Source of the DNA: Branchiostoma floridae
Lineage: Eukaryota; Chordata; Leptocardii; Amphioxiformes; Branchiostomatidae
NCBI RefSeq assembly: GCF_000003815.2
Contig: NC_049990.1
Location: forward strand, 17,498,532 to 17,562,531
Length of the DNA: 64,000 nt
Reading direction: 5' to 3'
Position numbers and translations under genes: made by a program. The notes beneath the pieces are model-generated. The model searched no databases. It was not told the DNA's origin and saw nothing but the letters and a program-made list of their open reading frames with translations. This document shows, one piece after another, positions 1 through 64,000 of the stretch; the stretch's first letter is position 1; each line of letters begins with the position of its first letter.

Positions 1-488
1 TGTCAAGTGCGAGAATGGTTTAGCTATTAATAGCTTTTACCTATTTGGTTCTGTAGCTGGCTTTGTACGTAAGTGCATTTGTCTGTATATAAGATATCTC
101 TATTTGGTGGATAGGTAGGGGTCACAAAAAGGGAGGTCAAGTTCGATAATGGGCCTCCTGACGACTGGTTTTGATACTGCAAGTGTGCATCAAAGTTTTC
201 ACTGAAATTTTCTCAAAGTCCCAGGTTTATGATTTTTGTGGTGGATAGCTGTTGGGACAGGGAGTAAATGGTGTAATTTTGGGCCCCTTAGCAGCTTGTT
301 TGGAACTGCAGTAGGTCTTATAGTTTGCAACTTTTGAGAAGGATAACTTCAGAGGGCATTGATGGATATTTGATACTTGTTATTAAACAAACAGTATGGC
401 AACAATAATTCCATCTTCATGTAAGTAAAATTCCAAGAACATTGTTCAAGATAGTTAAGGCAAAAACCACTAATGAATTCTTTTAGGG

Positions 489-519
489 CAAGGACGTTAC
501 ATCTGATGTAACGTCCTTG
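489..519. mobile_element. 31 bp palindromic micro-insertion
   Basis: The 31 bases are a perfect palindrome: a 15 bp arm (CAAGGACGTTACATC), one loop base, then the reverse-complement arm. The 7 bp flanks TTTAGGG at 482-488 and 520-526 are identical, as expected for a target-site duplication. Related shorter insertions lie at 3179-3203 and 11443-11453. It looks like the fused tips of a TIR transposon with no interior. Confidence 0.65.
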
Positions 520-1118
520 TTTAGGGACAATAGCCATATAGCAACGATATTATGTTGATATGCTATATGGAATTTGCACACCATGAACTGCACTGGGAAG
601 CAGACATGCTACTGTAGAAACCTACTAGCTCTTTCTGTAAAATGTAACTTATAACAACATGCTCTTTCTTTCAAACTCATGGGAATTATTCTCTAGTTAT
701 CTTACTGAAAAATAACACCTAGTTTTTATATAATTCAGATAAAACTGTGCAATGTACCAAACAACACTGCAATATCGTTTATGTAACGTGCTGTGTCGGT
801 CTGTTAATACATGTATTAGTCAGTAATGACCCATGTAACATGGGATACATGTAACTTTCTTTCATCTGTGAATAAAGAAGTGTTTGGAGACTTCATACCT
901 CTGTGAGATATTTTGAGTCTTTGTAGATTTATTGTTTCATCTTACCTCATTCATTATGCAAATAAGGCTACAATTAACATCTATTTCAATTATGATTGTA
1001 TTTCATGTATTTGTAGAAGTCAGTTCGTTTGGGAGCATTTTATGTTTGCAATGTAACATAGAATATGCAAATGACTTGTGCCTTTACATAGTGGTGTACA
1101 ATTGATTTATACATTTAT

Positions 1119-1140
1119 CCATCCATCCATCCATCCATTC
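1119..1140. repeat. (ATCC)n microsatellite
   Basis: Short run of CCAT/ATCC tetranucleotides. Confidence 0.8.
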
Positions 1141-1650
1141 ATTAATTCTTTCATTCAATTAAACGTAAGCCTGGATGGCTCATCTCAAAGCAGATCCAAT
1201 GGTGGCAGGGAGTGCGGCCAGTGTTCTAGAATTTTTGGGCTCCCCATGGAAATTTTGCCACCCCCCTCCCTAAGGGACCAAAATCTGGTAATGACCTAGA
1301 AACTATTAAGGCCCACAAGGACATTACCCATATCTTTCCCTCTACACTAAATGACATTTGAAACAAGCTAGTCATTACATGCATATATGTTGGCACACGG
1401 ACTGAGCCATTATATTTTGGACCAACTTTGTTTCTGGCCAGAGGCAAGAGATAAGAAGTTATAGCTAGCTACAAACCAATCCTAAATACAAAACCAGAGT
1501 CGCTTTTGAAAAACACCTCTCATCAGTTCAGAATAACAACCTTGTTGCTAACACAATCGAACTGCGAATCAGCGCCCTGCATGCAGACTACTCTAGGGGC
1601 CATCCGGGATCAGGCAGCTAGGATAGTTCATTTGGTGGCCCAAGGCAGCC

Positions 1651-1746
1651 AGCCCGCGGAGCTCCTATTGGCTCCCCGGGGAGTTAAAGCACAATAATTC
1701 TTTCGGGCTTAAACTCCCCGGAGCGCCAATGTGAGATCGGCGGGCT
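1651..1746. repeat. GC-rich foldback (hairpin MITE candidate)
   Basis: The arms at about 1651-1690 and 1705-1746 are inverted and roughly 80% complementary: AGCCCGC...GGAGTTAAAGC against GGGCTTAAACTCC...GCGGGCT. No clear target duplication was found. Confidence 0.5.
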
Positions 1747-2021
1747 GAGTGCCCCGGTTCCCCGAAAGAAACTCGCTAGCTAACCGGTCCTGTCCGGCTC
1801 CCAGGAAACATGCAGACATGTCCTCCTGATGCAATCTCTTTATACATAGGCCAATATATCTCTAACACTTTTCTGAAAAGAAATTGTTCTTGACACAAAC
1901 AACATCGTTATCCTTGTTCTAAATAGATTTGTCTTTGCTCTAATCAGACCATGTACCAAAGTTATTCAAAAGTCTAGAGTGTTTGAGTACTTGAATCCAT
2001 AGAGCCGTGAAACACTAATTA

Positions 2022-2194
2022 GACCGCAGCAAATTTTATGGATGACATCTACTTCTTGTTCATTACAACATTTAAGTTGTACTATTTCTAAGAAATAGCC
2101 ATCTTGTAATTTTACCCATCTTAGTTTTTCGCCCTATCTCATTATTTTTGCAGTCTGCAGAGGATACAATCTATTAAATTTACTTGATGTGGCC
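2022..2194. mobile_element. Harbinger-like MITE with TTA target duplication
   Basis: The left end (GACCGCAGCAAATTTTATGG, followed by ATGACAT) is inverted with the right end (ACTTGATGTGGCC). TTA flanks both sides (2019-2021 and 2195-2197), the TWA duplication typical of PIF/Harbinger elements. Only 173 bp remain, with no coding capacity. Relatives are at 7621-8523 and 9247-9721. Confidence 0.55.
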
Positions 2195-3178
2195 TTATGA
2201 ATACACAGAATAAGCAACAATGCAAAATAAGAAAAACACACAAGATTCACACAAATAAAGTTTCAAGGTTTAACATGTAACCCACCTTGATTACAATAAA
2301 AGCGTCCCCATGTTGCAATCACATCGGCATTCAGCTCTCCAAGGTTGGTTTTCTTGGGTCACTTCGAATACTGTACTTGATGATTTGCTGCGCGACCTTG
2401 TGGCACCAACTTTGTGTAGTTCAAGGAGGTACGAAAATCACCGTTAAAAATTGCTAATCTATGTAGTCAGAGTCCAAGACGCGACTATGAAGTCAGTTAG
2501 TCGCGTTCGTCTGCTTCGCCTGTCGATGTGGTCGAAGGCCTGTCCTCACGGCTGGAATCGGCGTCACCGGACACGTCTGGTTGTCGATAGAACCTTCTTG
2601 GTCAAGATTCGCTGCTCAGGAGTCTTCGGGACGGTCTCATAAAGGATGTTGTTGGACCTGCAGCTCTTTTAAACAGCAGCACTTGACATGAGGGTACCAC
2701 AAATAAGCTGTGTCGACGTTATGCTTGCAACCAAGGTTGCAACTGATAAAATCGTGACTGAAAGGAAGACAGATCACCGTGCAACTGTGTAACAGCGCAT
2801 GGGTCCGTCAAACAAATTTAAGCCAGATGCGGTCTCTGTCTGTATGTACCACAGATGTGTTCAATTAGATGACACCCCGACTAGTAATAATTTGCAGGCT
2901 GACAAGATCCTGCGGCGTTTGTCTCCTTACAAGTTATACTATTAATAATGAGGTTTTTGAAACAAATTGTTGATCATGATAGTTGAGTATTGCACTCTTT
3001 TGTTCGATGCAAGCGTATCTGTCCTCGTCACGTCCTGATCACGTCCGCCCACAACACCGGCAAGAGTGCGGTCACCTGTCCTGCCTTTTCTTATCTAACC
3101 CAGGTTCTAGAATACTAGTTCCACTAGAACCTGCCGATGTCCCTTTTGTTGAGAAACCAATATAACGTTATATCAAAC

Positions 3179-3203
3179 CAAGGACGTTGATGTAACGTCC
3201 TTG
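3179..3203. mobile_element. 25 bp palindromic micro-insertion
   Basis: CAAGGACGTT and AACGTCCTTG form 10 bp inverted arms around GATGT. It equals the 31 bp insertion at 489-519 minus six internal bases. The flanks ATCAAAC at 3172-3178 and 3204-3210 are identical 7 bp direct repeats. Confidence 0.65.
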
Positions 3204-3227
3204 ATCAAACCATACGGGCCGTTCTGG

Positions 3228-3432
3228 AGAGAGAGGGAGAGAGAGACAGACACTGACAGACACAGAGAGAGTGGGGGGGGGGGGGAGAGAGAGAGACAGC
3301 CCGACATAGAGACAGACAGACAGACAGAGAGAGAGAGAGACAGACAGACAGAGCTCGAGAGACAGAAAGAGGGAGAGTGAGACAGAGACACAGATAGACA
3401 GGGACAGGGGGAGAGAGAGAGAGATAGATAGA
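3228..3432. repeat. (GA)n / purine-rich microsatellite
   Basis: About 200 bp made almost wholly of GA and GACA units plus a poly-G run. The long serine/leucine-rich reading frames on the minus strand here are by-products of this simple repeat. Confidence 0.9.
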
Positions 3433-3815
3433 GAGAAAGAACACTTCAAACGTCCAAGGGCTGCCTTCAAACAGTAGCAAGGAGTGGCAAAAACTTTTTT
3501 TCAGCCATCAAACATTTGTACTTTTCATTTACAATAATCATTTTCGTGCGAATCAGCTTCACATACAGAATGAGATTATCCGACTGTGTGTCAAATATTA
3601 CAATGCTTCAGTGCTTATTACAATGTAGGTCTTCCAGACTTGGCACTATAGTGAAAAGTGGCTTCATCTGAGGTAAACACAACAGACAAACTTTTTACCT
3701 TTAACATTGGTATTTTCGTCAAACTTATTTGGAACCTTCATCAAACTTTTCAAACAGCTCATTGTGTCTGTGTGCAAACTCAGGGGTGCGTGGTTATAAA
3801 AAGTTCACTTTGAAA

Positions 3816-4313
3816 TCAAGTCGATATGGCTTTACCGGAAAAGGCAGGCCAGTCTGGCAAGATCGCGCTACGTAGTAACGTGTGGTGCGGGCTGTCATCA
3901 AAGGTTTTATAAAGCAAATTAAATAACCTAATAAATTCGGCTGGCATGTTACGCGTGTTTATGTTGTCCATTGAGAACGGTAAGGGAGACGTAACTTCCC
4001 GGAAGACGAACATAGAATTGAGACAAAAAGCCCGACATACGTCACCTCCTGCTAATATGCACCCACAACAACACATCATCGTGGGTATATTAACAAGAAT
4101 AAGATTAAAATGCACATGGTTGTAGCAACGCACACGGTTTTGGTGATATAAATGTATTGACACTATATTTTTCTTGCCAACGGCAGATACTGAGTATTTA
4201 TGTAACTTATTGTAAGAATGGGGGAAATGCGTGTTATCGTGTGCAAGGTGCAGACCTACAGTTATCTTACGCAAGCGCTGAAAGACATCTGGTTGTGATA
4301 TCTCCGTCTCCAT
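3816..4313 (-). CDS. Unrecognised 165-codon open frame, doubtful
   Basis: This frame stays open from an ATG at 4313 down to a stop at 3816, the longest single-exon frame in the first 20 kb apart from repeats. It has no signal peptide, no transmembrane segment and no motif I recognise. There is no clear promoter or poly(A) signal, and codon use looks like background. It may be chance or part of a non-coding transcript. Confidence 0.15.
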   Translation of the reverse strand: METEISQPDVFQRLRKITVGLHLAHDNTHFPHSYNKLHKYSVSAVGKKNIVSIHLYHQNRVRCYNHVHFNLILVNIPTMMCCCGCILAGGDVCRAFCLNSMFVFREVTSPLPFSMDNINTRNMPAEFIRLFNLLYKTFDDSPHHTLLRSAILPDWPAFSGKAIST

Positions 4314-4954
4314 GCACGGTAACACATAACGCTGTTATCAGTCGGTTATTGTGGTGCCATTATTGTCAACTATGTGTAAGTTTTTGATGACCTGAAATAC
4401 AAAGAGGTGTGACTATTAGACATGACTATTTGATTGACTGAGCTACAAAACAAATACTACCAACAGGAAGATCAATTAATGATATAAATGATCTGTCAAG
4501 CGGTGTGTCGGCAGAGACCAAAGAGACCAAAAAAGGACTTACAACTCGAGTAGAATCAAGGACGCTATACACTCTCGTTAAGCCTGAATAGAAATCGATT
4601 GTGAAAATACAGGGTGATACTTAGGCTGCAAAATTGATAGAGAGTGCATGTTTGAGGGGTGAGAGGTACAGGTTGAATGACTTTAGGTCAGAGATATCCA
4701 TAATATTATTGTGGTCAAATTTACAACACACCCATACAAGAATTGACAGTAAGAGGCTTGAGGGGAACATGCTGTTGAAGGTGCATAATACTTTGTTGTT
4801 GAGCTGAAGCGTACGCGTTTTGAATAGCAGCATTATCGATTATGATCTGAAGAGCCATGGGGGAGACGACTAGCCTGAGTACCATCCGTATTCTACCGGG
4901 GCTGCTTACACTCGCTACCCCTAAAGAATTAGAAACGAGAAGTCGAATTTACGT

Positions 4955-5076
4955 ACTAGTGGAATACGATTCTTGAGTATTGCAGATTCATTGTATATAT
5001 TTCATGTATCTTTTGTTGTGACCTGTACTGAACCCAGTGGATATGTATGTACAATAAAGGTCTTCATTCATTATAA
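4955..5076 (+). mobile_element. LINE-type 3' end (candidate)
   Basis: The sequence runs through a TGACCTGTACTG segment to an AATAAAG signal and ends in CATTCATT-type repeats, the usual 3' terminus of many invertebrate LINEs. No coding remnant is visible upstream. Confidence 0.35.
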
Positions 5077-5162
5077 ACCAGGCTAATGCAATCCTACGTA
5101 CAGGTGACCGTAGTTCCACTGTTCCCGGCGACTGCCGCGAGAAGCCGTGAATGGGCTAGGAC

Positions 5163-5280
5163 TACTCTCCAATTTACTCTCCAAATTACACAGGCGCTCT
5201 TGTAAGAAGAGCGCCGGCGCCCCGTGTAATTTTTCCGACTACTACTATATCTGAGCGATTCAACCTCTGCTTGGAGAGTA
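5163..5280. mobile_element. Foldback MITE, TACTCTCCAA ends, 9 bp duplication
   Basis: It begins TACTCTCCAA and ends TTGGAGAGTA. The flanks are GGCTAGGAC (5154-5162) and GGCAAGGAC (5281-5289), a 9 bp target duplication with one mismatch. The interior holds a GCGCTCTT...AAGAGCGC hairpin. A second copy with the same ends lies at 32139-32325. Confidence 0.65.
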
Positions 5281-6351
5281 GGCAAGGACTTCCCGCGCTA
5301 GCGGTAGCTAGTACAGGGCAACAAAATTAGACAAGCTGTGTCATGTCTTGAGTACGCGTGTTACAGTAGTTCTGGCGCGTGCCGGGAGCGTGTCGTATGA
5401 TAAGGCCACCGATTTCGTGGGTGTGAAACATGTGTTTTCACACGTGCCTTGCTCCTCTCCAGACTGGACAATCAAACCTCTCGCTCGGGTGGGGAGGTTG
5501 TACCGCGAAGTCGGTGCCCTTCTAGTCGGTGACAAACGAACGAAAAGTTAACAAATTCCAGTATAAGCAAAGAGGTTGAAAAAGGGATATAAGTGTATCA
5601 CAATTATGCATTGTGTGACCTTGACAGAACAATTGCAATCTTGGGTGACCAGATGTGGGGTGATCACCATGTGGTCGGGGCAAGGCCTTGGTCGGTGGTA
5701 GGCGATAACAATATTTCCTTAAAAATCGACTTCCACGTAAATCCTGACAGTACCGGACAAACGAGTCTTTATAGTTACATGTAAAGTTAGATCTGTCTAG
5801 AAATATAGTCTCGCACACTCCTTAGGCTAGCAACAAAAAGGCGAACACATATATAAATCACATATATTTAAGAGAATTCTGCAACAGCAGCTTTAAAAAA
5901 AAAAAAAATGATTCATAACCGATAACGGTGTTATCTGGCATTGTCTGGTGCCAATTGCGAAGGCTGTTCAATATTTGACACGTCTTTTTACCAGTGGATA
6001 TCAAAGACAAAGCGCCAATCAAGTCCGTGTCCGGCGAGATTTGTCACAATGCGTACAAGTTTACGAGGTGGACTGTTTCTCATGGCAACGCCAAAACGTA
6101 AACGACCAATCACGTTTTACAAAGACATTTGAGAGCTTATGTGAATTGGTGTCTTCGCAGCGTAAGTTTTGAAACAGACCAGGCCCTGAAGCAGACATCA
6201 CTTTGCACTCGACCCGGCTGGACAGCTCAGGCTGCGGGACGGAGGAGGGTCAGTGTTACTTACTTTCCTTATCATTCAGTCATTGCAGTTTTTGTCATTT
6301 AGCTGAAGGTGAGGCCACTAGATCTAATCACTTCATATCTGTCTACAGATA

Positions 6352-6685
6352 ATGCCTCCCCAAAGAGAAGTCCGTTGTCAAGAAAGATGGAATGATGGGC
6401 TACTTCCAAAANNNNNNNNNNNNNNNNNNNNNNNNNNNNNNNNNNNNNNNNNNNNNNNNNNNNNNNNNNNNNNNNNNNNNNNNNNNNNNNNNNNNNNNNN
6501 NNNNNNNNNNNNNNNNNNNNNNNNNNNNNNNNNNNNNNNNNNNNNNNNNNNNNNNNNNNNNNNNNNNNNNNNNNNNNNNNNNNNNNNNNNNNNNNNNNNN
6601 NNNNNNNNNNNNNNNNNNNNNNNNNNGGCAAAGCTGTACAGGAATTCAAGGCAGTATCCACTTTTACCTTCAGATTATAGAGAAG
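6352..6685 (+). CDS. Candidate upstream exon of the NTPase gene, interrupted by a gap
   Basis: An acceptor-like CTACAG precedes 6352 and a good donor (AAG|GTAAGA) follows 6685, but 6412-6626 is N. After the gap two frames are open. One ends in phase 1, as needed by the favoured frame of the exon at 8726. The other (…IHFYLQIIEK) ends in phase 0, looks more protein-like, and matches the alternative frame of 8726. The first coding exon and start codon cannot be fixed. Confidence 0.4.
6412..6626. other. Assembly gap (N)
   Basis: A run of 215 N. It interrupts the 5' part of the NTPase gene. Confidence 1.
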
Positions 6686-7072
6686 GTAAGAAATCTCGAT
6701 TATGAGGGTAAAATTGCAAGATCTCGCAACCTCTCGCCATGCTTTCAGTCCTGATTTCTTTTATGTCTGTGTGGTTTCTGCTAGAATTCCATGTGTCATT
6801 GATGAGAGAGGGCCTGCATGCAATTTTTCGTAAGGCGTAATCAGGCCTTTTTTTAATAATCCGTAGGCAGCTGCCCAGGCCCCCAAAATCATCCTCCGTA
6901 GTGACCACTGGCTCACTTTCGCTTGCTAACCACGGATTATCAAGTGGTTAACAAGCGAAAGTAGTGTTAAAGCCAGCTTGAAAGTAGCCATCATGAAAGT
7001 AGTGAGCTCATTAGCCGTAAGCCGTAATTGACCCGCTTTCATTCTACGTAAAGCGTAGGCAGTAATGTCTAA

Positions 7073-7187
7073 GCAGATCCTACGGTGCGATAATATAGTA
7101 TCAAAGCTGGCCAAGGAGTATGGCCGGCCAAAGGGAGTCAAACGGGCACGGTGGGTTTGATACCATATTACGTCACCTTGGATCTGC
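7073..7187. mobile_element. TIR element / MITE with GCAGATCC ends
   Basis: The left end GCAGATCCTACGGTG… and right end …CACCTTGGATCTGC are inverted over about 35 bp, including TAATAT.GTATCAAA. The centre carries the palindrome GGCCGGCC. No coding capacity. Confidence 0.55.
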
Positions 7188-7620
7188 ATGGAGATTACGT
7201 AGGCAGTTACATTTTAAGCAACGTAAAACGTAATGCATATAGTAAAGTGTAGGCTGAATACCGGCAAAATTTACTCCTCAAAATGCAGGAAATGGCGTTT
7301 CATAGGGTCAAGATTTCGAAATTTCCTCGTGCCTTCCTTGCGACGCCTCGCACCTTGGGCGCTTGACAATGTGAAGATATGTCGGGGGATCGCCGCCCTC
7401 AGAAAACCTTCTGAACTATATCAAGTTGGTTATATAAATTTCATTAAATTTAGCATTGTCAAGCAGAAAAAAATGCTCCTCAAAATGCAGGGCATAGTGT
7501 TGAAGTCGTTTGGGAAGCCTCGGTGTTTAACATAATTCGTAATAAGCTCTGAAAATTTGTCGTAAATTTGACGAAAATTTGACTTAAAAACTCTCATCGC
7601 CGATGATGAATTATTCATAA

Positions 7621-8523
7621 GGCCATGTTGATTTGATTATATGGATGACATCCGCGCTCGCACCAATTTTCGGCCGTTTCCAAAAAAAAAAGTTTTCGAC
7701 CACACAATAAATGGTGCAAAGCTGCTGTAAAATGAGCACAAATATTCCGTAGATTGAAAAAAAAGTATCAGAAAACAGATAACTAATGCCATAGAATGCC
7801 AAAATGAATCTAAAGACAGTAAAGTCAAAGAATAAGATGTGAAAGGACAGAAAGAATCTACTGTTGCTAGGGGGGGGGGGGGGGGGGTATCAGTACAGAA
7901 AATTCAGGTCCCGTTCAGGTCCAGAGGATCATTTTCAGGTCCGGATCTGAACCTGGACCTGATTGTCTGTGGAAACTTGAGAACTGGCAATACTCAAAAC
8001 AATGGTAATTGGTCAGTTTTGCTACAAAGTAATCTGTTTGGTGGATTATTGGACTCCCACTGGCATTTAAAAATCCCATCTCCAAGTAATAAAGGCTAAC
8101 TGTCTCTGTACCTTTGACTGCAGAAACTTATAAACGTAGGTACAACTGACTATAAACTCTACTTGACTTCGCTCTTGTTGTCTTCTTGGCCCCCGGTAAG
8201 ACCCCAAATGCCTGCCGACATAGTGTGTCCATTTTGTAATTGGCGAAACCTGTTCCTCTGATTTTTTTTCCAGGTATGTTTTTTTTTCGGATTGGTCCAG
8301 GAAGAAAAAAAATGTCTTGCACCCGTATAATGTACTGGTCCCTACACCTAACTGTTAGTATACCATACTATGTGTGTTGAGTCCTATGTTCAGCCTTCCT
8401 GGCCACTTTGATTTCATACTGGAGGCAACTTTTTTTTTGGCCAAACTTTTTTTTTATTCGCTCGCTCGCATCAGTTTTGGAGTTCCCAGAGGATGTCATC
8501 CATATAATCAAATCAACATGGCC
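7621..8523. mobile_element. Harbinger-like TIR element, non-autonomous
   Basis: The left end GGCCATGTTGATTTGATTAT, continuing ATGGATGACATCC, is matched by its reverse complement at 8489-8523. TAA flanks both sides (7618-7620 and 8524-8526). The 903 bp interior contains poly-A, poly-G and poly-T runs and no transposase frame. It lies just upstream of the NTPase exon at 8726. Confidence 0.7.
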
Positions 8524-8725
8524 TAATCAGCGACGAAAGTTTTGCGTAATGCAGGCCCTCATGAGAAGAGGGGGAATTTATTCCCCTTTGCTCTTAATTG
8601 GTTTCGTCCAGTGACCTGATTATGTAATATGTTTACTTATTGTTTTGTCCGCCACACTTGCTTGCTTGCTCGTGACATACGGATTCTTCTATGAGTAAAC
8701 ATGTGCACGGTTCCACTTTCCTTAG

Positions 8726-8787
8726 GTCACAGGAGACCACGCTGGATATCTAGTGGAGCTGACATGTCACCAAGACCAGAAGAAGGG
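8726..8787 (+). CDS. NTPase gene exon 1 (of those seen)
   Basis: Acceptor CTTAG, donor GGG|GTACGT. Read phase 1 to phase 0 it encodes …ISSGADMSPRPEEG and joins the next exon in frame. In phase 0 it reads VTGDHAGYLVELTCHQDQKK, which looks more like protein but puts the next exons out of frame. Either a small exon is missing between 8787 and 9898, or the 5' part is degenerate. Confidence 0.5.
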
Positions 8788-11700
8788 GTACGTTTTTATT
8801 AGATTATTATCAGTTGTGTGCCCTATAAAACTCATACTTGTACATGTCTTGTTAGCTTACCGTGGGTCCTGGGACTCTAGTTAGGGCCGTCATATATAAT
8901 AGTAATCAAATCAACTACAATCTACTACTAAATATCATAAAGTAATAAGGACCTAATACGAAAATGTGAATTTCTGATGCAGTACCCTGGAAAGCCACCA
9001 GGAGCCCACAATGTACTAATTTCTTTGATAGGTCTACATTTTTGTATGTCTAACAACATTCGATGACAATCTATCCAAACTTCAAATTGAAATTCTTTAA
9101 CCAAAAGCATAACCTAAAGGTAACAAAAAAAGAAAGCTTAAGTTCAGTTACACAAGATAACGGTTATCTTGTGTTATATAGTTTATTTTACTTGAATTAT
9201 TTTATAACCATCATTAACATGTCAGTACCTATTATTATCAAGCCAAGGCCACAGCAAGTAAATTCTATGGATGACATTAATGCTCATTAATTTTTGCCTG
9301 ATTTTAAAAATAAATTCCCTCAACAACATACTAGTAATACTGAAATGGGAAAATTTGTCATGTATGATGTAGCCATGATTGTAATATAGAAGTGGCACAA
9401 CAACTAACAACTGTGTATAAGTACAACTAGCTTGATAGTTGCAAAAGTTGAACCACTTCTGCACTAGGGTATGGAAGCCATGAGTGTAAGTTGCCAACTT
9501 GTTAATGGTGTCACTTTCACTACACTAAGTGCCCTTCTTGAATACAGGAACAAATGCCTTTGGTTGCTTGTGATACCATGTTTTGTCGCTTCAATTCTTT
9601 TTACAATGTTTATAGAAGATCTGTTTTGAAAATCTATCCATCTTGTTTTTTTTTTTTTTTTTGTCATCTCTCATTTGCAACCCTTAGGGGATATAATTCA
9701 TAAAATATACTTACTCTGGCCTAATGCAAGGTCTTGTGGTGCCCATGACAATTATGGTCAATGAGGTTTCAGAGTTACCACCAACAGTTTAAACTAAGGG
9801 ACATTTATTACCTCAGCCGGTACTGAAGTACTCAGATTTGGTTGAGTTTTTATGTGGCCACTCACTGTACACAGATTGTTTTGCTGTCAATTGCCAGGCT
9901 GATGAGGATCAAGTCTGGACTCTGTTGGCCAAACCCAGCATGTGGAAGAAAGATCACTCAGCCTGGCATAGCCGGTAATATAGAGGAATAGAGGAAGTGA
10001 TAGATTGTATAATCAGTCAACACCCAATCAGTAAGGCATATATTTGTGTATTCAAATAACACTGGACATCAAAAGCTATAGGCCTAGAGATGGTTACTGT
10101 TACAACCAAATGAAAGTATATTTCATGCAATGATGATTGAAAGATGACCTGTTTCACACAGGGTGAGGTACATCCCAGTCGGAGCTAGGAGGGACACCTT
10201 CTGCACCTATGCAAATATGACGATGGGGGACCAAGACTGGGGCTGCCTCAACACCAGCATGTCAGACATGGCCTTTAGGTCACTGCTTGTAACCAAGCAG
10301 CTGGAGTTTGAGAGGGGCCCTCAGCTCAAAACAAGAAGGGGGACAACAGTTGTGGGAAAGGTCAAAGATGAAGATATCTGGATCTTCAACACTCAGGTGT
10401 GTTTTTTCCTAGTACTTGGTTATTATCTTAATATCATTAAGTTTAATAAATTCCTATTAAATGCTACTGAAACTGTGTGTGAATAACATGGGTGAGCCTT
10501 TTACTGCTCTTTATTCAAACCTTATGTCACACAGCCAGGTGAGAGTGTGACAATGATTATGTGGGTCAGGTATGACAAAAAATTAAGAACCAGAAGAGAC
10601 TGCAATAGTTGCGAGCAAATGTGTGTATATTTGCTACACCTGTATTGCCCCATACACAAAAATTGGCGATCCCAAACAAAGTCACATATTTATGAATGCC
10701 TCTTGAAGATCCACCAAGTAAAATTATGGACTATTCTAAAACACCCGATACAAGTCAACTACTGTACACCAATTCTGGAGCCCCATCCCCTGTTCAACCA
10801 TCGTAAAACAAAGGTGGGCATGAGTGCTTGGTCACTGACAAGCAGATGATACTTGTCGCTTCTTTCATGTTTCTACTGGCCCCAGTGTACATAATGTTTA
10901 TGTCTCCTTTTTTATGTCAATGCTTTAATTTGTGTTTCAGTGAAACCTCTTCAGACTTCTATATGTTAGTTGAAAATTGTGCTACATAGGCTTCACAAAA
11001 TTTACTTTCTTGGTTCTCGGATTAAAAAAAACAGTTATGCTAGATTGGAATATCGATTCATGCAGATAGTAGGAAGAAAGTCTTTACTCATGTAACTTAG
11101 GGGACTCGAACAGAGTTAAAAGATATCCTCTATGTCCTCTATTATATTTCACTATTGCACATAAAAAATGTAAGAGAACCAACAAACTAACTTGATGTGG
11201 CCTTAAGTTGAAATAGTTGAAAAGTGATGATGTAAGCTATCATACTGTACTTGAATAGTTTGAGATGTATGCCCAATCATATAACTTGACATGTGCAACA
11301 GAATGTTTCAGAAAACCACACAAAATGATTGCTATGTTTTTAATTGCTGATATGCTATTGCTAATATGATCAAATACATGTATGGACATTTTGCACTAAA
11401 AAAGATCACAGGTTACTTTGTAGGTATGCAGCTTTATTTAATCAAGGACGTTGATTTAATCCAGTTATCATGGAAACATGATGAAATACACATACTTATT
11501 TATTACATTGTGTTTCATTGTCAATGTTCTAGGTCCAGCTTAGAGCTGAAGAGAATGACCAAGGGAAAATGTGTGTTTCACGGTTGAAGCCAGATGAACA
11601 ACCGTACATACTGCTGCCATCCAAGAACAGTGAGTGGGAGGCCAAGATCAGCCTGCCACTAAAGCTGCAACCAATGAAGGATGCTGTAGTTGTGAGTATA

Positions 11701-14700
11701 TTGGAAACTGTACCAGCATATTCCCTTTTGCATACCCAAATGATACAACTACAGTAATAAAGCAACTGGAATGCATCAGGACACTTGTTATTTTCAACAT
11801 GACATCCTAATTATACAGTTATACATTATGTACAAGAACATGACCATAATGTATCAACGAACTCAGATGAATGAAAAATTATTCCCTGACAGTGGTCAAC
11901 CCAGAAAAATTAAGGCCTAACAATGTACTGATGATATGAGCATATCTAACCATAATATAAATCTTACCCTTACACTAGACTTTACATTTATTCATTCTTG
12001 AAGAAACACAGCAGGGTTACTATGCAATAATGTCATGATACATTAATGATTATTGCTTTCCTGTGGTAGGGAAAATCCCAGCACCTTTGTCAACAAAAGC
12101 TCAATACAGATGAATTGAAACAGTTTTAATTTCTTTATTTTCACCAGTTGATGAGGACAGCGTTCCAGCACAATTTCATCCCCGCCATGTTTGTCCTTGG
12201 GCATGGAGTAGTATCCATGAATGCAGAGCTCGTGGCAAGTAGGCTCGACTGCTGCCCGGTGACTGTAGCAGTGGGGGCAAGTGGCCTGGGAAAGACCATG
12301 GCACTGAAGACTGCCCTCAGCATGATCGGTGAGAACATTTTGCATTGTTTGATTATCATCCAACTGTACTACTTACATGTCTTAAGTCAAAATTGTAACC
12401 TTACATGTGCAATGTAGCACTTGTGTAAGGTATCTACCAGACTAAATGTGTGTGTGTTGAAGTATGAACTTCCCCTTTTTTACACATGATACATGATCTT
12501 ACAAGTTGTTCCTGTTATTTGCTGTTCTTCCTGTCCTGTACTATGGATACAGATTTACATATCAGGCAGTCTTTTACCTCAATAGCCAGGCTCAATTATT
12601 TGATGAAAGAGTAAAACAATATACCATATGAAATCAAAACTAATGCCACAATCATTATGTCTCGAAATTAGTCTTTGTGGTATCCTGTGTTTAATTCTTA
12701 GATGAAACAAGTCACTTTGCAATTGAAGATCAGACTGATGCTTCAGACTTTCATAATATTTTGACATTCATTAATACGTTAATTTTGTTTTTAATGGTCC
12801 ATTTCTGTCAATGGGGGGGGGGGGGTTCTTGAGAGTAGTATATCAAATAAGGTACATGTGCTTTTTAAGCATTGTCTGATATTATAAACTTTCTTGCCTC
12901 ATCCTCTCAGGGATTGGTGAGAATGGATACCTGCGTCAGTTTAAGAGAGAGGCAGTAGTGTCACTGGCCAGCAGATCAACACTCGGCTGTTACCTGGATG
13001 ACCCTAACACACTTGAAAACAGAAAAGAGGCAATAGTAGACTTCTTTGGCATGGGGGGGTTCTTCACCCTGTCCAGAGGACGGGAGTCCGCTAGATGCGG
13101 GCTTTTCATGACTGCAAACAACCCTCTAGAGGACCACGAGGAGAGGTGAGTTTAATAATTTCTTTTATTCTATCAAAAGAACTGTTTCGTAAGTTTCAAA
13201 GGTATCATTGAAGTACATGTATTTGATAAAATGACATAAATGTGATGATCATATTGAGTATTCGTCACTTTATAATGACTTGTTAAGAAATATGATTAAT
13301 GTGAAAAAACTGGATCATTGTTTAGATTGTACAGTTTAACCATTAGTGGGAAAAAGGAAAAGGCCTTCATCATCATTTCTATGTCATACATCTTAAATTT
13401 GTGTTTTTAGCCACATAATGTTCTCCTTATAATTTAAGCAGAGTTAAACTGTTGTATTACATGTTTGGCAAAATTGAAACTTGAAAAGCAAATGGCACTA
13501 ACAAAGGCATTAATTTTTGTAATCTAAGGGACCTGAGAAGGCTGATATACATACCATTCAGCGAGCCCAAAATCGGTGACACAGGCGGGGCGGAGGCTAG
13601 GGTGAGCCTGAAGGAGATGAGGGACAAAGAAGCCTTGTCATCTTGCGTGCGGACCCTTGTCAGGATTGGGCTCCTGTTCAGGGACAAGGGGTGGAGAGAA
13701 GTGCAGCGACAGGCCGATGAGTGGGCTAGGGGGATGCCACATGTTCTAAGGGACACGCTGGTCAACTACAGTGTCCTACACTGGTCCACTTCCAAGGTGA
13801 GCTACCTAAAACTTAATGTGGTTTGAGCAAAATTTTTTTTTTAATGTACACCAAATTTAATTTGCAAGTTCTTAAAAAGTATTCTAGCTCTTACATTCTA
13901 TCTGAAATCTCTCTATATATCAATTTATATCATAAACCTTGTGTTGCCCTGAATTTGAATTTCAGCTATGCCGCAGGCTTGGTGTTCCACAAGAGGAGGT
14001 TGACAGTTTTTGGGAAGAGCAGCTACAACCGTTCATTGCCAACCATATGCAAGAGCCAAGCTGGGAGCTGAAAGAGGCACCATTGGTTCTCAGTGGAGTT
14101 CGAGAGAGCATCAGGGAATGGGTTTCCATGAAAAACAAGAAGGTGAGCTTAGTCTGCAGAAATAGCATTTCAAAGGGTCTGACTTTTAAAAAAAATTCAG
14201 GAGAGCATGTCCCCTGACCAGCCAGAACTGCCCTTGCGCCTTTGGTGCTCCACATATTGAAAATTCTTTTAGCAATATTTCACATGCCATATGCAATTTG
14301 CAGCCATCCCCTCTAAGGTTACATAACAAACCCTGTTTGTACTAATGTTGTTGGCGATCATCTGACTAGTCAATACTGCCTGTGTTATGCTTAACAAAGC
14401 ACAAAAATTTACCCTATACCATTACAATCCTTCCTGAATTTTAAGCTTAAGTGTTGTCGGCTGTCCTGAATTTAGCATAAAGCATAATCAGAACCCCCAT
14501 GCAGACCCTCTTCACAGTACAAAAGATATCGTAAAAGAAAACATAAGAAGGCAAATTATTCTAAAATTTGTAACAAAACTTTTGTCCGGCACAACCCTGC
14601 TAATGTTACATTCAATATAACAGCAGCTATGAAAAAACAGCACTGGTGCATTCTGGAAGAGCGCAGTGGATACTTCAAAAGGATAATTACGTTGGTATAA

Positions 14701-16553
14701 GACTGATCTATAATTGATGAACACAGACACACTAAAAAAATTATTCTCATGATTATCCCTATATTTCTGAACATTGGCTACTTCTTCTGAGAGCACTGCT
14801 TTTTAGTCCTAGTCAGAGTTTCAGCGGGATAATTGGGCTAAGGGATGAAAGTCAATTTTGTGAAGTCCTATAGTCCTTTTATTACGATCTCCATTAGTGT
14901 AAAATTATCATGACACTACTCTTCCTGGAGTCATCAAATGACAAAGTTGACAAAAGGTTATCCAGAAACACAAGACCTGTCCACTTTCTCTTTACTTGAA
15001 AATTTAATCCCCACAAACTTGAATTCATTTACAGAAATGTTGCACCTTAATGTAATTCATCTGTTGGGTAGTTAGAGGGGAGGGGTCAGAATATTGTTGT
15101 CATTGTTGTAGTATGATTACTGCTGCCTATAAGTCCAAACTCAATATCAAGTTGCAAATTATTTTCATGGATTGAAAACATTATGTTATCTGTATCTGTA
15201 GAACCAGAGCTTCTTTAGTTGCTTCTGAGTACCCCTTTGAATTAGCTTTAATTTGTAATCTGTAACGAAAGTTCACCTTTATCCGTTGGGTAACCTATAT
15301 TCGCTGTATTGAAACCAGGGGGGGTTTAGGGATATCAAGTGGATGGACAGTGGTTTGAAAGTGCAGTATTTTTTAAATACAGCTTGTTTACCCATTTAAA
15401 ACCACCGTCCGTCGCATTGACATCCCTAGATACCCATTTTTTTAAAACAACGGATAAAGGTTACCTCGCGGATAAAGGAGAACTAGCGTTACCAATTATG
15501 TTTATAAATCTCTCAAGGAGCTGATGGACAAAGTGAGAAAGGGCAGGATCAAGTACGGTGAGGGTCCAACTGCCCCGCGGGTGGAGAGCTTGTTGGTGGC
15601 CACCGATACAATTGATGAAGTCTCAGGTGGCATCCCATGGGACACCATCCGGAAGCTCTTTGATGCAAGTGGTGAAGGGACGGCACATACTATCCCCTAC
15701 TCGCTCAATGAAGACAAGAATAAGAGGAAGAGGTATGTTGCCTTCAAATGGATGTGCTTCAGCCAGGAGCAACAAGAGTTGGTTTTTGGTTACAATTATC
15801 TTGTACTGTTTATAAAAAGTGGACAATACGTCCAGTGAATACTCAATTCCCAAGGAGGTTTCAGACAAAATACTCCAGACTCCATATATACTGTGTAGTT
15901 GCTAGCTCCCCCACAATGTACAAAGTACTTATTAAGTCAATGATAAGAAAAAAAGATGCAGTTAACAGTTTCTTAAATGCAGAATCATCAGTCTTGGAAA
16001 GCACTCAAAACCTGACAATTGCCTTTTGAAACCAAGTATGTCTTGTGACTGAGAGACGCTGAAGCCCATGGCTCTCAGGATAAGCCTGCTGCTGGAGTCC
16101 AGCCTTGTTTGCCATGTTCCACTCCCGGGTAGTGACCTTCGGGGGCGGAACAAAGCAACCAAGGCTGGACTCCAGGCTACTCAGGTTGACATCTAGTCGG
16201 TTCCGAATGCAAATGAGTGTTATAATGAGGGTATATAAATTGAACTGTTATAATGTTACACCTAAAGATTAGTGCTTGTGCTAAATCTTGTGGAAAAAGA
16301 AAATACTGTGTCTAGAAGATCCACCAGATTTTTCACCAAAAGTAGAACATCTGCATAATGCCTTTGCTCAATGAAAGTGTACACTATAAACTAATTGCGA
16401 TGATATATAACTTCTGTTATGCAACACAAATATGCAATGTAGTTTAACTAAAATTTGACTGGCAATTTTATTCTTCCAGCACTATGCAGAGATCCAGGTG
16501 AGGATCCGGTGAGGGCATATGAAGAAGACCTGGAGCACATGGCAGATGCATGA
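8726..16553 (+). CDS. P-loop NTPase of unrecognised family (10-exon gene, 5' incomplete)
   Basis: Exons: 8726-8787, 9898-9974, 10162-10396, 11533-11691, 12148-12328, 12911-13145, 13529-13796, 13966-14142, 15518-15732 and 16490-16553. From 9898 onward all junctions are GT-AG and all phases close to one frame. The core has a Walker A loop (GASGLGKT) in exon 5. Exon 6 has an acidic Walker B-like strand (LGCYLDD), an invariant-looking RG, and a sensor-like stretch (MTANNPLEDHEER) leading to RR and IPF. This order resembles SF3/D5-type or DUF927-type primase-helicase ATPases. That is inference from motif order. About 260 basic and acidic residues follow and match nothing I know. No signal peptide or membrane segment is visible. 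It could be a host gene or a domesticated replication protein. Confidence 0.75.
9247..9721. mobile_element. Harbinger-like MITE in NTPase intron
   Basis: The left end GGCCACAGCAAGTAAATTCT, continuing ATGGATGACAT, is inverted with the right end TATACTTACTCTGGCC. TAA follows the right end and CAA precedes the left (one mismatch to TAA). It is the same family as 2022-2194 and 7621-8523. Confidence 0.55.
9898..9974 (+). CDS. NTPase gene exon 2
   Basis: Acceptor TTGCCAG, donor CG|GTAATA. It reads ADEDQVWTLLAKPSMWKKDH and onward, and leaves phase 2 for the next exon. Confidence 0.7.
10162..10396 (+). CDS. NTPase gene exon 3
   Basis: Acceptor CACACAG, donor CAG|GTGTGT. It starts RVRYIPVGARRDTFCTYAN and ends IWIFNTQ in phase 0. 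No recognised motif. Confidence 0.8.
11443..11453. mobile_element. 11 bp micro-insertion CAAGGACGTTG
   Basis: The 11 bases start exactly like the 25 and 31 bp palindromic insertions. They are flanked by identical 7 bp repeats ATTTAAT at 11436-11442 and 11454-11460. It lies in an NTPase gene intron. Confidence 0.45.
11533..11691 (+). CDS. NTPase gene exon 4
   Basis: Acceptor TTCTAG, donor GTT|GTGAGT. It reads VQLRAEENDQGKMCVSRLKP and onward, phase 0 to 0. It is the linker before the ATPase core. Confidence 0.8.
12148..12328 (+). CDS. NTPase gene exon 5 with Walker A
   Basis: Acceptor TTTCACCAG, donor G|GTGAGA. It contains HNFIPAMFVLGHGVVSMNAE, then the P-loop GASGLGKT followed by ALKTALSMIG. 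The layout of a hydrophobic helix, a short strand and GxSGxGKT is that of DUF927/primase-helicase ATPases. Confidence 0.85.
12911..13145 (+). CDS. NTPase gene exon 6 with Walker B-like and sensor motifs
   Basis: Acceptor CTCTCAG, donor AG|GTGAGT. It carries STLGCYLDDPNTLENRK (Walker B-like), FFTLSRGRES, and CGLFMTANNPLEDHEER (sensor-1-like plus a basic residue). Confidence 0.85.
13529..13796 (+). CDS. NTPase gene exon 7
   Basis: Acceptor ATCTAAG, donor AAG|GTGAGC. It opens DLRRLIYIPF, the end of the ATPase core, then a helical, charged region (EWARGMPHVLRDTLVNYSVL). Confidence 0.85.
13966..14142 (+). CDS. NTPase gene exon 8
   Basis: Acceptor ATTTCAG, donor AAG|GTGAGC. It reads LCRRLGVPQEEVDSFWEEQL and onward, phase 0 to 0, and is helical and charged. 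Confidence 0.8.
15518..15732 (+). CDS. NTPase gene exon 9
   Basis: Acceptor CTCAAG, donor AG|GTATGT. It reads ELMDKVRKGRIKYGEG and onward, and ends in a basic KNKRKR stretch that could act as a nuclear localisation signal (inference). Confidence 0.75.
16081..16180. mobile_element. Foldback MITE with AGCCTG…CCAGGCT ends
   Basis: Arms AGCCTG(CTG)CTGGAGTCCAGCCTTG and CAAGGCTGGACTCCAGGCTA are inverted around about 50 bp. The ends resemble the hairpin element at 31550-31656. The flanks CTCAGGAT and CTCAGGTT may be a target duplication. Confidence 0.5.
16490..16553 (+). CDS. NTPase gene last exon (start uncertain)
   Basis: Using the AG at 16488-16489 the exon reads DPGEDPVRAYEEDLEHMADA then stop. 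Using the earlier AG at 16478-16479, which has the better pyrimidine tract, the protein ends after seven residues (TGA). I prefer the longer acidic tail, with moderate confidence. Confidence 0.5.
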
Positions 16554-16591
16554 AATGGTAAAATCACCTTTATAAGGTCATGCTTTGGTTG

Positions 16592-16692
16592 TGTGTGTGC
16601 ATGCGCGTGCGTGTGTGTGTCTGTGTGTCCGTGTGTGTGTGCCTGTGTGTGTGTGTATACACGTGCATGCATGTGTGTGTGTGTGTGTGTGT
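16592..16692. repeat. (TG)n microsatellite
   Basis: About 100 bp of GTGT units with interruptions. Confidence 0.95.
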
Positions 16693-17120
16693 ATGCCATG
16701 GTGTGTGTTGCATCATTTGTATGAGTTGGTGTGTGGACATAACATGTAGCTGTAGACAGTTATTTGTTATATTCAGTGTAGTATATCATAATCTCACTGT
16801 TCCTTGCATATTCTAAAGGTCTCGTGACTAAGATATTTAAAGAATTAGAGAAATTATCACCAGTTAAGATTTTAGTTAACATTATGCATCAGAAGATTCC
16901 CTTTCAAATACATTGTTAATGATTTTCCAGGATACCAGAAGATAGAAGATAGACTGCCAGAGTGTCTACATCACAAGGTACAAGTGGCCTACCTGCGTCA
17001 ATGCTGTGATGCTGCCAATCAAAGTAGACAAACATCTCCATCACAAACATGTGTCTTATGTTGTTGAACGCGGTGTACACATTATATTGAAGTGTACCAG
17101 CTAGGCCACCTACATGTATT

Positions 17121-17220
17121 NNNNNNNNNNNNNNNNNNNNNNNNNNNNNNNNNNNNNNNNNNNNNNNNNNNNNNNNNNNNNNNNNNNNNNNNNNNNNNNN
17201 NNNNNNNNNNNNNNNNNNNN
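17121..17220. other. Assembly gap (100 N)
   Basis: Run of N. Confidence 1.
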
Positions 17221-19291
17221 CATACATTGTACCATTGCTATTTTGTAAGCAGTTTATTTATTGATTGGTTGACAGTCTCCAAGCATGTTGCAGCTGTGTA
17301 TACATGCTGAATTGCATATATGGTATTAGAAACTTTTAACATAGTAAACATTAAAAAAACACAATACATGACAAGTCATTACATTACATGCCCATTACAG
17401 AGATTGTATATTGTGATGGGAGGTCTCAACTTGTTTATTCAATATGTCTGCCAGTATGGGTTGGGGCTCATTGTTCAATTTAGTGGTTGGTTTTGGCTAG
17501 AAAAATCAAGCTGATTTGCTCCCCTTAGGATTCTAGGATTCAAAGTTGTTGAGTTGTGGAGGGCTGAGTTCTTCTTTAATCTAAAGACAGCTGATGTAAC
17601 TGGGGCAGAGTACCACAATGTTGAAAGATGTATCCTGGGGGCTGGGAATTATGCTTACTTCTGTATCTTTATCTTTTATCCTTAAGTTCCAGACTGGAGA
17701 AATTCCAGAGGTCTAGTTGGGGAGTCTGGAATTTTTTAATTCCTTTAAGCTTCATTTTATCATTGTTCAGATATGAAAGGATAATAGTTCTAACCAGTCT
17801 CAAGTCATTAGGTAATCTAGTGTAGATGTGTTTGCAGGGGCCACTGACAAATTAAGTTCATCACTTTCTGTAGTACGCATACATGTGTACATGTGTGTGT
17901 TCTTAAAAAGTTTCTCTATATTGTTAAACTGTTTAACATACTATTTACCTGAAATGTTGTTCTTTTGTGCTTTTCTTTGTTTTAACTTATTAAGCGAATT
18001 TGAAAATTCACCTGGACTTTTTCTGTCTTTTAGAGCAGAAAAACCATAACATGTTAACTTTATGAAAGCCAATTTTCTTACTTTTATGAGTTTTTTTTAT
18101 AATACATAATTGTTTTTTCACTGTAATGAATCTGCATTTTATATCCGGATTCAAATGGTATTAACAAGTAAAGCCTAGTTTATTTCTTTAGTTCTGTTCA
18201 ACTTTTATCCCATTGTTAGTTTAAGGGTCTAGTTCAATCTGGAGACGTTTCTTATGTAACTTCTCTTATAAGTCAGTGTATGAGTAAACTAGGCCAAACA
18301 TAGGAACTTGCTAAATGATGAGATGTACATTGTGCTGAACAACAACAAAATGTGTGAAATTCATTTTCATGTATCCTTATCTGCCTCGTTCACGAAGTCC
18401 AACCAAGATATGCCTCATGTAGAGCTCAACTCAATATTCCTATTCCACTATAGCAATTTTTTTTGACAATTATGCATGGTTTTCACACACAAAAATGACC
18501 ATGAACCTGCCACCGAATGTAAGATTTTACCTTGTATCATGATTCAAACCCGAAAAATATCCATAAAGTCTTCCTAACTGTGACGGCTCATGTTAAGTGT
18601 GTTCCAATTAAACAATGGTTGTTGTTAAATCATCATGTGTCTTTCTTTATAGCAAAGGTAAAACCAGCCATCAAGCTCACTGGTTGGAGGTAAGGACCTT
18701 TGAAAATGACTGGAATTTAGAGAGATGAAAATTCTGTGTTCATTGCTTCTGTCAACTGCCTTCGGCACATGATGATGAGCACGCACCCTTTAAATTATCG
18801 GTCTTCACTTTCTTAGTTATAAAAAACAAACGAACCCATGCTAAAACTTTTTTTGTCATATCTTTATCAGACATATCATTGAACGGAGTGGGTTTATAAA
18901 ATTCCTTCAGTGATTATGCAAATAGGATTATACTAAAAATCATAACGATTAGTCAAACCCTTCTTGAGACATTCCCTTTCAATGTCTGACACACTGTTCC
19001 AGCAGCCGCTTGGGGGCCAAACCTAAACCACTTAACGGTCTTTAAGAGCTCACAAAAATCACGACCATTGCACGTCCAGAACTCGAGGTATCAAACCAGG
19101 AAGTTCCGCTGTAGAACCAAAACAAACCGCTAGGGGCCCAAAATCGAATCGTTTCAAGATCTAATAAAGACCGATCCACGTATCAAATATCAATACAGTC
19201 CATCCAGGTATTCTTGAGTAATGCTGGTCTTCTACACATACACACACTCACAACACACATAACCTTATAGCGTGGGTAGACATAGCTTGAG

Positions 19292-19491
19292 NNNNNNNNN
19301 NNNNNNNNNNNNNNNNNNNNNNNNNNNNNNNNNNNNNNNNNNNNNNNNNNNNNNNNNNNNNNNNNNNNNNNNNNNNNNNNNNNNNNNNNNNNNNNNNNNN
19401 NNNNNNNNNNNNNNNNNNNNNNNNNNNNNNNNNNNNNNNNNNNNNNNNNNNNNNNNNNNNNNNNNNNNNNNNNNNNNNNNNNNNNNNNNNN
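19292..19491. other. Assembly gap (200 N)
   Basis: Run of N. Confidence 1.
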
Positions 19492-20554
19492 GTTACTACA
19501 TGAACACTTCAAAATGTATCTTCTATGGATGAAAGTGAATTTCATCTTCATTATCAACAAGATGCGATTGAGGTAAGCGAAAGGGTTCGAATTTTTTCGG
19601 TAGATATACATGTATAATTCCCACGAAATTCCGTGTCTCAGAGCATGAAATCGATCGGCTGATGGGTCTTGGATCTCTAAATGATGTTTTGGACAGTTAA
19701 TACGCCCATCGACCGATGTTCGTATGTCTTCAAGCCGCGTTTAATGTGATCGGGTAGATAAAAATGAAAACATACAATGGCCAGAGAAAACGGTAAGAGG
19801 ATGATCTCTAAAAATAACCATTTTGAAGTAGAATAAACTGGGGACCGTGCTACTGCTGTTTGGCTGGTGACAAGTAAAGTTAACTCGTAACTAACCGACT
19901 GCTCTGCAATTTTGTGTTCTAAGGTCGACACGTCAGTTAATTATAAGTCCGCCAAATTCGTTGCGATATGCTTTGTCAGGGTGTTGTCTCTAGCTATTCG
20001 TCCTCTGTTTCAATAGATGATGCATTATGAAGAACATCGAGAATCTAAACCAAACAAGTTCAAATTCAAATGTTTTGAAAGAATATAGAACCTATTGCAA
20101 CGGCGTGTCTAGATATCAATAACAGTGCGAAAACATATAATGTGTTTGTATTTTTTTTCTTGTGAAAGCCCGTGGAGAGAAATAAGACTGGTTTCCATAA
20201 CCTACATATAAACTTGGATCTGCGCATGTACATGTGCATTCAGGTAACGGTTTATCCGTCAGACATGTTAAACTTTGCATATTACATGCATTCGTATCCC
20301 ATCGACAATACTGAAAAGTGCTACTTTTCAATAAATAATACAGAGGATTTCTATCTATGTATGGTACTCAGTGATACCAAAGTATCGAGCAAATGTTGAG
20401 AACATATGAAGGATTATTCCGACATGGTAAAACGTCAGACGTATTTTAAACAGAACGTCAGTGATCCAAGTCAATTGTGAATTGTGTAAATCCAATGTTT
20501 TATTACACGCAGGATCCTTGGTTTTAGATATCATTATGGGAACTTAGGTTGTAA

Positions 20555-21150
20555 NNNNNNNNNNNNNNNNNNNNNNNNNNNNNNNNNNNNNNNNNNNNNN
20601 NNNNNNNNNNNNNNNNNNNNNNNNNNNNNNNNNNNNNNNNNNNNNNNNNNNNNNNNNNNNNNNNNNNNNNNNNNNNNNNNNNNNNNNNNNNNNNNNNNNN
20701 NNNNNNNNNNNNNNNNNNNNNNNNNNNNNNNNNNNNNNNNNNNNNNNNNNNNNNNNNNNNNNNNNNNNNNNNNNNNNNNNNNNNNNNNNNNNNNNNNNNN
20801 NNNNNNNNNNNNNNNNNNNNNNNNNNNNNNNNNNNNNNNNNNNNNNNNNNNNNNNNNNNNNNNNNNNNNNNNNNNNNNNNNNNNNNNNNNNNNNNNNNNN
20901 NNNNNNNNNNNNNNNNNNNNNNNNNNNNNNNNNNNNNNNNNNNNNNNNNNNNNNNNNNNNNNNNNNNNNNNNNNNNNNNNNNNNNNNNNNNNNNNNNNNN
21001 NNNNNNNNNNNNNNNNNNNNNNNNNNNNNNNNNNNNNNNNNNNNNNNNNNNNNNNNNNNNNNNNNNNNNNNNNNNNNNNNNNNNNNNNNNNNNNNNNNNN
21101 NNNNNNNNNNNNNNNNNNNNNNNNNNNNNNNNNNNNNNNNNNNNNNNNNN
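20555..21150. other. Assembly gap (596 N) at the satellite edge
   Basis: Run of N. The sequence is already in full satellite on leaving the gap, so the left end of the array is unknown. Confidence 1.
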
Positions 21151-24100
21151 CCGTACACGAGAAGTGACATGCCCCGCTACCCTCGAAGCGGAAAGATCTA
21201 CTACAATACTACACTACTACAGGGCATTTTAGTCCTTCCGTATAATGTCACACCAGTCGAAACGGCCAACCACAATATCTTGTACGGCTGAAAGCCCAGC
21301 TCGTCCCGTACACGAGAAGTGACATACCCCGCTACCCTCGTAGCGGCAAGATCTACTACAATACTACACTACTACAGGGCATTTTAGTCCTTCCGTATAA
21401 TGTCACACCAGTCGAAACGGCCAACCACAATATCTTTTACGGCTGAAAGCCCAGGTCGTCCCGTACACGAGAAGTGACATGCCCCGCTACCCTCGTAGCG
21501 ACAAGACCTACTACAATACTACAATACTACAAGGCATTTTAGTCCTTCCGTATAATGTCACACCAGTCGAAACGGCCAACCACAATATCTTCTACGGCTG
21601 AAAGCCCAGGTCGTCCCGTACACGAGAAGGGACATGCTCCGCTACCCTCGTAGCGGCAAGATCTACTACAATACTACACTACTACAGGGCATTTTAGTCC
21701 TTCCGTATAATGTCACACCAGTCGAAACGGCCAACCACAATATCTTTTACGGCTGAAAGCCCAGGTCGTCCCGTACAGGAGAAGTGACATGCCCCGCTAC
21801 CCTCGTAGCGGCAAGACCTACTACAATACTACCATACTACAGGGCATTTTAGTCCTTCCGTATAATGTCACACCAGTCGAAACGATCAACCACAATATCT
21901 TCTACGGCTGAAAGCCCAGGTCGTCCCGTACACGAGAAGTGACATGCCCCGCTACCCTCGTAGCGGCAAGACCTACTACGATCTACTACAATACTACACT
22001 ACTACAGGGCATTTTAGTCCTTCCGTATAATGTCACACCAGTCGAAACGGCCAACCACAATATCTTTTACGGCTGAAAGCCCAGGTCGTCCCGTACACGA
22101 GAAGTGACATGCCCCGCTACCCTCGTAGCGGCAAGACCTACTACAATACTACACTACTACAGGGCATTTTAGTCCTTCCGTATAATGTCACACCAGTCGA
22201 AACGGCCAACCACAATATCTTTTACGGCTGAAAGCCCAGCTCGTCCCGTACACGAGAAGTGACATGCCCCGCTACCCTCGTAGCGGCAAGATCTACTACA
22301 ATACTACACTACTACAGGGCATTTTAGTCCTTCCGTATAATGTCACACCAGTCGAAACGGCCAACCACAATATCTTCTACGGCTGAAAGCCCAGGTCGTC
22401 CCGTACACGAGAAGTGGCATGCCCCTATACCCTTGTAGCGGCAAGATCTACTACAATACTACACTACTACAGGGCATTTTAGTCCTTCCGTATAATGTCA
22501 CACCAGTCGAAACGGCCAACCACAATATCTTTTACGGCTGAAAGCCCAGGTCGTCCCGTACACGAGAAGTGACATGCCCCGCTACCCTCGTAGCGGCAAG
22601 ATCTACTACAATACTACACTACTACAGGGCATTTTAGTCCTTCCGTATAATGTCACACCAGTCGAAACGGCCAACCACAATATCTTTTACGGCTGAAAGC
22701 CCAGGTCGTCCCGTACACAAGAAGTGACATGCCCCGCTACCCTCGTAGCGACAAGACCTACTACAATACTACAATACTACAGGGCATTTTAGTCCTTCCG
22801 TATAATGTCACACCAGTCGAGACGGCCAACCACAATATCTTCTACGGCTGAAAGCCCAGGTCGTCCCGTACACGAGAAGGGACATACTCCGCTACCCTCG
22901 TAGCGGCAAGATCTACTACAATACTACACTACTACAGGGCATTNNNNNNNNNNNNNNNNNNNNNNNNNNNNNNNNNNNNNNNNNNNNNNNNNNNNNNNNN
23001 NNNNNNNNNNNNNNNNNNNNNNNNNNNNNNNNNNNNNNNNNNNTCCCGTACACGAGAAGTGACATGCCGCGCTACTCTCGTAGCGGCAAGATGTACTACA
23101 ATACTACACTACTACAGGGCATCTTAGTCCTTCCGTATAATGTCACACCAGTCGAAACGATGAACCACAATATCTTCTACGGCTGAAAGCCCAGGTCGTC
23201 CCGTACACGAGAAGTGGCATGCCCCTATACCCTCGTAGCGACAAGACGTACTACAATACTACACTACTACAGGGCATTTTAGACCATTCGTATAATGTAT
23301 TACATCAGTAGGAACGGTCAACCTCAATATCTTTTACGGCATGAAAGGCCAGGTCGTCCCGTACATCAGCAGTGGCGTGCCCCGCTACCCCTGTAGCGGC
23401 AAGACCTACTACAATACCATACTACTACAGGGCATTTTAGTCCTTCCGTATAATGTCACACGAGTCGAAACGGCCAACCACAATATCTTTTACGGCTGAA
23501 AGCCCAGGTCGTCCCGTACACGAGAAGTGACATGCCCCGCTACCCTCGTAGCGGCAAGACCTACTACAATACTACAATACTACAGGGCATTTTAGTCCTT
23601 CCGTATAATGTCACACCAGTCGAAACGATCAACCACAATATCTTCTACGGCTGAAAGCCCAGGTCGTCCCGTACACGAGAAGTGACATGCCCCGCTACCC
23701 TCGAAGCGGCAAGATCTACTACAATACTACAATACTACAGGGCATTTTAGCTTTCCGTATAATGTCACACCAATCGAAACGGCCAACCACAATATCTTCT
23801 ACGGCTGAAAGCCCAGGTCGTCCCGTACACGAGAAGTGACATGCCCCGCTACCCTCGAAGCGGCAAGATCTACTACAATACTACAATACTACAGGGCATT
23901 TTAGCTTTCCGTATAATGTCACACCAATCGAAACGGCCAACCACAATATCTTCTACGGCTGAAAGCCCAGGTCGTCCCGTACACGAGAAGTGACATGCCC
24001 CGCTACCCTCGTAGCGGCAAGACCTACTACAATACTACAATACTACAGGGCATTTTAGTCCTTCCGTACAATGTCACACCAGTCGAAACGGCCAACCACA

Positions 24101-25125
24101 ATATCTTCTACGGCTGAAAGCCCAGGTCGTCCCGTACACGAGAAGTGACATGCCCCGCTACCCTCGAAGCGGCAAGATCTACTACAATACTACAATACTA
24201 CAGGGTATTTTAGCTTTCCGTATAATGTCACACCAGTCGAAACGGCCAACCACAATATCTTCTACGGCTGAAAGCCCAGCTCGTCCCGTACACGAGAAGT
24301 GACATGCCCCGCTACCCTCGTAGCGGCAAGACCAACTACAATACTACAATACTACAGGGCATTTTAGTCCTTCCGTATAATGTCACACCAGTCGAAACGG
24401 CCAACCACAATATCTTTTACGGCTGAAAGCTCAGGTTGTCCCGTAAACCAGCAGTGGCGTGCCCCGCTACCCTCGTAGCGGCAAGATCTACTACAATACT
24501 ACAGTACTACTGGGCATTTCAGACCATCAGTATAATGTAATACATCAGTAGGAACGGTCAACCTCAATATTTTTTACGGCATGAAAAGGCCAGGTCGTCC
24601 CGTACACCAGCAGTGGCGTGCCCCGCTACCCTCATAGCGGCAAGACCTACTACAATACTACACTACTACAGGGCAATTCAGACCATTCGTATAATTTCAC
24701 ACCAGTCGAAAGGATCAACCACAATATCTTCTACGGCTGAAAGCCCAGGTCGTCCCGTACACGAGAAGTGACATGCCCCGCTACCCTCGAAGCGGCAAGA
24801 TCTACTACAATACTACAATACTACAGGGCATTTTAGCTTTCCGTATGATGTCACACCAATCGAAACGGCCAACCACAATATCTTCTACGGCTGAAAGCCG
24901 AGGTCGTACCGTACACGAGAAGTGACATGCCCCGCTACCCTCGTAGCGGCAAGATCCACTACAATACTACACTACTACAGGGCATTTTAGTCCTTCCGTA
25001 TAATGTCACACCAGTCGAAACGATCAACCACAATATCTTCAACGGCTGAAAGCCCAGGTTGTCCCGTACACCAGCAGTGGCGTGCCCCGTTACCCTCGTA
25101 GCTGCAAGACCTGCTACAATGCTAC
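21151..25125. repeat. Satellite array, ~155 bp monomer, about 25 copies
   Basis: The landmark CCGTACACGAGAAG recurs at 21151, 21306, 21461, 21616, 21771 and 21926, a spacing of exactly 155. One unit (21926-22090) has 165 bp through a 10 bp duplication of CTACTACGAT. Each monomer has a stem-loop, CCGCTAC-CCTC-GTAGCGG, between GTGACAT and ATGTCAC, themselves an inverted pair. Some units carry GAAGCGG, which weakens the stem, and a 2-3 base loss (TTTTAGCTTTCC). Diverged units (CATCAGTAGGAACGGTCAAC type) sit near 23280-23400 and 24500-24700. No coding content. Confidence 0.95.
22944..23043. other. Assembly gap inside the satellite (100 N)
   Basis: Run of N. It probably marks collapsed or unresolved repeat units. 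Confidence 1.
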
Positions 25126-25565
25126 ACGTACATCGTGATGATGCAGCGTACACATGGACGGCGCGATCGGGCACGGGCCCCGACAGGCCCCCGTATTCCT
25201 GGCTGCGCTTCCCAACAATTTCGTGACGTTATCGACACGTACATCGTGATGATGAAGCGTACACATGGACGGTGCGATCGGGCACGGGCCCCGACAGGCC
25301 CCCGTATCCCTGGCTGCGCTTGCCGACAATGTCATGACGTTGTCGACGCGTACATCGTGATGATGTAGCGTACACATGGACGGCGCGATCGGGCACGGGC
25401 CCCGACAGGCCCCCGTATCCCTGGCTGCGCTTGCCGACAATATCATGACGTTATCGACGCGTACATCGTGATGATGTAGCGTACACATGGACGGCGCGAA
25501 CGGGCATCGACCCCGACAGACCCCCGCAAGCCTGGCTGCGCTTGCCGGCGATTTCGTGATGTCTT
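25126..25565. repeat. 111 bp tandem repeat, four copies
   Basis: ACATCGTGATGATG recurs at 25130, 25241, 25352 and 25463, a period of exactly 111 bp (37 codons). The unit is GC-rich (CACGGGCCCCGACAGGCCCC). Because 111 is a multiple of three, both strands keep long open frames, but codon patterns and context do not support a gene. It directly joins the satellite to the duplicated lectin region. Confidence 0.9.
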
Positions 25566-25788
25566 ACATGAAACATCTGCCCAGAGGTGGGTTTGCTCAA
25601 TTTTATTTGAATCATACCAATGGTAAATTTACTGGCACTACTAGTATGTCTTTCGAACAGGGTAGAATATTTGCATTTTTTTCATAGGCTATTAATGTTT
25701 TATTACTATTAATTTCTGTTTTAAATGTTGTCTGAGGAAATGTTGATTTAAACTAAAAAAAATCGTTCCATTTTCTTACCACTTCCAG

Positions 25789-25872
25789 AGAAATGCGAGG
25801 ATTACACGCTATACGACAAAACCACAAATGAATGCAGAAACATGTCTGCTGCAGTTGGAGTTGAAACGGAAA
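25789..25872 (+). CDS. Truncated lectin copy, linker exon
   Basis: Acceptor TTCCAG, donor AAA|GTAAGT. It encodes EKCEDYTLYDKTTNECRN… and equals gene 1 exon 13 except for a few bases (M for I). Confidence 0.75.
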
Positions 25873-27025
25873 GTAAGTATACATACTTGGGCTGCGATAA
25901 CATTCGATACGGGTGTTCCGGACCGGGTGAAGACATTTCGCGGTGTAAGTTTCAATAAAAAGATTGCATTCCTGGCGTGGTTGAAAATACTTATACCGGA
26001 TTGGGACTTCTGCTACCACTGGTAAAACCCTTCCGCTGTGTAACGCCAAGGTCGAGATTTGGTGACTTTGCAGCTGAATTCTAGCGCGCTATGTTCGCGC
26101 TACAATGAAGACGCTACCTGAGACGATGGCCATTTTGAGTGAGATCCATCACTCTTCTTTTGCGTCACTAGTAATTTATAATGATATAACATGTGTCTAC
26201 TCGAGCCAGCTCTTATTTCTAACGGGTTTAACTTCCTTTTATAAGTCAGTGGAGGACGAAGGATCAGATTGTTGATTTACGTTAATTTGTTCAACATTCA
26301 TTAACTCATCCGTATCCATGTATCATAAAATTAACAATTATTGACATCATGTTGTAAAAAAAAACATTTACCTGAAGTGTACATTGTAAACCCAAAGATT
26401 GGAATTCTATCACCAATTTCTTGTGTAAAGCGTATATAGGAAGACACTGTTTGTTTTATCTATACGCACTCACAGATCTGGACTGTCCTCCTGACACTGT
26501 GCCATACTCCAACTCGTGTTACATCCTCATGGACCAGCCTACTGACTACATGACTGCCAGGAAGATATGCGAGAGTGGTGGGGGATATCTTGTAGTCGTT
26601 AAAGATGAGGCGGAGCACCAGTTCCTCATCGGTCACCTCAACTCTACAGTAGACATCTGGATCGGTCTGGACGACATCAGCAATGAAGGGACGTTCATGT
26701 ACAACGATGGGAGTCCACTGGGAGCCTTCACGAAATGGGCACCCGGTAAGCTAAACAAAAAGAAGAAACATTTCCTCCGTGAGCTAATTGTTAACAATGA
26801 TAACTCAATATATAGACTTTAAGTGTATTTTAGAAGACTGTTGTGTTAAGTCCTGCTTGTGTGAACCATAATGTGTACAACGTTTATGTTTTACCTTGCT
26901 CAGGTGAACCTAACGATGGCGCAGGTGACCAAGACTGTGTTCATCTGTGGCCCCTGGCTGGGATGGCATGGGATGACACCATATGTACCAAAGGGAAGCT
27001 CTTTGTGTGCGAGTTTGAGAAGTAG
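25789..27025 (+). CDS. 5'-truncated C-type lectin gene copy
   Basis: Three exons (25789-25872, 26476-26745, 26904-27025) match the last three of gene 1 with all phases and splice sites intact. They encode a short cysteine-bearing linker and a full C-type lectin domain. The ephrin-receptor-like, sushi, HYR and VWA exons are absent; satellite DNA takes their place. The carbohydrate motif EPN, the WIGL motif and the four canonical cysteines are kept, so the domain could still fold. Without an upstream exon there is no signal peptide or clear start, so it may be a pseudogene or a donor of exons. Gene 1 has one extra codon (NSTT against NST). Confidence 0.75.
26476..26745 (+). CDS. Truncated lectin copy, CTLD exon 1
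   Basis: Acceptor CTCACAG, donor CCCG|GTAAGC. It starts LDCPPDTVPYSNSCYILMDQ and contains IWIGLDDISNEGTF. Confidence 0.85.
26904..27025 (+). CDS. Truncated lectin copy, CTLD exon 2 and stop
   Basis: Acceptor TGCTCAG. It reads GEPNDGAGDQDCVHLWPLAG, continues WDDTIC, and ends CEFEK-stop. It has the EPN sugar-binding motif. Confidence 0.85.
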
Positions 27026-28045
27026 CTTATACGTGTTAGTGTGCTTTGTTTGTTTGTTACTTAAGTTAGCAGAATGGGTTAATTTTTGTTCTGTATGCAT
27101 GTCTTCTCTTATAAAGAACAGCAGATACCTTCAAGGTCCATATATAGAATGATGCCACCATTAGATGTCGAATGAGTACCCAGACAACTCTATAATTTCC
27201 AGTAATTTTCTGGAAGAACTAATTTTCCAATTATGATATAGTAATGTAGTTGTGATGCATTGAAACAAAAGCTAGTGTTTACTGGTATGTGGAGTCTAAT
27301 TACTTTTGCCACCTAGAATCGTTTGCATACAGTTTATAAAAAAAGACAATATATTTTTTTCAACTTTCAATCAGATTATCATCACTGTGATGGATGGTAA
27401 AGTACAATTGTGTAGTTGGCCCTGTTTCCATTTAATTACCAGGAGATGGATATGAACTGAGTGCACTAACGAAAGTTCGATCGCTTCTAAAGAACAAATA
27501 TGGTATATGATTTTAAAGTCTGGCTATTTCTGCAATCTAGGCGCCATGGTTTTAACGTGCTGCTGACTCTAAAACTTCAGGTTTCCTTTTTTTTATAGTA
27601 ATCACGATGTGAAGTGCAGAAAGAAAATAGTTAAGATGTGTGAATAAATAATCTGTTGTAATGATTTTGTGACAATATTGAGTAGGAAGTTATTCCATAT
27701 AATATGGATCATCTGAAGGATTCTTCCTGTTTCACACAAAAATTTACAAAAATTATATGAAAGTACAGTGACAAGAGCAGTTAAGCTTGAGGTGTTGTTT
27801 TGTCTTTCTCCACACTTACGTTTTTGACGAGTTTTTGACAATTTATGCCTTACCACTCAAATGCTATGGCATTAAAGATCATTAAATGACAATTACCAAT
27901 GGGGATGTTTGTTTTTCTTTTGCCTACTCAAAAAGCATGCCATTGTACAAAGCGATTTTCTTGTTATTCATAACAAAATACGTGTGCACTTGATAAATTA
28001 ATGATGGAAATACCATTAATGAAATATTCGACTGTTTGTGCTCAA

Positions 28046-30870
28046 TGCCGCAAAAAAGGGCGTAAGTTATCTTTTAACCTGACCTCCCAACTTTGATGTA
28101 ATATATTGTTATTTGCTTGCTGTATTCAAGAACTTTCAACAGGAAGTGGAGGACAATACCCATGAAATAGTGCCAGACCATAAAAATATCACCAAAAGCT
28201 CATTGGTGCTGAAATATTTTTTTAATCACTTTAAGGCTCTAAGTACAAGCCCCAGAAACATTTTTGTGACACAATTGTGGTATCTATGTATTCAGGAATC
28301 GGCATAAAACCACCTCGTTCGCTCACTCTGTGGTTTTATTCGGTGGTTATAGCAAAGGACCTGGCGTTATGACACCATATACACCTCTGGGCGGGTCTCC
28401 TGTCAGTGATCACTCTTGAATATGACTGAATACTCATGGATGTGGATGACGATTGACGCGCTGACTCTCACGCTGAGGCTAAGGAATGTCCCGGAGAGGC
28501 CACGTGTATCCCGCCGGGGGGCGTTATCCAATCAATTGATATGCAGTTTGTTCTTGGCCTCGTTATACATAAAAAGTTGATAAAATCCAGACGAATTCGA
28601 TCATGTATGTTCAAATTTGTATCATGTATCCGTCTCCAACGTCCCCCCTTAGGTCGTGTTTGCTCCGTCAGGACAACCTTTGCACTTTACCTGCCCTTTC
28701 AGTGACTGATAAAAACTGACTGGGCACAAAGTGCAGTTTGGCCCGAGGCCAGTGATTGAGACCGGGCCTCGTTGCAAAAATGTATAAATTCAAGAGAAAT
28801 TCAAACGATCGGTAAAGATGATCGTGGCAATGTTATAACAAATGATGAAAATCCATTTACTAATATTTCAGATATACACCCTAAGATGTACCAAGGTTAA
28901 ATAAAGGTTGAAAAAATCCTCAGCTCAGAAATTCTGCTATCGACTTCAGGAAGTACTTTTCTAATGCTAGCAACACTCACTGCTCTTACTGAACGATCTG
29001 CATTATATTACGTGAATATTATCTCGTTAACATGTACTAATCGTTCAAAAAAGCCTTGTATAGAAACATCGTAACTTGTATCGCAGATTAGATATCACAT
29101 GTAGTACGTACGGTTGTTATCATAGAGTATCACAAATAGTACAACTGCTAGCCGAGCTAATAAACACAGATCGTATCCAAAGTTATCCGTATCTTGTGTT
29201 GTCTGTAAAACCTACTTCGAAAAACCAACCCCATGTATCGGTAAACGTAATGCTGTTATTGTATATTGTAAAGTTATCTGGGCTATAGCTAGCCCTTGAT
29301 AATGACCCCCGGTCAGTTGGATAGCCCTGGTTGTATTTCTCTCTAATAATGTAAACAGCCGAATAATAAATCAAATCAAGTGCTTTGCTTTCTGGGCCAT
29401 TATCGGGTGAGAATTTCGTCTAGGTCAAATCTGCATGTCATAGAACAGACAAGGTAAGTTTAGAATGTATGCGGGAAAAACACACCTTGCAACACACGTT
29501 ATTTCAGTTCAGTTCAGTAAACTTTAAAATATTTCGAATCGAATCGAACTGTAAGTCGAACTATATACTGATTTTTTTTGTGTTAGCAAATCAACATGCC
29601 AATTAAGTAGTTTTTTTTTAAATCTGCGTCGGATAATATTTTCCAACATGACATTACAGACAACATTGGAAAATTCACTTCGATAACACTGCAATCACGC
29701 GGTAAGACATGTGTTACCAAAAGCCTTTATCACCTTGAACAAACTTGTTTTCGCCACGTACATAGAATAGCATTAGATCGATGCAAGAACAACAAAGAAT
29801 GTTTTTGCATTCCTGTGTCGTTTGCCAAATGTAAAAATGCCAGCACATGTAGGTCAGAACATGTCCTACAGAGTGATTTCTGACAATAGTAAGTTTCGTC
29901 ACCGACGTGATCTGAAAATTTCTATCGAGGACATACTGTGACGTGGCGTAACTTTTAGACAATCCTTCTTTACAATTCACGTTGCTTCGTTGAAAAAAAG
30001 TTGTCTTTGATTTATACCTTATCCGTTTCAATGGGGCATTGTAGAAAGAAGAAAACATGTTATTCCACTTCTACGACGAAAACAACTTTATTTGAAGTAA
30101 GAAATACTTTGACCATGGAGTTGCCTACAATGTGATTGGTAACATGTTTTGTGTTAAAATTTACAACGCTAAACTGAAGTATTTTGTTACCAGAAACATT
30201 GTATATTACAGCGTGTCTTACGTAACGTGTTCTCTTGCTGACACAAAACAATTCATCGGCTACTGAAGGACATTGTTTTGGATATATAGCCTCGTCTAAT
30301 TTGACCAATTTTTAAAACAACAGGGTATGTTGGCATTAAGAAGGTAACTTGCTTGCTACGTTCTGTTTTGACGTCTTTCTCTGTTAAAGGAGTTCGACTG
30401 AGATATAATATTTTCCATGCCAGGAAGTCTTCATAACTATTAACCAATATTTCTGATTCTCATAGTTTGATAGATTGTTTGACCAACACATAAAACCAAC
30501 GTGTGCTACCTCATGCTATGGCTACTAGGATACAGCTGACCAAATAGATAAACAACGTCACTTCTAACAATATATATTTTTATCTAAATCTAGACATTGA
30601 AAGATGGCTTAAATGTCCAAGCCAGCAAAAACCCCGAAGCGTACCTTTCATTTACAGTATAGTATTGTACCATCAATTAAAGCCTGCAAGCTTTAGCTAA
30701 GTACTCCGGTTCTTAAGTCTGAAGGCATGTTGTAAGCCACAAATGATAATACCTAACAAGGTGACATGTCAACACTTGACAAACTTAGCAGACGTGTTGA
30801 CAATTTTGCCTCTCAACCAATCAGAATTTTGTTTGTTTAAACCTTTGTTTACACCTGAAACTGACCGGAT
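28046..30870. other. Intergenic DNA upstream of gene 1
   Basis: No exon chain or recognised element. Small dyads occur, for example TGCACTTT…AAAGTGCA near 28.68-28.74 kb. Confidence 0.5.
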
Positions 30871-30871
30871 G

Positions 30872-30879
30872 TATAAATA
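30872..30879 (+). promoter_or_regulatory. TATA box of gene 1
   Basis: TATAAATA lies 58-65 bp upstream of the ATG at 30937, which would place transcription start near 30905 and give a short 5' UTR. Confidence 0.6.
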
Positions 30880-30936
30880 CCGCCCCATCAAGAGCTGGTA
30901 CCTAGTTTTTTTTTGCAATACTTAAATCAGTCCAAT

Positions 30937-31374
30937 ATGGAGGGACTGTCACGATGGTGCATTCTCTGCGTGGTATTGCTACTGTATCTTGACACGTCCT
31001 TTGGGCAAAAACTTACGCAGCTGGGGAAAACAAACCTCCAGAATCCACGGACAGGAATAAAGACTGACATCGTGTTTGTCATGGACTCGTCCGGAAGTAT
31101 AGGCTCGTTTGGCTTCAGGCAAGAACACAGATTCGTCGGGAATCTTCTCAGAGAAATCAACGTATACGAGGACAGTGCCCAGGTGTCTCTCATCCGTTAT
31201 GCGTCTGGTGTAGATGTACTCATACATCAGATGGGCGGTTGGCCAGGCAATTCGAAATGTGAAATGATGCCTGCACTTCACAGTGTTTTTTACACGTCAG
31301 GAAGCACAAACACTGGTGAAGCACTGCAAAAGGCCCGTGAGCTGTTTCAAAGCAGTCGATCTGCTGCCAAGAAG
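30937..31374 (+). CDS. Gene 1 exon 1: signal peptide and first part of VWA
   Basis: The ATG is the first after the TATA box and opens MEGLSRWCILCVVLLLYLDT, a clear signal peptide. VWA then begins DIVFVMDSSGSIG, with the MIDAS DxSxS. Donor AAG|GTACGT, phase 0. Confidence 0.9.
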
Positions 31375-34300
31375 GTACGTATTTTACAGCTGACCATATC
31401 CTTTCAAACGTTTATGCAACATATATATTGCACCTTAAATGGGATGTAAGGTACATCCATAGTTCCACTGATGTTCTCACTGTCTCGGAAGCACCCCCAT
31501 GAAACTCCTTCAGCTTTTCCCCCGGACTTCCCCTTAACCCTCGCCGTACTAGCCTGGTATCCAGCCGTAATATAGCTTCCGAGTCGCTTCTCTCCTCTCT
31601 GGCAATGAGAGGAGAGAAGATACTCGGAAGCTATATTACGGCTGGATACCAGGCTATCGCCGTACTTCATCTGTGCCCCCGTCGTTCTTCTTTTCCCCCC
31701 CGTTTAATTCCGCTTTTCCCCGCCCTTCCGCTTGTCCCCCAATGGCCGCCGTCAACCCGAATTGCACGTAGTCAACACGAAAATCGTTCAGAAAGTAACA
31801 ATAACGGCTGCGCCACGAAACATGAAATAGCATATGCTATGGGAAACATTCCTGGCCACCTCTCTGCCCAGTGGCGTTGTACAAATCACGCGCAATCTTG
31901 AGAACACTTCTGCAAACTGTGGTGAGAAGCGGTCTGTAGGGCCCGAGATCTTCATACATGTATGTAACGTTATTCACTAAAGTACTGGTGTTGGGGGATC
32001 TATACCTGTGTTCACTTGTGGTGGGAGTGTCCTATGTATCTACTGGTGGTAGGGAACTCTATTCGCACTCATTTGTGGTGGTGACCCAGGTGTGAGGGTG
32101 ACTGAACTGATATATAGAATACCTGCTGTTGTTTGTGCTACTCTCCAAACAGAGGTTAGGCGCCGGCTGTTTTCTTATTACTTTTTAGGTGCTTTTATCG
32201 GGCTCTCTATTTTGTACCATTCTCTTGATGTCTCGTGTTAGGTCACAAAATCGAAAGCACGCTAAAAACGCCTAAAAAAAGGTATAAAAAAACACAGCCG
32301 GAGCCTAACCTCTGCTTGGAGAGTATGTTTGTGCTACAATATTATCAAATCGCCACACATTGCAGTAAAACATAATTCCACTATGGCTGGGTCCACTAGG
32401 CCTTTATCTCACATCACCCTCCATTAGTATACCCCTGTGGACAGGACCACAATATCCCTATATTATCCTGAACAGAACAGTCGCCCAGACTGCTGTTTAA
32501 TACTTGTTGTTACTTATTATGATGAACTGGCAATAGTTGTCACTGTTTGTAACGTTAATTGCAAGACCGGATAGTTTAGGTTGACTTGACGTTTCATCAA
32601 CCCTCAAAGTTGACAGCAATTCTCTCTGCGTGTTGAAACGGGTACAGATAAAGTCTATCACCACAGACGATTGTCACTTCCTTCCAGGTTGCGCGGGATC
32701 TCTGCTTCTCCACAGACCGCTTCTCACCACAGTTTGCAGAAGTGTTCTCAAGATTGCGCGCGATTTGTACAACGTCACTGGGCAGAGAGGTGGCCAGGAA
32801 TGTTTCCCATAGCATAGGCTATTTCATGTTTCGTGGCGCAGCCGTTATTGTTACTTTCTGAACGATTTTCGTGTCGATTAACGGCGGCCATTGGGGGACA
32901 AGCGGAAGGGCGGGGGAAAAGCGGAATTACACGGGAGGGGAAGAAGAACGACGGGGGCACAGATGAAGTACAGCGGGGGTCAAGGGGAAGTCCGGGGGAA
33001 AAGGTGAACGGGTAGGGGAAAAGCTGAAGGAGTTTCATGGGGTGGGAAGACAATGATAGGCAGGGTGGGTTTTAAGGCAACCCGTCTGCCGGCCTGCACT
33101 TGGTGTTTTTTTTTTAAGGTGAATGAAGGGTGTGCACTTCCTTCTACCTCTCGTCAACTGGCTCACTAAGTCCTACAGGGGCAACTGTATGCAACGTGTA
33201 AGATTGCCCAAACAGATGCAGGTTTGTTGCTCGGGGTTTCCGTCTCCTGGGAGGACTTCTGACCAAGGATGCAAGGAGTTCCTCCTACCCCTGGCTTGTG
33301 TGTCATGGCGGGTGCGTCATGCCCGAACATGCCCCTATGGCCTGTCACTGCCACTAGCCGCAATTAGGTACCCATTCAGAACCTGTGTTAACTGAGGAAA
33401 GTCGTGTAAAGTACCTTTAACAAGGGCAAAAAATCGGTGACACGGCAGTCGAATTCGAACTCATGACCTCTTGGACCTGAAACTAACGCGCTGCCCACGC
33501 AATTCCAGTTTCACTGATATTTAGGCAAGGAACAGTTTTACTAGGAATGTTGTGTACTAATGAATGGAAAAGTCCACCGTCATTCCACTGCGGTTCGTTG
33601 CTAGAGTGTAATTTCCCGTTGCTAGGTGCGTTCGACCAAGTATCGGGTTACAGTAGACCAATTTCTGAACTCTGAACTGACACAGTGGATCAGCGGCCCT
33701 CCTACACAGCACGTCACCGGAACCTACTGCGCCTGCGCAAAAAAGTATAGACATGCTAAACCTTGCTAAACCCCCGGTTTACTAAAGGGCCGCATTTAAG
33801 AAAGTGCGTGCGTATATAAGGGTAAAATCCCGTGTACGTTTTACATGAAACCATGTCTTTAACATATACTGTGCAACAAGCGGGATTTCAATGCAACGTT
33901 GACCAAACCAAGCCCCAAAACACCAGGGTTCGCGTAGGCGCAGTACGTTCATGTGACGTGCTCTCCTACACCATAGCGGGTCAGCCTGTAGAAATATCTT
34001 TGGCGCCAAATCATGTCAAATGCACGTCTGGTTGTAACACCAGGGTATAGGTCACAATTAAGGTATACATTTTTGGTCTATGAATTGCCTAAAAACCTCA
34101 ATAAAATCATTTGAAAAAAGATATAAAAAAGGCAATTTGGTGTTGCCCCCTTCTACCATCGTACCACATTTCAGGTCCTTGCCCGGAGATGACAGAAATG
34201 AATCGATTAGAAGATTTTACAGAAGAAGGAGGAGGAGAAGAAGAAGAATTATTAGAAAAAAAAACAATATATACCTATGGTATGCTTGGAATATAGATAA

Positions 34301-37300
34301 TGTTTCTCTAAGGATCACCAGCACGGGGGCTTGGCCCTGTTGTCGTTAACCGAGGAGACAAGGCGACGGACACAAAGTCTTCGGTCTCATGGTGTTTCTA
34401 TTCGTTATGTCTGTTTCTCCATCACAGCAAGTCACACGTTCGGTGGAACAGTAGTCACAAAGTACAGCGTAACATGTTCACAATTACGAAGAAGACTGTA
34501 GCACTGATAAATAAATAAAAATTAGATAGCTAAATAAAAACACCGATGAAGTACAGAAAGTCCATAGATATTCCTTGCTTGCCACCTCTGCTTGCAATTG
34601 GATACTGTTGGCCTTTCTGGAGTCAGGCTCTCGACGTCCTTACTAAATTATCAACAACTTTAATTAGCTTTTATCTTCCAAACGTTTCTCCCCTGTCCAG
34701 ACTTCGATAATGAATTTGAATTCCTCGATTTTGGTTGGTTCTAAAATATGCAAAACAGAAGTGACTTCGTATGTGAACGTCTTATAACAATTGTGGCAGA
34801 TGTTTTTCATGTATATTTGGTGTCTTGATTGCCTTTAAGAGTTTGATATAAACATAACTCAAAATTTAGATATCTATACAGGAACCAAAACTGGCATACC
34901 TCTAGGAAAAATTAGAATGCAGAAGGCATTGTTAATGGTTTTTTATCTTCAACATACATGTAGGTCCTGGTGCTGCTCACAGATGGTTACTCAAATGGAA
35001 ACCTAAGTCCTGGTCCTCAAGCAGCGGCACTGAGATCGTCGGGAGTGGAGGTCTTTGCCATCGGCATCGGAGGCTACAGATACTCTGAACTACAGGCTAT
35101 AGCATCAGTCCCATATGGATATCATATCTACTTTTATGATACCTTCAATGACTTCAATCAGCTTGCAATGCAAATTAGAGGAGGTGAATTTTTTTTTTCA
35201 AAAACAAATACGTGAATAGTGTCAAGAAGCGTTGATACTTCCCCATACACGAATACATCAACCATTGCATGGTAGTGTAGATGAGTAGGGTCACGTAAGC
35301 AAGCCATCTCACCAGTAACTTCCAACAGTGACCTATGTAAAATTAGGGTATAAGTAAGATAGTTAACAAGAAAAAAAAAATTTCGCATATTCTAACAGGA
35401 AGGTACAAAAAAATTCCGCCCCCAACAGATACCAAGTAGATGTTTTTTTGCTTGTTAGAAATTCGTCTTTCTTGTACACTTCCAAGAATTATCATTAATG
35501 AGATTCGAATAAAAATGATCATAATGACAAATAATTGTACATATTCCCTGCTGTGAAACCTTTTATTGAGACATTTTTTTAGTCAAAGCTATATGGCTTT
35601 CTGGTATGATGATGTAGGTTGTCCACCCATCATTGTTATTTTTAGATGTGACGCCGTCTAAAAACTAGTTTATTTATACTGTGATTTTCCGTTACAGATG
35701 CGCACCTGCCCCAGTTACTTTTTATGCACCAGAGCTTTTGCCCAGTTACCTGTTCCTCCAACGCTGACTGCACATGTGAAACCCTGTCTGGTAATTGGGG
35801 CTGTCATTGTAGGGCAGGCTTTAGTGGGTTATTCGGACAGTGTACAGGTACTGACACGTTTTAACTGTTTAGTTATGGCTTTTTGTTGAAGCCGGAGAGA
35901 AAGCTTTTGAAGAACACCGCTACAACTATTCAGCTACGCGTTGTATGAGCACTTGCTTTCAGAGAATGACGTACCGGTAAAAGGCTATCTATGATAAACC
36001 TACTTCGTTTTTTAGTAATCATGATGTAATAACCACGTAATACATGTTGTTTTGGTTGATTTGCCTAAATTTGGTATTCCTGTACAATCACATATACGCA
36101 ACATGACTTTTTTAAACTAGCTGTGGATATTGACCAATCATGTCATAATATTAGAATGGATTATAGATATCTAGCCATAAATTTGTATCAAATAACAGAA
36201 AATCATAATAATTTCAGAACAAACAAAAAAACATGGCAACTACATTCAATTTGTTTAAATCGAAATTACGGAAATTACAGAACATGCCTAGCCCTCGAAA
36301 ATGATGAACCCATCCATTATGATAAATGGTAGATATAACGCCAAACAAATGCCTTATGTACGTAATGACCATATATTGTAATCGCATTTTTGCTTTGCAC
36401 CCTCTTGGGGATAACTAATCATGAGATTGAGGGCTGTCCTACGCTTTGAAGTGTATTAAGCCAAAGCAAGTGAATTTTATGGATGGCATTCTCTACAGAC
36501 CGCAAAAGTTAAAAGAAAGGGTGAAAAAAATAGATGGCTAAATTTTGAAATTAGACACCATAAACGTTGCAACAAGAATAGGAAAAGCATATGGCAGCAC
36601 AGCCGTTTCTTCCTGTAGTCAAGATTTAGAAGCACACTAGTGAAGGAAAAGAGGAACTAGTGTTGTAGATTGGTACCACTTCCCAATTTGGCAACTTCAC
36701 TTATGGCTTCTTTATTCAGTGATATCATTACTGCTATTATTTTCCATGGAAAAAGACCACTGAATCGTTATATATGACATGTATTTTGCACAAACCCAAA
36801 CCTCCCTTTAGACTGAATAGGGCTCATTTTCTAATGAACATTTACTAATAGTGTTAGAGTACAGAGAGAATGCTTTGAAAAGCAAAGTCAAATGAAGCTT
36901 AATCAGAAGTTTTCGTTGCAACAATTTAAAAAAAATCAAATGTACGTCACCCACTGCAACAAGCTACAGTATATAGGTACACTACGTAGGTACACAGATT
37001 GATAAGACGGAGTACGTTACTTAGCACGTAGTATAGGCAAAATAAATTTACGACTGATTGGTGTACAGTATGTTATCAGCTGATTGGAATCAATATGCCT
37101 GTCGAATGTAATCCCAACAGAGTGCCCCATTGGAACATACAAGAGTGAACTCGGCCCTGCAGACAGATGTGACCAATGCCCACGTCACAGTACCACCCTA
37201 TCAACAAGATCAACACGTATCGAGGACTGTGTTTGTATGGAAGGGTACAACGCTATAGGAACTCTCCAGTATGGTGGGGTAAACTGTGAAAGTGAGTCTT

Positions 37301-40300
37301 ACGAAAATTCCTTAGTCCAATAGAATAGTTCACAGCTTTCTATGCCACCTGATAATGGACAATAAATTCCTGGAAAAATACCTTCTAAATTTCTAATCCA
37401 ATTCCATCGCTTATGTTCGATCCCACATGCTCACATATTATGTCCATGTTATTTTTTTTGTACGGCAAATAAAATTCATTTGATAAAATATGTCAAAAGT
37501 CGCTAGGTGACAGGCACATACAAGATGTAGAGACATGTAAGAAAGACTATGTTTCAGGACTTAGACCAATCAAGGAGGCCAACCACTTCTAAAAGCAGCG
37601 ATTTCAAGAAATACAACTAAATTGATTAGATTCGATATTGGAAATAGTATTTGCATAAAATTATGATTTCATTTAACCCTGGATATCTTTAAAACTATCC
37701 TGTATACAATGATTTGTGTCAACGAACTTGGAGAGTAGTTAGTGACATACATGTACCGAACCCCTACATGCATGGTATACATAGGAAAATATTTTTAGAC
37801 CTTAGAAATTCCTCCAATGATTGTAAAAGTCCGTTCTCTTTTCACACTACACTTGATTATATCATTTATACCCAAGACAATAATGTTCAGCTATAAAAAC
37901 CGGAATGTAAGTGACCCCGGCGTTTAAATGGCACGAATACTGATCTGGCGGGTTAAACATGTCTACCGCTTTTTATTCAAGTCATCATGTGCGATCAACT
38001 CGACCCCTCACCGAACGTAGTGACTGTACCTGGCACCTGCACAACAGAAAGATCGAGGTTCAAGGAAAACTGTCTACTCTCCTGTGAACCTGGATTCACC
38101 AGTACGAGTGGACAGGCAGTACTAGTGACCACCTGTGGTGCCTCATCGGTACCAGGCAGTACCAATGGCAGCTGGTCAGAATCTATTGATGACTTCAAAT
38201 GTCAAGGTAATAAGCAACTTATAGCCGTGAGATTAGCAACATGTTGTACAGACTGAACCAAAGCCCCCCCCCCCCTCAGGATATGGTGCTAAAGCAATGA
38301 CTACTAGAAGCCAATTGCAAGTTTAACCAGATTTGTGCAAGTTGGGAGTAGCTGAATATTCGCATAACCATCTGTCGGCCTAAAAAGAGAATATATAGTG
38401 TACGTTGTAGTCACAAGTTCTTGATTTACTACAAAATTGAGGTTACTTTGCTAAATTAAGAGGTCGGATCATTGACAAGCTGTGCAAGTAATTTCCTTTC
38501 CTACGTGAAAAAAGCCTGCTTATCGTAACTCGTTAGAAATGAATGTATTTCTATTATCTTTACCACTATAGACATAACACCTCCCAGTATAGTCTGCCCA
38601 AGTGATATCACAGCAGACAATGACCCAGATCTAGACAGTGCAGAGGTGAATTGGGCAGCACCCGTTGCTATGGACACCACTGGAGTTACACCACAGGTTC
38701 TGAGCAGTATCACACCGCCACAGAGGTTTACAATAGGAATACACACCCTAAACTACACGGCCATTGACGAAGAGGGGCTCGCGTCCTCGTGCAATTTCCT
38801 GGTCGAAATACGAGGTATGTGGATTTTTGCAAGTTTAAACATGCATCTAAAAGTGAAATACTTGAATTTGGACTAAAAGCTCTTACGAGGCACCTGCTTT
38901 TTGCCAAATTTACCATGCTAAAAATGTTGAAGTCAAATACGTCTGAAATTCTTTTGACTTATCGGAGATTTTAAAAATGATAGTCCAATGTTTAAAGAGG
39001 TATATATGGGTGCTCTCTGTATACAAAATTAATAAATCCCATGGACGGCTTTGATCATCACATTTAAAATGTTTCTTTGTGTTCAATGACATACATTTTC
39101 GTAGCCTTACTCCAGAAAGGTTTACCTTTTATCTTCGATAAAAGTAACGAAAGACTAAGATTGGTAAACTTTTACAGACATAACAGCTCCAGTTTGTGTA
39201 AGTTGTCCTGAAGACATCAATGAAGTCTCCAAGGACAGGGAACTTCCCATTCAGTGGGATGAGCCAACATGGACAGACAATAGCGGCAACATAAGCGATG
39301 TGTTCAGGTGAGTAGCAACAATCATTTATATCATCAAAACGGTTTCATGCAGACCATTGCTTGAAAAAAGACATCACTTTTGAGCACCTACGGGATCATT
39401 ACTTTTTTGGCAAAAGAAAGACTGGAACTTAAGCTACATGAGCTTAAACATTTATCAACAACCATACAATGCATATGTCTTCATGAAGTTCCATAATAGG
39501 CACTTTCTATGGTCTTCATTGTGCTGGGGTCAGAAAATAGTTCATTTTATTTGTTTGGATTAAATATGCTGTACCATGTCATACAGCTTAAGCTGCTATC
39601 TAGTTTAAACTCTCAATTTGGTACTTAAGTTATGTTTCTGTTCCATCTCGAGTTTTAAATGTTAGGGAGTACTTAGCAACTAAAGCCAATAAATTCAACA
39701 TAATGTCCGAGTTTAGGGGCCAGTTCACTTTTCCAGCTGCGGCAAGGGCATAGTAGGGAGCGCTTCATAAATAATTTATTGCCCTATGCCCTAGGTCCAG
39801 ATTGTGATCTCTGTTGTGAAATCTGTTGTGACCTTTTTACCTCTGTGTTTATAGATCAAATAATCCAGGGTCGCTGTTCTACTGGGGAGCTCCACAGCTG
39901 GTGTATTACATCGCAAGGGACAACGCAGGAAACAAAGGATTCTGCAACTTTACTGTGACAGTGAAACGTATGTTCTGCACTCATAGCATTTTTAACGAAC
40001 ATATTGCACAAAGGTAACCACTTGAAAGTGTGAAAATGCAGAACACAGCAAATTGATCTGTGACCAAAGAAGAAACCCGTCTAAATGACACGCTGATATA
40101 GAATATGTACATCGGTGTGCATATGATATTTTTCTTTCTTTCTTTTCTTTATTCTTTATTTCAGGTATAAAAAAGGTACACAAAAGATCGCGCATACATA
40201 TACATTTAAAACATCTACCTGTACAATAGACCATAGCAGTTGCGGAAAACCGTGTTTCTATAGTACATGTCTGAAGTCAACAAGTACTTGACAATAGATG

Positions 40301-43300
40301 GACATCTTTGTAAGAAAGAATAACATATCCTCCTTCGCCTTGATTCAAAAGTGTCAGTCGAGTGGTAAAAAAACATTGTACTGGCGCTACACCGCCGTGG
40401 CAAATTCATAATAATCCGGGAACAGTTATTGTATGCGACCCGGCACTTAGCGAGGACCCCCGCACTGACAGAGTTTAATAATTGCGCGCCAGATATATCT
40501 GGCCACAATACGTCATAAACAAGTTTTTTTATCTGGTGGAAAAGAAAGGGAGAACTTGCTATTTATACAATTAGCACGACTATACAGACTCTTCAGCTGC
40601 GCACGTACACAGTCGTCATCGCTAAGTGTTGGGTTTAGATGTATACCCAGATAAACAAATGAGGTCACATACTTCAGACACGCACCATAGAGTCTTACAA
40701 TTGGTGGTGGATACTGAAGTAACAGACGAGCGCATGGAAAATGCATAATATCGGGAACATTGCATTCTAAATGTTTTAAGAATGTTGCGAAACCTTAGCC
40801 TATTGGTTTTGTGAGTATGGAAGTACAAGTCATAATCTGTATTTATTGCTTGATATTCAAAGTTGCTATTTCTTTTCACTGCTTTCAGAACACGCCTGCC
40901 CTTACCAAGCCCCACCACAGAACGGTGCCGTTGCCTGTGACACGTGGTTAGGAGGACAGTTCTGCTCAGTGTCCTGTAACCGTGACTTTTAGTTTGATGT
41001 TTAATTTTCTTTTCTTTCTATTAGAACACACCTGCCCTTACCAAGCCCCACCACAAAACGGTGCCATTGCCTGTGACACGTGGTTAGGAGGACAGTTCTG
41101 CTCAGTGTCCTGTAACCGTGACTTTGACTTTGCTCGTGAGCCAGAATCCCTCTACTACTGCAGACAGGAGGCTGAGGGAGGAACGTGGTCTCCATTTTTC
41201 CCCAGCTTTCATGAGTTCATCTTTCCCTGGCCGGACTGCACAAGTAAGTACAGACTATATGTTAGAAGGTTAACGTTGCTATCATTATAGATGAAAATGT
41301 GACCTATTTTGACACAAGAAGACAATGTAATTCGTAATGAAAGCTACATATATCTATAAATGATTTAACTAGATTGTTCAATGACAGGAATAACAAGCTT
41401 CATAATTCAAAATTAATGTGAAAGTCTCCTGCCAGTGATCAAGAAAATTACTGAATAGCGCAACAGATCTCTCTTTTTTCCCTTCGTCTTTTGTTTGTTT
41501 TGCGTTGTTGGTCTGATGTTCAACTTTCCTGAATGTTTCATTGTGTATTTGTGCCAACTCCTGCTTTCGGTCTGCTTACTCTAGGACTACTGCTTTGCAA
41601 CAATGTCATCTATGTGTTTGATAAAATAGCAATGACATAAGGCCAAAATGCAGTCGTCAATCTACTAGAAAATATGAAATCCAAAAACATTTTCCAAGTT
41701 CGCGAAATCCATGTTTAATTCACTCATTTTTCGAAGCTGGTTGCCAGCTACTCGTAATGAAGTTCACAACAGAGACTTAAAACGAGGGCTCGAGCTTAGT
41801 ATACCTTTTGCCAGACATGATAGGTACAGAAACAGTGCTATTCCATACTTGTCCACACTCTTAAATACTGATTTATAGCCTGTTTATAACGTCACATCAC
41901 TACTACATGGAATCTTGATTACTGCTGATGTTAGCCTTTGTGTGTATCAATTATTGTTAAATATGTTATGCTGTATATATCAAGATGTTTTTAAGACTAA
42001 AACTAACTTAATTCAGCCAGTTTTACAGCATTTTATAAAAGGCTGCAACGTTGTTTTAGTATGTCCATGTATGTATGTATATGTATGTTTTGAATAAACC
42101 ATTGATATAAATCAAATCTAGTTGTTGTCTGTTATGCTGCTGCTTGGTTGTGAATAACTTCCTTTTAATTCAAACTTAATGTTTTCATCGCACACGTACA
42201 GGGAAAAACGCACCCGGGGCAGTTATTGGTCTTCAAGTCCAGTACTACACAAGCGACTGTGCTGTCGACACAGAAGAGATCCGACAGAACTTCATTGAGC
42301 AGGCCCAAATGATGAACTTTTTGGCACAAGGTTTTTGTATGGACGAGGCGGAATGTAACATAGACAACGTTGAAGTCTCGTGCGGTACACCTGCCACACG
42401 TGGAACAAGAAGTGCTGAAAATATCATCAACATAGACTTTGATGCCATCGTTACCTGGAAGGAGGTTTGTTTGATAATATCGTAACAATTTGTAATTTCT
42501 AAATATTCTTCTTATGTGTAAAATTCTGAAATACAGCAGATGTACCAAAATGAACTTCTGAAGTTAGGTTTCTTATTTTCGGGAATGTTTATTGTTTGTT
42601 CCTCTAATCTATATCCTGGTCTTTATGGCGGATGTTGACTGATACGGGATATTGTACAACTAAATCTCTATGTTTGTTTTATAATAGGTCACCAGAAAAT
42701 GAGTGTGTTCTTTTCATTAAATAAATGCGTATTCCTCTCTTCTAGGCGTCTTCCCTCAACGTATCTTCAGTCCAGTCTGTAACAGCGCAAATGGACCTTT
42801 TTGTGTCGGACATCGAAACCACTTTGGCCAATGGAGGTTTCAACATTTCAGTCGGCAACCTCACCATTTCCACCATCCCTGGTTCCTTCAACAAGATCAC
42901 AGATACAGTACTGATGTGCAGCCAGGGACATGTGCTCAAAGATTCGACTTGCTGTAAGTTGCAAAAACCGTAATGCTATTTCTTGTCTGTTAGCTAGTAT
43001 TTACATACCAGACGGTACTTCTGTCATTACATTGGCCCATACCAACACCCGAGTGACATTACTGTATGTGGGTTGTATTCCCAGTGAGCTGCCCAGCTGG
43101 AACCTTTGCGAATGGAACATCGTGTCAAGACTGTCCACCAGGGTTCTACCAGGAGGAAGAAGCTCAAACATCATGTCTGCCTTGTCTGAACGGAACGACA
43201 ACCTACTATCCAAGGGCCGTGGCAGCTGCAGAATGCAGAGGTGAGTTTGCCAATTTCAATTGGAATCACACGTGCGGTAAATGTACCGGCACTGTGTCTT

Positions 43301-44687
43301 ATGAACTGAGTAAACTCTTTGTATTTTTTCATACACTATTAATGTTGTGTTTCTATCAACTTCTGTTTTAAAAGTTGAGGTAATGTTGATCTAAATTTAA
43401 AAAATTCGTTCCATTCTCTTGCCGCTTCCAGAGAAATGCGAGGATTACACATTGTACGACAAAACCACAAATGAATGCAGAAACATATCTGCTGCAGTTG
43501 GAGTTGAAACGGAAAGTAAGTATACATTATTTGTACTTATGTCATACAGACCGCAATAACATTCGATACGGCTGTTCCGGACCGGGTGATGACATTTCGC
43601 GGTGTAAGCTTTATATGGGATTCTAAGTTGCTTCACACCGGCTTCTATGAAATTAAAAGATTGCATCCCTGGCGTGGTCGAAAAGGCGATTTACTTCTGG
43701 ACGTTTCGAGGGGCACCCATAACACGTCTTTTGCGTCACTAAAACTTTAGAATGATATACTAAGTAACATGTGTCTACTCGAGTCTAAGGGCTAACTCTT
43801 ATTTCTAACGGGTTTAACATCTTTTACTATAGCAGTGGAGGACGAAGAATTTTTATTTACGTTAATTCATTCAACATTAATTAACTCATTCGTATCTAAG
43901 GCAGTGGAGGACAAAGACTTTTTGATTTGAGTTAATTCATTCAACATACATTAATTCATTCGTATCCATGTATCATGAAGTGAGAAAATATTGACATCAT
44001 GTTGCAAACAAAAACATTACCTGAAGTGTAAATTGTAAACCCAAAGTTTGGAATTAGACTTTTATCACCACTTTTTTTTGTGTGTTAAAAAACTGCTATC
44101 AGGAGACACTGTTTGTTTTAATCAATTTATCCACAGATCATGACTGTCCTCCTGACACCGTTCCATACTCCAACTCATGTTACATCCTCATGGACCAGCC
44201 TACTGACTACATGACTGCCAGGAAGATATGCGAGAGTGGCGGGGGATTTCTTGTAGTCGTTAAAGATGAAGCGGAGCAACAATTCCTCATTGGTCACCTC
44301 AACTCTACTACTGTAGACATCTGGATCGGTCTGGACGACATCAGCAATGAAGGGACGTTCATGTACAACGATGGGAGTCCTCTGGGAGCCTTCACAAAAT
44401 GGGCACCCGGTAAGCTAAACAAAATGAAAACACTCTCCTCCGTGAGCTAATTATTTACAATAATAACAATATATAGACTTTAAGTGAATTTTAGAAGAGT
44501 GTTGCGTTGAGTCCTGCTTGTGTAAACCATAATGTGTAAAACGTTTATGTTTTTTCCTTGCTCAGGTGAACCTAACGATAGTGTAGGCAATCAGGACTGT
44601 GTCCATCTGTGGCCGCTGGCTGGTATGGCATGGGATGACACCATATGTACCAAAGGGAAGGTCTTCATGTGCGAGTTTGAGAAGTAG
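30937..44687 (+). CDS. Secreted SVEP1-like multidomain protein ending in a C-type lectin domain (gene 1)
   Basis: Fifteen exons join to 3015 bp, 1004 residues plus stop, with every phase closing. Order: signal peptide (about 1-28); VWA domain with a complete MIDAS (DSSGS, T of STNTG, TDG) to about 219; cysteine-rich EGF-like module (220-269); ephrin-receptor-like module (270-326); sushi (327-401); HYR (402-482); second HYR split over two exons (483-563); sushi (564-636); central region (637-793); ephrin-receptor-like (794-845); linker (846-873); C-type lectin (874-1004). The order VWA, ephrin-like, sushi, two HYR, sushi, central region, ephrin-like is that of the N-terminal part of SVEP1/polydom; a lectin end is not part of SVEP1 as I know it. 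With no membrane segment it should be a secreted adhesion or recognition protein. A TATA box precedes it. Gene 2 is its convergent paralog. Confidence 0.85.
31550..31656. mobile_element. Nested hairpin MITE with 9 bp target duplication
   Basis: It starts TAGCCTGGTATCCAGCC and ends with its perfect reverse complement; the arms run about 34 bp. TCGCCGTAC flanks both sides (31541-31549 and 31657-31665). The other arm of the host element, near 32.97 kb, has a single CGCTGTAC at this point, an empty site. Confidence 0.8.
32139..32325. mobile_element. Foldback MITE, TACTCTCCAA ends, 9 bp duplication
   Basis: It begins TACTCTCCAAACAGAGGTTA and ends TAACCTCTGCTTGGAGAGTA. TGTTTGTGC flanks both sides (32130-32138 and 32326-32334). 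Its interior includes GCCGGCTGT…ACAGCCGG. The ends match the element at 5163-5280. Confidence 0.75.
33107..33515 (-). mobile_element. tRNA-derived SINE (candidate)
   Basis: Read on the minus strand, a tRNA-like head has an A-box-like GTGGGCAGCGCGTTAG and a B-box-like GAGTTCGAATTC about 20 bp apart. The body includes GTACTTTACACGACTTTCC and AATGGGTACCTAATTG, followed by a poly-A tail (33110-33119). The GGGTACC body segment is common in invertebrate SINEs. Confidence 0.6.
34964..35183 (+). CDS. Gene 1 exon 2: second part of VWA
   Basis: Acceptor CATGTAG, donor GAG|GTGAAT. It begins VLVLLTDGYSNG with the MIDAS aspartate and continues FAIGIGGYRYSELQAIAS. Phase 0 to 1. Confidence 0.9.
35698..35847 (+). 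CDS. Gene 1 exon 3: EGF-like cysteine-rich module
   Basis: Acceptor GTTACAG, donor CAG|GTACTG, phase 1-1. It holds seven cysteines: CPVTCSSNADCTCETLSG then CHCRAGFSG. Confidence 0.8.
36456..36500 (+). mobile_element. Harbinger-like TIR end (single)
   Basis: The segment AGCCAAAGCAAGTGAATTTT followed by ATGGATGGCAT, after TTA, resembles the left end of the elements at 2022 and 9247. No partner end was recognised. Confidence 0.35.
37121..37291 (+). CDS. Gene 1 exon 4: ephrin-receptor-like module
   Basis: Acceptor CCAACAG, donor AAA|GTGAGT, phase 1-1. ECPIGTYKSELGPADRCDQC is the typical CPxGTY…C..C start. Confidence 0.85.
37982..38206 (+). CDS. Gene 1 exon 5: sushi/CCP-like domain
   Basis: Acceptor ATTCAAG, donor CAAG|GTAATA, phase 1-1. 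CDQLDPSPNVVTVPGTC, then CLLSCEPGFTSTSGQ, a W, and a final C. Confidence 0.85.
38572..38814 (+). CDS. Gene 1 exon 6: first HYR domain
   Basis: Acceptor ACTATAG, donor CGAG|GTATGT, phase 1-1. It starts DITPPSIVCPSDITADND and ends YTAIDEEGLASSCNFLVEIR, a complete hyalin-repeat domain in one exon. Gene 2 has no counterpart. Confidence 0.9.
39178..39307 (+). CDS. Gene 1 exon 7: second HYR domain, first half
   Basis: Acceptor TTTACAG, donor CAG|GTGAGT, phase 1-2. DITAPVCVSCPEDINEVSKD … DNSGNISDVF. Confidence 0.9.
39855..39967 (+). CDS. Gene 1 exon 8: second HYR domain, second half
   Basis: Acceptor TTATAG, donor AAAC|GTATGT, phase 2-1. VYYIARDNAGNKGFCNFTV. About nine-tenths of bases match gene 2 exon 8. 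Confidence 0.9.
40131..40750 (-). mobile_element. LINE fragment, reverse-transcriptase C-terminal region, in gene 1 intron
   Basis: Minus-strand frames contain VTSFVYLGIHLNP and, after a frameshift, CRVAYNNCSRIIMNLPRRCS, typical of the region after the RT domain in non-LTR elements. The 3' end is an A-rich AAAGAATAAAG tail at about 40131-40160. Truncated and frameshifted, so inactive. Confidence 0.75.
40889..41010 (+). pseudogene. Truncated duplicate of the sushi exon (gene 1)
   Basis: It repeats the acceptor and first ~100 bp of exon 9 one unit (136 bp) upstream, then breaks at GACTTTTAG. If spliced in, the reading frame stops right after CNRDF. It has a usable acceptor (CTTTCAG) but no donor at the break. 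Confidence 0.8.
41025..41243 (+). CDS. Gene 1 exon 9: sushi domain
   Basis: Acceptor CTATTAG, donor CAA|GTAAGT, phase 1-1. HTCPYQAPPQNGAIACDTWL and onward to FPWPDCT. I count four base differences over 219 bp from gene 2 exon 9. Confidence 0.9.
41660..42117 (+). mobile_element. LINE 3' end in gene 1 intron
   Basis: An eroded frame reads IFRSWLPATRNEVHNRD, then LSIPFARHDRYRNSAIPYLS and a stop near 41877, typical of a non-LTR ORF2 C-terminus. A 3' UTR ends in AATAAACC…ATAAATCAAATC near 42117. Confidence 0.65.
42202..42464 (+). CDS. Gene 1 exon 10: SVEP1-like central region, part 1
   Basis: Acceptor GTACAG, donor GAG|GTTTGT, phase 1-0. NFLAQGFCMDEAECNIDNVE and the paired cysteines match gene 2 exon 10 and the corresponding stretch of SVEP1 (recalled, not aligned). 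Confidence 0.85.
42746..42953 (+). CDS. Gene 1 exon 11: SVEP1-like central region, part 2
   Basis: Acceptor TTCTAG, donor GCT|GTAAGT, phase 0-1. It ends LMCSQGHVLKDSTC, leading into the ephrin-receptor-like module. Confidence 0.85.
43085..43240 (+). CDS. Gene 1 exon 12: ephrin-receptor-like module
   Basis: Acceptor TTCCCAG, donor GAG|GTGAGT, phase 1-1. SCPAGTFANGTSCQDCPPGF then CLPCLNGTTT. The duplicated block shared with the 25.6 kb copy begins at this exon's donor. Confidence 0.9.
43432..43515 (+). CDS. Gene 1 exon 13: linker with two cysteines
   Basis: Acceptor TTCCAG, donor AAA|GTAAGT, phase 1-1. EKCEDYTLYDKTTNECRN. Gene 2 exon 13 is the shorter equivalent. Confidence 0.85.
43832..43969. 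repeat. 69 bp intronic tandem duplication
   Basis: GCAGTGGAGGAC recurs at 43832 and 43901. The 26.2 kb duplicate has one copy, so this arose in gene 1 or was lost in the other. Confidence 0.7.
44137..44409 (+). CDS. Gene 1 exon 14: C-type lectin domain, first part
   Basis: Acceptor TCCACAG, donor CCCG|GTAAGC, phase 1-1. HDCPPDTVPYSNSCYILMDQ, the KIC cysteine, WIGLDD, FTKWAPG. Confidence 0.92.
44566..44687 (+). CDS. Gene 1 exon 15: C-type lectin domain, end and stop
   Basis: Acceptor TGCTCAG. EPNDSVGNQDCVHLWPLAG, then AWDDTIC and CEFEK-stop. EPN predicts mannose-type sugar binding through calcium; WDD replaces the usual WND. Confidence 0.92.
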
Positions 44688-46467
44688 CTTATAAGCGTTA
44701 GTGTGTTTTGTTTGTGTGCAGAATGGGTTGATTTTTGTTGTGTATGCATGTCTTCTGTGATGGAGAACAGCAGACACCTTCAAGGTCCATATATAGAATG
44801 ATGCCACCATTAGATGTCAAATGAGTACCCAGACAATTCTTTACAGAAGTAATATCTGAAAGAAGTGATTTTCCAACCAGGATATAGTAGTGTAGTTGTT
44901 ATGCATAAAAACAAAAGCTAGTGTTTACTGGTATATAAAGTCTAATTGATTACGCCAACTAAGACTATATAGTTTGTTTTGAACTTTCAATCAGATTATC
45001 ATTACTGTGATGGATGGTAAAGTACAATTGTGTAGTTGGCCCTGTTTCCATTTAATTACCAGGAGAGGGATATGAACTGAGGGCACTAACTAAAGTTCGA
45101 TCGCTTCTGAAGAACAAATATGGTATATGGTTTTAAAGTTTGGCTATTTTTGCAATCTAGACGCCATTGTTATTACGTGCTACTGACTAAAACTCCTTTT
45201 CTATATAGTTATTAAATGTGAGTGTAGAAGAGAAACAAATCTGTGAAGAAGTAAACTGCTTTAATGATTTTGATGCAAAATTGAGTAGGAAGCTGTTTCT
45301 TATAGATCATCTAGATTCTTCGTGTGTCACATAAAAATGAACCAAAATTGAAAGACAGTGACAAAGAAGTTCAACTTGAGGTGTTGTTTTGTCTTTTTTT
45401 AACTTACGTGTCACCTTTAGCCAACTGCAGACTGTTGTTACTTGGAGTTTTTTGACAGCTTTACCACCCAAATACTGTGGCATTAAAAATCCTTAAATGG
45501 CAATTACAAACTGGGATTTCGGTTTGATTTTTTTACCTACTCACATTGTTAGCCCTGGTGCTCTACCTGTGAATAGGTTTTCTTGTGATTTATAATACGA
45601 TATTATGCATATGCTATATGATACTTTATATCTTATTTAAAATTCTGTAATGTTTTGTTTTGGTGTCTTATAACCCCATATAAGACGGTTGGGCACGTAG
45701 ATAAACACCCTTTTATTCATTCTACACGCTTGCAATTGATAAAGTAATAATAGAAATACAAATTAAATATTTGATTGAGTCAAGTGTATTGAGGAGCAAA
45801 ATAATTGAAAAGGATGAAATTACATAGCCAATTTTATTGTGGACTAATAAAACCATATAGGTTCTGCTTAATTCAAGGACAACCCGCATACAGCATATCA
45901 ATTTCCAAGTAAACATCAGACCAGGATCATATCGTACAAATTTCGTCCACATTCGAAAACAAATTGATACAGTGTTTGCACATGTTCTAAACCATGTCCC
46001 CTAATTATGTATTGCATCCACAAATATTGAATCCACAAATATTGCTGCCGTCTAAGACAAACGCAAATGTACTATTACAAGTATGAGCAGTTCCCTATTA
46101 GCATGCGGTTACAATTCATAGACTGCTAGAATAGTGTAATGTATGACAGCTTTATTGCAGTCTTAAAACGTAAGAATGATACACAAATTTATGTTGTACA
46201 GCTTAATCAACATTATTAAACATAATCATTGCATGAGAAAGAATGAACTATTTTGTGTCCTTCACTTATACCTATTATACAGTACATGTATGTTAGTATT
46301 ACATCACTATCAATTTTTAACATGCCTTTTACAGCATTGTTAAAAATAAAAATGTTCATAATCATTTTGTTGAAACGAGTTGCAGAGACATCTGCTGGAA
46401 ACAAAATATGTAGGAATTGCTGCGTCACAGTGAAAATCGCAATCTTCAAGCACTGAAACCTTTTCAA
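44688..46467. other. 3' flanks between the convergent genes
   Basis: 3' flank of gene 1 (shared with the 27 kb duplicate to about 45.8 kb), then the 3' UTR side of gene 2. No further gene seen. Confidence 0.6.
46151..46156 (-). terminator. Poly(A) signal of gene 2 (candidate)
   Basis: AATAAA on the minus strand, about 315 bp past the stop codon of gene 2. Confidence 0.45.
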
Positions 46468-46540
46468 CTATGCTGCCACTTCTTTCGCTTTTGCTGTTTC
46501 TGCTTGCACTTCCGTTTCAATGCTGTAAGGCGAAATCTTC
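46468..46540 (-). CDS. Gene 2 exon 15: cytoplasmic tail and stop
   Basis: Acceptor ATTTCAG, phase 2. It reads KISPYSIETEVQAETAKAKE then VAA-stop. No ITAM, ITIM or YxxΦ motif. Confidence 0.7.
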
Positions 46541-49500
46541 CTGAAATATGACATCACAATTTTTGTTAGAACAACAGTACTGTCAACAGTTTCCTGAAAT
46601 GTGTTAATGGTATGAAGGTTTACGGTGTGACATTAATCATCATTACATTAAGTATATTAATTTGATATTTTAACTACAATTCTTTCAATTTGTGACTAAT
46701 AAAACAACAATATTTTGGATACAAAAAACGATTTTATTACAGTCATTGTGATGATGATAAAACAATGCTCCATTTACTAAATTTCTACTTGAGAGTCGAA
46801 ACAAGTAGTCAGGTAAACATTTAAAGTCAAACCTTTTCTTCTTGCACTTCAACGCCATCACAAAACCGGCTGCAACCATGACGACACAGATCAAAGCACC
46901 ACCAAGGAGTAGGGCCTGTTGTTCCGAGGACAAATTGGTGAAGTGCGCAGGTTGCAGGCAGTTCTCTATCTCATCACAGGCATTGTTGTCAGTTTGCTCG
47001 TATGTCACTTCATCCATAGCAGGTGTTGTACTCACTAAGCGGATACATAAAGCATAAAAGATATTGGGGCCATAGTTGGCAATGGCACTGAAATGTTACC
47101 CACTGACTCTAATGTTCGTTATAGTGGTAATAGCCAGACACGTGAAGTGACAACAGGGTTAATAATGGAATGATAAATGTTAGAATCACAATCAACATTG
47201 GATACTATCGAGGCACATATAGCTTCCAACGACTTTGCATTCAACAATCCCCAATACTATTCCTCAAATACATGTCACTTGTGTTTACTGTATTTCTATT
47301 GTTAATATAAATGTAATGTAATTTCAATGTAGTGGAATGAATAGATCACTAATTTATCAACTGAGCCAACAAGAAAAATAGAAAAGGTGTAATGGTTAAG
47401 ACACCATTCAAAATGGTTAGACGTGTTGTAAGTTCTTTATGTAAACACACTATCAAACCATGCAACAAACTGTTAGACAAGTCAAACAATGCATGGTCGG
47501 TTGGCGCAAATCAAAAATAATGAATTGTTATACTATGTTTGTTCAGCAACATACAAACACACACGCACACACTCACACACAATTTATGCACACATCTATA
47601 AACAACGTATACGCACGCACGCACGTACGTACGCGAAAACAAACACACGGTCACACCGACGCTAAAACATAGGCACATTGACAACACAGATCCACATATA
47701 TATACGCAGACACACACAAACACACACACACATACATACGTACATAGAACACCTATTCACTGCTTGGCTCTTTTCGCCGAAATAGATGTTACACAAATAT
47801 GCTGATGAAGCAATTGATAAATTATCGTATTTACTGTAAGAAGCATTCATATTATCGTGTATTTCATAATGCTTGGATGATCCCGCCACAAAGTGTAGTA
47901 AAATAATTAAGATACTACATGTACATAAAAAAACTTTATTTGCTATTAAAAAGCCATGAACAAAAACAAAGAAACTAAACTGCACAGAAGGTCTCATTGT
48001 CAATAAAGTCAACGTCAAATTCAAGTAGTGTATATAAAAAGCTTGATCTTTAGCAAATTGGTTACATGCAAAATAGTAAATCCAGACATAGAAGAAAAGA
48101 AGAAAATATAGTAAGAAAAAATGTTTGACAGCTTAGATTAAAATGTTGCCACTTATATTTCCACCTTAATGCCTAGTTCATCAACAGTTATTCAAAGTTG
48201 TAGCCACACTTTACCTTCAGATACGTTCCGACAAGTAGCGGTAGTTCTGTCAAATTGGGTTCCTTGCTTGCAAAACTCTAGAGAACGAGAAAGGGTACAA
48301 GAAGCCAAGAGTAAATATCACCTCATAGTAAAATAGTGCAAATATTATACGCTGTTCTTTAAGATCCAAAAAGGGCAAATACATTGCTTACTGATTGCAA
48401 TCAAATCTATAAGCAAAGCCACTTAGGAATTTCATAGTCTGACGCAAAACCAGAAGTTCAGATGTTGAAATGTTAATTTACCAATGGCTATCGATTGTAG
48501 ACTGCATAATGGAAAAAATTACTGACCCCTGCATTGTGTAATAGATGTTCCTCTAGGGAAATGAGTTGTTGTTCCATTTGGGCAAGGTAGACAGACTTCT
48601 TGAGCTTCCTTCTCCTGATAGAAACCCATTGGACAGTCTTTACACACCGTAGTGTTGGTATATGTCCCAGCCGGACAGCTCACTGTGGCAAATAGAATAA
48701 AACTGGTTATTATATGTATGCCTATGAGTTGCATTATATTACATTGTAAATGATACATCCGTTACATGACATCAAGTGAATTTAAGCTACATGTCTGAAA
48801 ATATTAAGTTACCTCCATTTGTTTGATTGTGACTTATATCTTTAAAAAAATATACTCAAATGTTGTCAACTTTACTTGATTTAAGTTACATAAAAACACT
48901 TACAGCAAGTTGAGTTTTTGAGGACTTGACCATGGCTACATCTCAGTACCACCCCTGTAATCTCTGTGAAAGAATCTGGGATGGGGACGATTGTGATGTT
49001 ACCAGATGAGATGTTAAAATCACCATGGGCTACTCCAGCCTGGATGTTCATCACAAGATTCTCAAGATGTGATGTCAGATCATCTGAGGACGTGTTGTCA
49101 GAATTGTTCTGTGTAAGAAGACAACCAGGTTCTCAAACTTACAAATTTACACTTCGACTTGACTTATGTAATTGATACATTGTACTGTGCTATAGTAATC
49201 ACCTCTGCCAACTTTTATTACAGCATATCTAGGAGTTCGAAGAACTGCCAAGGCCAAAGAGTACATCAATACATCGGGAAACTAAATACAATTTTATGGA
49301 TTTCTTATCGTTCATAGTTACTCCCTTTTACTGACCTTTCTGATAATCACTACATCAAAGTCAACATTGATGACGCTGCTTGCTTGACGCTTGGAACGGG
49401 TGGTAGAAGCCATTCCACACGATACTTCAACATTATCTATGTTGCAGTCCGCATCCATACAAAAGCCTTGTGCTAAGAAGTTGAGCTGTCTCATTTGCGT

Positions 49501-52500
49501 GATAAAGTTCTGTCGAATCTCCTCTGTGTCGACATTGCAGTCAAAAGAATAGTACTGAAGTTGGAGACCAATCGCTGCTGCTGGTTGCATTCTCCCTTTA
49601 ATGTTGGAAACAGGGCAACAAAATTACGTTATTAGCAAAGTAAATCATTGTGCAAGATTAGTTAACTACATTAAACATGAAATCCTGAAATATAACTACT
49701 AATTATAAGCAAAACAATCAACAGATTTCATGTCATTAGTTTTGCAATTTTGTGATAGAAGTTTATTGGGAAACATGCTTTACGTTTTTGTCTCAAGTGA
49801 CTAGTCAGCAAGGTAGTAAGTAAAAGGTTGAACTTGTAAGATACAAAAACATAGTTTATCAGCATTTTTCATGGATAAAACAAAATAGAATTTAATTGTG
49901 CTTTGAAATGTTGAAAAAGATATAAGTAACCATAACCCACAAAGTTTAAGCTTGTATCCTCTGTCATTGATTTGATTAATTTAAATTTTACAATAAGAAA
50001 TACTTACTTGTGCAGTCTGGCCAGGGAAAGATGAACTCATGAAAGCCGGGTAAAAATGGAGACCACGTTCCTCCCTCAGCCTCCTGTCTGCAGTAGTAGA
50101 GGGATTCTGGCTCACGAGCAAAGTCAAAGTCACGGTTACAGGACACTGAGCAGAACTGTCCTCCTAACCACGTGTCACAGGCAATGGCACCGTTCTGTGG
50201 TGGGGCTTGGTAAGGGCAGGCGTGTTCTAATAGAAAGAAAAGAAAATTAAGCATCAAACTAAAAGTCCCGGTTACAGTACAAAGCAGAACTGTCCTCCTA
50301 ACCACGTGTCACAGGCAATGGCACCGTTCTGTGGTGGGGCTTGGTAAGGGCAGGCGTGTTCTAATAGTAAAGAAAAGAAAATTAAGCATCAAACTAAAAG
50401 TCCCGGTTACAGTACAAAGCAGAACTGTCCTCCTAACCACGTGTCACAGGCAATGGCACCGTTCTGTGGTGGGGCTTGGTAAGGGCAGGCTTGTTCTGAA
50501 TAGCCATATAAAACAACATTTGTCACTAAGGAGCAGATCAATAGCAACATAAAAATCCAGTTATGTAATATCTAAAACATTACGTTAAGCTCTAACGAAA
50601 ACCTTGACCTTTCAGGGCGCAGAAAAAATTACAAACACAAGGCTTGGCATAAGCATGATTTTAATACTTTTTTGCAAAATTTAAGATGCTGAACTAATAG
50701 TCAAGAAATTAAACCCAAATTCGATTTTGATGTATAGATGGGGTTTTCAAGGTAAACGTAACGTAACTACTCACGTTTTACGATCACAGTAAAGTTGCAG
50801 AATCCTTTGTTTCCTGCGTTGTCCCTTGCGATGTAATACACCAGCTGAGGAGCTCCCCAGTAGAACAGGGACCCTGGGTAATGTGACCTGTTCATATATG
50901 CAAACAGAATTGAAATTCTGGAAGGTACGCATAACAGATTCAACACACAGCACACAACTGATGCAACACACAACAGAAAACAATTGATGATATAATACAC
51001 ATAGTTTTTAAAACATGGTCAAGAAAGTACGGAGTTAAGACTCCTACGAAGCAGACACGTGCATAGTGTATACTATTGATATTTCTAAAACATCTTACCT
51101 AAATATGTCCGTTATGTTTCCACTGTTGTCTAGCCATGTCGGTTCATTCCAATCAATGGCCAACTCTCGATTCGCAGAGAACACAGACACGTCTTCAGGG
51201 CAACTTTGGCACACAGGGTCCATTGAGTCTAGAATGTCAGACGTACAATAATCAGTGCAGTCTAAAACGTCTTTTCAGAAACGAAGCGACCTTAACATTA
51301 CTGTACTGTCAAGTTGTAAACACAAGAATTTTGGCCTGTACGACATTTTCAAACATGTGTTCCGAGTATCGTTCTGTATCCATGCTATGCATTCTTAGTC
51401 ATCATTGTATGAGTTTGGATTTTTTTTAAATACAAAATATACATTTCCCTTACAACAATTTTACAAATATGTATGTGTAGATAGACGAAAACGGTGTTAC
51501 TGCACTATATTGTACTCCCAAACGGTTAATGAAAAAAGGTAAAGTTTCATTATCGACTAAGTTAGTGGATACCTTGACAATCCATGTCAGTGATAGGCAC
51601 TGTCCATCCTCCATTGTGTTGTCCAGCAGATGCAGAACAGGTAGTCTCCATGACATCTGGCCCATTCTTATGACTGTATCCAGGTATGCAGAAGAACGTG
51701 CAGTTATCCAGAAAGCTTGCCTCACTCAGTGTGCAGTTCTCTGGTTCAACGACGATATCTGGCGGTGGATCCAGCTGATTGCAGGTGATGGCTGATAAAA
51801 CATCAAAGCTAAACTGAGCCCAAGTTCAATATGAGATATCATGAACTCCATTTAGTTTAATAATTTCCATGCACATGCATTTACTGTAATTCTTGATTTT
51901 GAAGACAAAGTGAGTATGCTTGACACTCTATAGAGCTCATCCTCTCTTCCAAACTCTATATGTACACTGATAACAACTGATCTGTTCAAAGTATTCGAAA
52001 GGGTCGATCACATGACCGTCCAGTATCTAGTTGACTTGGGATTCTTTATCTTTAGTTTTTATGTCAAACAGTCGACAAAGAGTGCTTTAACTCTTCTATC
52101 TTGGACCTCTAGTTTCATGTCAAAAAGACGACAAAGCGTGCTCTACCAGAGATGGTATCAATCTGATCCAGGGGGGATCCTGGGTCAAATAATTAACGGA
52201 AAATGCTCATGAACTCTCGCAAGTGCAAATTACTTCAAGCTTGTTTTAATAAATCCCCTTCCCCGCCTGAACTATTCGTTATTGATGAACAATCAATCCC
52301 TAGAAACAGTAGTTCACATCAATTTACTTGGAGTAACAATACTCACACATTTAAGGAGAGAGAGCTACATTTAACTATGTAAAAGTTGTCTTACCTGTAC
52401 AGTTCACATCAAGAACTGATGGATACCACTCCCCTTCGTAAGAACAGACAGCCGTTGGGTTTCCGCTCAGGGTGAATCCAGTAAAGCATGAGGCTGTGCA

Positions 52501-55500
52501 TATACTCCCCGCAGCAACTGGTTGGGATGTACATACGGAAGGAGACACATCACCACCGGCTGGTTTCTCGAGAGGAAAACAAATGATTTCTGGAAAAAAG
52601 AAAAAAAACTATTAGTCAACATAACTCAATATCTTAGAAGTTACACTAAAGAAAATAATGTTTAACATTTGTCACCCTATGCTGTTAGCAGTTACCGCAC
52701 AGCCGTTACTCTTGCTGTACGTGATTGCACTGAATAGTAGTTCGCACTATTCTAGATATTGCTAGATATAATAATCATTTATTTTAGGTAAAATCACCAC
52801 AATCTACGTTCTGGGACGTTAACTTGAAAATGAAAAAGCTGCCTTTAAACCCTTTGGCTGTCAGAGTTTCAGACCAATAAAATGCTCTCAGTGCCAGGGT
52901 TTGACCGCTGACCTCCGGAAGAAAACCCTCGAACAAGGTCGAAGCTCTAACTTCCGGGTTTCGCGAGCGTAATGCTGTTACTTCAGTGGAACACCCTATC
53001 CCGGTTACCTGTATCCGAATAAATTAGGGCTTGGTAGAATGCATGGACCTTGCTCCAATCAGCAAACTATATTTGAACCATTCAGCTGGCATGGATGCAT
53101 ATATCAGCTCATAGAATTGTGACATATACATACACATGTATGCATGTACACTAACTATAGTAATTATATAGACTTAAATAGAAGCGCAATCATATTGCAA
53201 TTAAAAAGTACATCGTATTCTTGCTCAAAATATCGTTGTACATACCTGGTCATAATGATTTTTATCTGTTGTATCTATATGGAAAATATTGTAAAATATG
53301 AAGGATGATTTAGTCAAAGATACAGTACCGGTGACTAATCGCATTGTAAGGTAAAATGACTTACCTTCACACCAAGTTTCTGTGCCGTTTGTCCACTGCC
53401 CAGTGTGCTCACAAGTTCTGGTTTCTGGTCCAACTCGACGGAAACCAAGCTGGCAGGAGAAAATGCATGTTGACTGGAAGCGGTTTCCTTCAGAACATGT
53501 CTTACTTCCATTATTCGGCACCGGTAGATCTGGCTGGCAGGTGATTTCTGCAAATAGATATTACATTCAAATCTGACAGTTTTGTCTAACAATAAAAAGT
53601 GTTCAAATTAACTTTCCCTTTGTAAAGTATAAGATAAAATGATATATTGTAGAAAGTAGCAGTATGATAATGATATTAAATAGCAAGTTTTCTTTGTTTC
53701 CCACATGTAATTCATATGTTGTATAAACGTGAATGCATGTTGTTGCATTTTTATGTTGGAAAATAGTTGTTTTTGATAATACTGAATCCATTGTATTTCT
53801 TAGTTGTTAGATTCATAAATTCTGTTATCATAGAAAAATGATCACAATCATGTTCCAGCCATTTAGGATATGAGTCAGCCAAGAAATCCTTCCGGAACCC
53901 ACTGCATGATTAACAACGTATTTGTTTTTCTAGCTGTTAGAGTTTGCACAGTAATCATACACTCAATGTTGAAATTCATTTTAAAAAATGTGGTATGTTG
54001 CATTTTTTGCTCTTGTTAACGCATTTTCCTTTTGCATTTGTTATTGATCATTGGATGCAAATGTACTACCTGCTCAAGTATTTCCTTCACGAAAATATTA
54101 ATACCATAAAAGTGACTTTAGTTAGTTCAGCCTACACCAAATTAACCCTAGTGCAATGAATGTATAATGTGTAATGCTGCAAAGGTTGTTACACTTACTG
54201 ATACACCTTGGCATGAGTCCACTCCATGTTTTGTCAAGCTGACAGGTCAAGGACGTTGTTCCTTCCAGCTCATACCCTTGGTTGCAGGAAAACGTCACAG
54301 TATCACCATAATACTGCCCATTAGTAGCAACACCATTGGCCAATGCTGGCAACGCTGAACAAGTTATTCCTGAACAGAGGGAATCAGAAGAATTCATACA
54401 TCAATAATGTTGCGATAGATTGATGGCTACCGCCCGTATGACAATCATGGGCAATGAATAAGTGACTATTTTTTATACTGTAATAATAGAAAATGACAAT
54501 CAATCGATATACAATGTACATTTTGTCGGAGTCTATAGATATTGCAAAGGACAGAGAGGGATGGAAGGGAAGGAAAGCACATGTGACCAACTACTACCGA
54601 CGTATTCAAGCGGTTATAGAGACGACGACAACAACAAGCATTCAAGGAACATCGCCCTATATTGAGAAGGCAACTATGGGCAATGTCATATGAAGTTTGT
54701 TAAAGTTGTATGTGCACTATAGTCTGTCTACAGTACTGTCTACCAGCTTGAGCTAACTCCTGACTCAAACATTCAAAAGTACTACAGAATGTAGAACCAA
54801 AACCTGCAGAATGTTCTTGAAATGCTTACTAAACCCGCCTGTTAAACAAATGCATCTAGATATGGATTGGCCCATGGTAAGAGAAATATTCGCGATTAAC
54901 ATGCATTTTACGATACTTTTCAGTCATGAGCCAATAAACATTTTCTGTTCCATCATTTCCGTCCATTCAGCCAACACATGTCCAACTCAATCATCCTCCA
55001 TTTTAGACTGCCAAACCCCAAGCCAAAAGGCAACCCTTCTCCTACCGCACCATCAATCTATGGTGCACTTTTCCATCAAACATACCAAACATTAAATCTC
55101 TGTTCAGGCTCTCAAACTTCAAAAAGGCAATCCACCATTTGTGCGCAATTTAGTTTAATAGTAAAATGTTTTTTGTTATCTGTATAACCTATGATGAATA
55201 TGTATAAGTATGTTCGTTCACATTGCAACTTGTTTGTCTGATTGTACATTTGTCTGAAAAATTAGCCCTGATAGGGCTAAAAGGTATCTCAATAAACCAA
55301 TAACGGAGGGGGCCCCGAATTCGCCACTGTACCCCGAATTCGCCACTTTACTTTTTTTAATTTTCTACACTGAACAGGAAAGATTCTGATATTACTTTTG
55401 TGGTTAATCTTAACATGGAACACCAAAGTACAATATGCATACACAGGCTTCTTCATATCTACAAAAGTGACGATCCATGGAGAAGAAAATGGAAAGTAGG

Positions 55501-58500
55501 ACGTGCGGCACGGAGCGCGCGTCTGGGCCGGGTGCCTGGCGACGGCGACTGTCTACCAATGACCGACTGTTTTTCATTCCAAAAATGGTGCTGTACACTA
55601 AAGAACAAGTCAAGGAGCTTCTGAAATATCTTCCTAACCTGTGGAATAAAGAAGAGTACTTAAATATGTCGTCTTCTGCTTTCTTTAATCATTTCTTTTC
55701 ATGAATTTGACCGGCTTTTTTTTCAATTCGAACGCTAAACTCAACATCGAACACCTGTCATTTTCGACCTGTTCGAAAGCGGCAAACTGAGAAATGAAGA
55801 CATAAAGCAGGTAGCATCTCCTTATATTTCCTGCAAATGAACTTCCAAGTCAAGTCTTCGTATCCGTTTGTATGTTTACACACTGACCCTTACACAGGAC
55901 TTCAGTATCCACATAACCCACAGTAATACACACACTGACATAGAAACATGTTTACCATATAGACCCTACAGGGCTGTATCTGTATATACATCAACATCCA
56001 TCACTAATATAACACACCAGCAGTTTGACACTTGACCTCTACGTTCGATCAATCACCATGGTAACGCGTGCAAAAAAAAGTTAGACATATGATATGCCGA
56101 TGTGTTCACTAATCATAGAAAGGGTCATTAAAGTTCCGTTTGAATACGATGATTTATTGAAAAAAGTGGCGAATTCGGGGCCCCCTCCGTTATAGATTTC
56201 TAAACAACTATTCTAGTCAAACAACAAAAGCAATTTCAATTAAATGGCAGCCTAATAATCGCCAATACCGCACTTATGTATTAAAGCTATATCATATCTG
56301 ATTGCCAAACTGCCCATTGAATATTTTAATGTATAGCTAGTATATAACGCAACGCCGCAAATATCATTATTTTGAAATGATAGAGACAAGTGTTGCTTAT
56401 TCACTTTTACAACATTTGACACCCCACCTTTAATAACTGACAAAAACTGACACCATCATAATCCTTCACGTAATCATATTTCATGTAGTCAGAGCTCCGA
56501 TGCAGGGGCACCCGTGGGTGGGCCTGTATGTAAGTAACTCATACATCCCAGTAGCATCGTGTAGTGCAAAATATTTCACGATTTGACACAAAACGAGGAA
56601 AAAAATAAATACAAAATACAAGGCTTATCAGAAAGTATGCAGATATGCAAGCATTTTTAGCATGGACTTTATGGTTGTCTCATTTAATCCATTCATGTAA
56701 ACTAGGCAGAATAACATCATAATCAATTCAACTGTATTATTTTTTTATATAATTACTGTTTCACTGTCACCTAACTTCGAAATATCAAGTATCAAAAAAG
56801 ATGTAATAAACAGGAACTACTGTGTGTTTAAACGCACCCTCACATTAACCTATCACATTGATTGGTGATTGATGTGCATTTGCTAAAATGCAATTTGCAT
56901 TGCGGGGTTAGCACATATTTCCTATCGAGCATGCATATCTAGAACACAAGATATCAAACCACGAGGTTTTGCATAGTCGTTACCAAAATGACCCTTAGTC
57001 AATCTTGTCCTCTGTTTTGTCAACACCTGCCTGTGACATTAATTTTTGTCCACATAGAAGCATTAAAAACAAACAGCACCAAACACAAAACCTTCTTACA
57101 GAAGGTAATGTTAATATTTCACATTCATAATGGATTTCGAGGACTCTGCTATTGTTGTTACTTGTATACCAAATGGTTTTAAAAGCACTTTATGACTAAC
57201 TTACGCCTAGCGTACCCAACAGCAGAGAAAAAAAATACAATTGTTACTAGAGTTTAAAGTTCTAACGACAAACCTACTACACCCTAAACCCCTATTTAAG
57301 TCCAGTGACAATATTGCTGTAAGCCCATATAAACCACTAATTGCGCAGGCGTAAACATTGAGCCTCATGACGGCATGGGTGGAGCAAGGGATCCATTCTG
57401 TTTATTCCTCCTGAGCCAAGCATCAGATCTTTACATTTATCCGAACGAATTATAAGGATACGATATTGTATTATTTAAACACACAAAAAATCGGCAGTCC
57501 TCAAACTATGACGTTTGGATGATCTTCTTTTTTGTTTACCACTAAAAGCATACTACTGGGGTATCATTAAAGCAAAGGGCACAACCCGTCGTACGTGCAA
57601 TTTGTCCGTACGTTTTAAGGGAGGCCGCGTTCGCCACGTACTTCTGAAAACGTTCAGGCTGTACAGGGCAGGCGCGTCACCCGTACTGGCACGATGGCAC
57701 ACAAAGCTTTGCCTGCACGTAAAGTTATACGGCGTGTCTGCTTGCTCCGAAATCTGTCGGATTCCCTACGAGTTCGTACGGAGGCGGTGCTTACCACTTA
57801 CGGATCGCAAAAGATTGCCCACGTTTTGGCACGTAGACAGCACGTATTTGCACGTACGGTAGGTTGTGCCTTTAGCTTATGGCAGGGAAAATATCTGCAT
57901 GCTGGGAAGTGGGCAGTCAGACAATTTCAAACTTGAATCAACATCTCAAGACGTATTCCCTGTGTGTAATTATTTACCTTCTATCATCAATGCACAGCAC
58001 GTCCAGCTCCCAACATTTTCACACCGACACACACACACAAGCTACGTTATTTGAAACCCACATTTAAATGAAAACACTTAAGGCGAGTTCCTTAGCCATT
58101 ACTTCCAAAAAATATCTCACACACACCGAAAATGTAAGATGTAGGTAGAAACATGTTAGAGTAGAGGCCGCTTATTTGCATAACTGATTTGTCAGTAGTT
58201 GATTAACCCTCGGGTAACAAATGAGCAGTATTGGAGGGGGAGGGGGGTCGGAGTGGTTATTGAATGATGCATGGGACACAAAAAAACCCAAGTACACGAT
58301 GTGTTAAATGCACTCCCTTGTTTACAACTACATTTTAAACATTGTAAATATTGCATGTTATTTCTTTTCCAGATATAGTTCGTCGTTACGACCAGCAGAA
58401 AAAAAATTCTCTATTTACCCGACACCTCAAAGCTCTGCGACATCAAAGATTACGAACGATTGTTGCTGACGTTAAGGCGCCCAATGCGATTTTTTTCGTT

Positions 58501-61500
58501 CATTTTTTTTAAATTGAATTATTTAGTCATTTTTAAGTCGCAGTAAGTTATTATAATTAAATACCACTATCTTATTGCATATCGACCTTCATTGACCAAA
58601 AATATGGCGTCGTTGGGTGATGAGAACTCATTGAAAATCTGAGCGCTGTACGCGTTGCTGGGGTAGCCATTATTTCAAATTTTTGGAACGCATGCGAAAA
58701 TGACGGATGAGTCCCGAACGCTTTCGGAGATATCATCACTTTTTCAAAACAGGTTTCGATTTGTGAAGGCGCGAATCAGATTTAAGTCACTCGGAGACCT
58801 CACGTGTTCGGAAATTACCGAAAGATTAAAAAAAAAACGTAAGCGGCTCGATTCTGCGCTGATTTATTGCGGGGTACACTAAATCAAGGAGTCCGTTTGC
58901 GGTATGTTTGCGCTTTCTTTATAAACGCTGAAAGTACGAAATAATGGTAGAAATGAGATAATATGATGAAGCCAATGTCAATGCCGTACAGATTTATTAC
59001 TCATTCAGAATATGTCCAATTAAAATAGTTTAAAACTCGCATTGGGTGCCTTTACACCCCTGTCATATTGCGCGAAAATCGATCGAACGAGTCTGCGAGC
59101 TGTAATACGTGTTCGGCTGTAATACGTTCGGTAATTTCTCGATTTGCGCGCGATCTTTATGAGGAATGTCTTGTCTTAACTCGTCCGAGTGCAAGAGGTG
59201 GCGCTATGTCATGTGAGGCTTATTATCATAAAGCGATCGCTCGAGCCTCGTTTATATGTGACAGCGACGGTTTTTAGGCGAACAAAACGCGCGATCTTCT
59301 ATCGATATTAAACTCGGCCGACCTGTCAGCGATCGCGACGTACGCCCGAAATTCGTGGATAATGTGACAGGAGTATTAATAACAAATTTCGGTGCACAGA
59401 GAGCATCGGGTGACTCCTAAAATCGCCAACAATCACTAAAAATCGCGCGCTGATCGAGAAAACTCCGGACGTGTTACTGCCGAAAATGTTATATAGAGCT
59501 CGCAGACGCGTCGATTTTCGCGCAATGTGACAAGGGTATATAGCATACTGGGTTTGTTTTGGCTTGGGGTAGAGCCTCGCGAACCACAGTCGCCGAGCGC
59601 CCCCTTTATTCCAGGGTAACTACTGCATGCTATTTACGTTTGGGAACAAACGTCAAGACGCTTGAAAGTGTTATGGAAGCTTCCAGTGCCTACATCACCG
59701 TGTTATATCCGTGTTATATTGTTATATATACACTCGGCACAAAAAGTTTGGAATATCAACTTTGGTATATCATATTTCCGTTATTTATGCATCAATTTCA
59801 ATGTATTATATACAAATAGAAAGCTTGTGTGATTTTCTTTCCTATGATATCAAACTTATTATGATTGTATACACATGAAACGAGCACAAGGCCTGCTTAC
59901 GTGAGTGGGTCACGAAAAAAAAGTGCCCAAATTCCCCTATACTTCTGTTCAACACTGCATCGTCCTGTTGATATTGGCGCGTGTGTCACTGGTTCAATCA
60001 ATCCTCTTTTCACCTCACATTTTGTATACGGAACATTGTGAGGTTTTAGCACACTTGAGTAGAGTTCATCTGCCCTTTCGATAGTTGGATGGCAGAATCA
60101 AAGCGTGGATGCGGCAAAGAGAACCGTACGCTGACAAGGCAAGAGTAACTTTCGGCATTTTGTGGTGGAGGCAGCGTCATGGTGTGGGGCGGTATAACCA
60201 CCATAGGGTAAACAAGACTCGTCATCATTCCAGGCAAATTAATGTGGTGACATATAGGGACACCATCCTCCATCCAGTAGGAACATGCTACCTCTTCAAT
60301 ATTGGACCAAATGCCATTCTGCAAGATTAAAACACCAGTCCACACAGAGCAAGGACCATTGGATGCTGGAGCACAGTCTTAGGGTGGAATAGCCTTCCTA
60401 CGGCTTATGGCTAGCACTCGATTGATCACCTCTTGCCATGGTTCAGATTTTTTGCTCGAATAAAGAGTAATAGTAATTGATTGACATGTCCTGTTTATTC
60501 AACTTGCCTTCATTCACAAGTCAATACTGACGGAAGAAAATGAGCAGAATGGAGTGATTGACTTTAGTAGGGTAATTTTGGCACTTTAGGACCCCCTGTA
60601 CGTAAGCAGTACTAGTCCTCATTCCGTGAATTTACACTCATTAAATACTCTACTTAGATATGCTAAAAAGAAACTTTGATGCTCTGTATACCAAACGTTA
60701 GGTGATAAAAGGATTGATTGAATCATTGTCACCCGCGGCCATAACAACGGTTGAACCGGACGATACAGTTTTGAATAGAAACGGGGGAATTTGGGCACTT
60801 TTTTTGGTGACCCACTCACGTTAGCAGGCCTAGTGTATGTTCCATGAGTTAAAAATGATAATGAGTTTGATACCATTGGAAAGAAAATCATGCAAGCTTT
60901 CTATAGATATATAATATATTGAAATTGATGCAGAAACAACATAAATATGATCAACCGAAGTTGATATTCCAAATTTTTTGTGCTGAGTGTATATGAATAG
61001 CAGTTGCTGAAAAAAAATATATGCTCATGTGTAATTACAGTCGGCAGGTTAAAAAAAATAGCATATAAATATCTTACTATGACATGACGGCTGACTTCCT
61101 GACCACCTATGATCGGACCGACAAGTCCTCGATGAGCTGCCTCGCAGTTCGTAGCCAGTCTGACAGCTAAAGGTGACGGTTGTGCCGTAGGTATTGCCAT
61201 TGTTTCTGATATAGCCGTATGCTGGTGCAGACAGCCGTGTACAAGTCACCCCTGTAAGGTAAACATCATGGTATCTTGACTCGGTTTGTAACAAAGAAAC
61301 GAGGTTGTTTTAGGAGAAACGAGGTCACTTTCATTTTCTGAATTAAAATTTTTAAATCGTCGGCCTTTCGACAAAGCGCTTCCTTATCCTAATGGCAACA
61401 TTATTATATTCGATAGCCGGTTGTTTTAACAACTTAAGTTTCTGGTAAGGGTTAAACCTACTAAGGCGTTAATTAGAGTTATGGACTATCAAATTTTTTG

Positions 61501-61513
61501 ACTGTGTGTGTGT

Positions 61514-61549
<36 letters not shown>

Positions 61550-62080
61550 GCGTGAACTAGTTGTATCCTTAAAAAAAATAACCACACCGTAGTTTGGCTA
61601 TGGTCCTGGTGGCAAGCATTCATTGATCAATCTCTAGCAGCGAAATTTTGTGTAACTGTGGGACTACTGGTACTAGTGCTCTGGCTTGGAAAGAAATTTC
61701 GATCCAAACTGAAAAAAAATCTAGTCCACAATACATTCTCAGCAATACTTACTTGTTTGGCAGCAGCTTCCTTCGTATCCCACCACGCAGTTACAGCCGT
61801 AGGTCTGGAGACTTCCGCCGTTATAACAGAACCTGTTGCACTGTCTAGACTGCCAAGAAGACCCGTGGCATGAACCGCCGCATGACGCTTGTTGAATGAC
61901 TCTTCTCTGCCTTGACTGTGTTCCAGAGTTGCCGCAGGAAGCCGAACACGATGTCCAGCTTGACCAAGACGACCACCTGCAGTTACTAGAAGAGCAGGAT
62001 GGACCACACGAAAGAGAAGACTTGGCCCCGAAAACTATGACAATTATGAAAAGGACTGAACAGTAGAGTGGAGTCCCCAT
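46468..62080 (-). CDS. TSP1-sushi-HYR transmembrane protein, SVEP1-like core (gene 2)
   Basis: Fifteen minus-strand exons join to 2691 bp, 896 residues plus stop, with all phases closing. Order: signal peptide (about 1-20); TSP1 with WSSWSSW and CSASCG (about 30-85); EGF-like; five sushi (to 423); one HYR over two exons (424-504); sushi (505-577); central region (578-732); ephrin-receptor-like (733-784); short linker (785-805); stalk; transmembrane helix (846-867); basic stop-transfer KCKKKR and a 23-residue tail. From the HYR on, each exon has a partner of the same phase in gene 1 (exons 7-13), but gene 2 ends in a membrane anchor instead of a lectin and begins with TSP1 instead of VWA. It is likely a cell-surface recognition or adhesion receptor. 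A TATA box lies upstream at 62127. Confidence 0.85.
46833..47034 (-). CDS. Gene 2 exon 14: stalk and transmembrane helix
   Basis: Acceptor GCTTAG, donor AAAAG|GTTTGA, phase 1-2. Helix LLLGGALICVVMVAAGFVMA followed by LKCKKKR. Read-through instead of splicing would add 43 codons to 46685, a possible alternative tail. Confidence 0.8.
47550..47742. repeat. (CA)n-rich microsatellite
   Basis: CACACA and ACGC units with interruptions in a gene 2 intron. Confidence 0.9.
48215..48277 (-). CDS. Gene 2 exon 13: linker with two cysteines
   Basis: Acceptor CTCTAG, donor GAAG|GTAAAG, phase 1-1. EFCKQGTQFDRTTATCRNVS, the counterpart of gene 1 exon 13. Confidence 0.8.
48527..48682 (-). CDS. Gene 2 exon 12: ephrin-receptor-like module
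   Basis: Acceptor GCCACAG, donor GGG|GTCAGT, phase 1-1, same length (156 bp) as gene 1 exon 12. SCPAGTYTNTTVCKDCPMGF. Confidence 0.9.
48904..49108 (-). CDS. Gene 2 exon 11: central region, part 2
   Basis: Acceptor TACACAG, donor GCT|GTAAGT, phase 0-1. GDFNISSGNITIVPIPDSF … CSHGQVLKNSTC. Confidence 0.85.
49336..49595 (-). CDS. Gene 2 exon 10: central region, part 1
   Basis: Acceptor ATTAAAG, donor AAG|GTCAGT, phase 1-0. EEIRQNFITQMRQLNFLAQG, FCMDADCNIDNVEVSCG. Confidence 0.85.
50008..50226 (-). CDS. Gene 2 exon 9: sushi domain
   Basis: Acceptor CTATTAG, donor CAA|GTAAGT, phase 1-1, 219 bp. HACPYQAPPQNGAIACDTWL. Almost identical to gene 1 exon 9, unlike its neighbours. Confidence 0.9.
50227..50495 (-). 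pseudogene. Two truncated tandem copies of the sushi exon (gene 2)
   Basis: The acceptor plus the first ~100 bp of exon 9 is repeated twice upstream (period 134-135 bp), each ending at the same GACTTTTAG break seen in gene 1. A small deletion (CTGCTTTGTACTGTAA) puts a stop in frame. They cannot encode the full domain. Confidence 0.8.
50775..50887 (-). CDS. Gene 2 exon 8: HYR domain, second half
   Basis: Acceptor TGAACAG, donor AAAC|GTGAGT, phase 2-1. VYYIARDNAGNKGFCNFTV is identical to gene 1. Confidence 0.9.
51099..51228 (-). CDS. Gene 2 exon 7: HYR domain, first half
   Basis: Acceptor ATTCTAG, donor TTTAG|GTAAGA, phase 1-2, 130 bp as in gene 1. MDPVCQSCPEDVSVFSANRE, DNSGNITDIF. Confidence 0.85.
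51573..51791 (-). CDS. Gene 2 exon 6: sushi domain
   Basis: Acceptor TTATCAG, donor CAAG|GTATCC, phase 1-1. ITCNQLDPPPDIVVEPENC, CTFFCIPGYSHKNG, final DMDCQ. Likely the counterpart of gene 1 exon 5. Confidence 0.85.
52395..52589 (-). CDS. Gene 2 exon 5: sushi domain
   Basis: Acceptor TTCCAG, donor ACAG|GTAAGA, phase 1-1. IICFPLEKPAGGDVSPSVC, CTASCFTGFTLSG, GEWYPSVLDVNC. Confidence 0.85.
53365..53547 (-). CDS. Gene 2 exon 4: sushi domain
   Basis: Acceptor TTGCAG, donor GAAG|GTAAGT, phase 1-1. ITCQPDLPVPNNGSKTC, CIFSCQLGFRRVG, GQWTNGTETWC. Confidence 0.9.
54199..54369 (-). CDS. Gene 2 exon 3: canonical sushi domain
   Basis: Acceptor TGTTCAG, donor TCA|GTAAGT, phase 1-1. ITCSALPALANGVATNGQYY, TFSCNQGYELEG, TWSGLMPRC. 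Confidence 0.92.
54955..55300 (+). mobile_element. LINE 3' end in gene 2 intron
   Basis: The frame FSYRTINLWCTFPSN, then SLFRLSNFKKAIHHL and a stop at 55151-55153, has the WxxxP…FK pattern of CR1/Jockey-type ORF2 C-termini. A short 3' UTR has a TAGCCCTGATAGGGCTA hairpin and AATAAA near 55292. Confidence 0.55.
55303..56189. mobile_element. TIR DNA transposon with TA target duplication
   Basis: The left end ACGGAGGGGGCCCCGAATTC, then GCCACT, is perfectly inverted at 56162-56189. TA flanks both sides. The left end carries a second copy of CCCCGAATTCGCCACT. The interior frame at 55477-55704 is not a recognisable transposase. Confidence 0.75.
57578..57870. mobile_element. TIR element, GGCACAACC ends
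   Basis: Left GGCACAACCCGTCGTACGTG and right CACGTACGGTAGGTTGTGCC are inverted over about 28 bp; 293 bp in all. The open frames inside are products of GC-rich sequence. Confidence 0.6.
58474..59052. mobile_element. TIR element, AAGGCRCCCAATGCGA ends
   Basis: AAGGCGCCCAATGCGA at 58474 is inverted with TCGCATTGGGTGCCTT at 59037-59052. About 580 bp, no recognised frame. Confidence 0.5.
59056..59538. mobile_element. TIR element abutting the previous one
   Basis: Left ACCCCTGTCATATTGCGCGA, then AAATCGA, and right TCGATTTTCGCGCAATGTGA, then CAAGGGT, are inverted; complementarity extends inward past GTCTGCGAGCT. It starts four bases after the previous element ends. Confidence 0.6.
59731..60989 (+). 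mobile_element. Degraded Tc1-like transposon
   Basis: CACTCGGCACAAAAAGTTTG at the left is inverted at the right end; TIRs extend about 250 bp with mismatches and TA flanks both sides (59729-59730, 60990-60991). The plus strand keeps pieces of a Tc1 transposase in broken frames: GGGSVMVWGGITT, VTYRDTILHPVG, then SPHRARTI. Stops and frameshifts make it inactive. Confidence 0.8.
61078..61251 (-). CDS. Gene 2 exon 2: canonical sushi domain
   Basis: Acceptor CTTACAG, donor CATA|GTAAGA, phase 1-1. VTCTRLSAPAYGYIRNNG, TFSCQTGYELRG, RWSGSQPSC. Confidence 0.9.
61503..61552. repeat. (TG)n microsatellite
   Basis: About 50 bp of GT units in gene 2 intron 1. Confidence 0.9.
61753..62080 (-). CDS. Gene 2 exon 1: signal peptide, TSP1 and EGF-like module
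   Basis: The ATG at 62080 opens MGTPLYCSVLFIIVIVFGAK, a signal peptide; the codon two places upstream is TTG, so this is the first ATG. TSP1: CRWSSWSSWTSCSASCG with tryptophans suited to C-mannosylation. Then CYNGGSLQTYGCNCVVGYEG, EGF-like. Donor CAA|GTAAGT, phase 1. Confidence 0.9.
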
Positions 62081-62126
62081 CTTCAACGTACCGATACTCC
62101 GTCCACTAAATCAGTATTTTTCTCGT

Positions 62127-62133
62127 ACTTATA
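62127..62133 (-). promoter_or_regulatory. TATA box of gene 2
   Basis: TATAAGT on the minus strand about 50 bp upstream of the ATG. Confidence 0.5.
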
Positions 62134-62139
62134 CACATC

Positions 62140-63440
62140 CTGCTCAGTTGAGGTCGTATAAGTTGCCCCGGTGACTATTGATTCAGTGAGGCAAACACTT
62201 TTATTAATCTAGCCTTGGAGCCGAGCCAATGTTTGCCAAGCCAGTTAAAAGTCCTATACTGACCCACATGTAAACAAAGTCATATTTTGATGTGTTTTGG
62301 AACGAGAGGAAACTGCTAAGGGAATCTTAGACTAAATAAGTACTGATGCCGCTGTTTTTCAAGTTCAGTGCCATACAGTATCTTTTTCTGAAGGGAAAGA
62401 TGTTGATCTTCCCGTGTTTTTTAATAGAATAGATAGAATTAATAGTTATTACACAGCTAGTTTAAAACACAGCTTCAATTACTATCCTTTTAATCACTTT
62501 ACTTAATAGTCAATTTTCTCACTTTTTGAAAATATGTAAAACTATGACGAAACGAAGACAAAACAAAAAAACCACCAGTGACCTACATGCATGAATATGT
62601 GAAAAAAAAACGACTAGTGCGGTCAATCTGAATTATTTGACAGGCGTGATAAGTGCAATCTTGCTATTTTTCTCTTGCTGCGTTTTGTAATATTTCTTCA
62701 TCATACTGATGTCGTAAACATGCGTTAGAACTTAGGTGTGGGCATGATGCCAACAAGTCGTGTCCACGCGTTTGACAATGTGACCGCCAGCTCTCTTATC
62801 GGCCTGAGTAAACCTGTTTTTGTCGTAATCGTGGTATAACAATGAAGCATAGGTTCGATAACAATCTTTATTACACATCCAAACCCTATTATGCTAAGTA
62901 CGGCATACATGTACAAAGAGGTAAAAGAGCATTAAGAAATCGCGAATTAATTTTCACAAGATCCATATATATATATAGAAATGTGTTCAAATCACCACAT
63001 TTTGTAATCATCATGGATTTGACGAAGCCAGCCATGTACATAACACCACCATGAAAAAGAATCGTACTTTCCAGGGTTAGTTTAGACAATCGTTTACGAC
63101 CAGGTTCCGGTCAAAGGCCAAAATACTCACCATGGGCAAACATGTTTTCGACGCAGAAATGGAATAACATGCTTTGTTGATACATTTTGTCTTACTACCC
63201 CTGGTCAATACTGATAGTAATCTTATGCAAATGTTCCTGGTTCATGACCTCGCCGTTTGACTTTAGGTACCGAATGAAAGTCTTGACGTATTCTTCTAGA
63301 GGGAAAGTCTCCATGGAAAGACGCTTCTTGTTCAAAATTCAATATAGAACGCAAACCATCACAAAAAGTCATTTCAAGTTCAGATAATTTTTTCTTGACG
63401 TCGTTAAAAAGGCAGCGACATACGAGCATGACAAAATGCT
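62140..63440. other. Intergenic DNA, no supported gene
   Basis: No exon chain, known repeat or RNA gene recognised. Confidence 0.5.
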
Positions 63441-63448
63441 ACAGGTGT

Positions 63449-63612
63449 GACAGCGATCTCGCCCCCCCGTGATCTCGCCCCCCCGGGGGCGAAATCACTA
63501 GCGATCTCGCCCCCCCGGGGCGAAATCACTAGCGATCTCGCCCTCCCCGGCTAGTGATCTCGCCCCCCTACCTCGCCCCCCTTTAGCGATTTCGCCCCCC
63601 CCCCAAAAAAAA
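63449..63612. repeat. Clustered GATCTCGCCCCCC / GGGGCGAAATC repeats
   Basis: Six or more copies of CTAGCGAT(C/T)TCGCCCCCC in direct and inverted order, including the palindrome-like CTAGCGATCTCGCCCCCC facing GGGGCGAAATCACTAG twice. Confidence 0.8.
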
Positions 63613-64000
63613 ACGGGTTTACATGACATTTTAGAAGTTGATTGGTATAAATCACAAAATGTAGTTTCAGAATGATATAAGTACACGAGTTTGATACATA
63701 ACTCCATTCATAGTATCAATATTAACGTAATTACATAGTAATAAGATAGTTGAACTTGTTTCAGACAAGGAGGGTTTGGTCCCTTGTATTCCCATTATTG
63801 CATATACCTGAGTCTTGACATAAGATGTATTTCATTGTATTCACCTGTCCTCAAGCAATCTATATATCTCCAATATGAAGTTTCTACCATGAAGTGACCA
63901 CAAAAGAACTATGTAATGTCTTTATTAATTATGCAAATATTAGGTATTAATTAGAATAACGCACATTTTGGTATATGCACCTGGCCAAGGGATATCTTCA

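Follow-up and report, generated by a model that had tools for sequence, protein, structure and literature searches.

A cluster of polydom-type genes in the genome of Branchiostoma floridae with a common exon cassette and exchanged fronts and ends

Polydom, its relatives and the lancelet cluster

Vertebrate polydom/SVEP1, whose domain list and order we take from sections of two published accounts (PMC12549020 and PMC10281526), is cleaved upon secretion into two parts, Pol-N and Pol-C. According to the available sections of the second account, Tie1 binds Pol-C only, and the Tie1 site is carried by the long sushi tail of the protein (PMC10281526). In Nematostella, short polydom-like and polydom-related proteins with swapped ends were described, in which an EGF-Sushi-HYR-TKE core is combined with ends such as TSR or Ig; in the sections available, this account names neither a C-type lectin or transmembrane end, nor a chimera traced to its parents, nor conversion of exons (PMC12549020).

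The DNA considered here is a window of 64,000 nucleotides of Branchiostoma floridae contig NC_049990.1; positions are given in window numbering, and all comparisons are of genomic sequence from one assembly of this species. The locus is named in no title or abstract opening among the literature matches listed. It forms part of a cluster in which at least five genes are of the polydom/SVEP1 type (gene 1, gene 2, g3, g4 and g5); they have in common an exon cassette of sushi, HYR, sushi, domain X and Ephrin_rec_like and differ in their fronts and ends. The g3 and g4 genes are located upstream of genes 1 and 2. The g4 gene is polydom from the VWA to the pentraxin: it has the VWA front and two HYR domains by which we recognise polydom/SVEP1, in the order VWA, Ephrin_rec_like, sushi, HYR, HYR, sushi, three Ephrin_rec_like, EGFs, pentraxin, sushi and EGF, where Pfam covers the body up to the third repeat and the pentraxin, while the EGF and tail sushi exons were recognised by eye. 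Compared with the domain order published for vertebrate polydom, gene 1 has the same VWA, Ephrin_rec_like, sushi, HYR, HYR, sushi, domain X and Ephrin_rec_like, and g4 also has the EGFs, pentraxin, sushi and EGF. Unlike polydom, gene 1 lacks the EGF array, the pentraxin and the long sushi tail, and lectin exons come directly after its exon 13 and run to the stop; genes 1 and 2 end in a C-type lectin and a predicted transmembrane helix, respectively, and neither has a pentraxin or the sushi tail with the Tie1 site.

The sushi-HYR-Ephrin_rec_like core without pentraxin is found in genes 1 and 2, g3 and g5, the last of which was followed to a point short of its 3' end. In g5 the first HYR (22.8 bits, cut-off 21.7) and an Ig end are Pfam matches and the other domains come from exon reading; Ig ends are also described among the polydom-like and polydom-related proteins of Nematostella (PMC12549020). 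The g3 gene combines a TSP1-like front with a core and lectin end like those of gene 1. It is split at its exon-12 donor by a 50.7-kb transposon, the right half of which occupies 1..25581 and the left end of which lies outside the window at C12:17473452, so that g3 exons 13-15 (linker and C-type lectin; 25789..27024, + strand) are severed from the body. None of six open frames of the transposon was matched by Pfam at E 0.01.

One more polydom-type gene of the same genome lies on contig C14. The part compared, from the core to the 3' end, contains sushi, HYR, HYR, a sushi resembling exon 9, domain X and three Ephrin_rec_like-type exons, followed by EGFs and two lectin domains. These lectin domains are each encoded by a single exon and have EPN and WND motifs, whereas in gene 1 an intron interrupts the lectin ahead of EPN; the gene 1 lectin is 37-40% identical to them, and the two genes probably acquired their lectin ends independently. 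In PDB, the top-ranking matches to the lectin of gene 1 include the IgY receptor (8e-51), the mannose receptor (6.6e-35) and collectin-11 (3.1e-23). Neither the mannose receptor family nor collectin-11 is known to have a VWA, HYR or sushi core.

Models of the two convergent genes

Both genes were rebuilt using splice-site scores and open frames; all introns in the models are GT-AG, the phases chain and there are no in-frame stops. Gene 1 (+ strand, 30937-44686) is predicted to have 15 exons and to encode 1004 amino acids, in which Pfam finds an N-terminal VWA followed by Ephrin_rec_like and, in total, one VWA, two HYR, two Ephrin_rec_like and one Lectin_C. Pfam gives no Sushi match in gene 1, and its two sushi-like exons were placed by alignment to gene 2 and g4. 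The front consists of exon 1 (30937..31374; signal peptide and first half of the VWA, with a MIDAS-type DSSGS at residue 50; 69% at the amino acid level with g4 exon 1), exon 2 (34964..35183; second half of the VWA; 86% with g4 exon 2), exon 3 (35698..35847; EGF-like by eye; 76% with g4 exon 3) and exon 4 (37121..37291; Ephrin_rec_like by Pfam; 91% with g4), the acceptor of which scores near 0, yet an equivalent exon is present in g4. The core starts with the sushi-like exon 5 (37982..38206; 91% at the amino acid level with g3) and continues with exon 6 (38572..38814; HYR 1 by Pfam and exon comparison), exons 7 and 8 (39178..39307 and 39855..39967; first and second part of HYR 2, by Pfam for exon 7), the sushi-like exon 9 (41025..41243), exons 10 and 11 (42202..42464 and 42746..42953; the two halves of an unassigned domain X, with no Pfam match at exon 10), exon 12 (43085..43240; Ephrin_rec_like by Pfam) and exon 13 (43432..43515; a linker with two Cys). 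The lectin, found by Pfam (Lectin_C, E 1.1e-18), is encoded by exon 14 (44137..44409; first part) and exon 15 (44566..44686; EPN and WDD motifs, to the stop). At two positions where the canonical calcium ligands are E and N, it has Q and D by eye, so sugar binding is uncertain.

Gene 2 starts at 62080 on the - strand and has 14 exons, to which a candidate tail exon would add a 3' end near 46468; its predicted protein, tail included, is 896 aa long, and Pfam finds in it TSP_1, four Sushi, one HYR and one Ephrin_rec_like. With a TSP1 front and a single HYR, it falls outside polydom/SVEP1 as defined by a VWA front and two HYR. Exon 1 (61753..62080) encodes a signal peptide, TSP1 (Pfam) and an EGF-like stretch recognised by eye, and is followed by four exons with Pfam support, two sushi (exon 2, 61078..61251; exon 3, 54199..54369) and two sushi-like (exon 4, 53365..53547; exon 5, 52395..52589). 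Exon 6 (51573..51791) is the counterpart of gene 1 exon 5. Then come the HYR (exon 7, 51099..51228, first part, Pfam; exon 8, 50775..50887), exon 9 (50008..50226), domain X (exon 10, 49336..49595; exon 11, 48904..49108), Ephrin_rec_like (exon 12, 48527..48682, Pfam) and a linker with two Cys (exon 13, 48215..48277). The candidate exon 14 (46833..47034) would encode a stalk and a transmembrane helix followed by KCKKKR, and the candidate last exon (46468..46540), the least certain, a short cytoplasmic tail. The predicted helix, at residue 847, has a Kyte-Doolittle hydropathy of 2.62 over 19 residues, and the value for the predicted signal peptide, at residue 1, is 2.12; gene 2 is thereby a candidate type I membrane protein.

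The original prediction had given gene 1 a VWA front and a C-type lectin end, and both are recovered in the rebuilt exons 1-15 as Pfam VWA and Lectin_C. For gene 2 it had proposed a TSP1 front, which is a TSP_1 match, and a transmembrane end, which is present in the rebuilt model but through the weakest call in either gene (acceptor score 0.4, donor 4.3); the tail exon has a codon score below zero. It is possible that the core genes are real and that the transmembrane exon or, less likely, the VWA exons belong to another gene or are not exons at all. The weak splice scores of the transmembrane exon fit this possibility, as does its codon score: out of 1170 open stretches in introns, counted with overlaps, 2.9% score as high; a search of the genome gave no other match to this exon, which leaves it without a homolog to back it. 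Nevertheless, the phases chain and the stalk, helix and basic stop-transfer stretch are all in place, in g4 the VWA exons are spliced, with order and phase unchanged, onto the body of a polydom, and in g3 the lectin exons come after the same core, though across the transposon, and we regard misplaced ends as unlikely.

Old paralogs with two homogenised exons

Exons 7-13 of the two genes correspond one to one with equal phases (130/130, 113/113, 219/219, 263/260, 208/205, 156/156 and 84/63 bp in gene 1/gene 2), as had been noticed at the outset, and BLASTP, in the protein alignment that had been proposed as a check, shows identity in 306 of the 549 columns aligned (E = 0.0). The exon-by-exon comparison, extended to the neighbouring genes, bears out the common descent of the core and its polydom-like order. 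Exon 6 of gene 1, which encodes the first HYR, is missing from gene 2; a search with this exon found no match in the 344-bp intron 6 of gene 2 at E 1e-3, and gene 2 exons 1-5 likewise found no match at E 1e-3 in window positions 28-37.7 kb, where a TSP1-sushi front near the gene 1 core had been sought. The gene 2 TSP1 exon is 47% identical to exons on C1, up to 52% to exons on C4 and 39-42% to g3; being closer to those on C1 and C4, it does not establish a TSP1 front common to gene 2 and g3.

The proposal that an inverted duplication was the source of both genes is not supported as it stood. The gene 1 core is nearest to g3. Between genes 1 and 2, the six exons in common outside 8 and 9 have dS values that start at 1.28 and go up to undefined; the two genes are thus not sister copies of a recent inverted pair but, by this divergence, old paralogs everywhere except in these two exons. 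The same kinship with g3 weakens the idea that a single inverted duplication gave rise to two partners, one soluble and one in the membrane, with mutual recognition or a ligand in common. The convergent order, the common core, the one secreted and one membrane end and the near identity of exons 8 and 9 are what such a pair would look like; however, the cassette is common to three further genes and conversion requires no functional pairing, and we hold a recognition pair to be improbable. Similarly speculative, and given as little credence, is the broader picture of the cluster as a live receptor workshop, where polydom donates fronts and the neighbours donate lectin, Ig or membrane ends, with exons 8-9 kept alike by exon-limited conversion as a shared contact surface, i.e., the HYR2-sushi of soluble and membrane proteins, used mutually or for one ligand.

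Exons 8 and 9 are 92.8% and 97.7% identical, respectively, between the genes at the nucleotide level. Only 7 of their 70 synonymous sites differ, versus 117 of 160 in exons 5, 7, 10 and 12 (Fisher p = 5.8e-20) or 158 of 221 outside exons 8 and 9 when exons 11 and 13 are added (p = 1.4e-20). For both exons, the similarity tract is bounded by the acceptor on one side and ends shortly beyond the donor on the other, so at the sequence level the homogenisation is confined to the exons, which indicates exon-limited gene conversion, the likely mechanism, in one direction or the other. In both genes the 5' part of exon 9 has also been partially duplicated in tandem: in gene 1 at 40889..40995 (+ strand), with an acceptor (score 5.4) but with a stop reached on read-through, and in gene 2 at 50227..50520 (- strand). 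Selection rather than conversion could also hold the two exons alike, and a likeness ending at splice sites would agree with that; we find it very improbable because synonymous sites are alike as well, in these two exons only, and because a block that includes the partial, apparently non-coding exon 9 copies is 92.8-95.6% alike between the genes.

Mosaic structure, proposed history and function

The module exchange that had been suspected can be traced to neighbouring genes. In 30848-37297 the four exons align to g4 (78-90% nt). In 37684-45543 the alignment is to g3, in blocks (75-91% nt) that include much of the introns; judged from these matches, gene 1 is a chimera in which exons 1-4 are of the g4 type and the remainder of the g3 type, with the switch in intron 4 (37298..37683, + strand, from the last g4 front match to the first g3 match). 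Gene 1-g3 dS is 0.07-0.48 per exon and 0.20 over 11 exons. Relative to g4, 61.8 of 225.6 synonymous sites differ in the four front exons (divergence 0.34), versus 188 of 231 in six core exons (5, 7-10 and 12). The front exons are uneven, with dS from 0.20 to 0.60, and the front introns do not align, which suggests that the gene 1 front may itself be patched. Nor is the switch perfectly clean, since past the breakpoint exon 6 (HYR 1) still matches g4 (78% nt over 203 columns). With 32 of its 57 synonymous sites different versus the 188 of 231 in the six other core exons (p = 0.0002), this low divergence may reflect an older exon transfer or the loss of the exon in gene 2. A copy of window positions 38644-39635 is present in the g4 intron beside VWA exon 2 (94.3% over 1001 columns), so DNA has moved between these loci. 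The least probable alternative is a single gene represented by two haplotypes, gene 1 and g3, or a chimera created by misassembly: lancelet assemblies derive from heterozygous animals and the neighbouring transposon region contains N runs, but there is no N between 30 and 62 kb, the fronts of gene 1 and g3 are wholly different, and the synonymous divergence (0.20 from g3, 0.34 for the g4 front) exceeds the about 4-5% expected of alleles.

We give a probability of about 75% to the following history, which is reconstructed from genomic comparison. The cluster genes would derive from polydom/SVEP1, each keeping the exon cassette while front and end changed. Gene 1 would have formed when a 5' end of the g4 type, with VWA, EGF and Ephrin_rec_like exons, was fused within intron 4 to a core and C-type lectin of the g3 type; gene 2 would be an older, inverted paralog that has TSP1 and sushi exons in front and is anchored in the membrane. 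At a later stage, gene conversion between gene 2 and the gene 1/g3 lineage would have homogenised exons 8 and 9, halting at the exon ends, where homology stopped. The cassette, the mosaic and the exon-limited homogenisation themselves are plain from the sequence.

As a rule, exon shuffling is recognised only when the event is long past. In this cluster, the chimera, both parental types and the switch point are located within about 180 kb of one chromosome, which together make the assembly steps of a chordate extracellular protein datable and testable in lancelet populations. The homogenisation of exons 8 and 9 across inverted paralogs illustrates how one segment can stay alike while the ends diverge.

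As to function, gene 1 most likely encodes a secreted matrix or recognition protein, in which the VWA, with its MIDAS kept, and the lectin may each bind a ligand, the rod-like core carrying both; gene 2 would encode a surface-anchored version. If the VWA-core-lectin and TSP1-core-transmembrane proteins are expressed, they would be natural variants of the N-terminal part of polydom to test, the part that, in the available sections of the Tie1 account, did not bind Tie1 (PMC10281526). A basic site in domain X reads RSKR in gene 2 (exon 10), where it is aligned to RHKR of the polydom gene g4, and only RxxR in gene 1 and g3; by analogy with vertebrate polydom, it may be a site of chain cleavage.

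Exon models and domain content of genes 1 and 2

In the assembly under search (513,431,437 bases, 431 contigs), where the window occupies C12:17498532-17562531, splice-site scoring with generic matrices, followed by phase chaining, resolved gene 1 (plus strand, window 30937-44686) into 15 exons and gene 2 (minus strand, window 62080 to about 46468) into 14, followed by a candidate tail exon. The original prediction had paired exons 7-13 of the two genes one to one, and this pairing was recovered with equal phases and gene 1/gene 2 lengths of 130/130, 113/113, 219/219, 263/260, 208/205, 156/156 and 84/63 bp. In addition, gene 2 exon 6 is the counterpart of gene 1 exon 5, and HYR 1 (gene 1 exon 6) is absent from gene 2. 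The two proteins share 306 identities in 549 aligned columns. The VWA start and lectin end proposed for gene 1 were found by Pfam (VWA, two HYR, Lectin_C, two Ephrin_rec_like), and the VWA retains a MIDAS-type DxSxS motif. For gene 2, Pfam content (TSP_1, four Sushi, one HYR, one Ephrin_rec_like) bears out the TSP1 start, while the proposed transmembrane end is the weakest element of the model: its exon has poor splice scores (acceptor 0.4, donor 4.3), its codon score is equalled by 2.9% of 1170 overlapping open stretches in introns, and a search for a homolog across the genome found none. The candidate tail exon fares even worse (codon score -0.07).

Neighbouring genes and the mosaic composition of gene 1

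When every exon of both genes was used as a tblastn query across 264 kb (the window and 200 kb around it), with a further 8 kb and 40 kb of upstream DNA added later, four more pieces were found: the polydom/SVEP1-type genes g4, g5 and g3, and a copy within a g4 intron. On contig C12, g4 lies on the minus strand, starting at about 17424171 and extending at least as far as 17382074; it encodes VWA, EGF, Ephrin_rec_like, two sushi, HYR, HYR, sushi, domain X (exons 10-11 of the core) and three Ephrin_rec_like, then EGFs, pentraxin (Pfam Pentaxin, 2.2e-18), EGF, sushi, EGFs and sushi, with the EGF and tail sushi assigned by eye; this order agrees with that described for polydom in PMC12549020. On the plus strand, g5 (about 17454136-17458717) encodes EGF, two sushi, HYR, HYR, sushi, two Ephrin_rec_like and Ig, Pfam covering the first HYR and Ig only. 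Also on the plus strand, g3 starts at 17463955 with a TSP1-like/EGF-like first exon, followed by three sushi, core exons 5-12 (their protein 83-99% identical to that of gene 1) and exons 13-15, which include the lectin (window 25789-27024) and are similar to those of gene 1. Pfam made no TSP1 call in g3, and the assignment is based on 34-42% identity with gene 2 exon 1.

Gene 1 changes its closest partner along its length. In DNA comparison, exons 1-4 match g4 at 78-90% in blocks that scarcely exceed the exons, as far as 37297, and 37684-45543 matches g3 in blocks of 75-91% that include large parts of the introns. Exons 1-4 show synonymous differences from g4 at 61.8 of 225.6 sites and six exons of the core at 188 of 231, with the HYR 1 exon intermediate (32 of 57 sites; 78% of nucleotides across 203 columns); between gene 1 and g3, dS over 11 exons is 0.07-0.48 per exon and 0.20 summed. 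The plainest reading is that gene 1 is a single gene derived from two parents that differed in type and whose kinds both remain in the neighbourhood. Either gene 1, with its VWA front, or g3, with its TSP1-like one, may have kept the older front: gene 2 also starts with TSP1, but its TSP1 exon resembles exons on C1 and C4 more than the one in g3.

The g4 intron adjoining VWA exon 2 (C12:17417434-17418430) holds a reverse-oriented copy of window 38644-39635, 94.3% identical over 1001 columns, which spans part of gene 1 exon 6 and exon 7 with introns. Two TSP1-like first exons precede g3 (C12:17460622-17460882 and 17463955-17464240), both with an arginine run after the signal region; they are either alternative first exons or part of a neighbouring gene. 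Against gene 2 exon 1, several members of a cluster of TSP1-EGF-like exons (C4:5030425-5109145) beat g3 in E-value.

In g3, exons 12 and 13 are separated by a 50,661 bp DNA transposon (window 1-25581 and upstream to C12:17473452), inserted precisely at the splice donor of exon 12. Each end carries a 71-bp terminus, the two copies being inverted and without a difference, and minisatellite arrays lie just within both; the flanks, CAGAGGTT and CAGAGGTG, are alike at 7 of 8 bases, an imperfect 8-bp target duplication. The terminus has at least 40 near-complete and at least 18 partial matches in the genome. Among the matches listed there are 15 facing pairs, 13 of them 6.9-20.5 kb apart, and the g3 transposon is the longest. 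Flanks were examined for 10 of the 14 other pairs: an exact 8-bp duplication was found in five, one of 6 bp in one and none exact in four. Because the exon 12 donor score, 11.2 in gene 1, falls to 3.1 in the interrupted gene, the g3 copy in this assembly is probably disrupted. A 952-aa open frame inside the transposon (C12:17494464-17497319, minus strand) had no hit in Pfam at E 0.01; judged by eye, it resembles a DDE-type transposase that also carries OTU-like and Cys-rich CXC-like segments.

Likeness of exons 8 and 9 between genes 1 and 2

In exons 8 and 9, which in gene 1 encode the second part of HYR 2 and a sushi-like domain, 7 of 70 synonymous sites differ between genes 1 and 2; in exons 5, 7, 10 and 12 the figure is 117 of 160 (Fisher p = 5.8e-20), and it is 158 of 221 once exons 11 and 13 are included (p = 1.4e-20). 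Across the six shared exons besides 8 and 9, dS ranges from 1.28 to undefined. The same contrast was absent between gene 1 and g3 (9/69 versus 27/167, p = 0.69). In both exons the likeness begins at the acceptor and stops at the donor or a few bases beyond, and intron 8-9 of the two genes gave no alignment outside partial exon 9 copies. Gene conversion between paralogs with already diverged introns would stop at the limit of homology, which is the exon edge, and we take conversion to be the mechanism. It may have run in either direction: in these exons gene 2 has some variants in common with gene 1 and others with g3. The similar tract at exon 9 takes in partial tandem copies of its 5' part, which lie about 136 bp apart (window 40889-41025 and 50226-50520; in g3, C12:17471431-17471588). 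One tandem-copy acceptor in gene 1 and gene 2 almost equals the true one (5.4 and 5.2 versus 6.0) and could be a poison splice site, since its use leads to a stop.

Known polydom-like proteins and predicted products

According to PMC12549020, Nematostella polydom-like proteins bear TSR or Ig ends, so that a core with foreign ends, as in this cluster, is already known there. This cluster is set apart by the lectin and candidate membrane ends, the traceable parents and the putative exon conversion. In the same genome, a polydom-type core at C14:9765200-9777287 ends in two single-exon lectin domains; these are ruled out as a recent source of the gene 1 lectin because of their 37-40% identity to it and their different exon structure.

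The core common to these genes is the counterpart of polydom's N-terminal region. Vertebrate polydom undergoes secretion-linked cleavage into Pol-N and Pol-C, and Tie1 is bound by Pol-C only, according to PMC10281526; the known Tie1 contact would therefore not be inherited. Gene 1 is expected to encode a secreted bridging protein, and gene 2 its surface-anchored cousin. The gene 1 lectin has EPN but, by eye, carries Q and D at two positions of calcium ligands. At the same aligned place in domain X stand RSKR in gene 2, RHKR in g4, RGTR in gene 1 and RETR in g3, and the gene 2 product is possibly cut within this domain. Domain X (window 42202-42953 and 48904-49595), which in gene 1 has six cysteines in about 155 aa, had no match in Pfam. 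Relatives of it occur elsewhere in the genome as a single open frame each, at C175:128720-129190 and C5:7460029-7460478.
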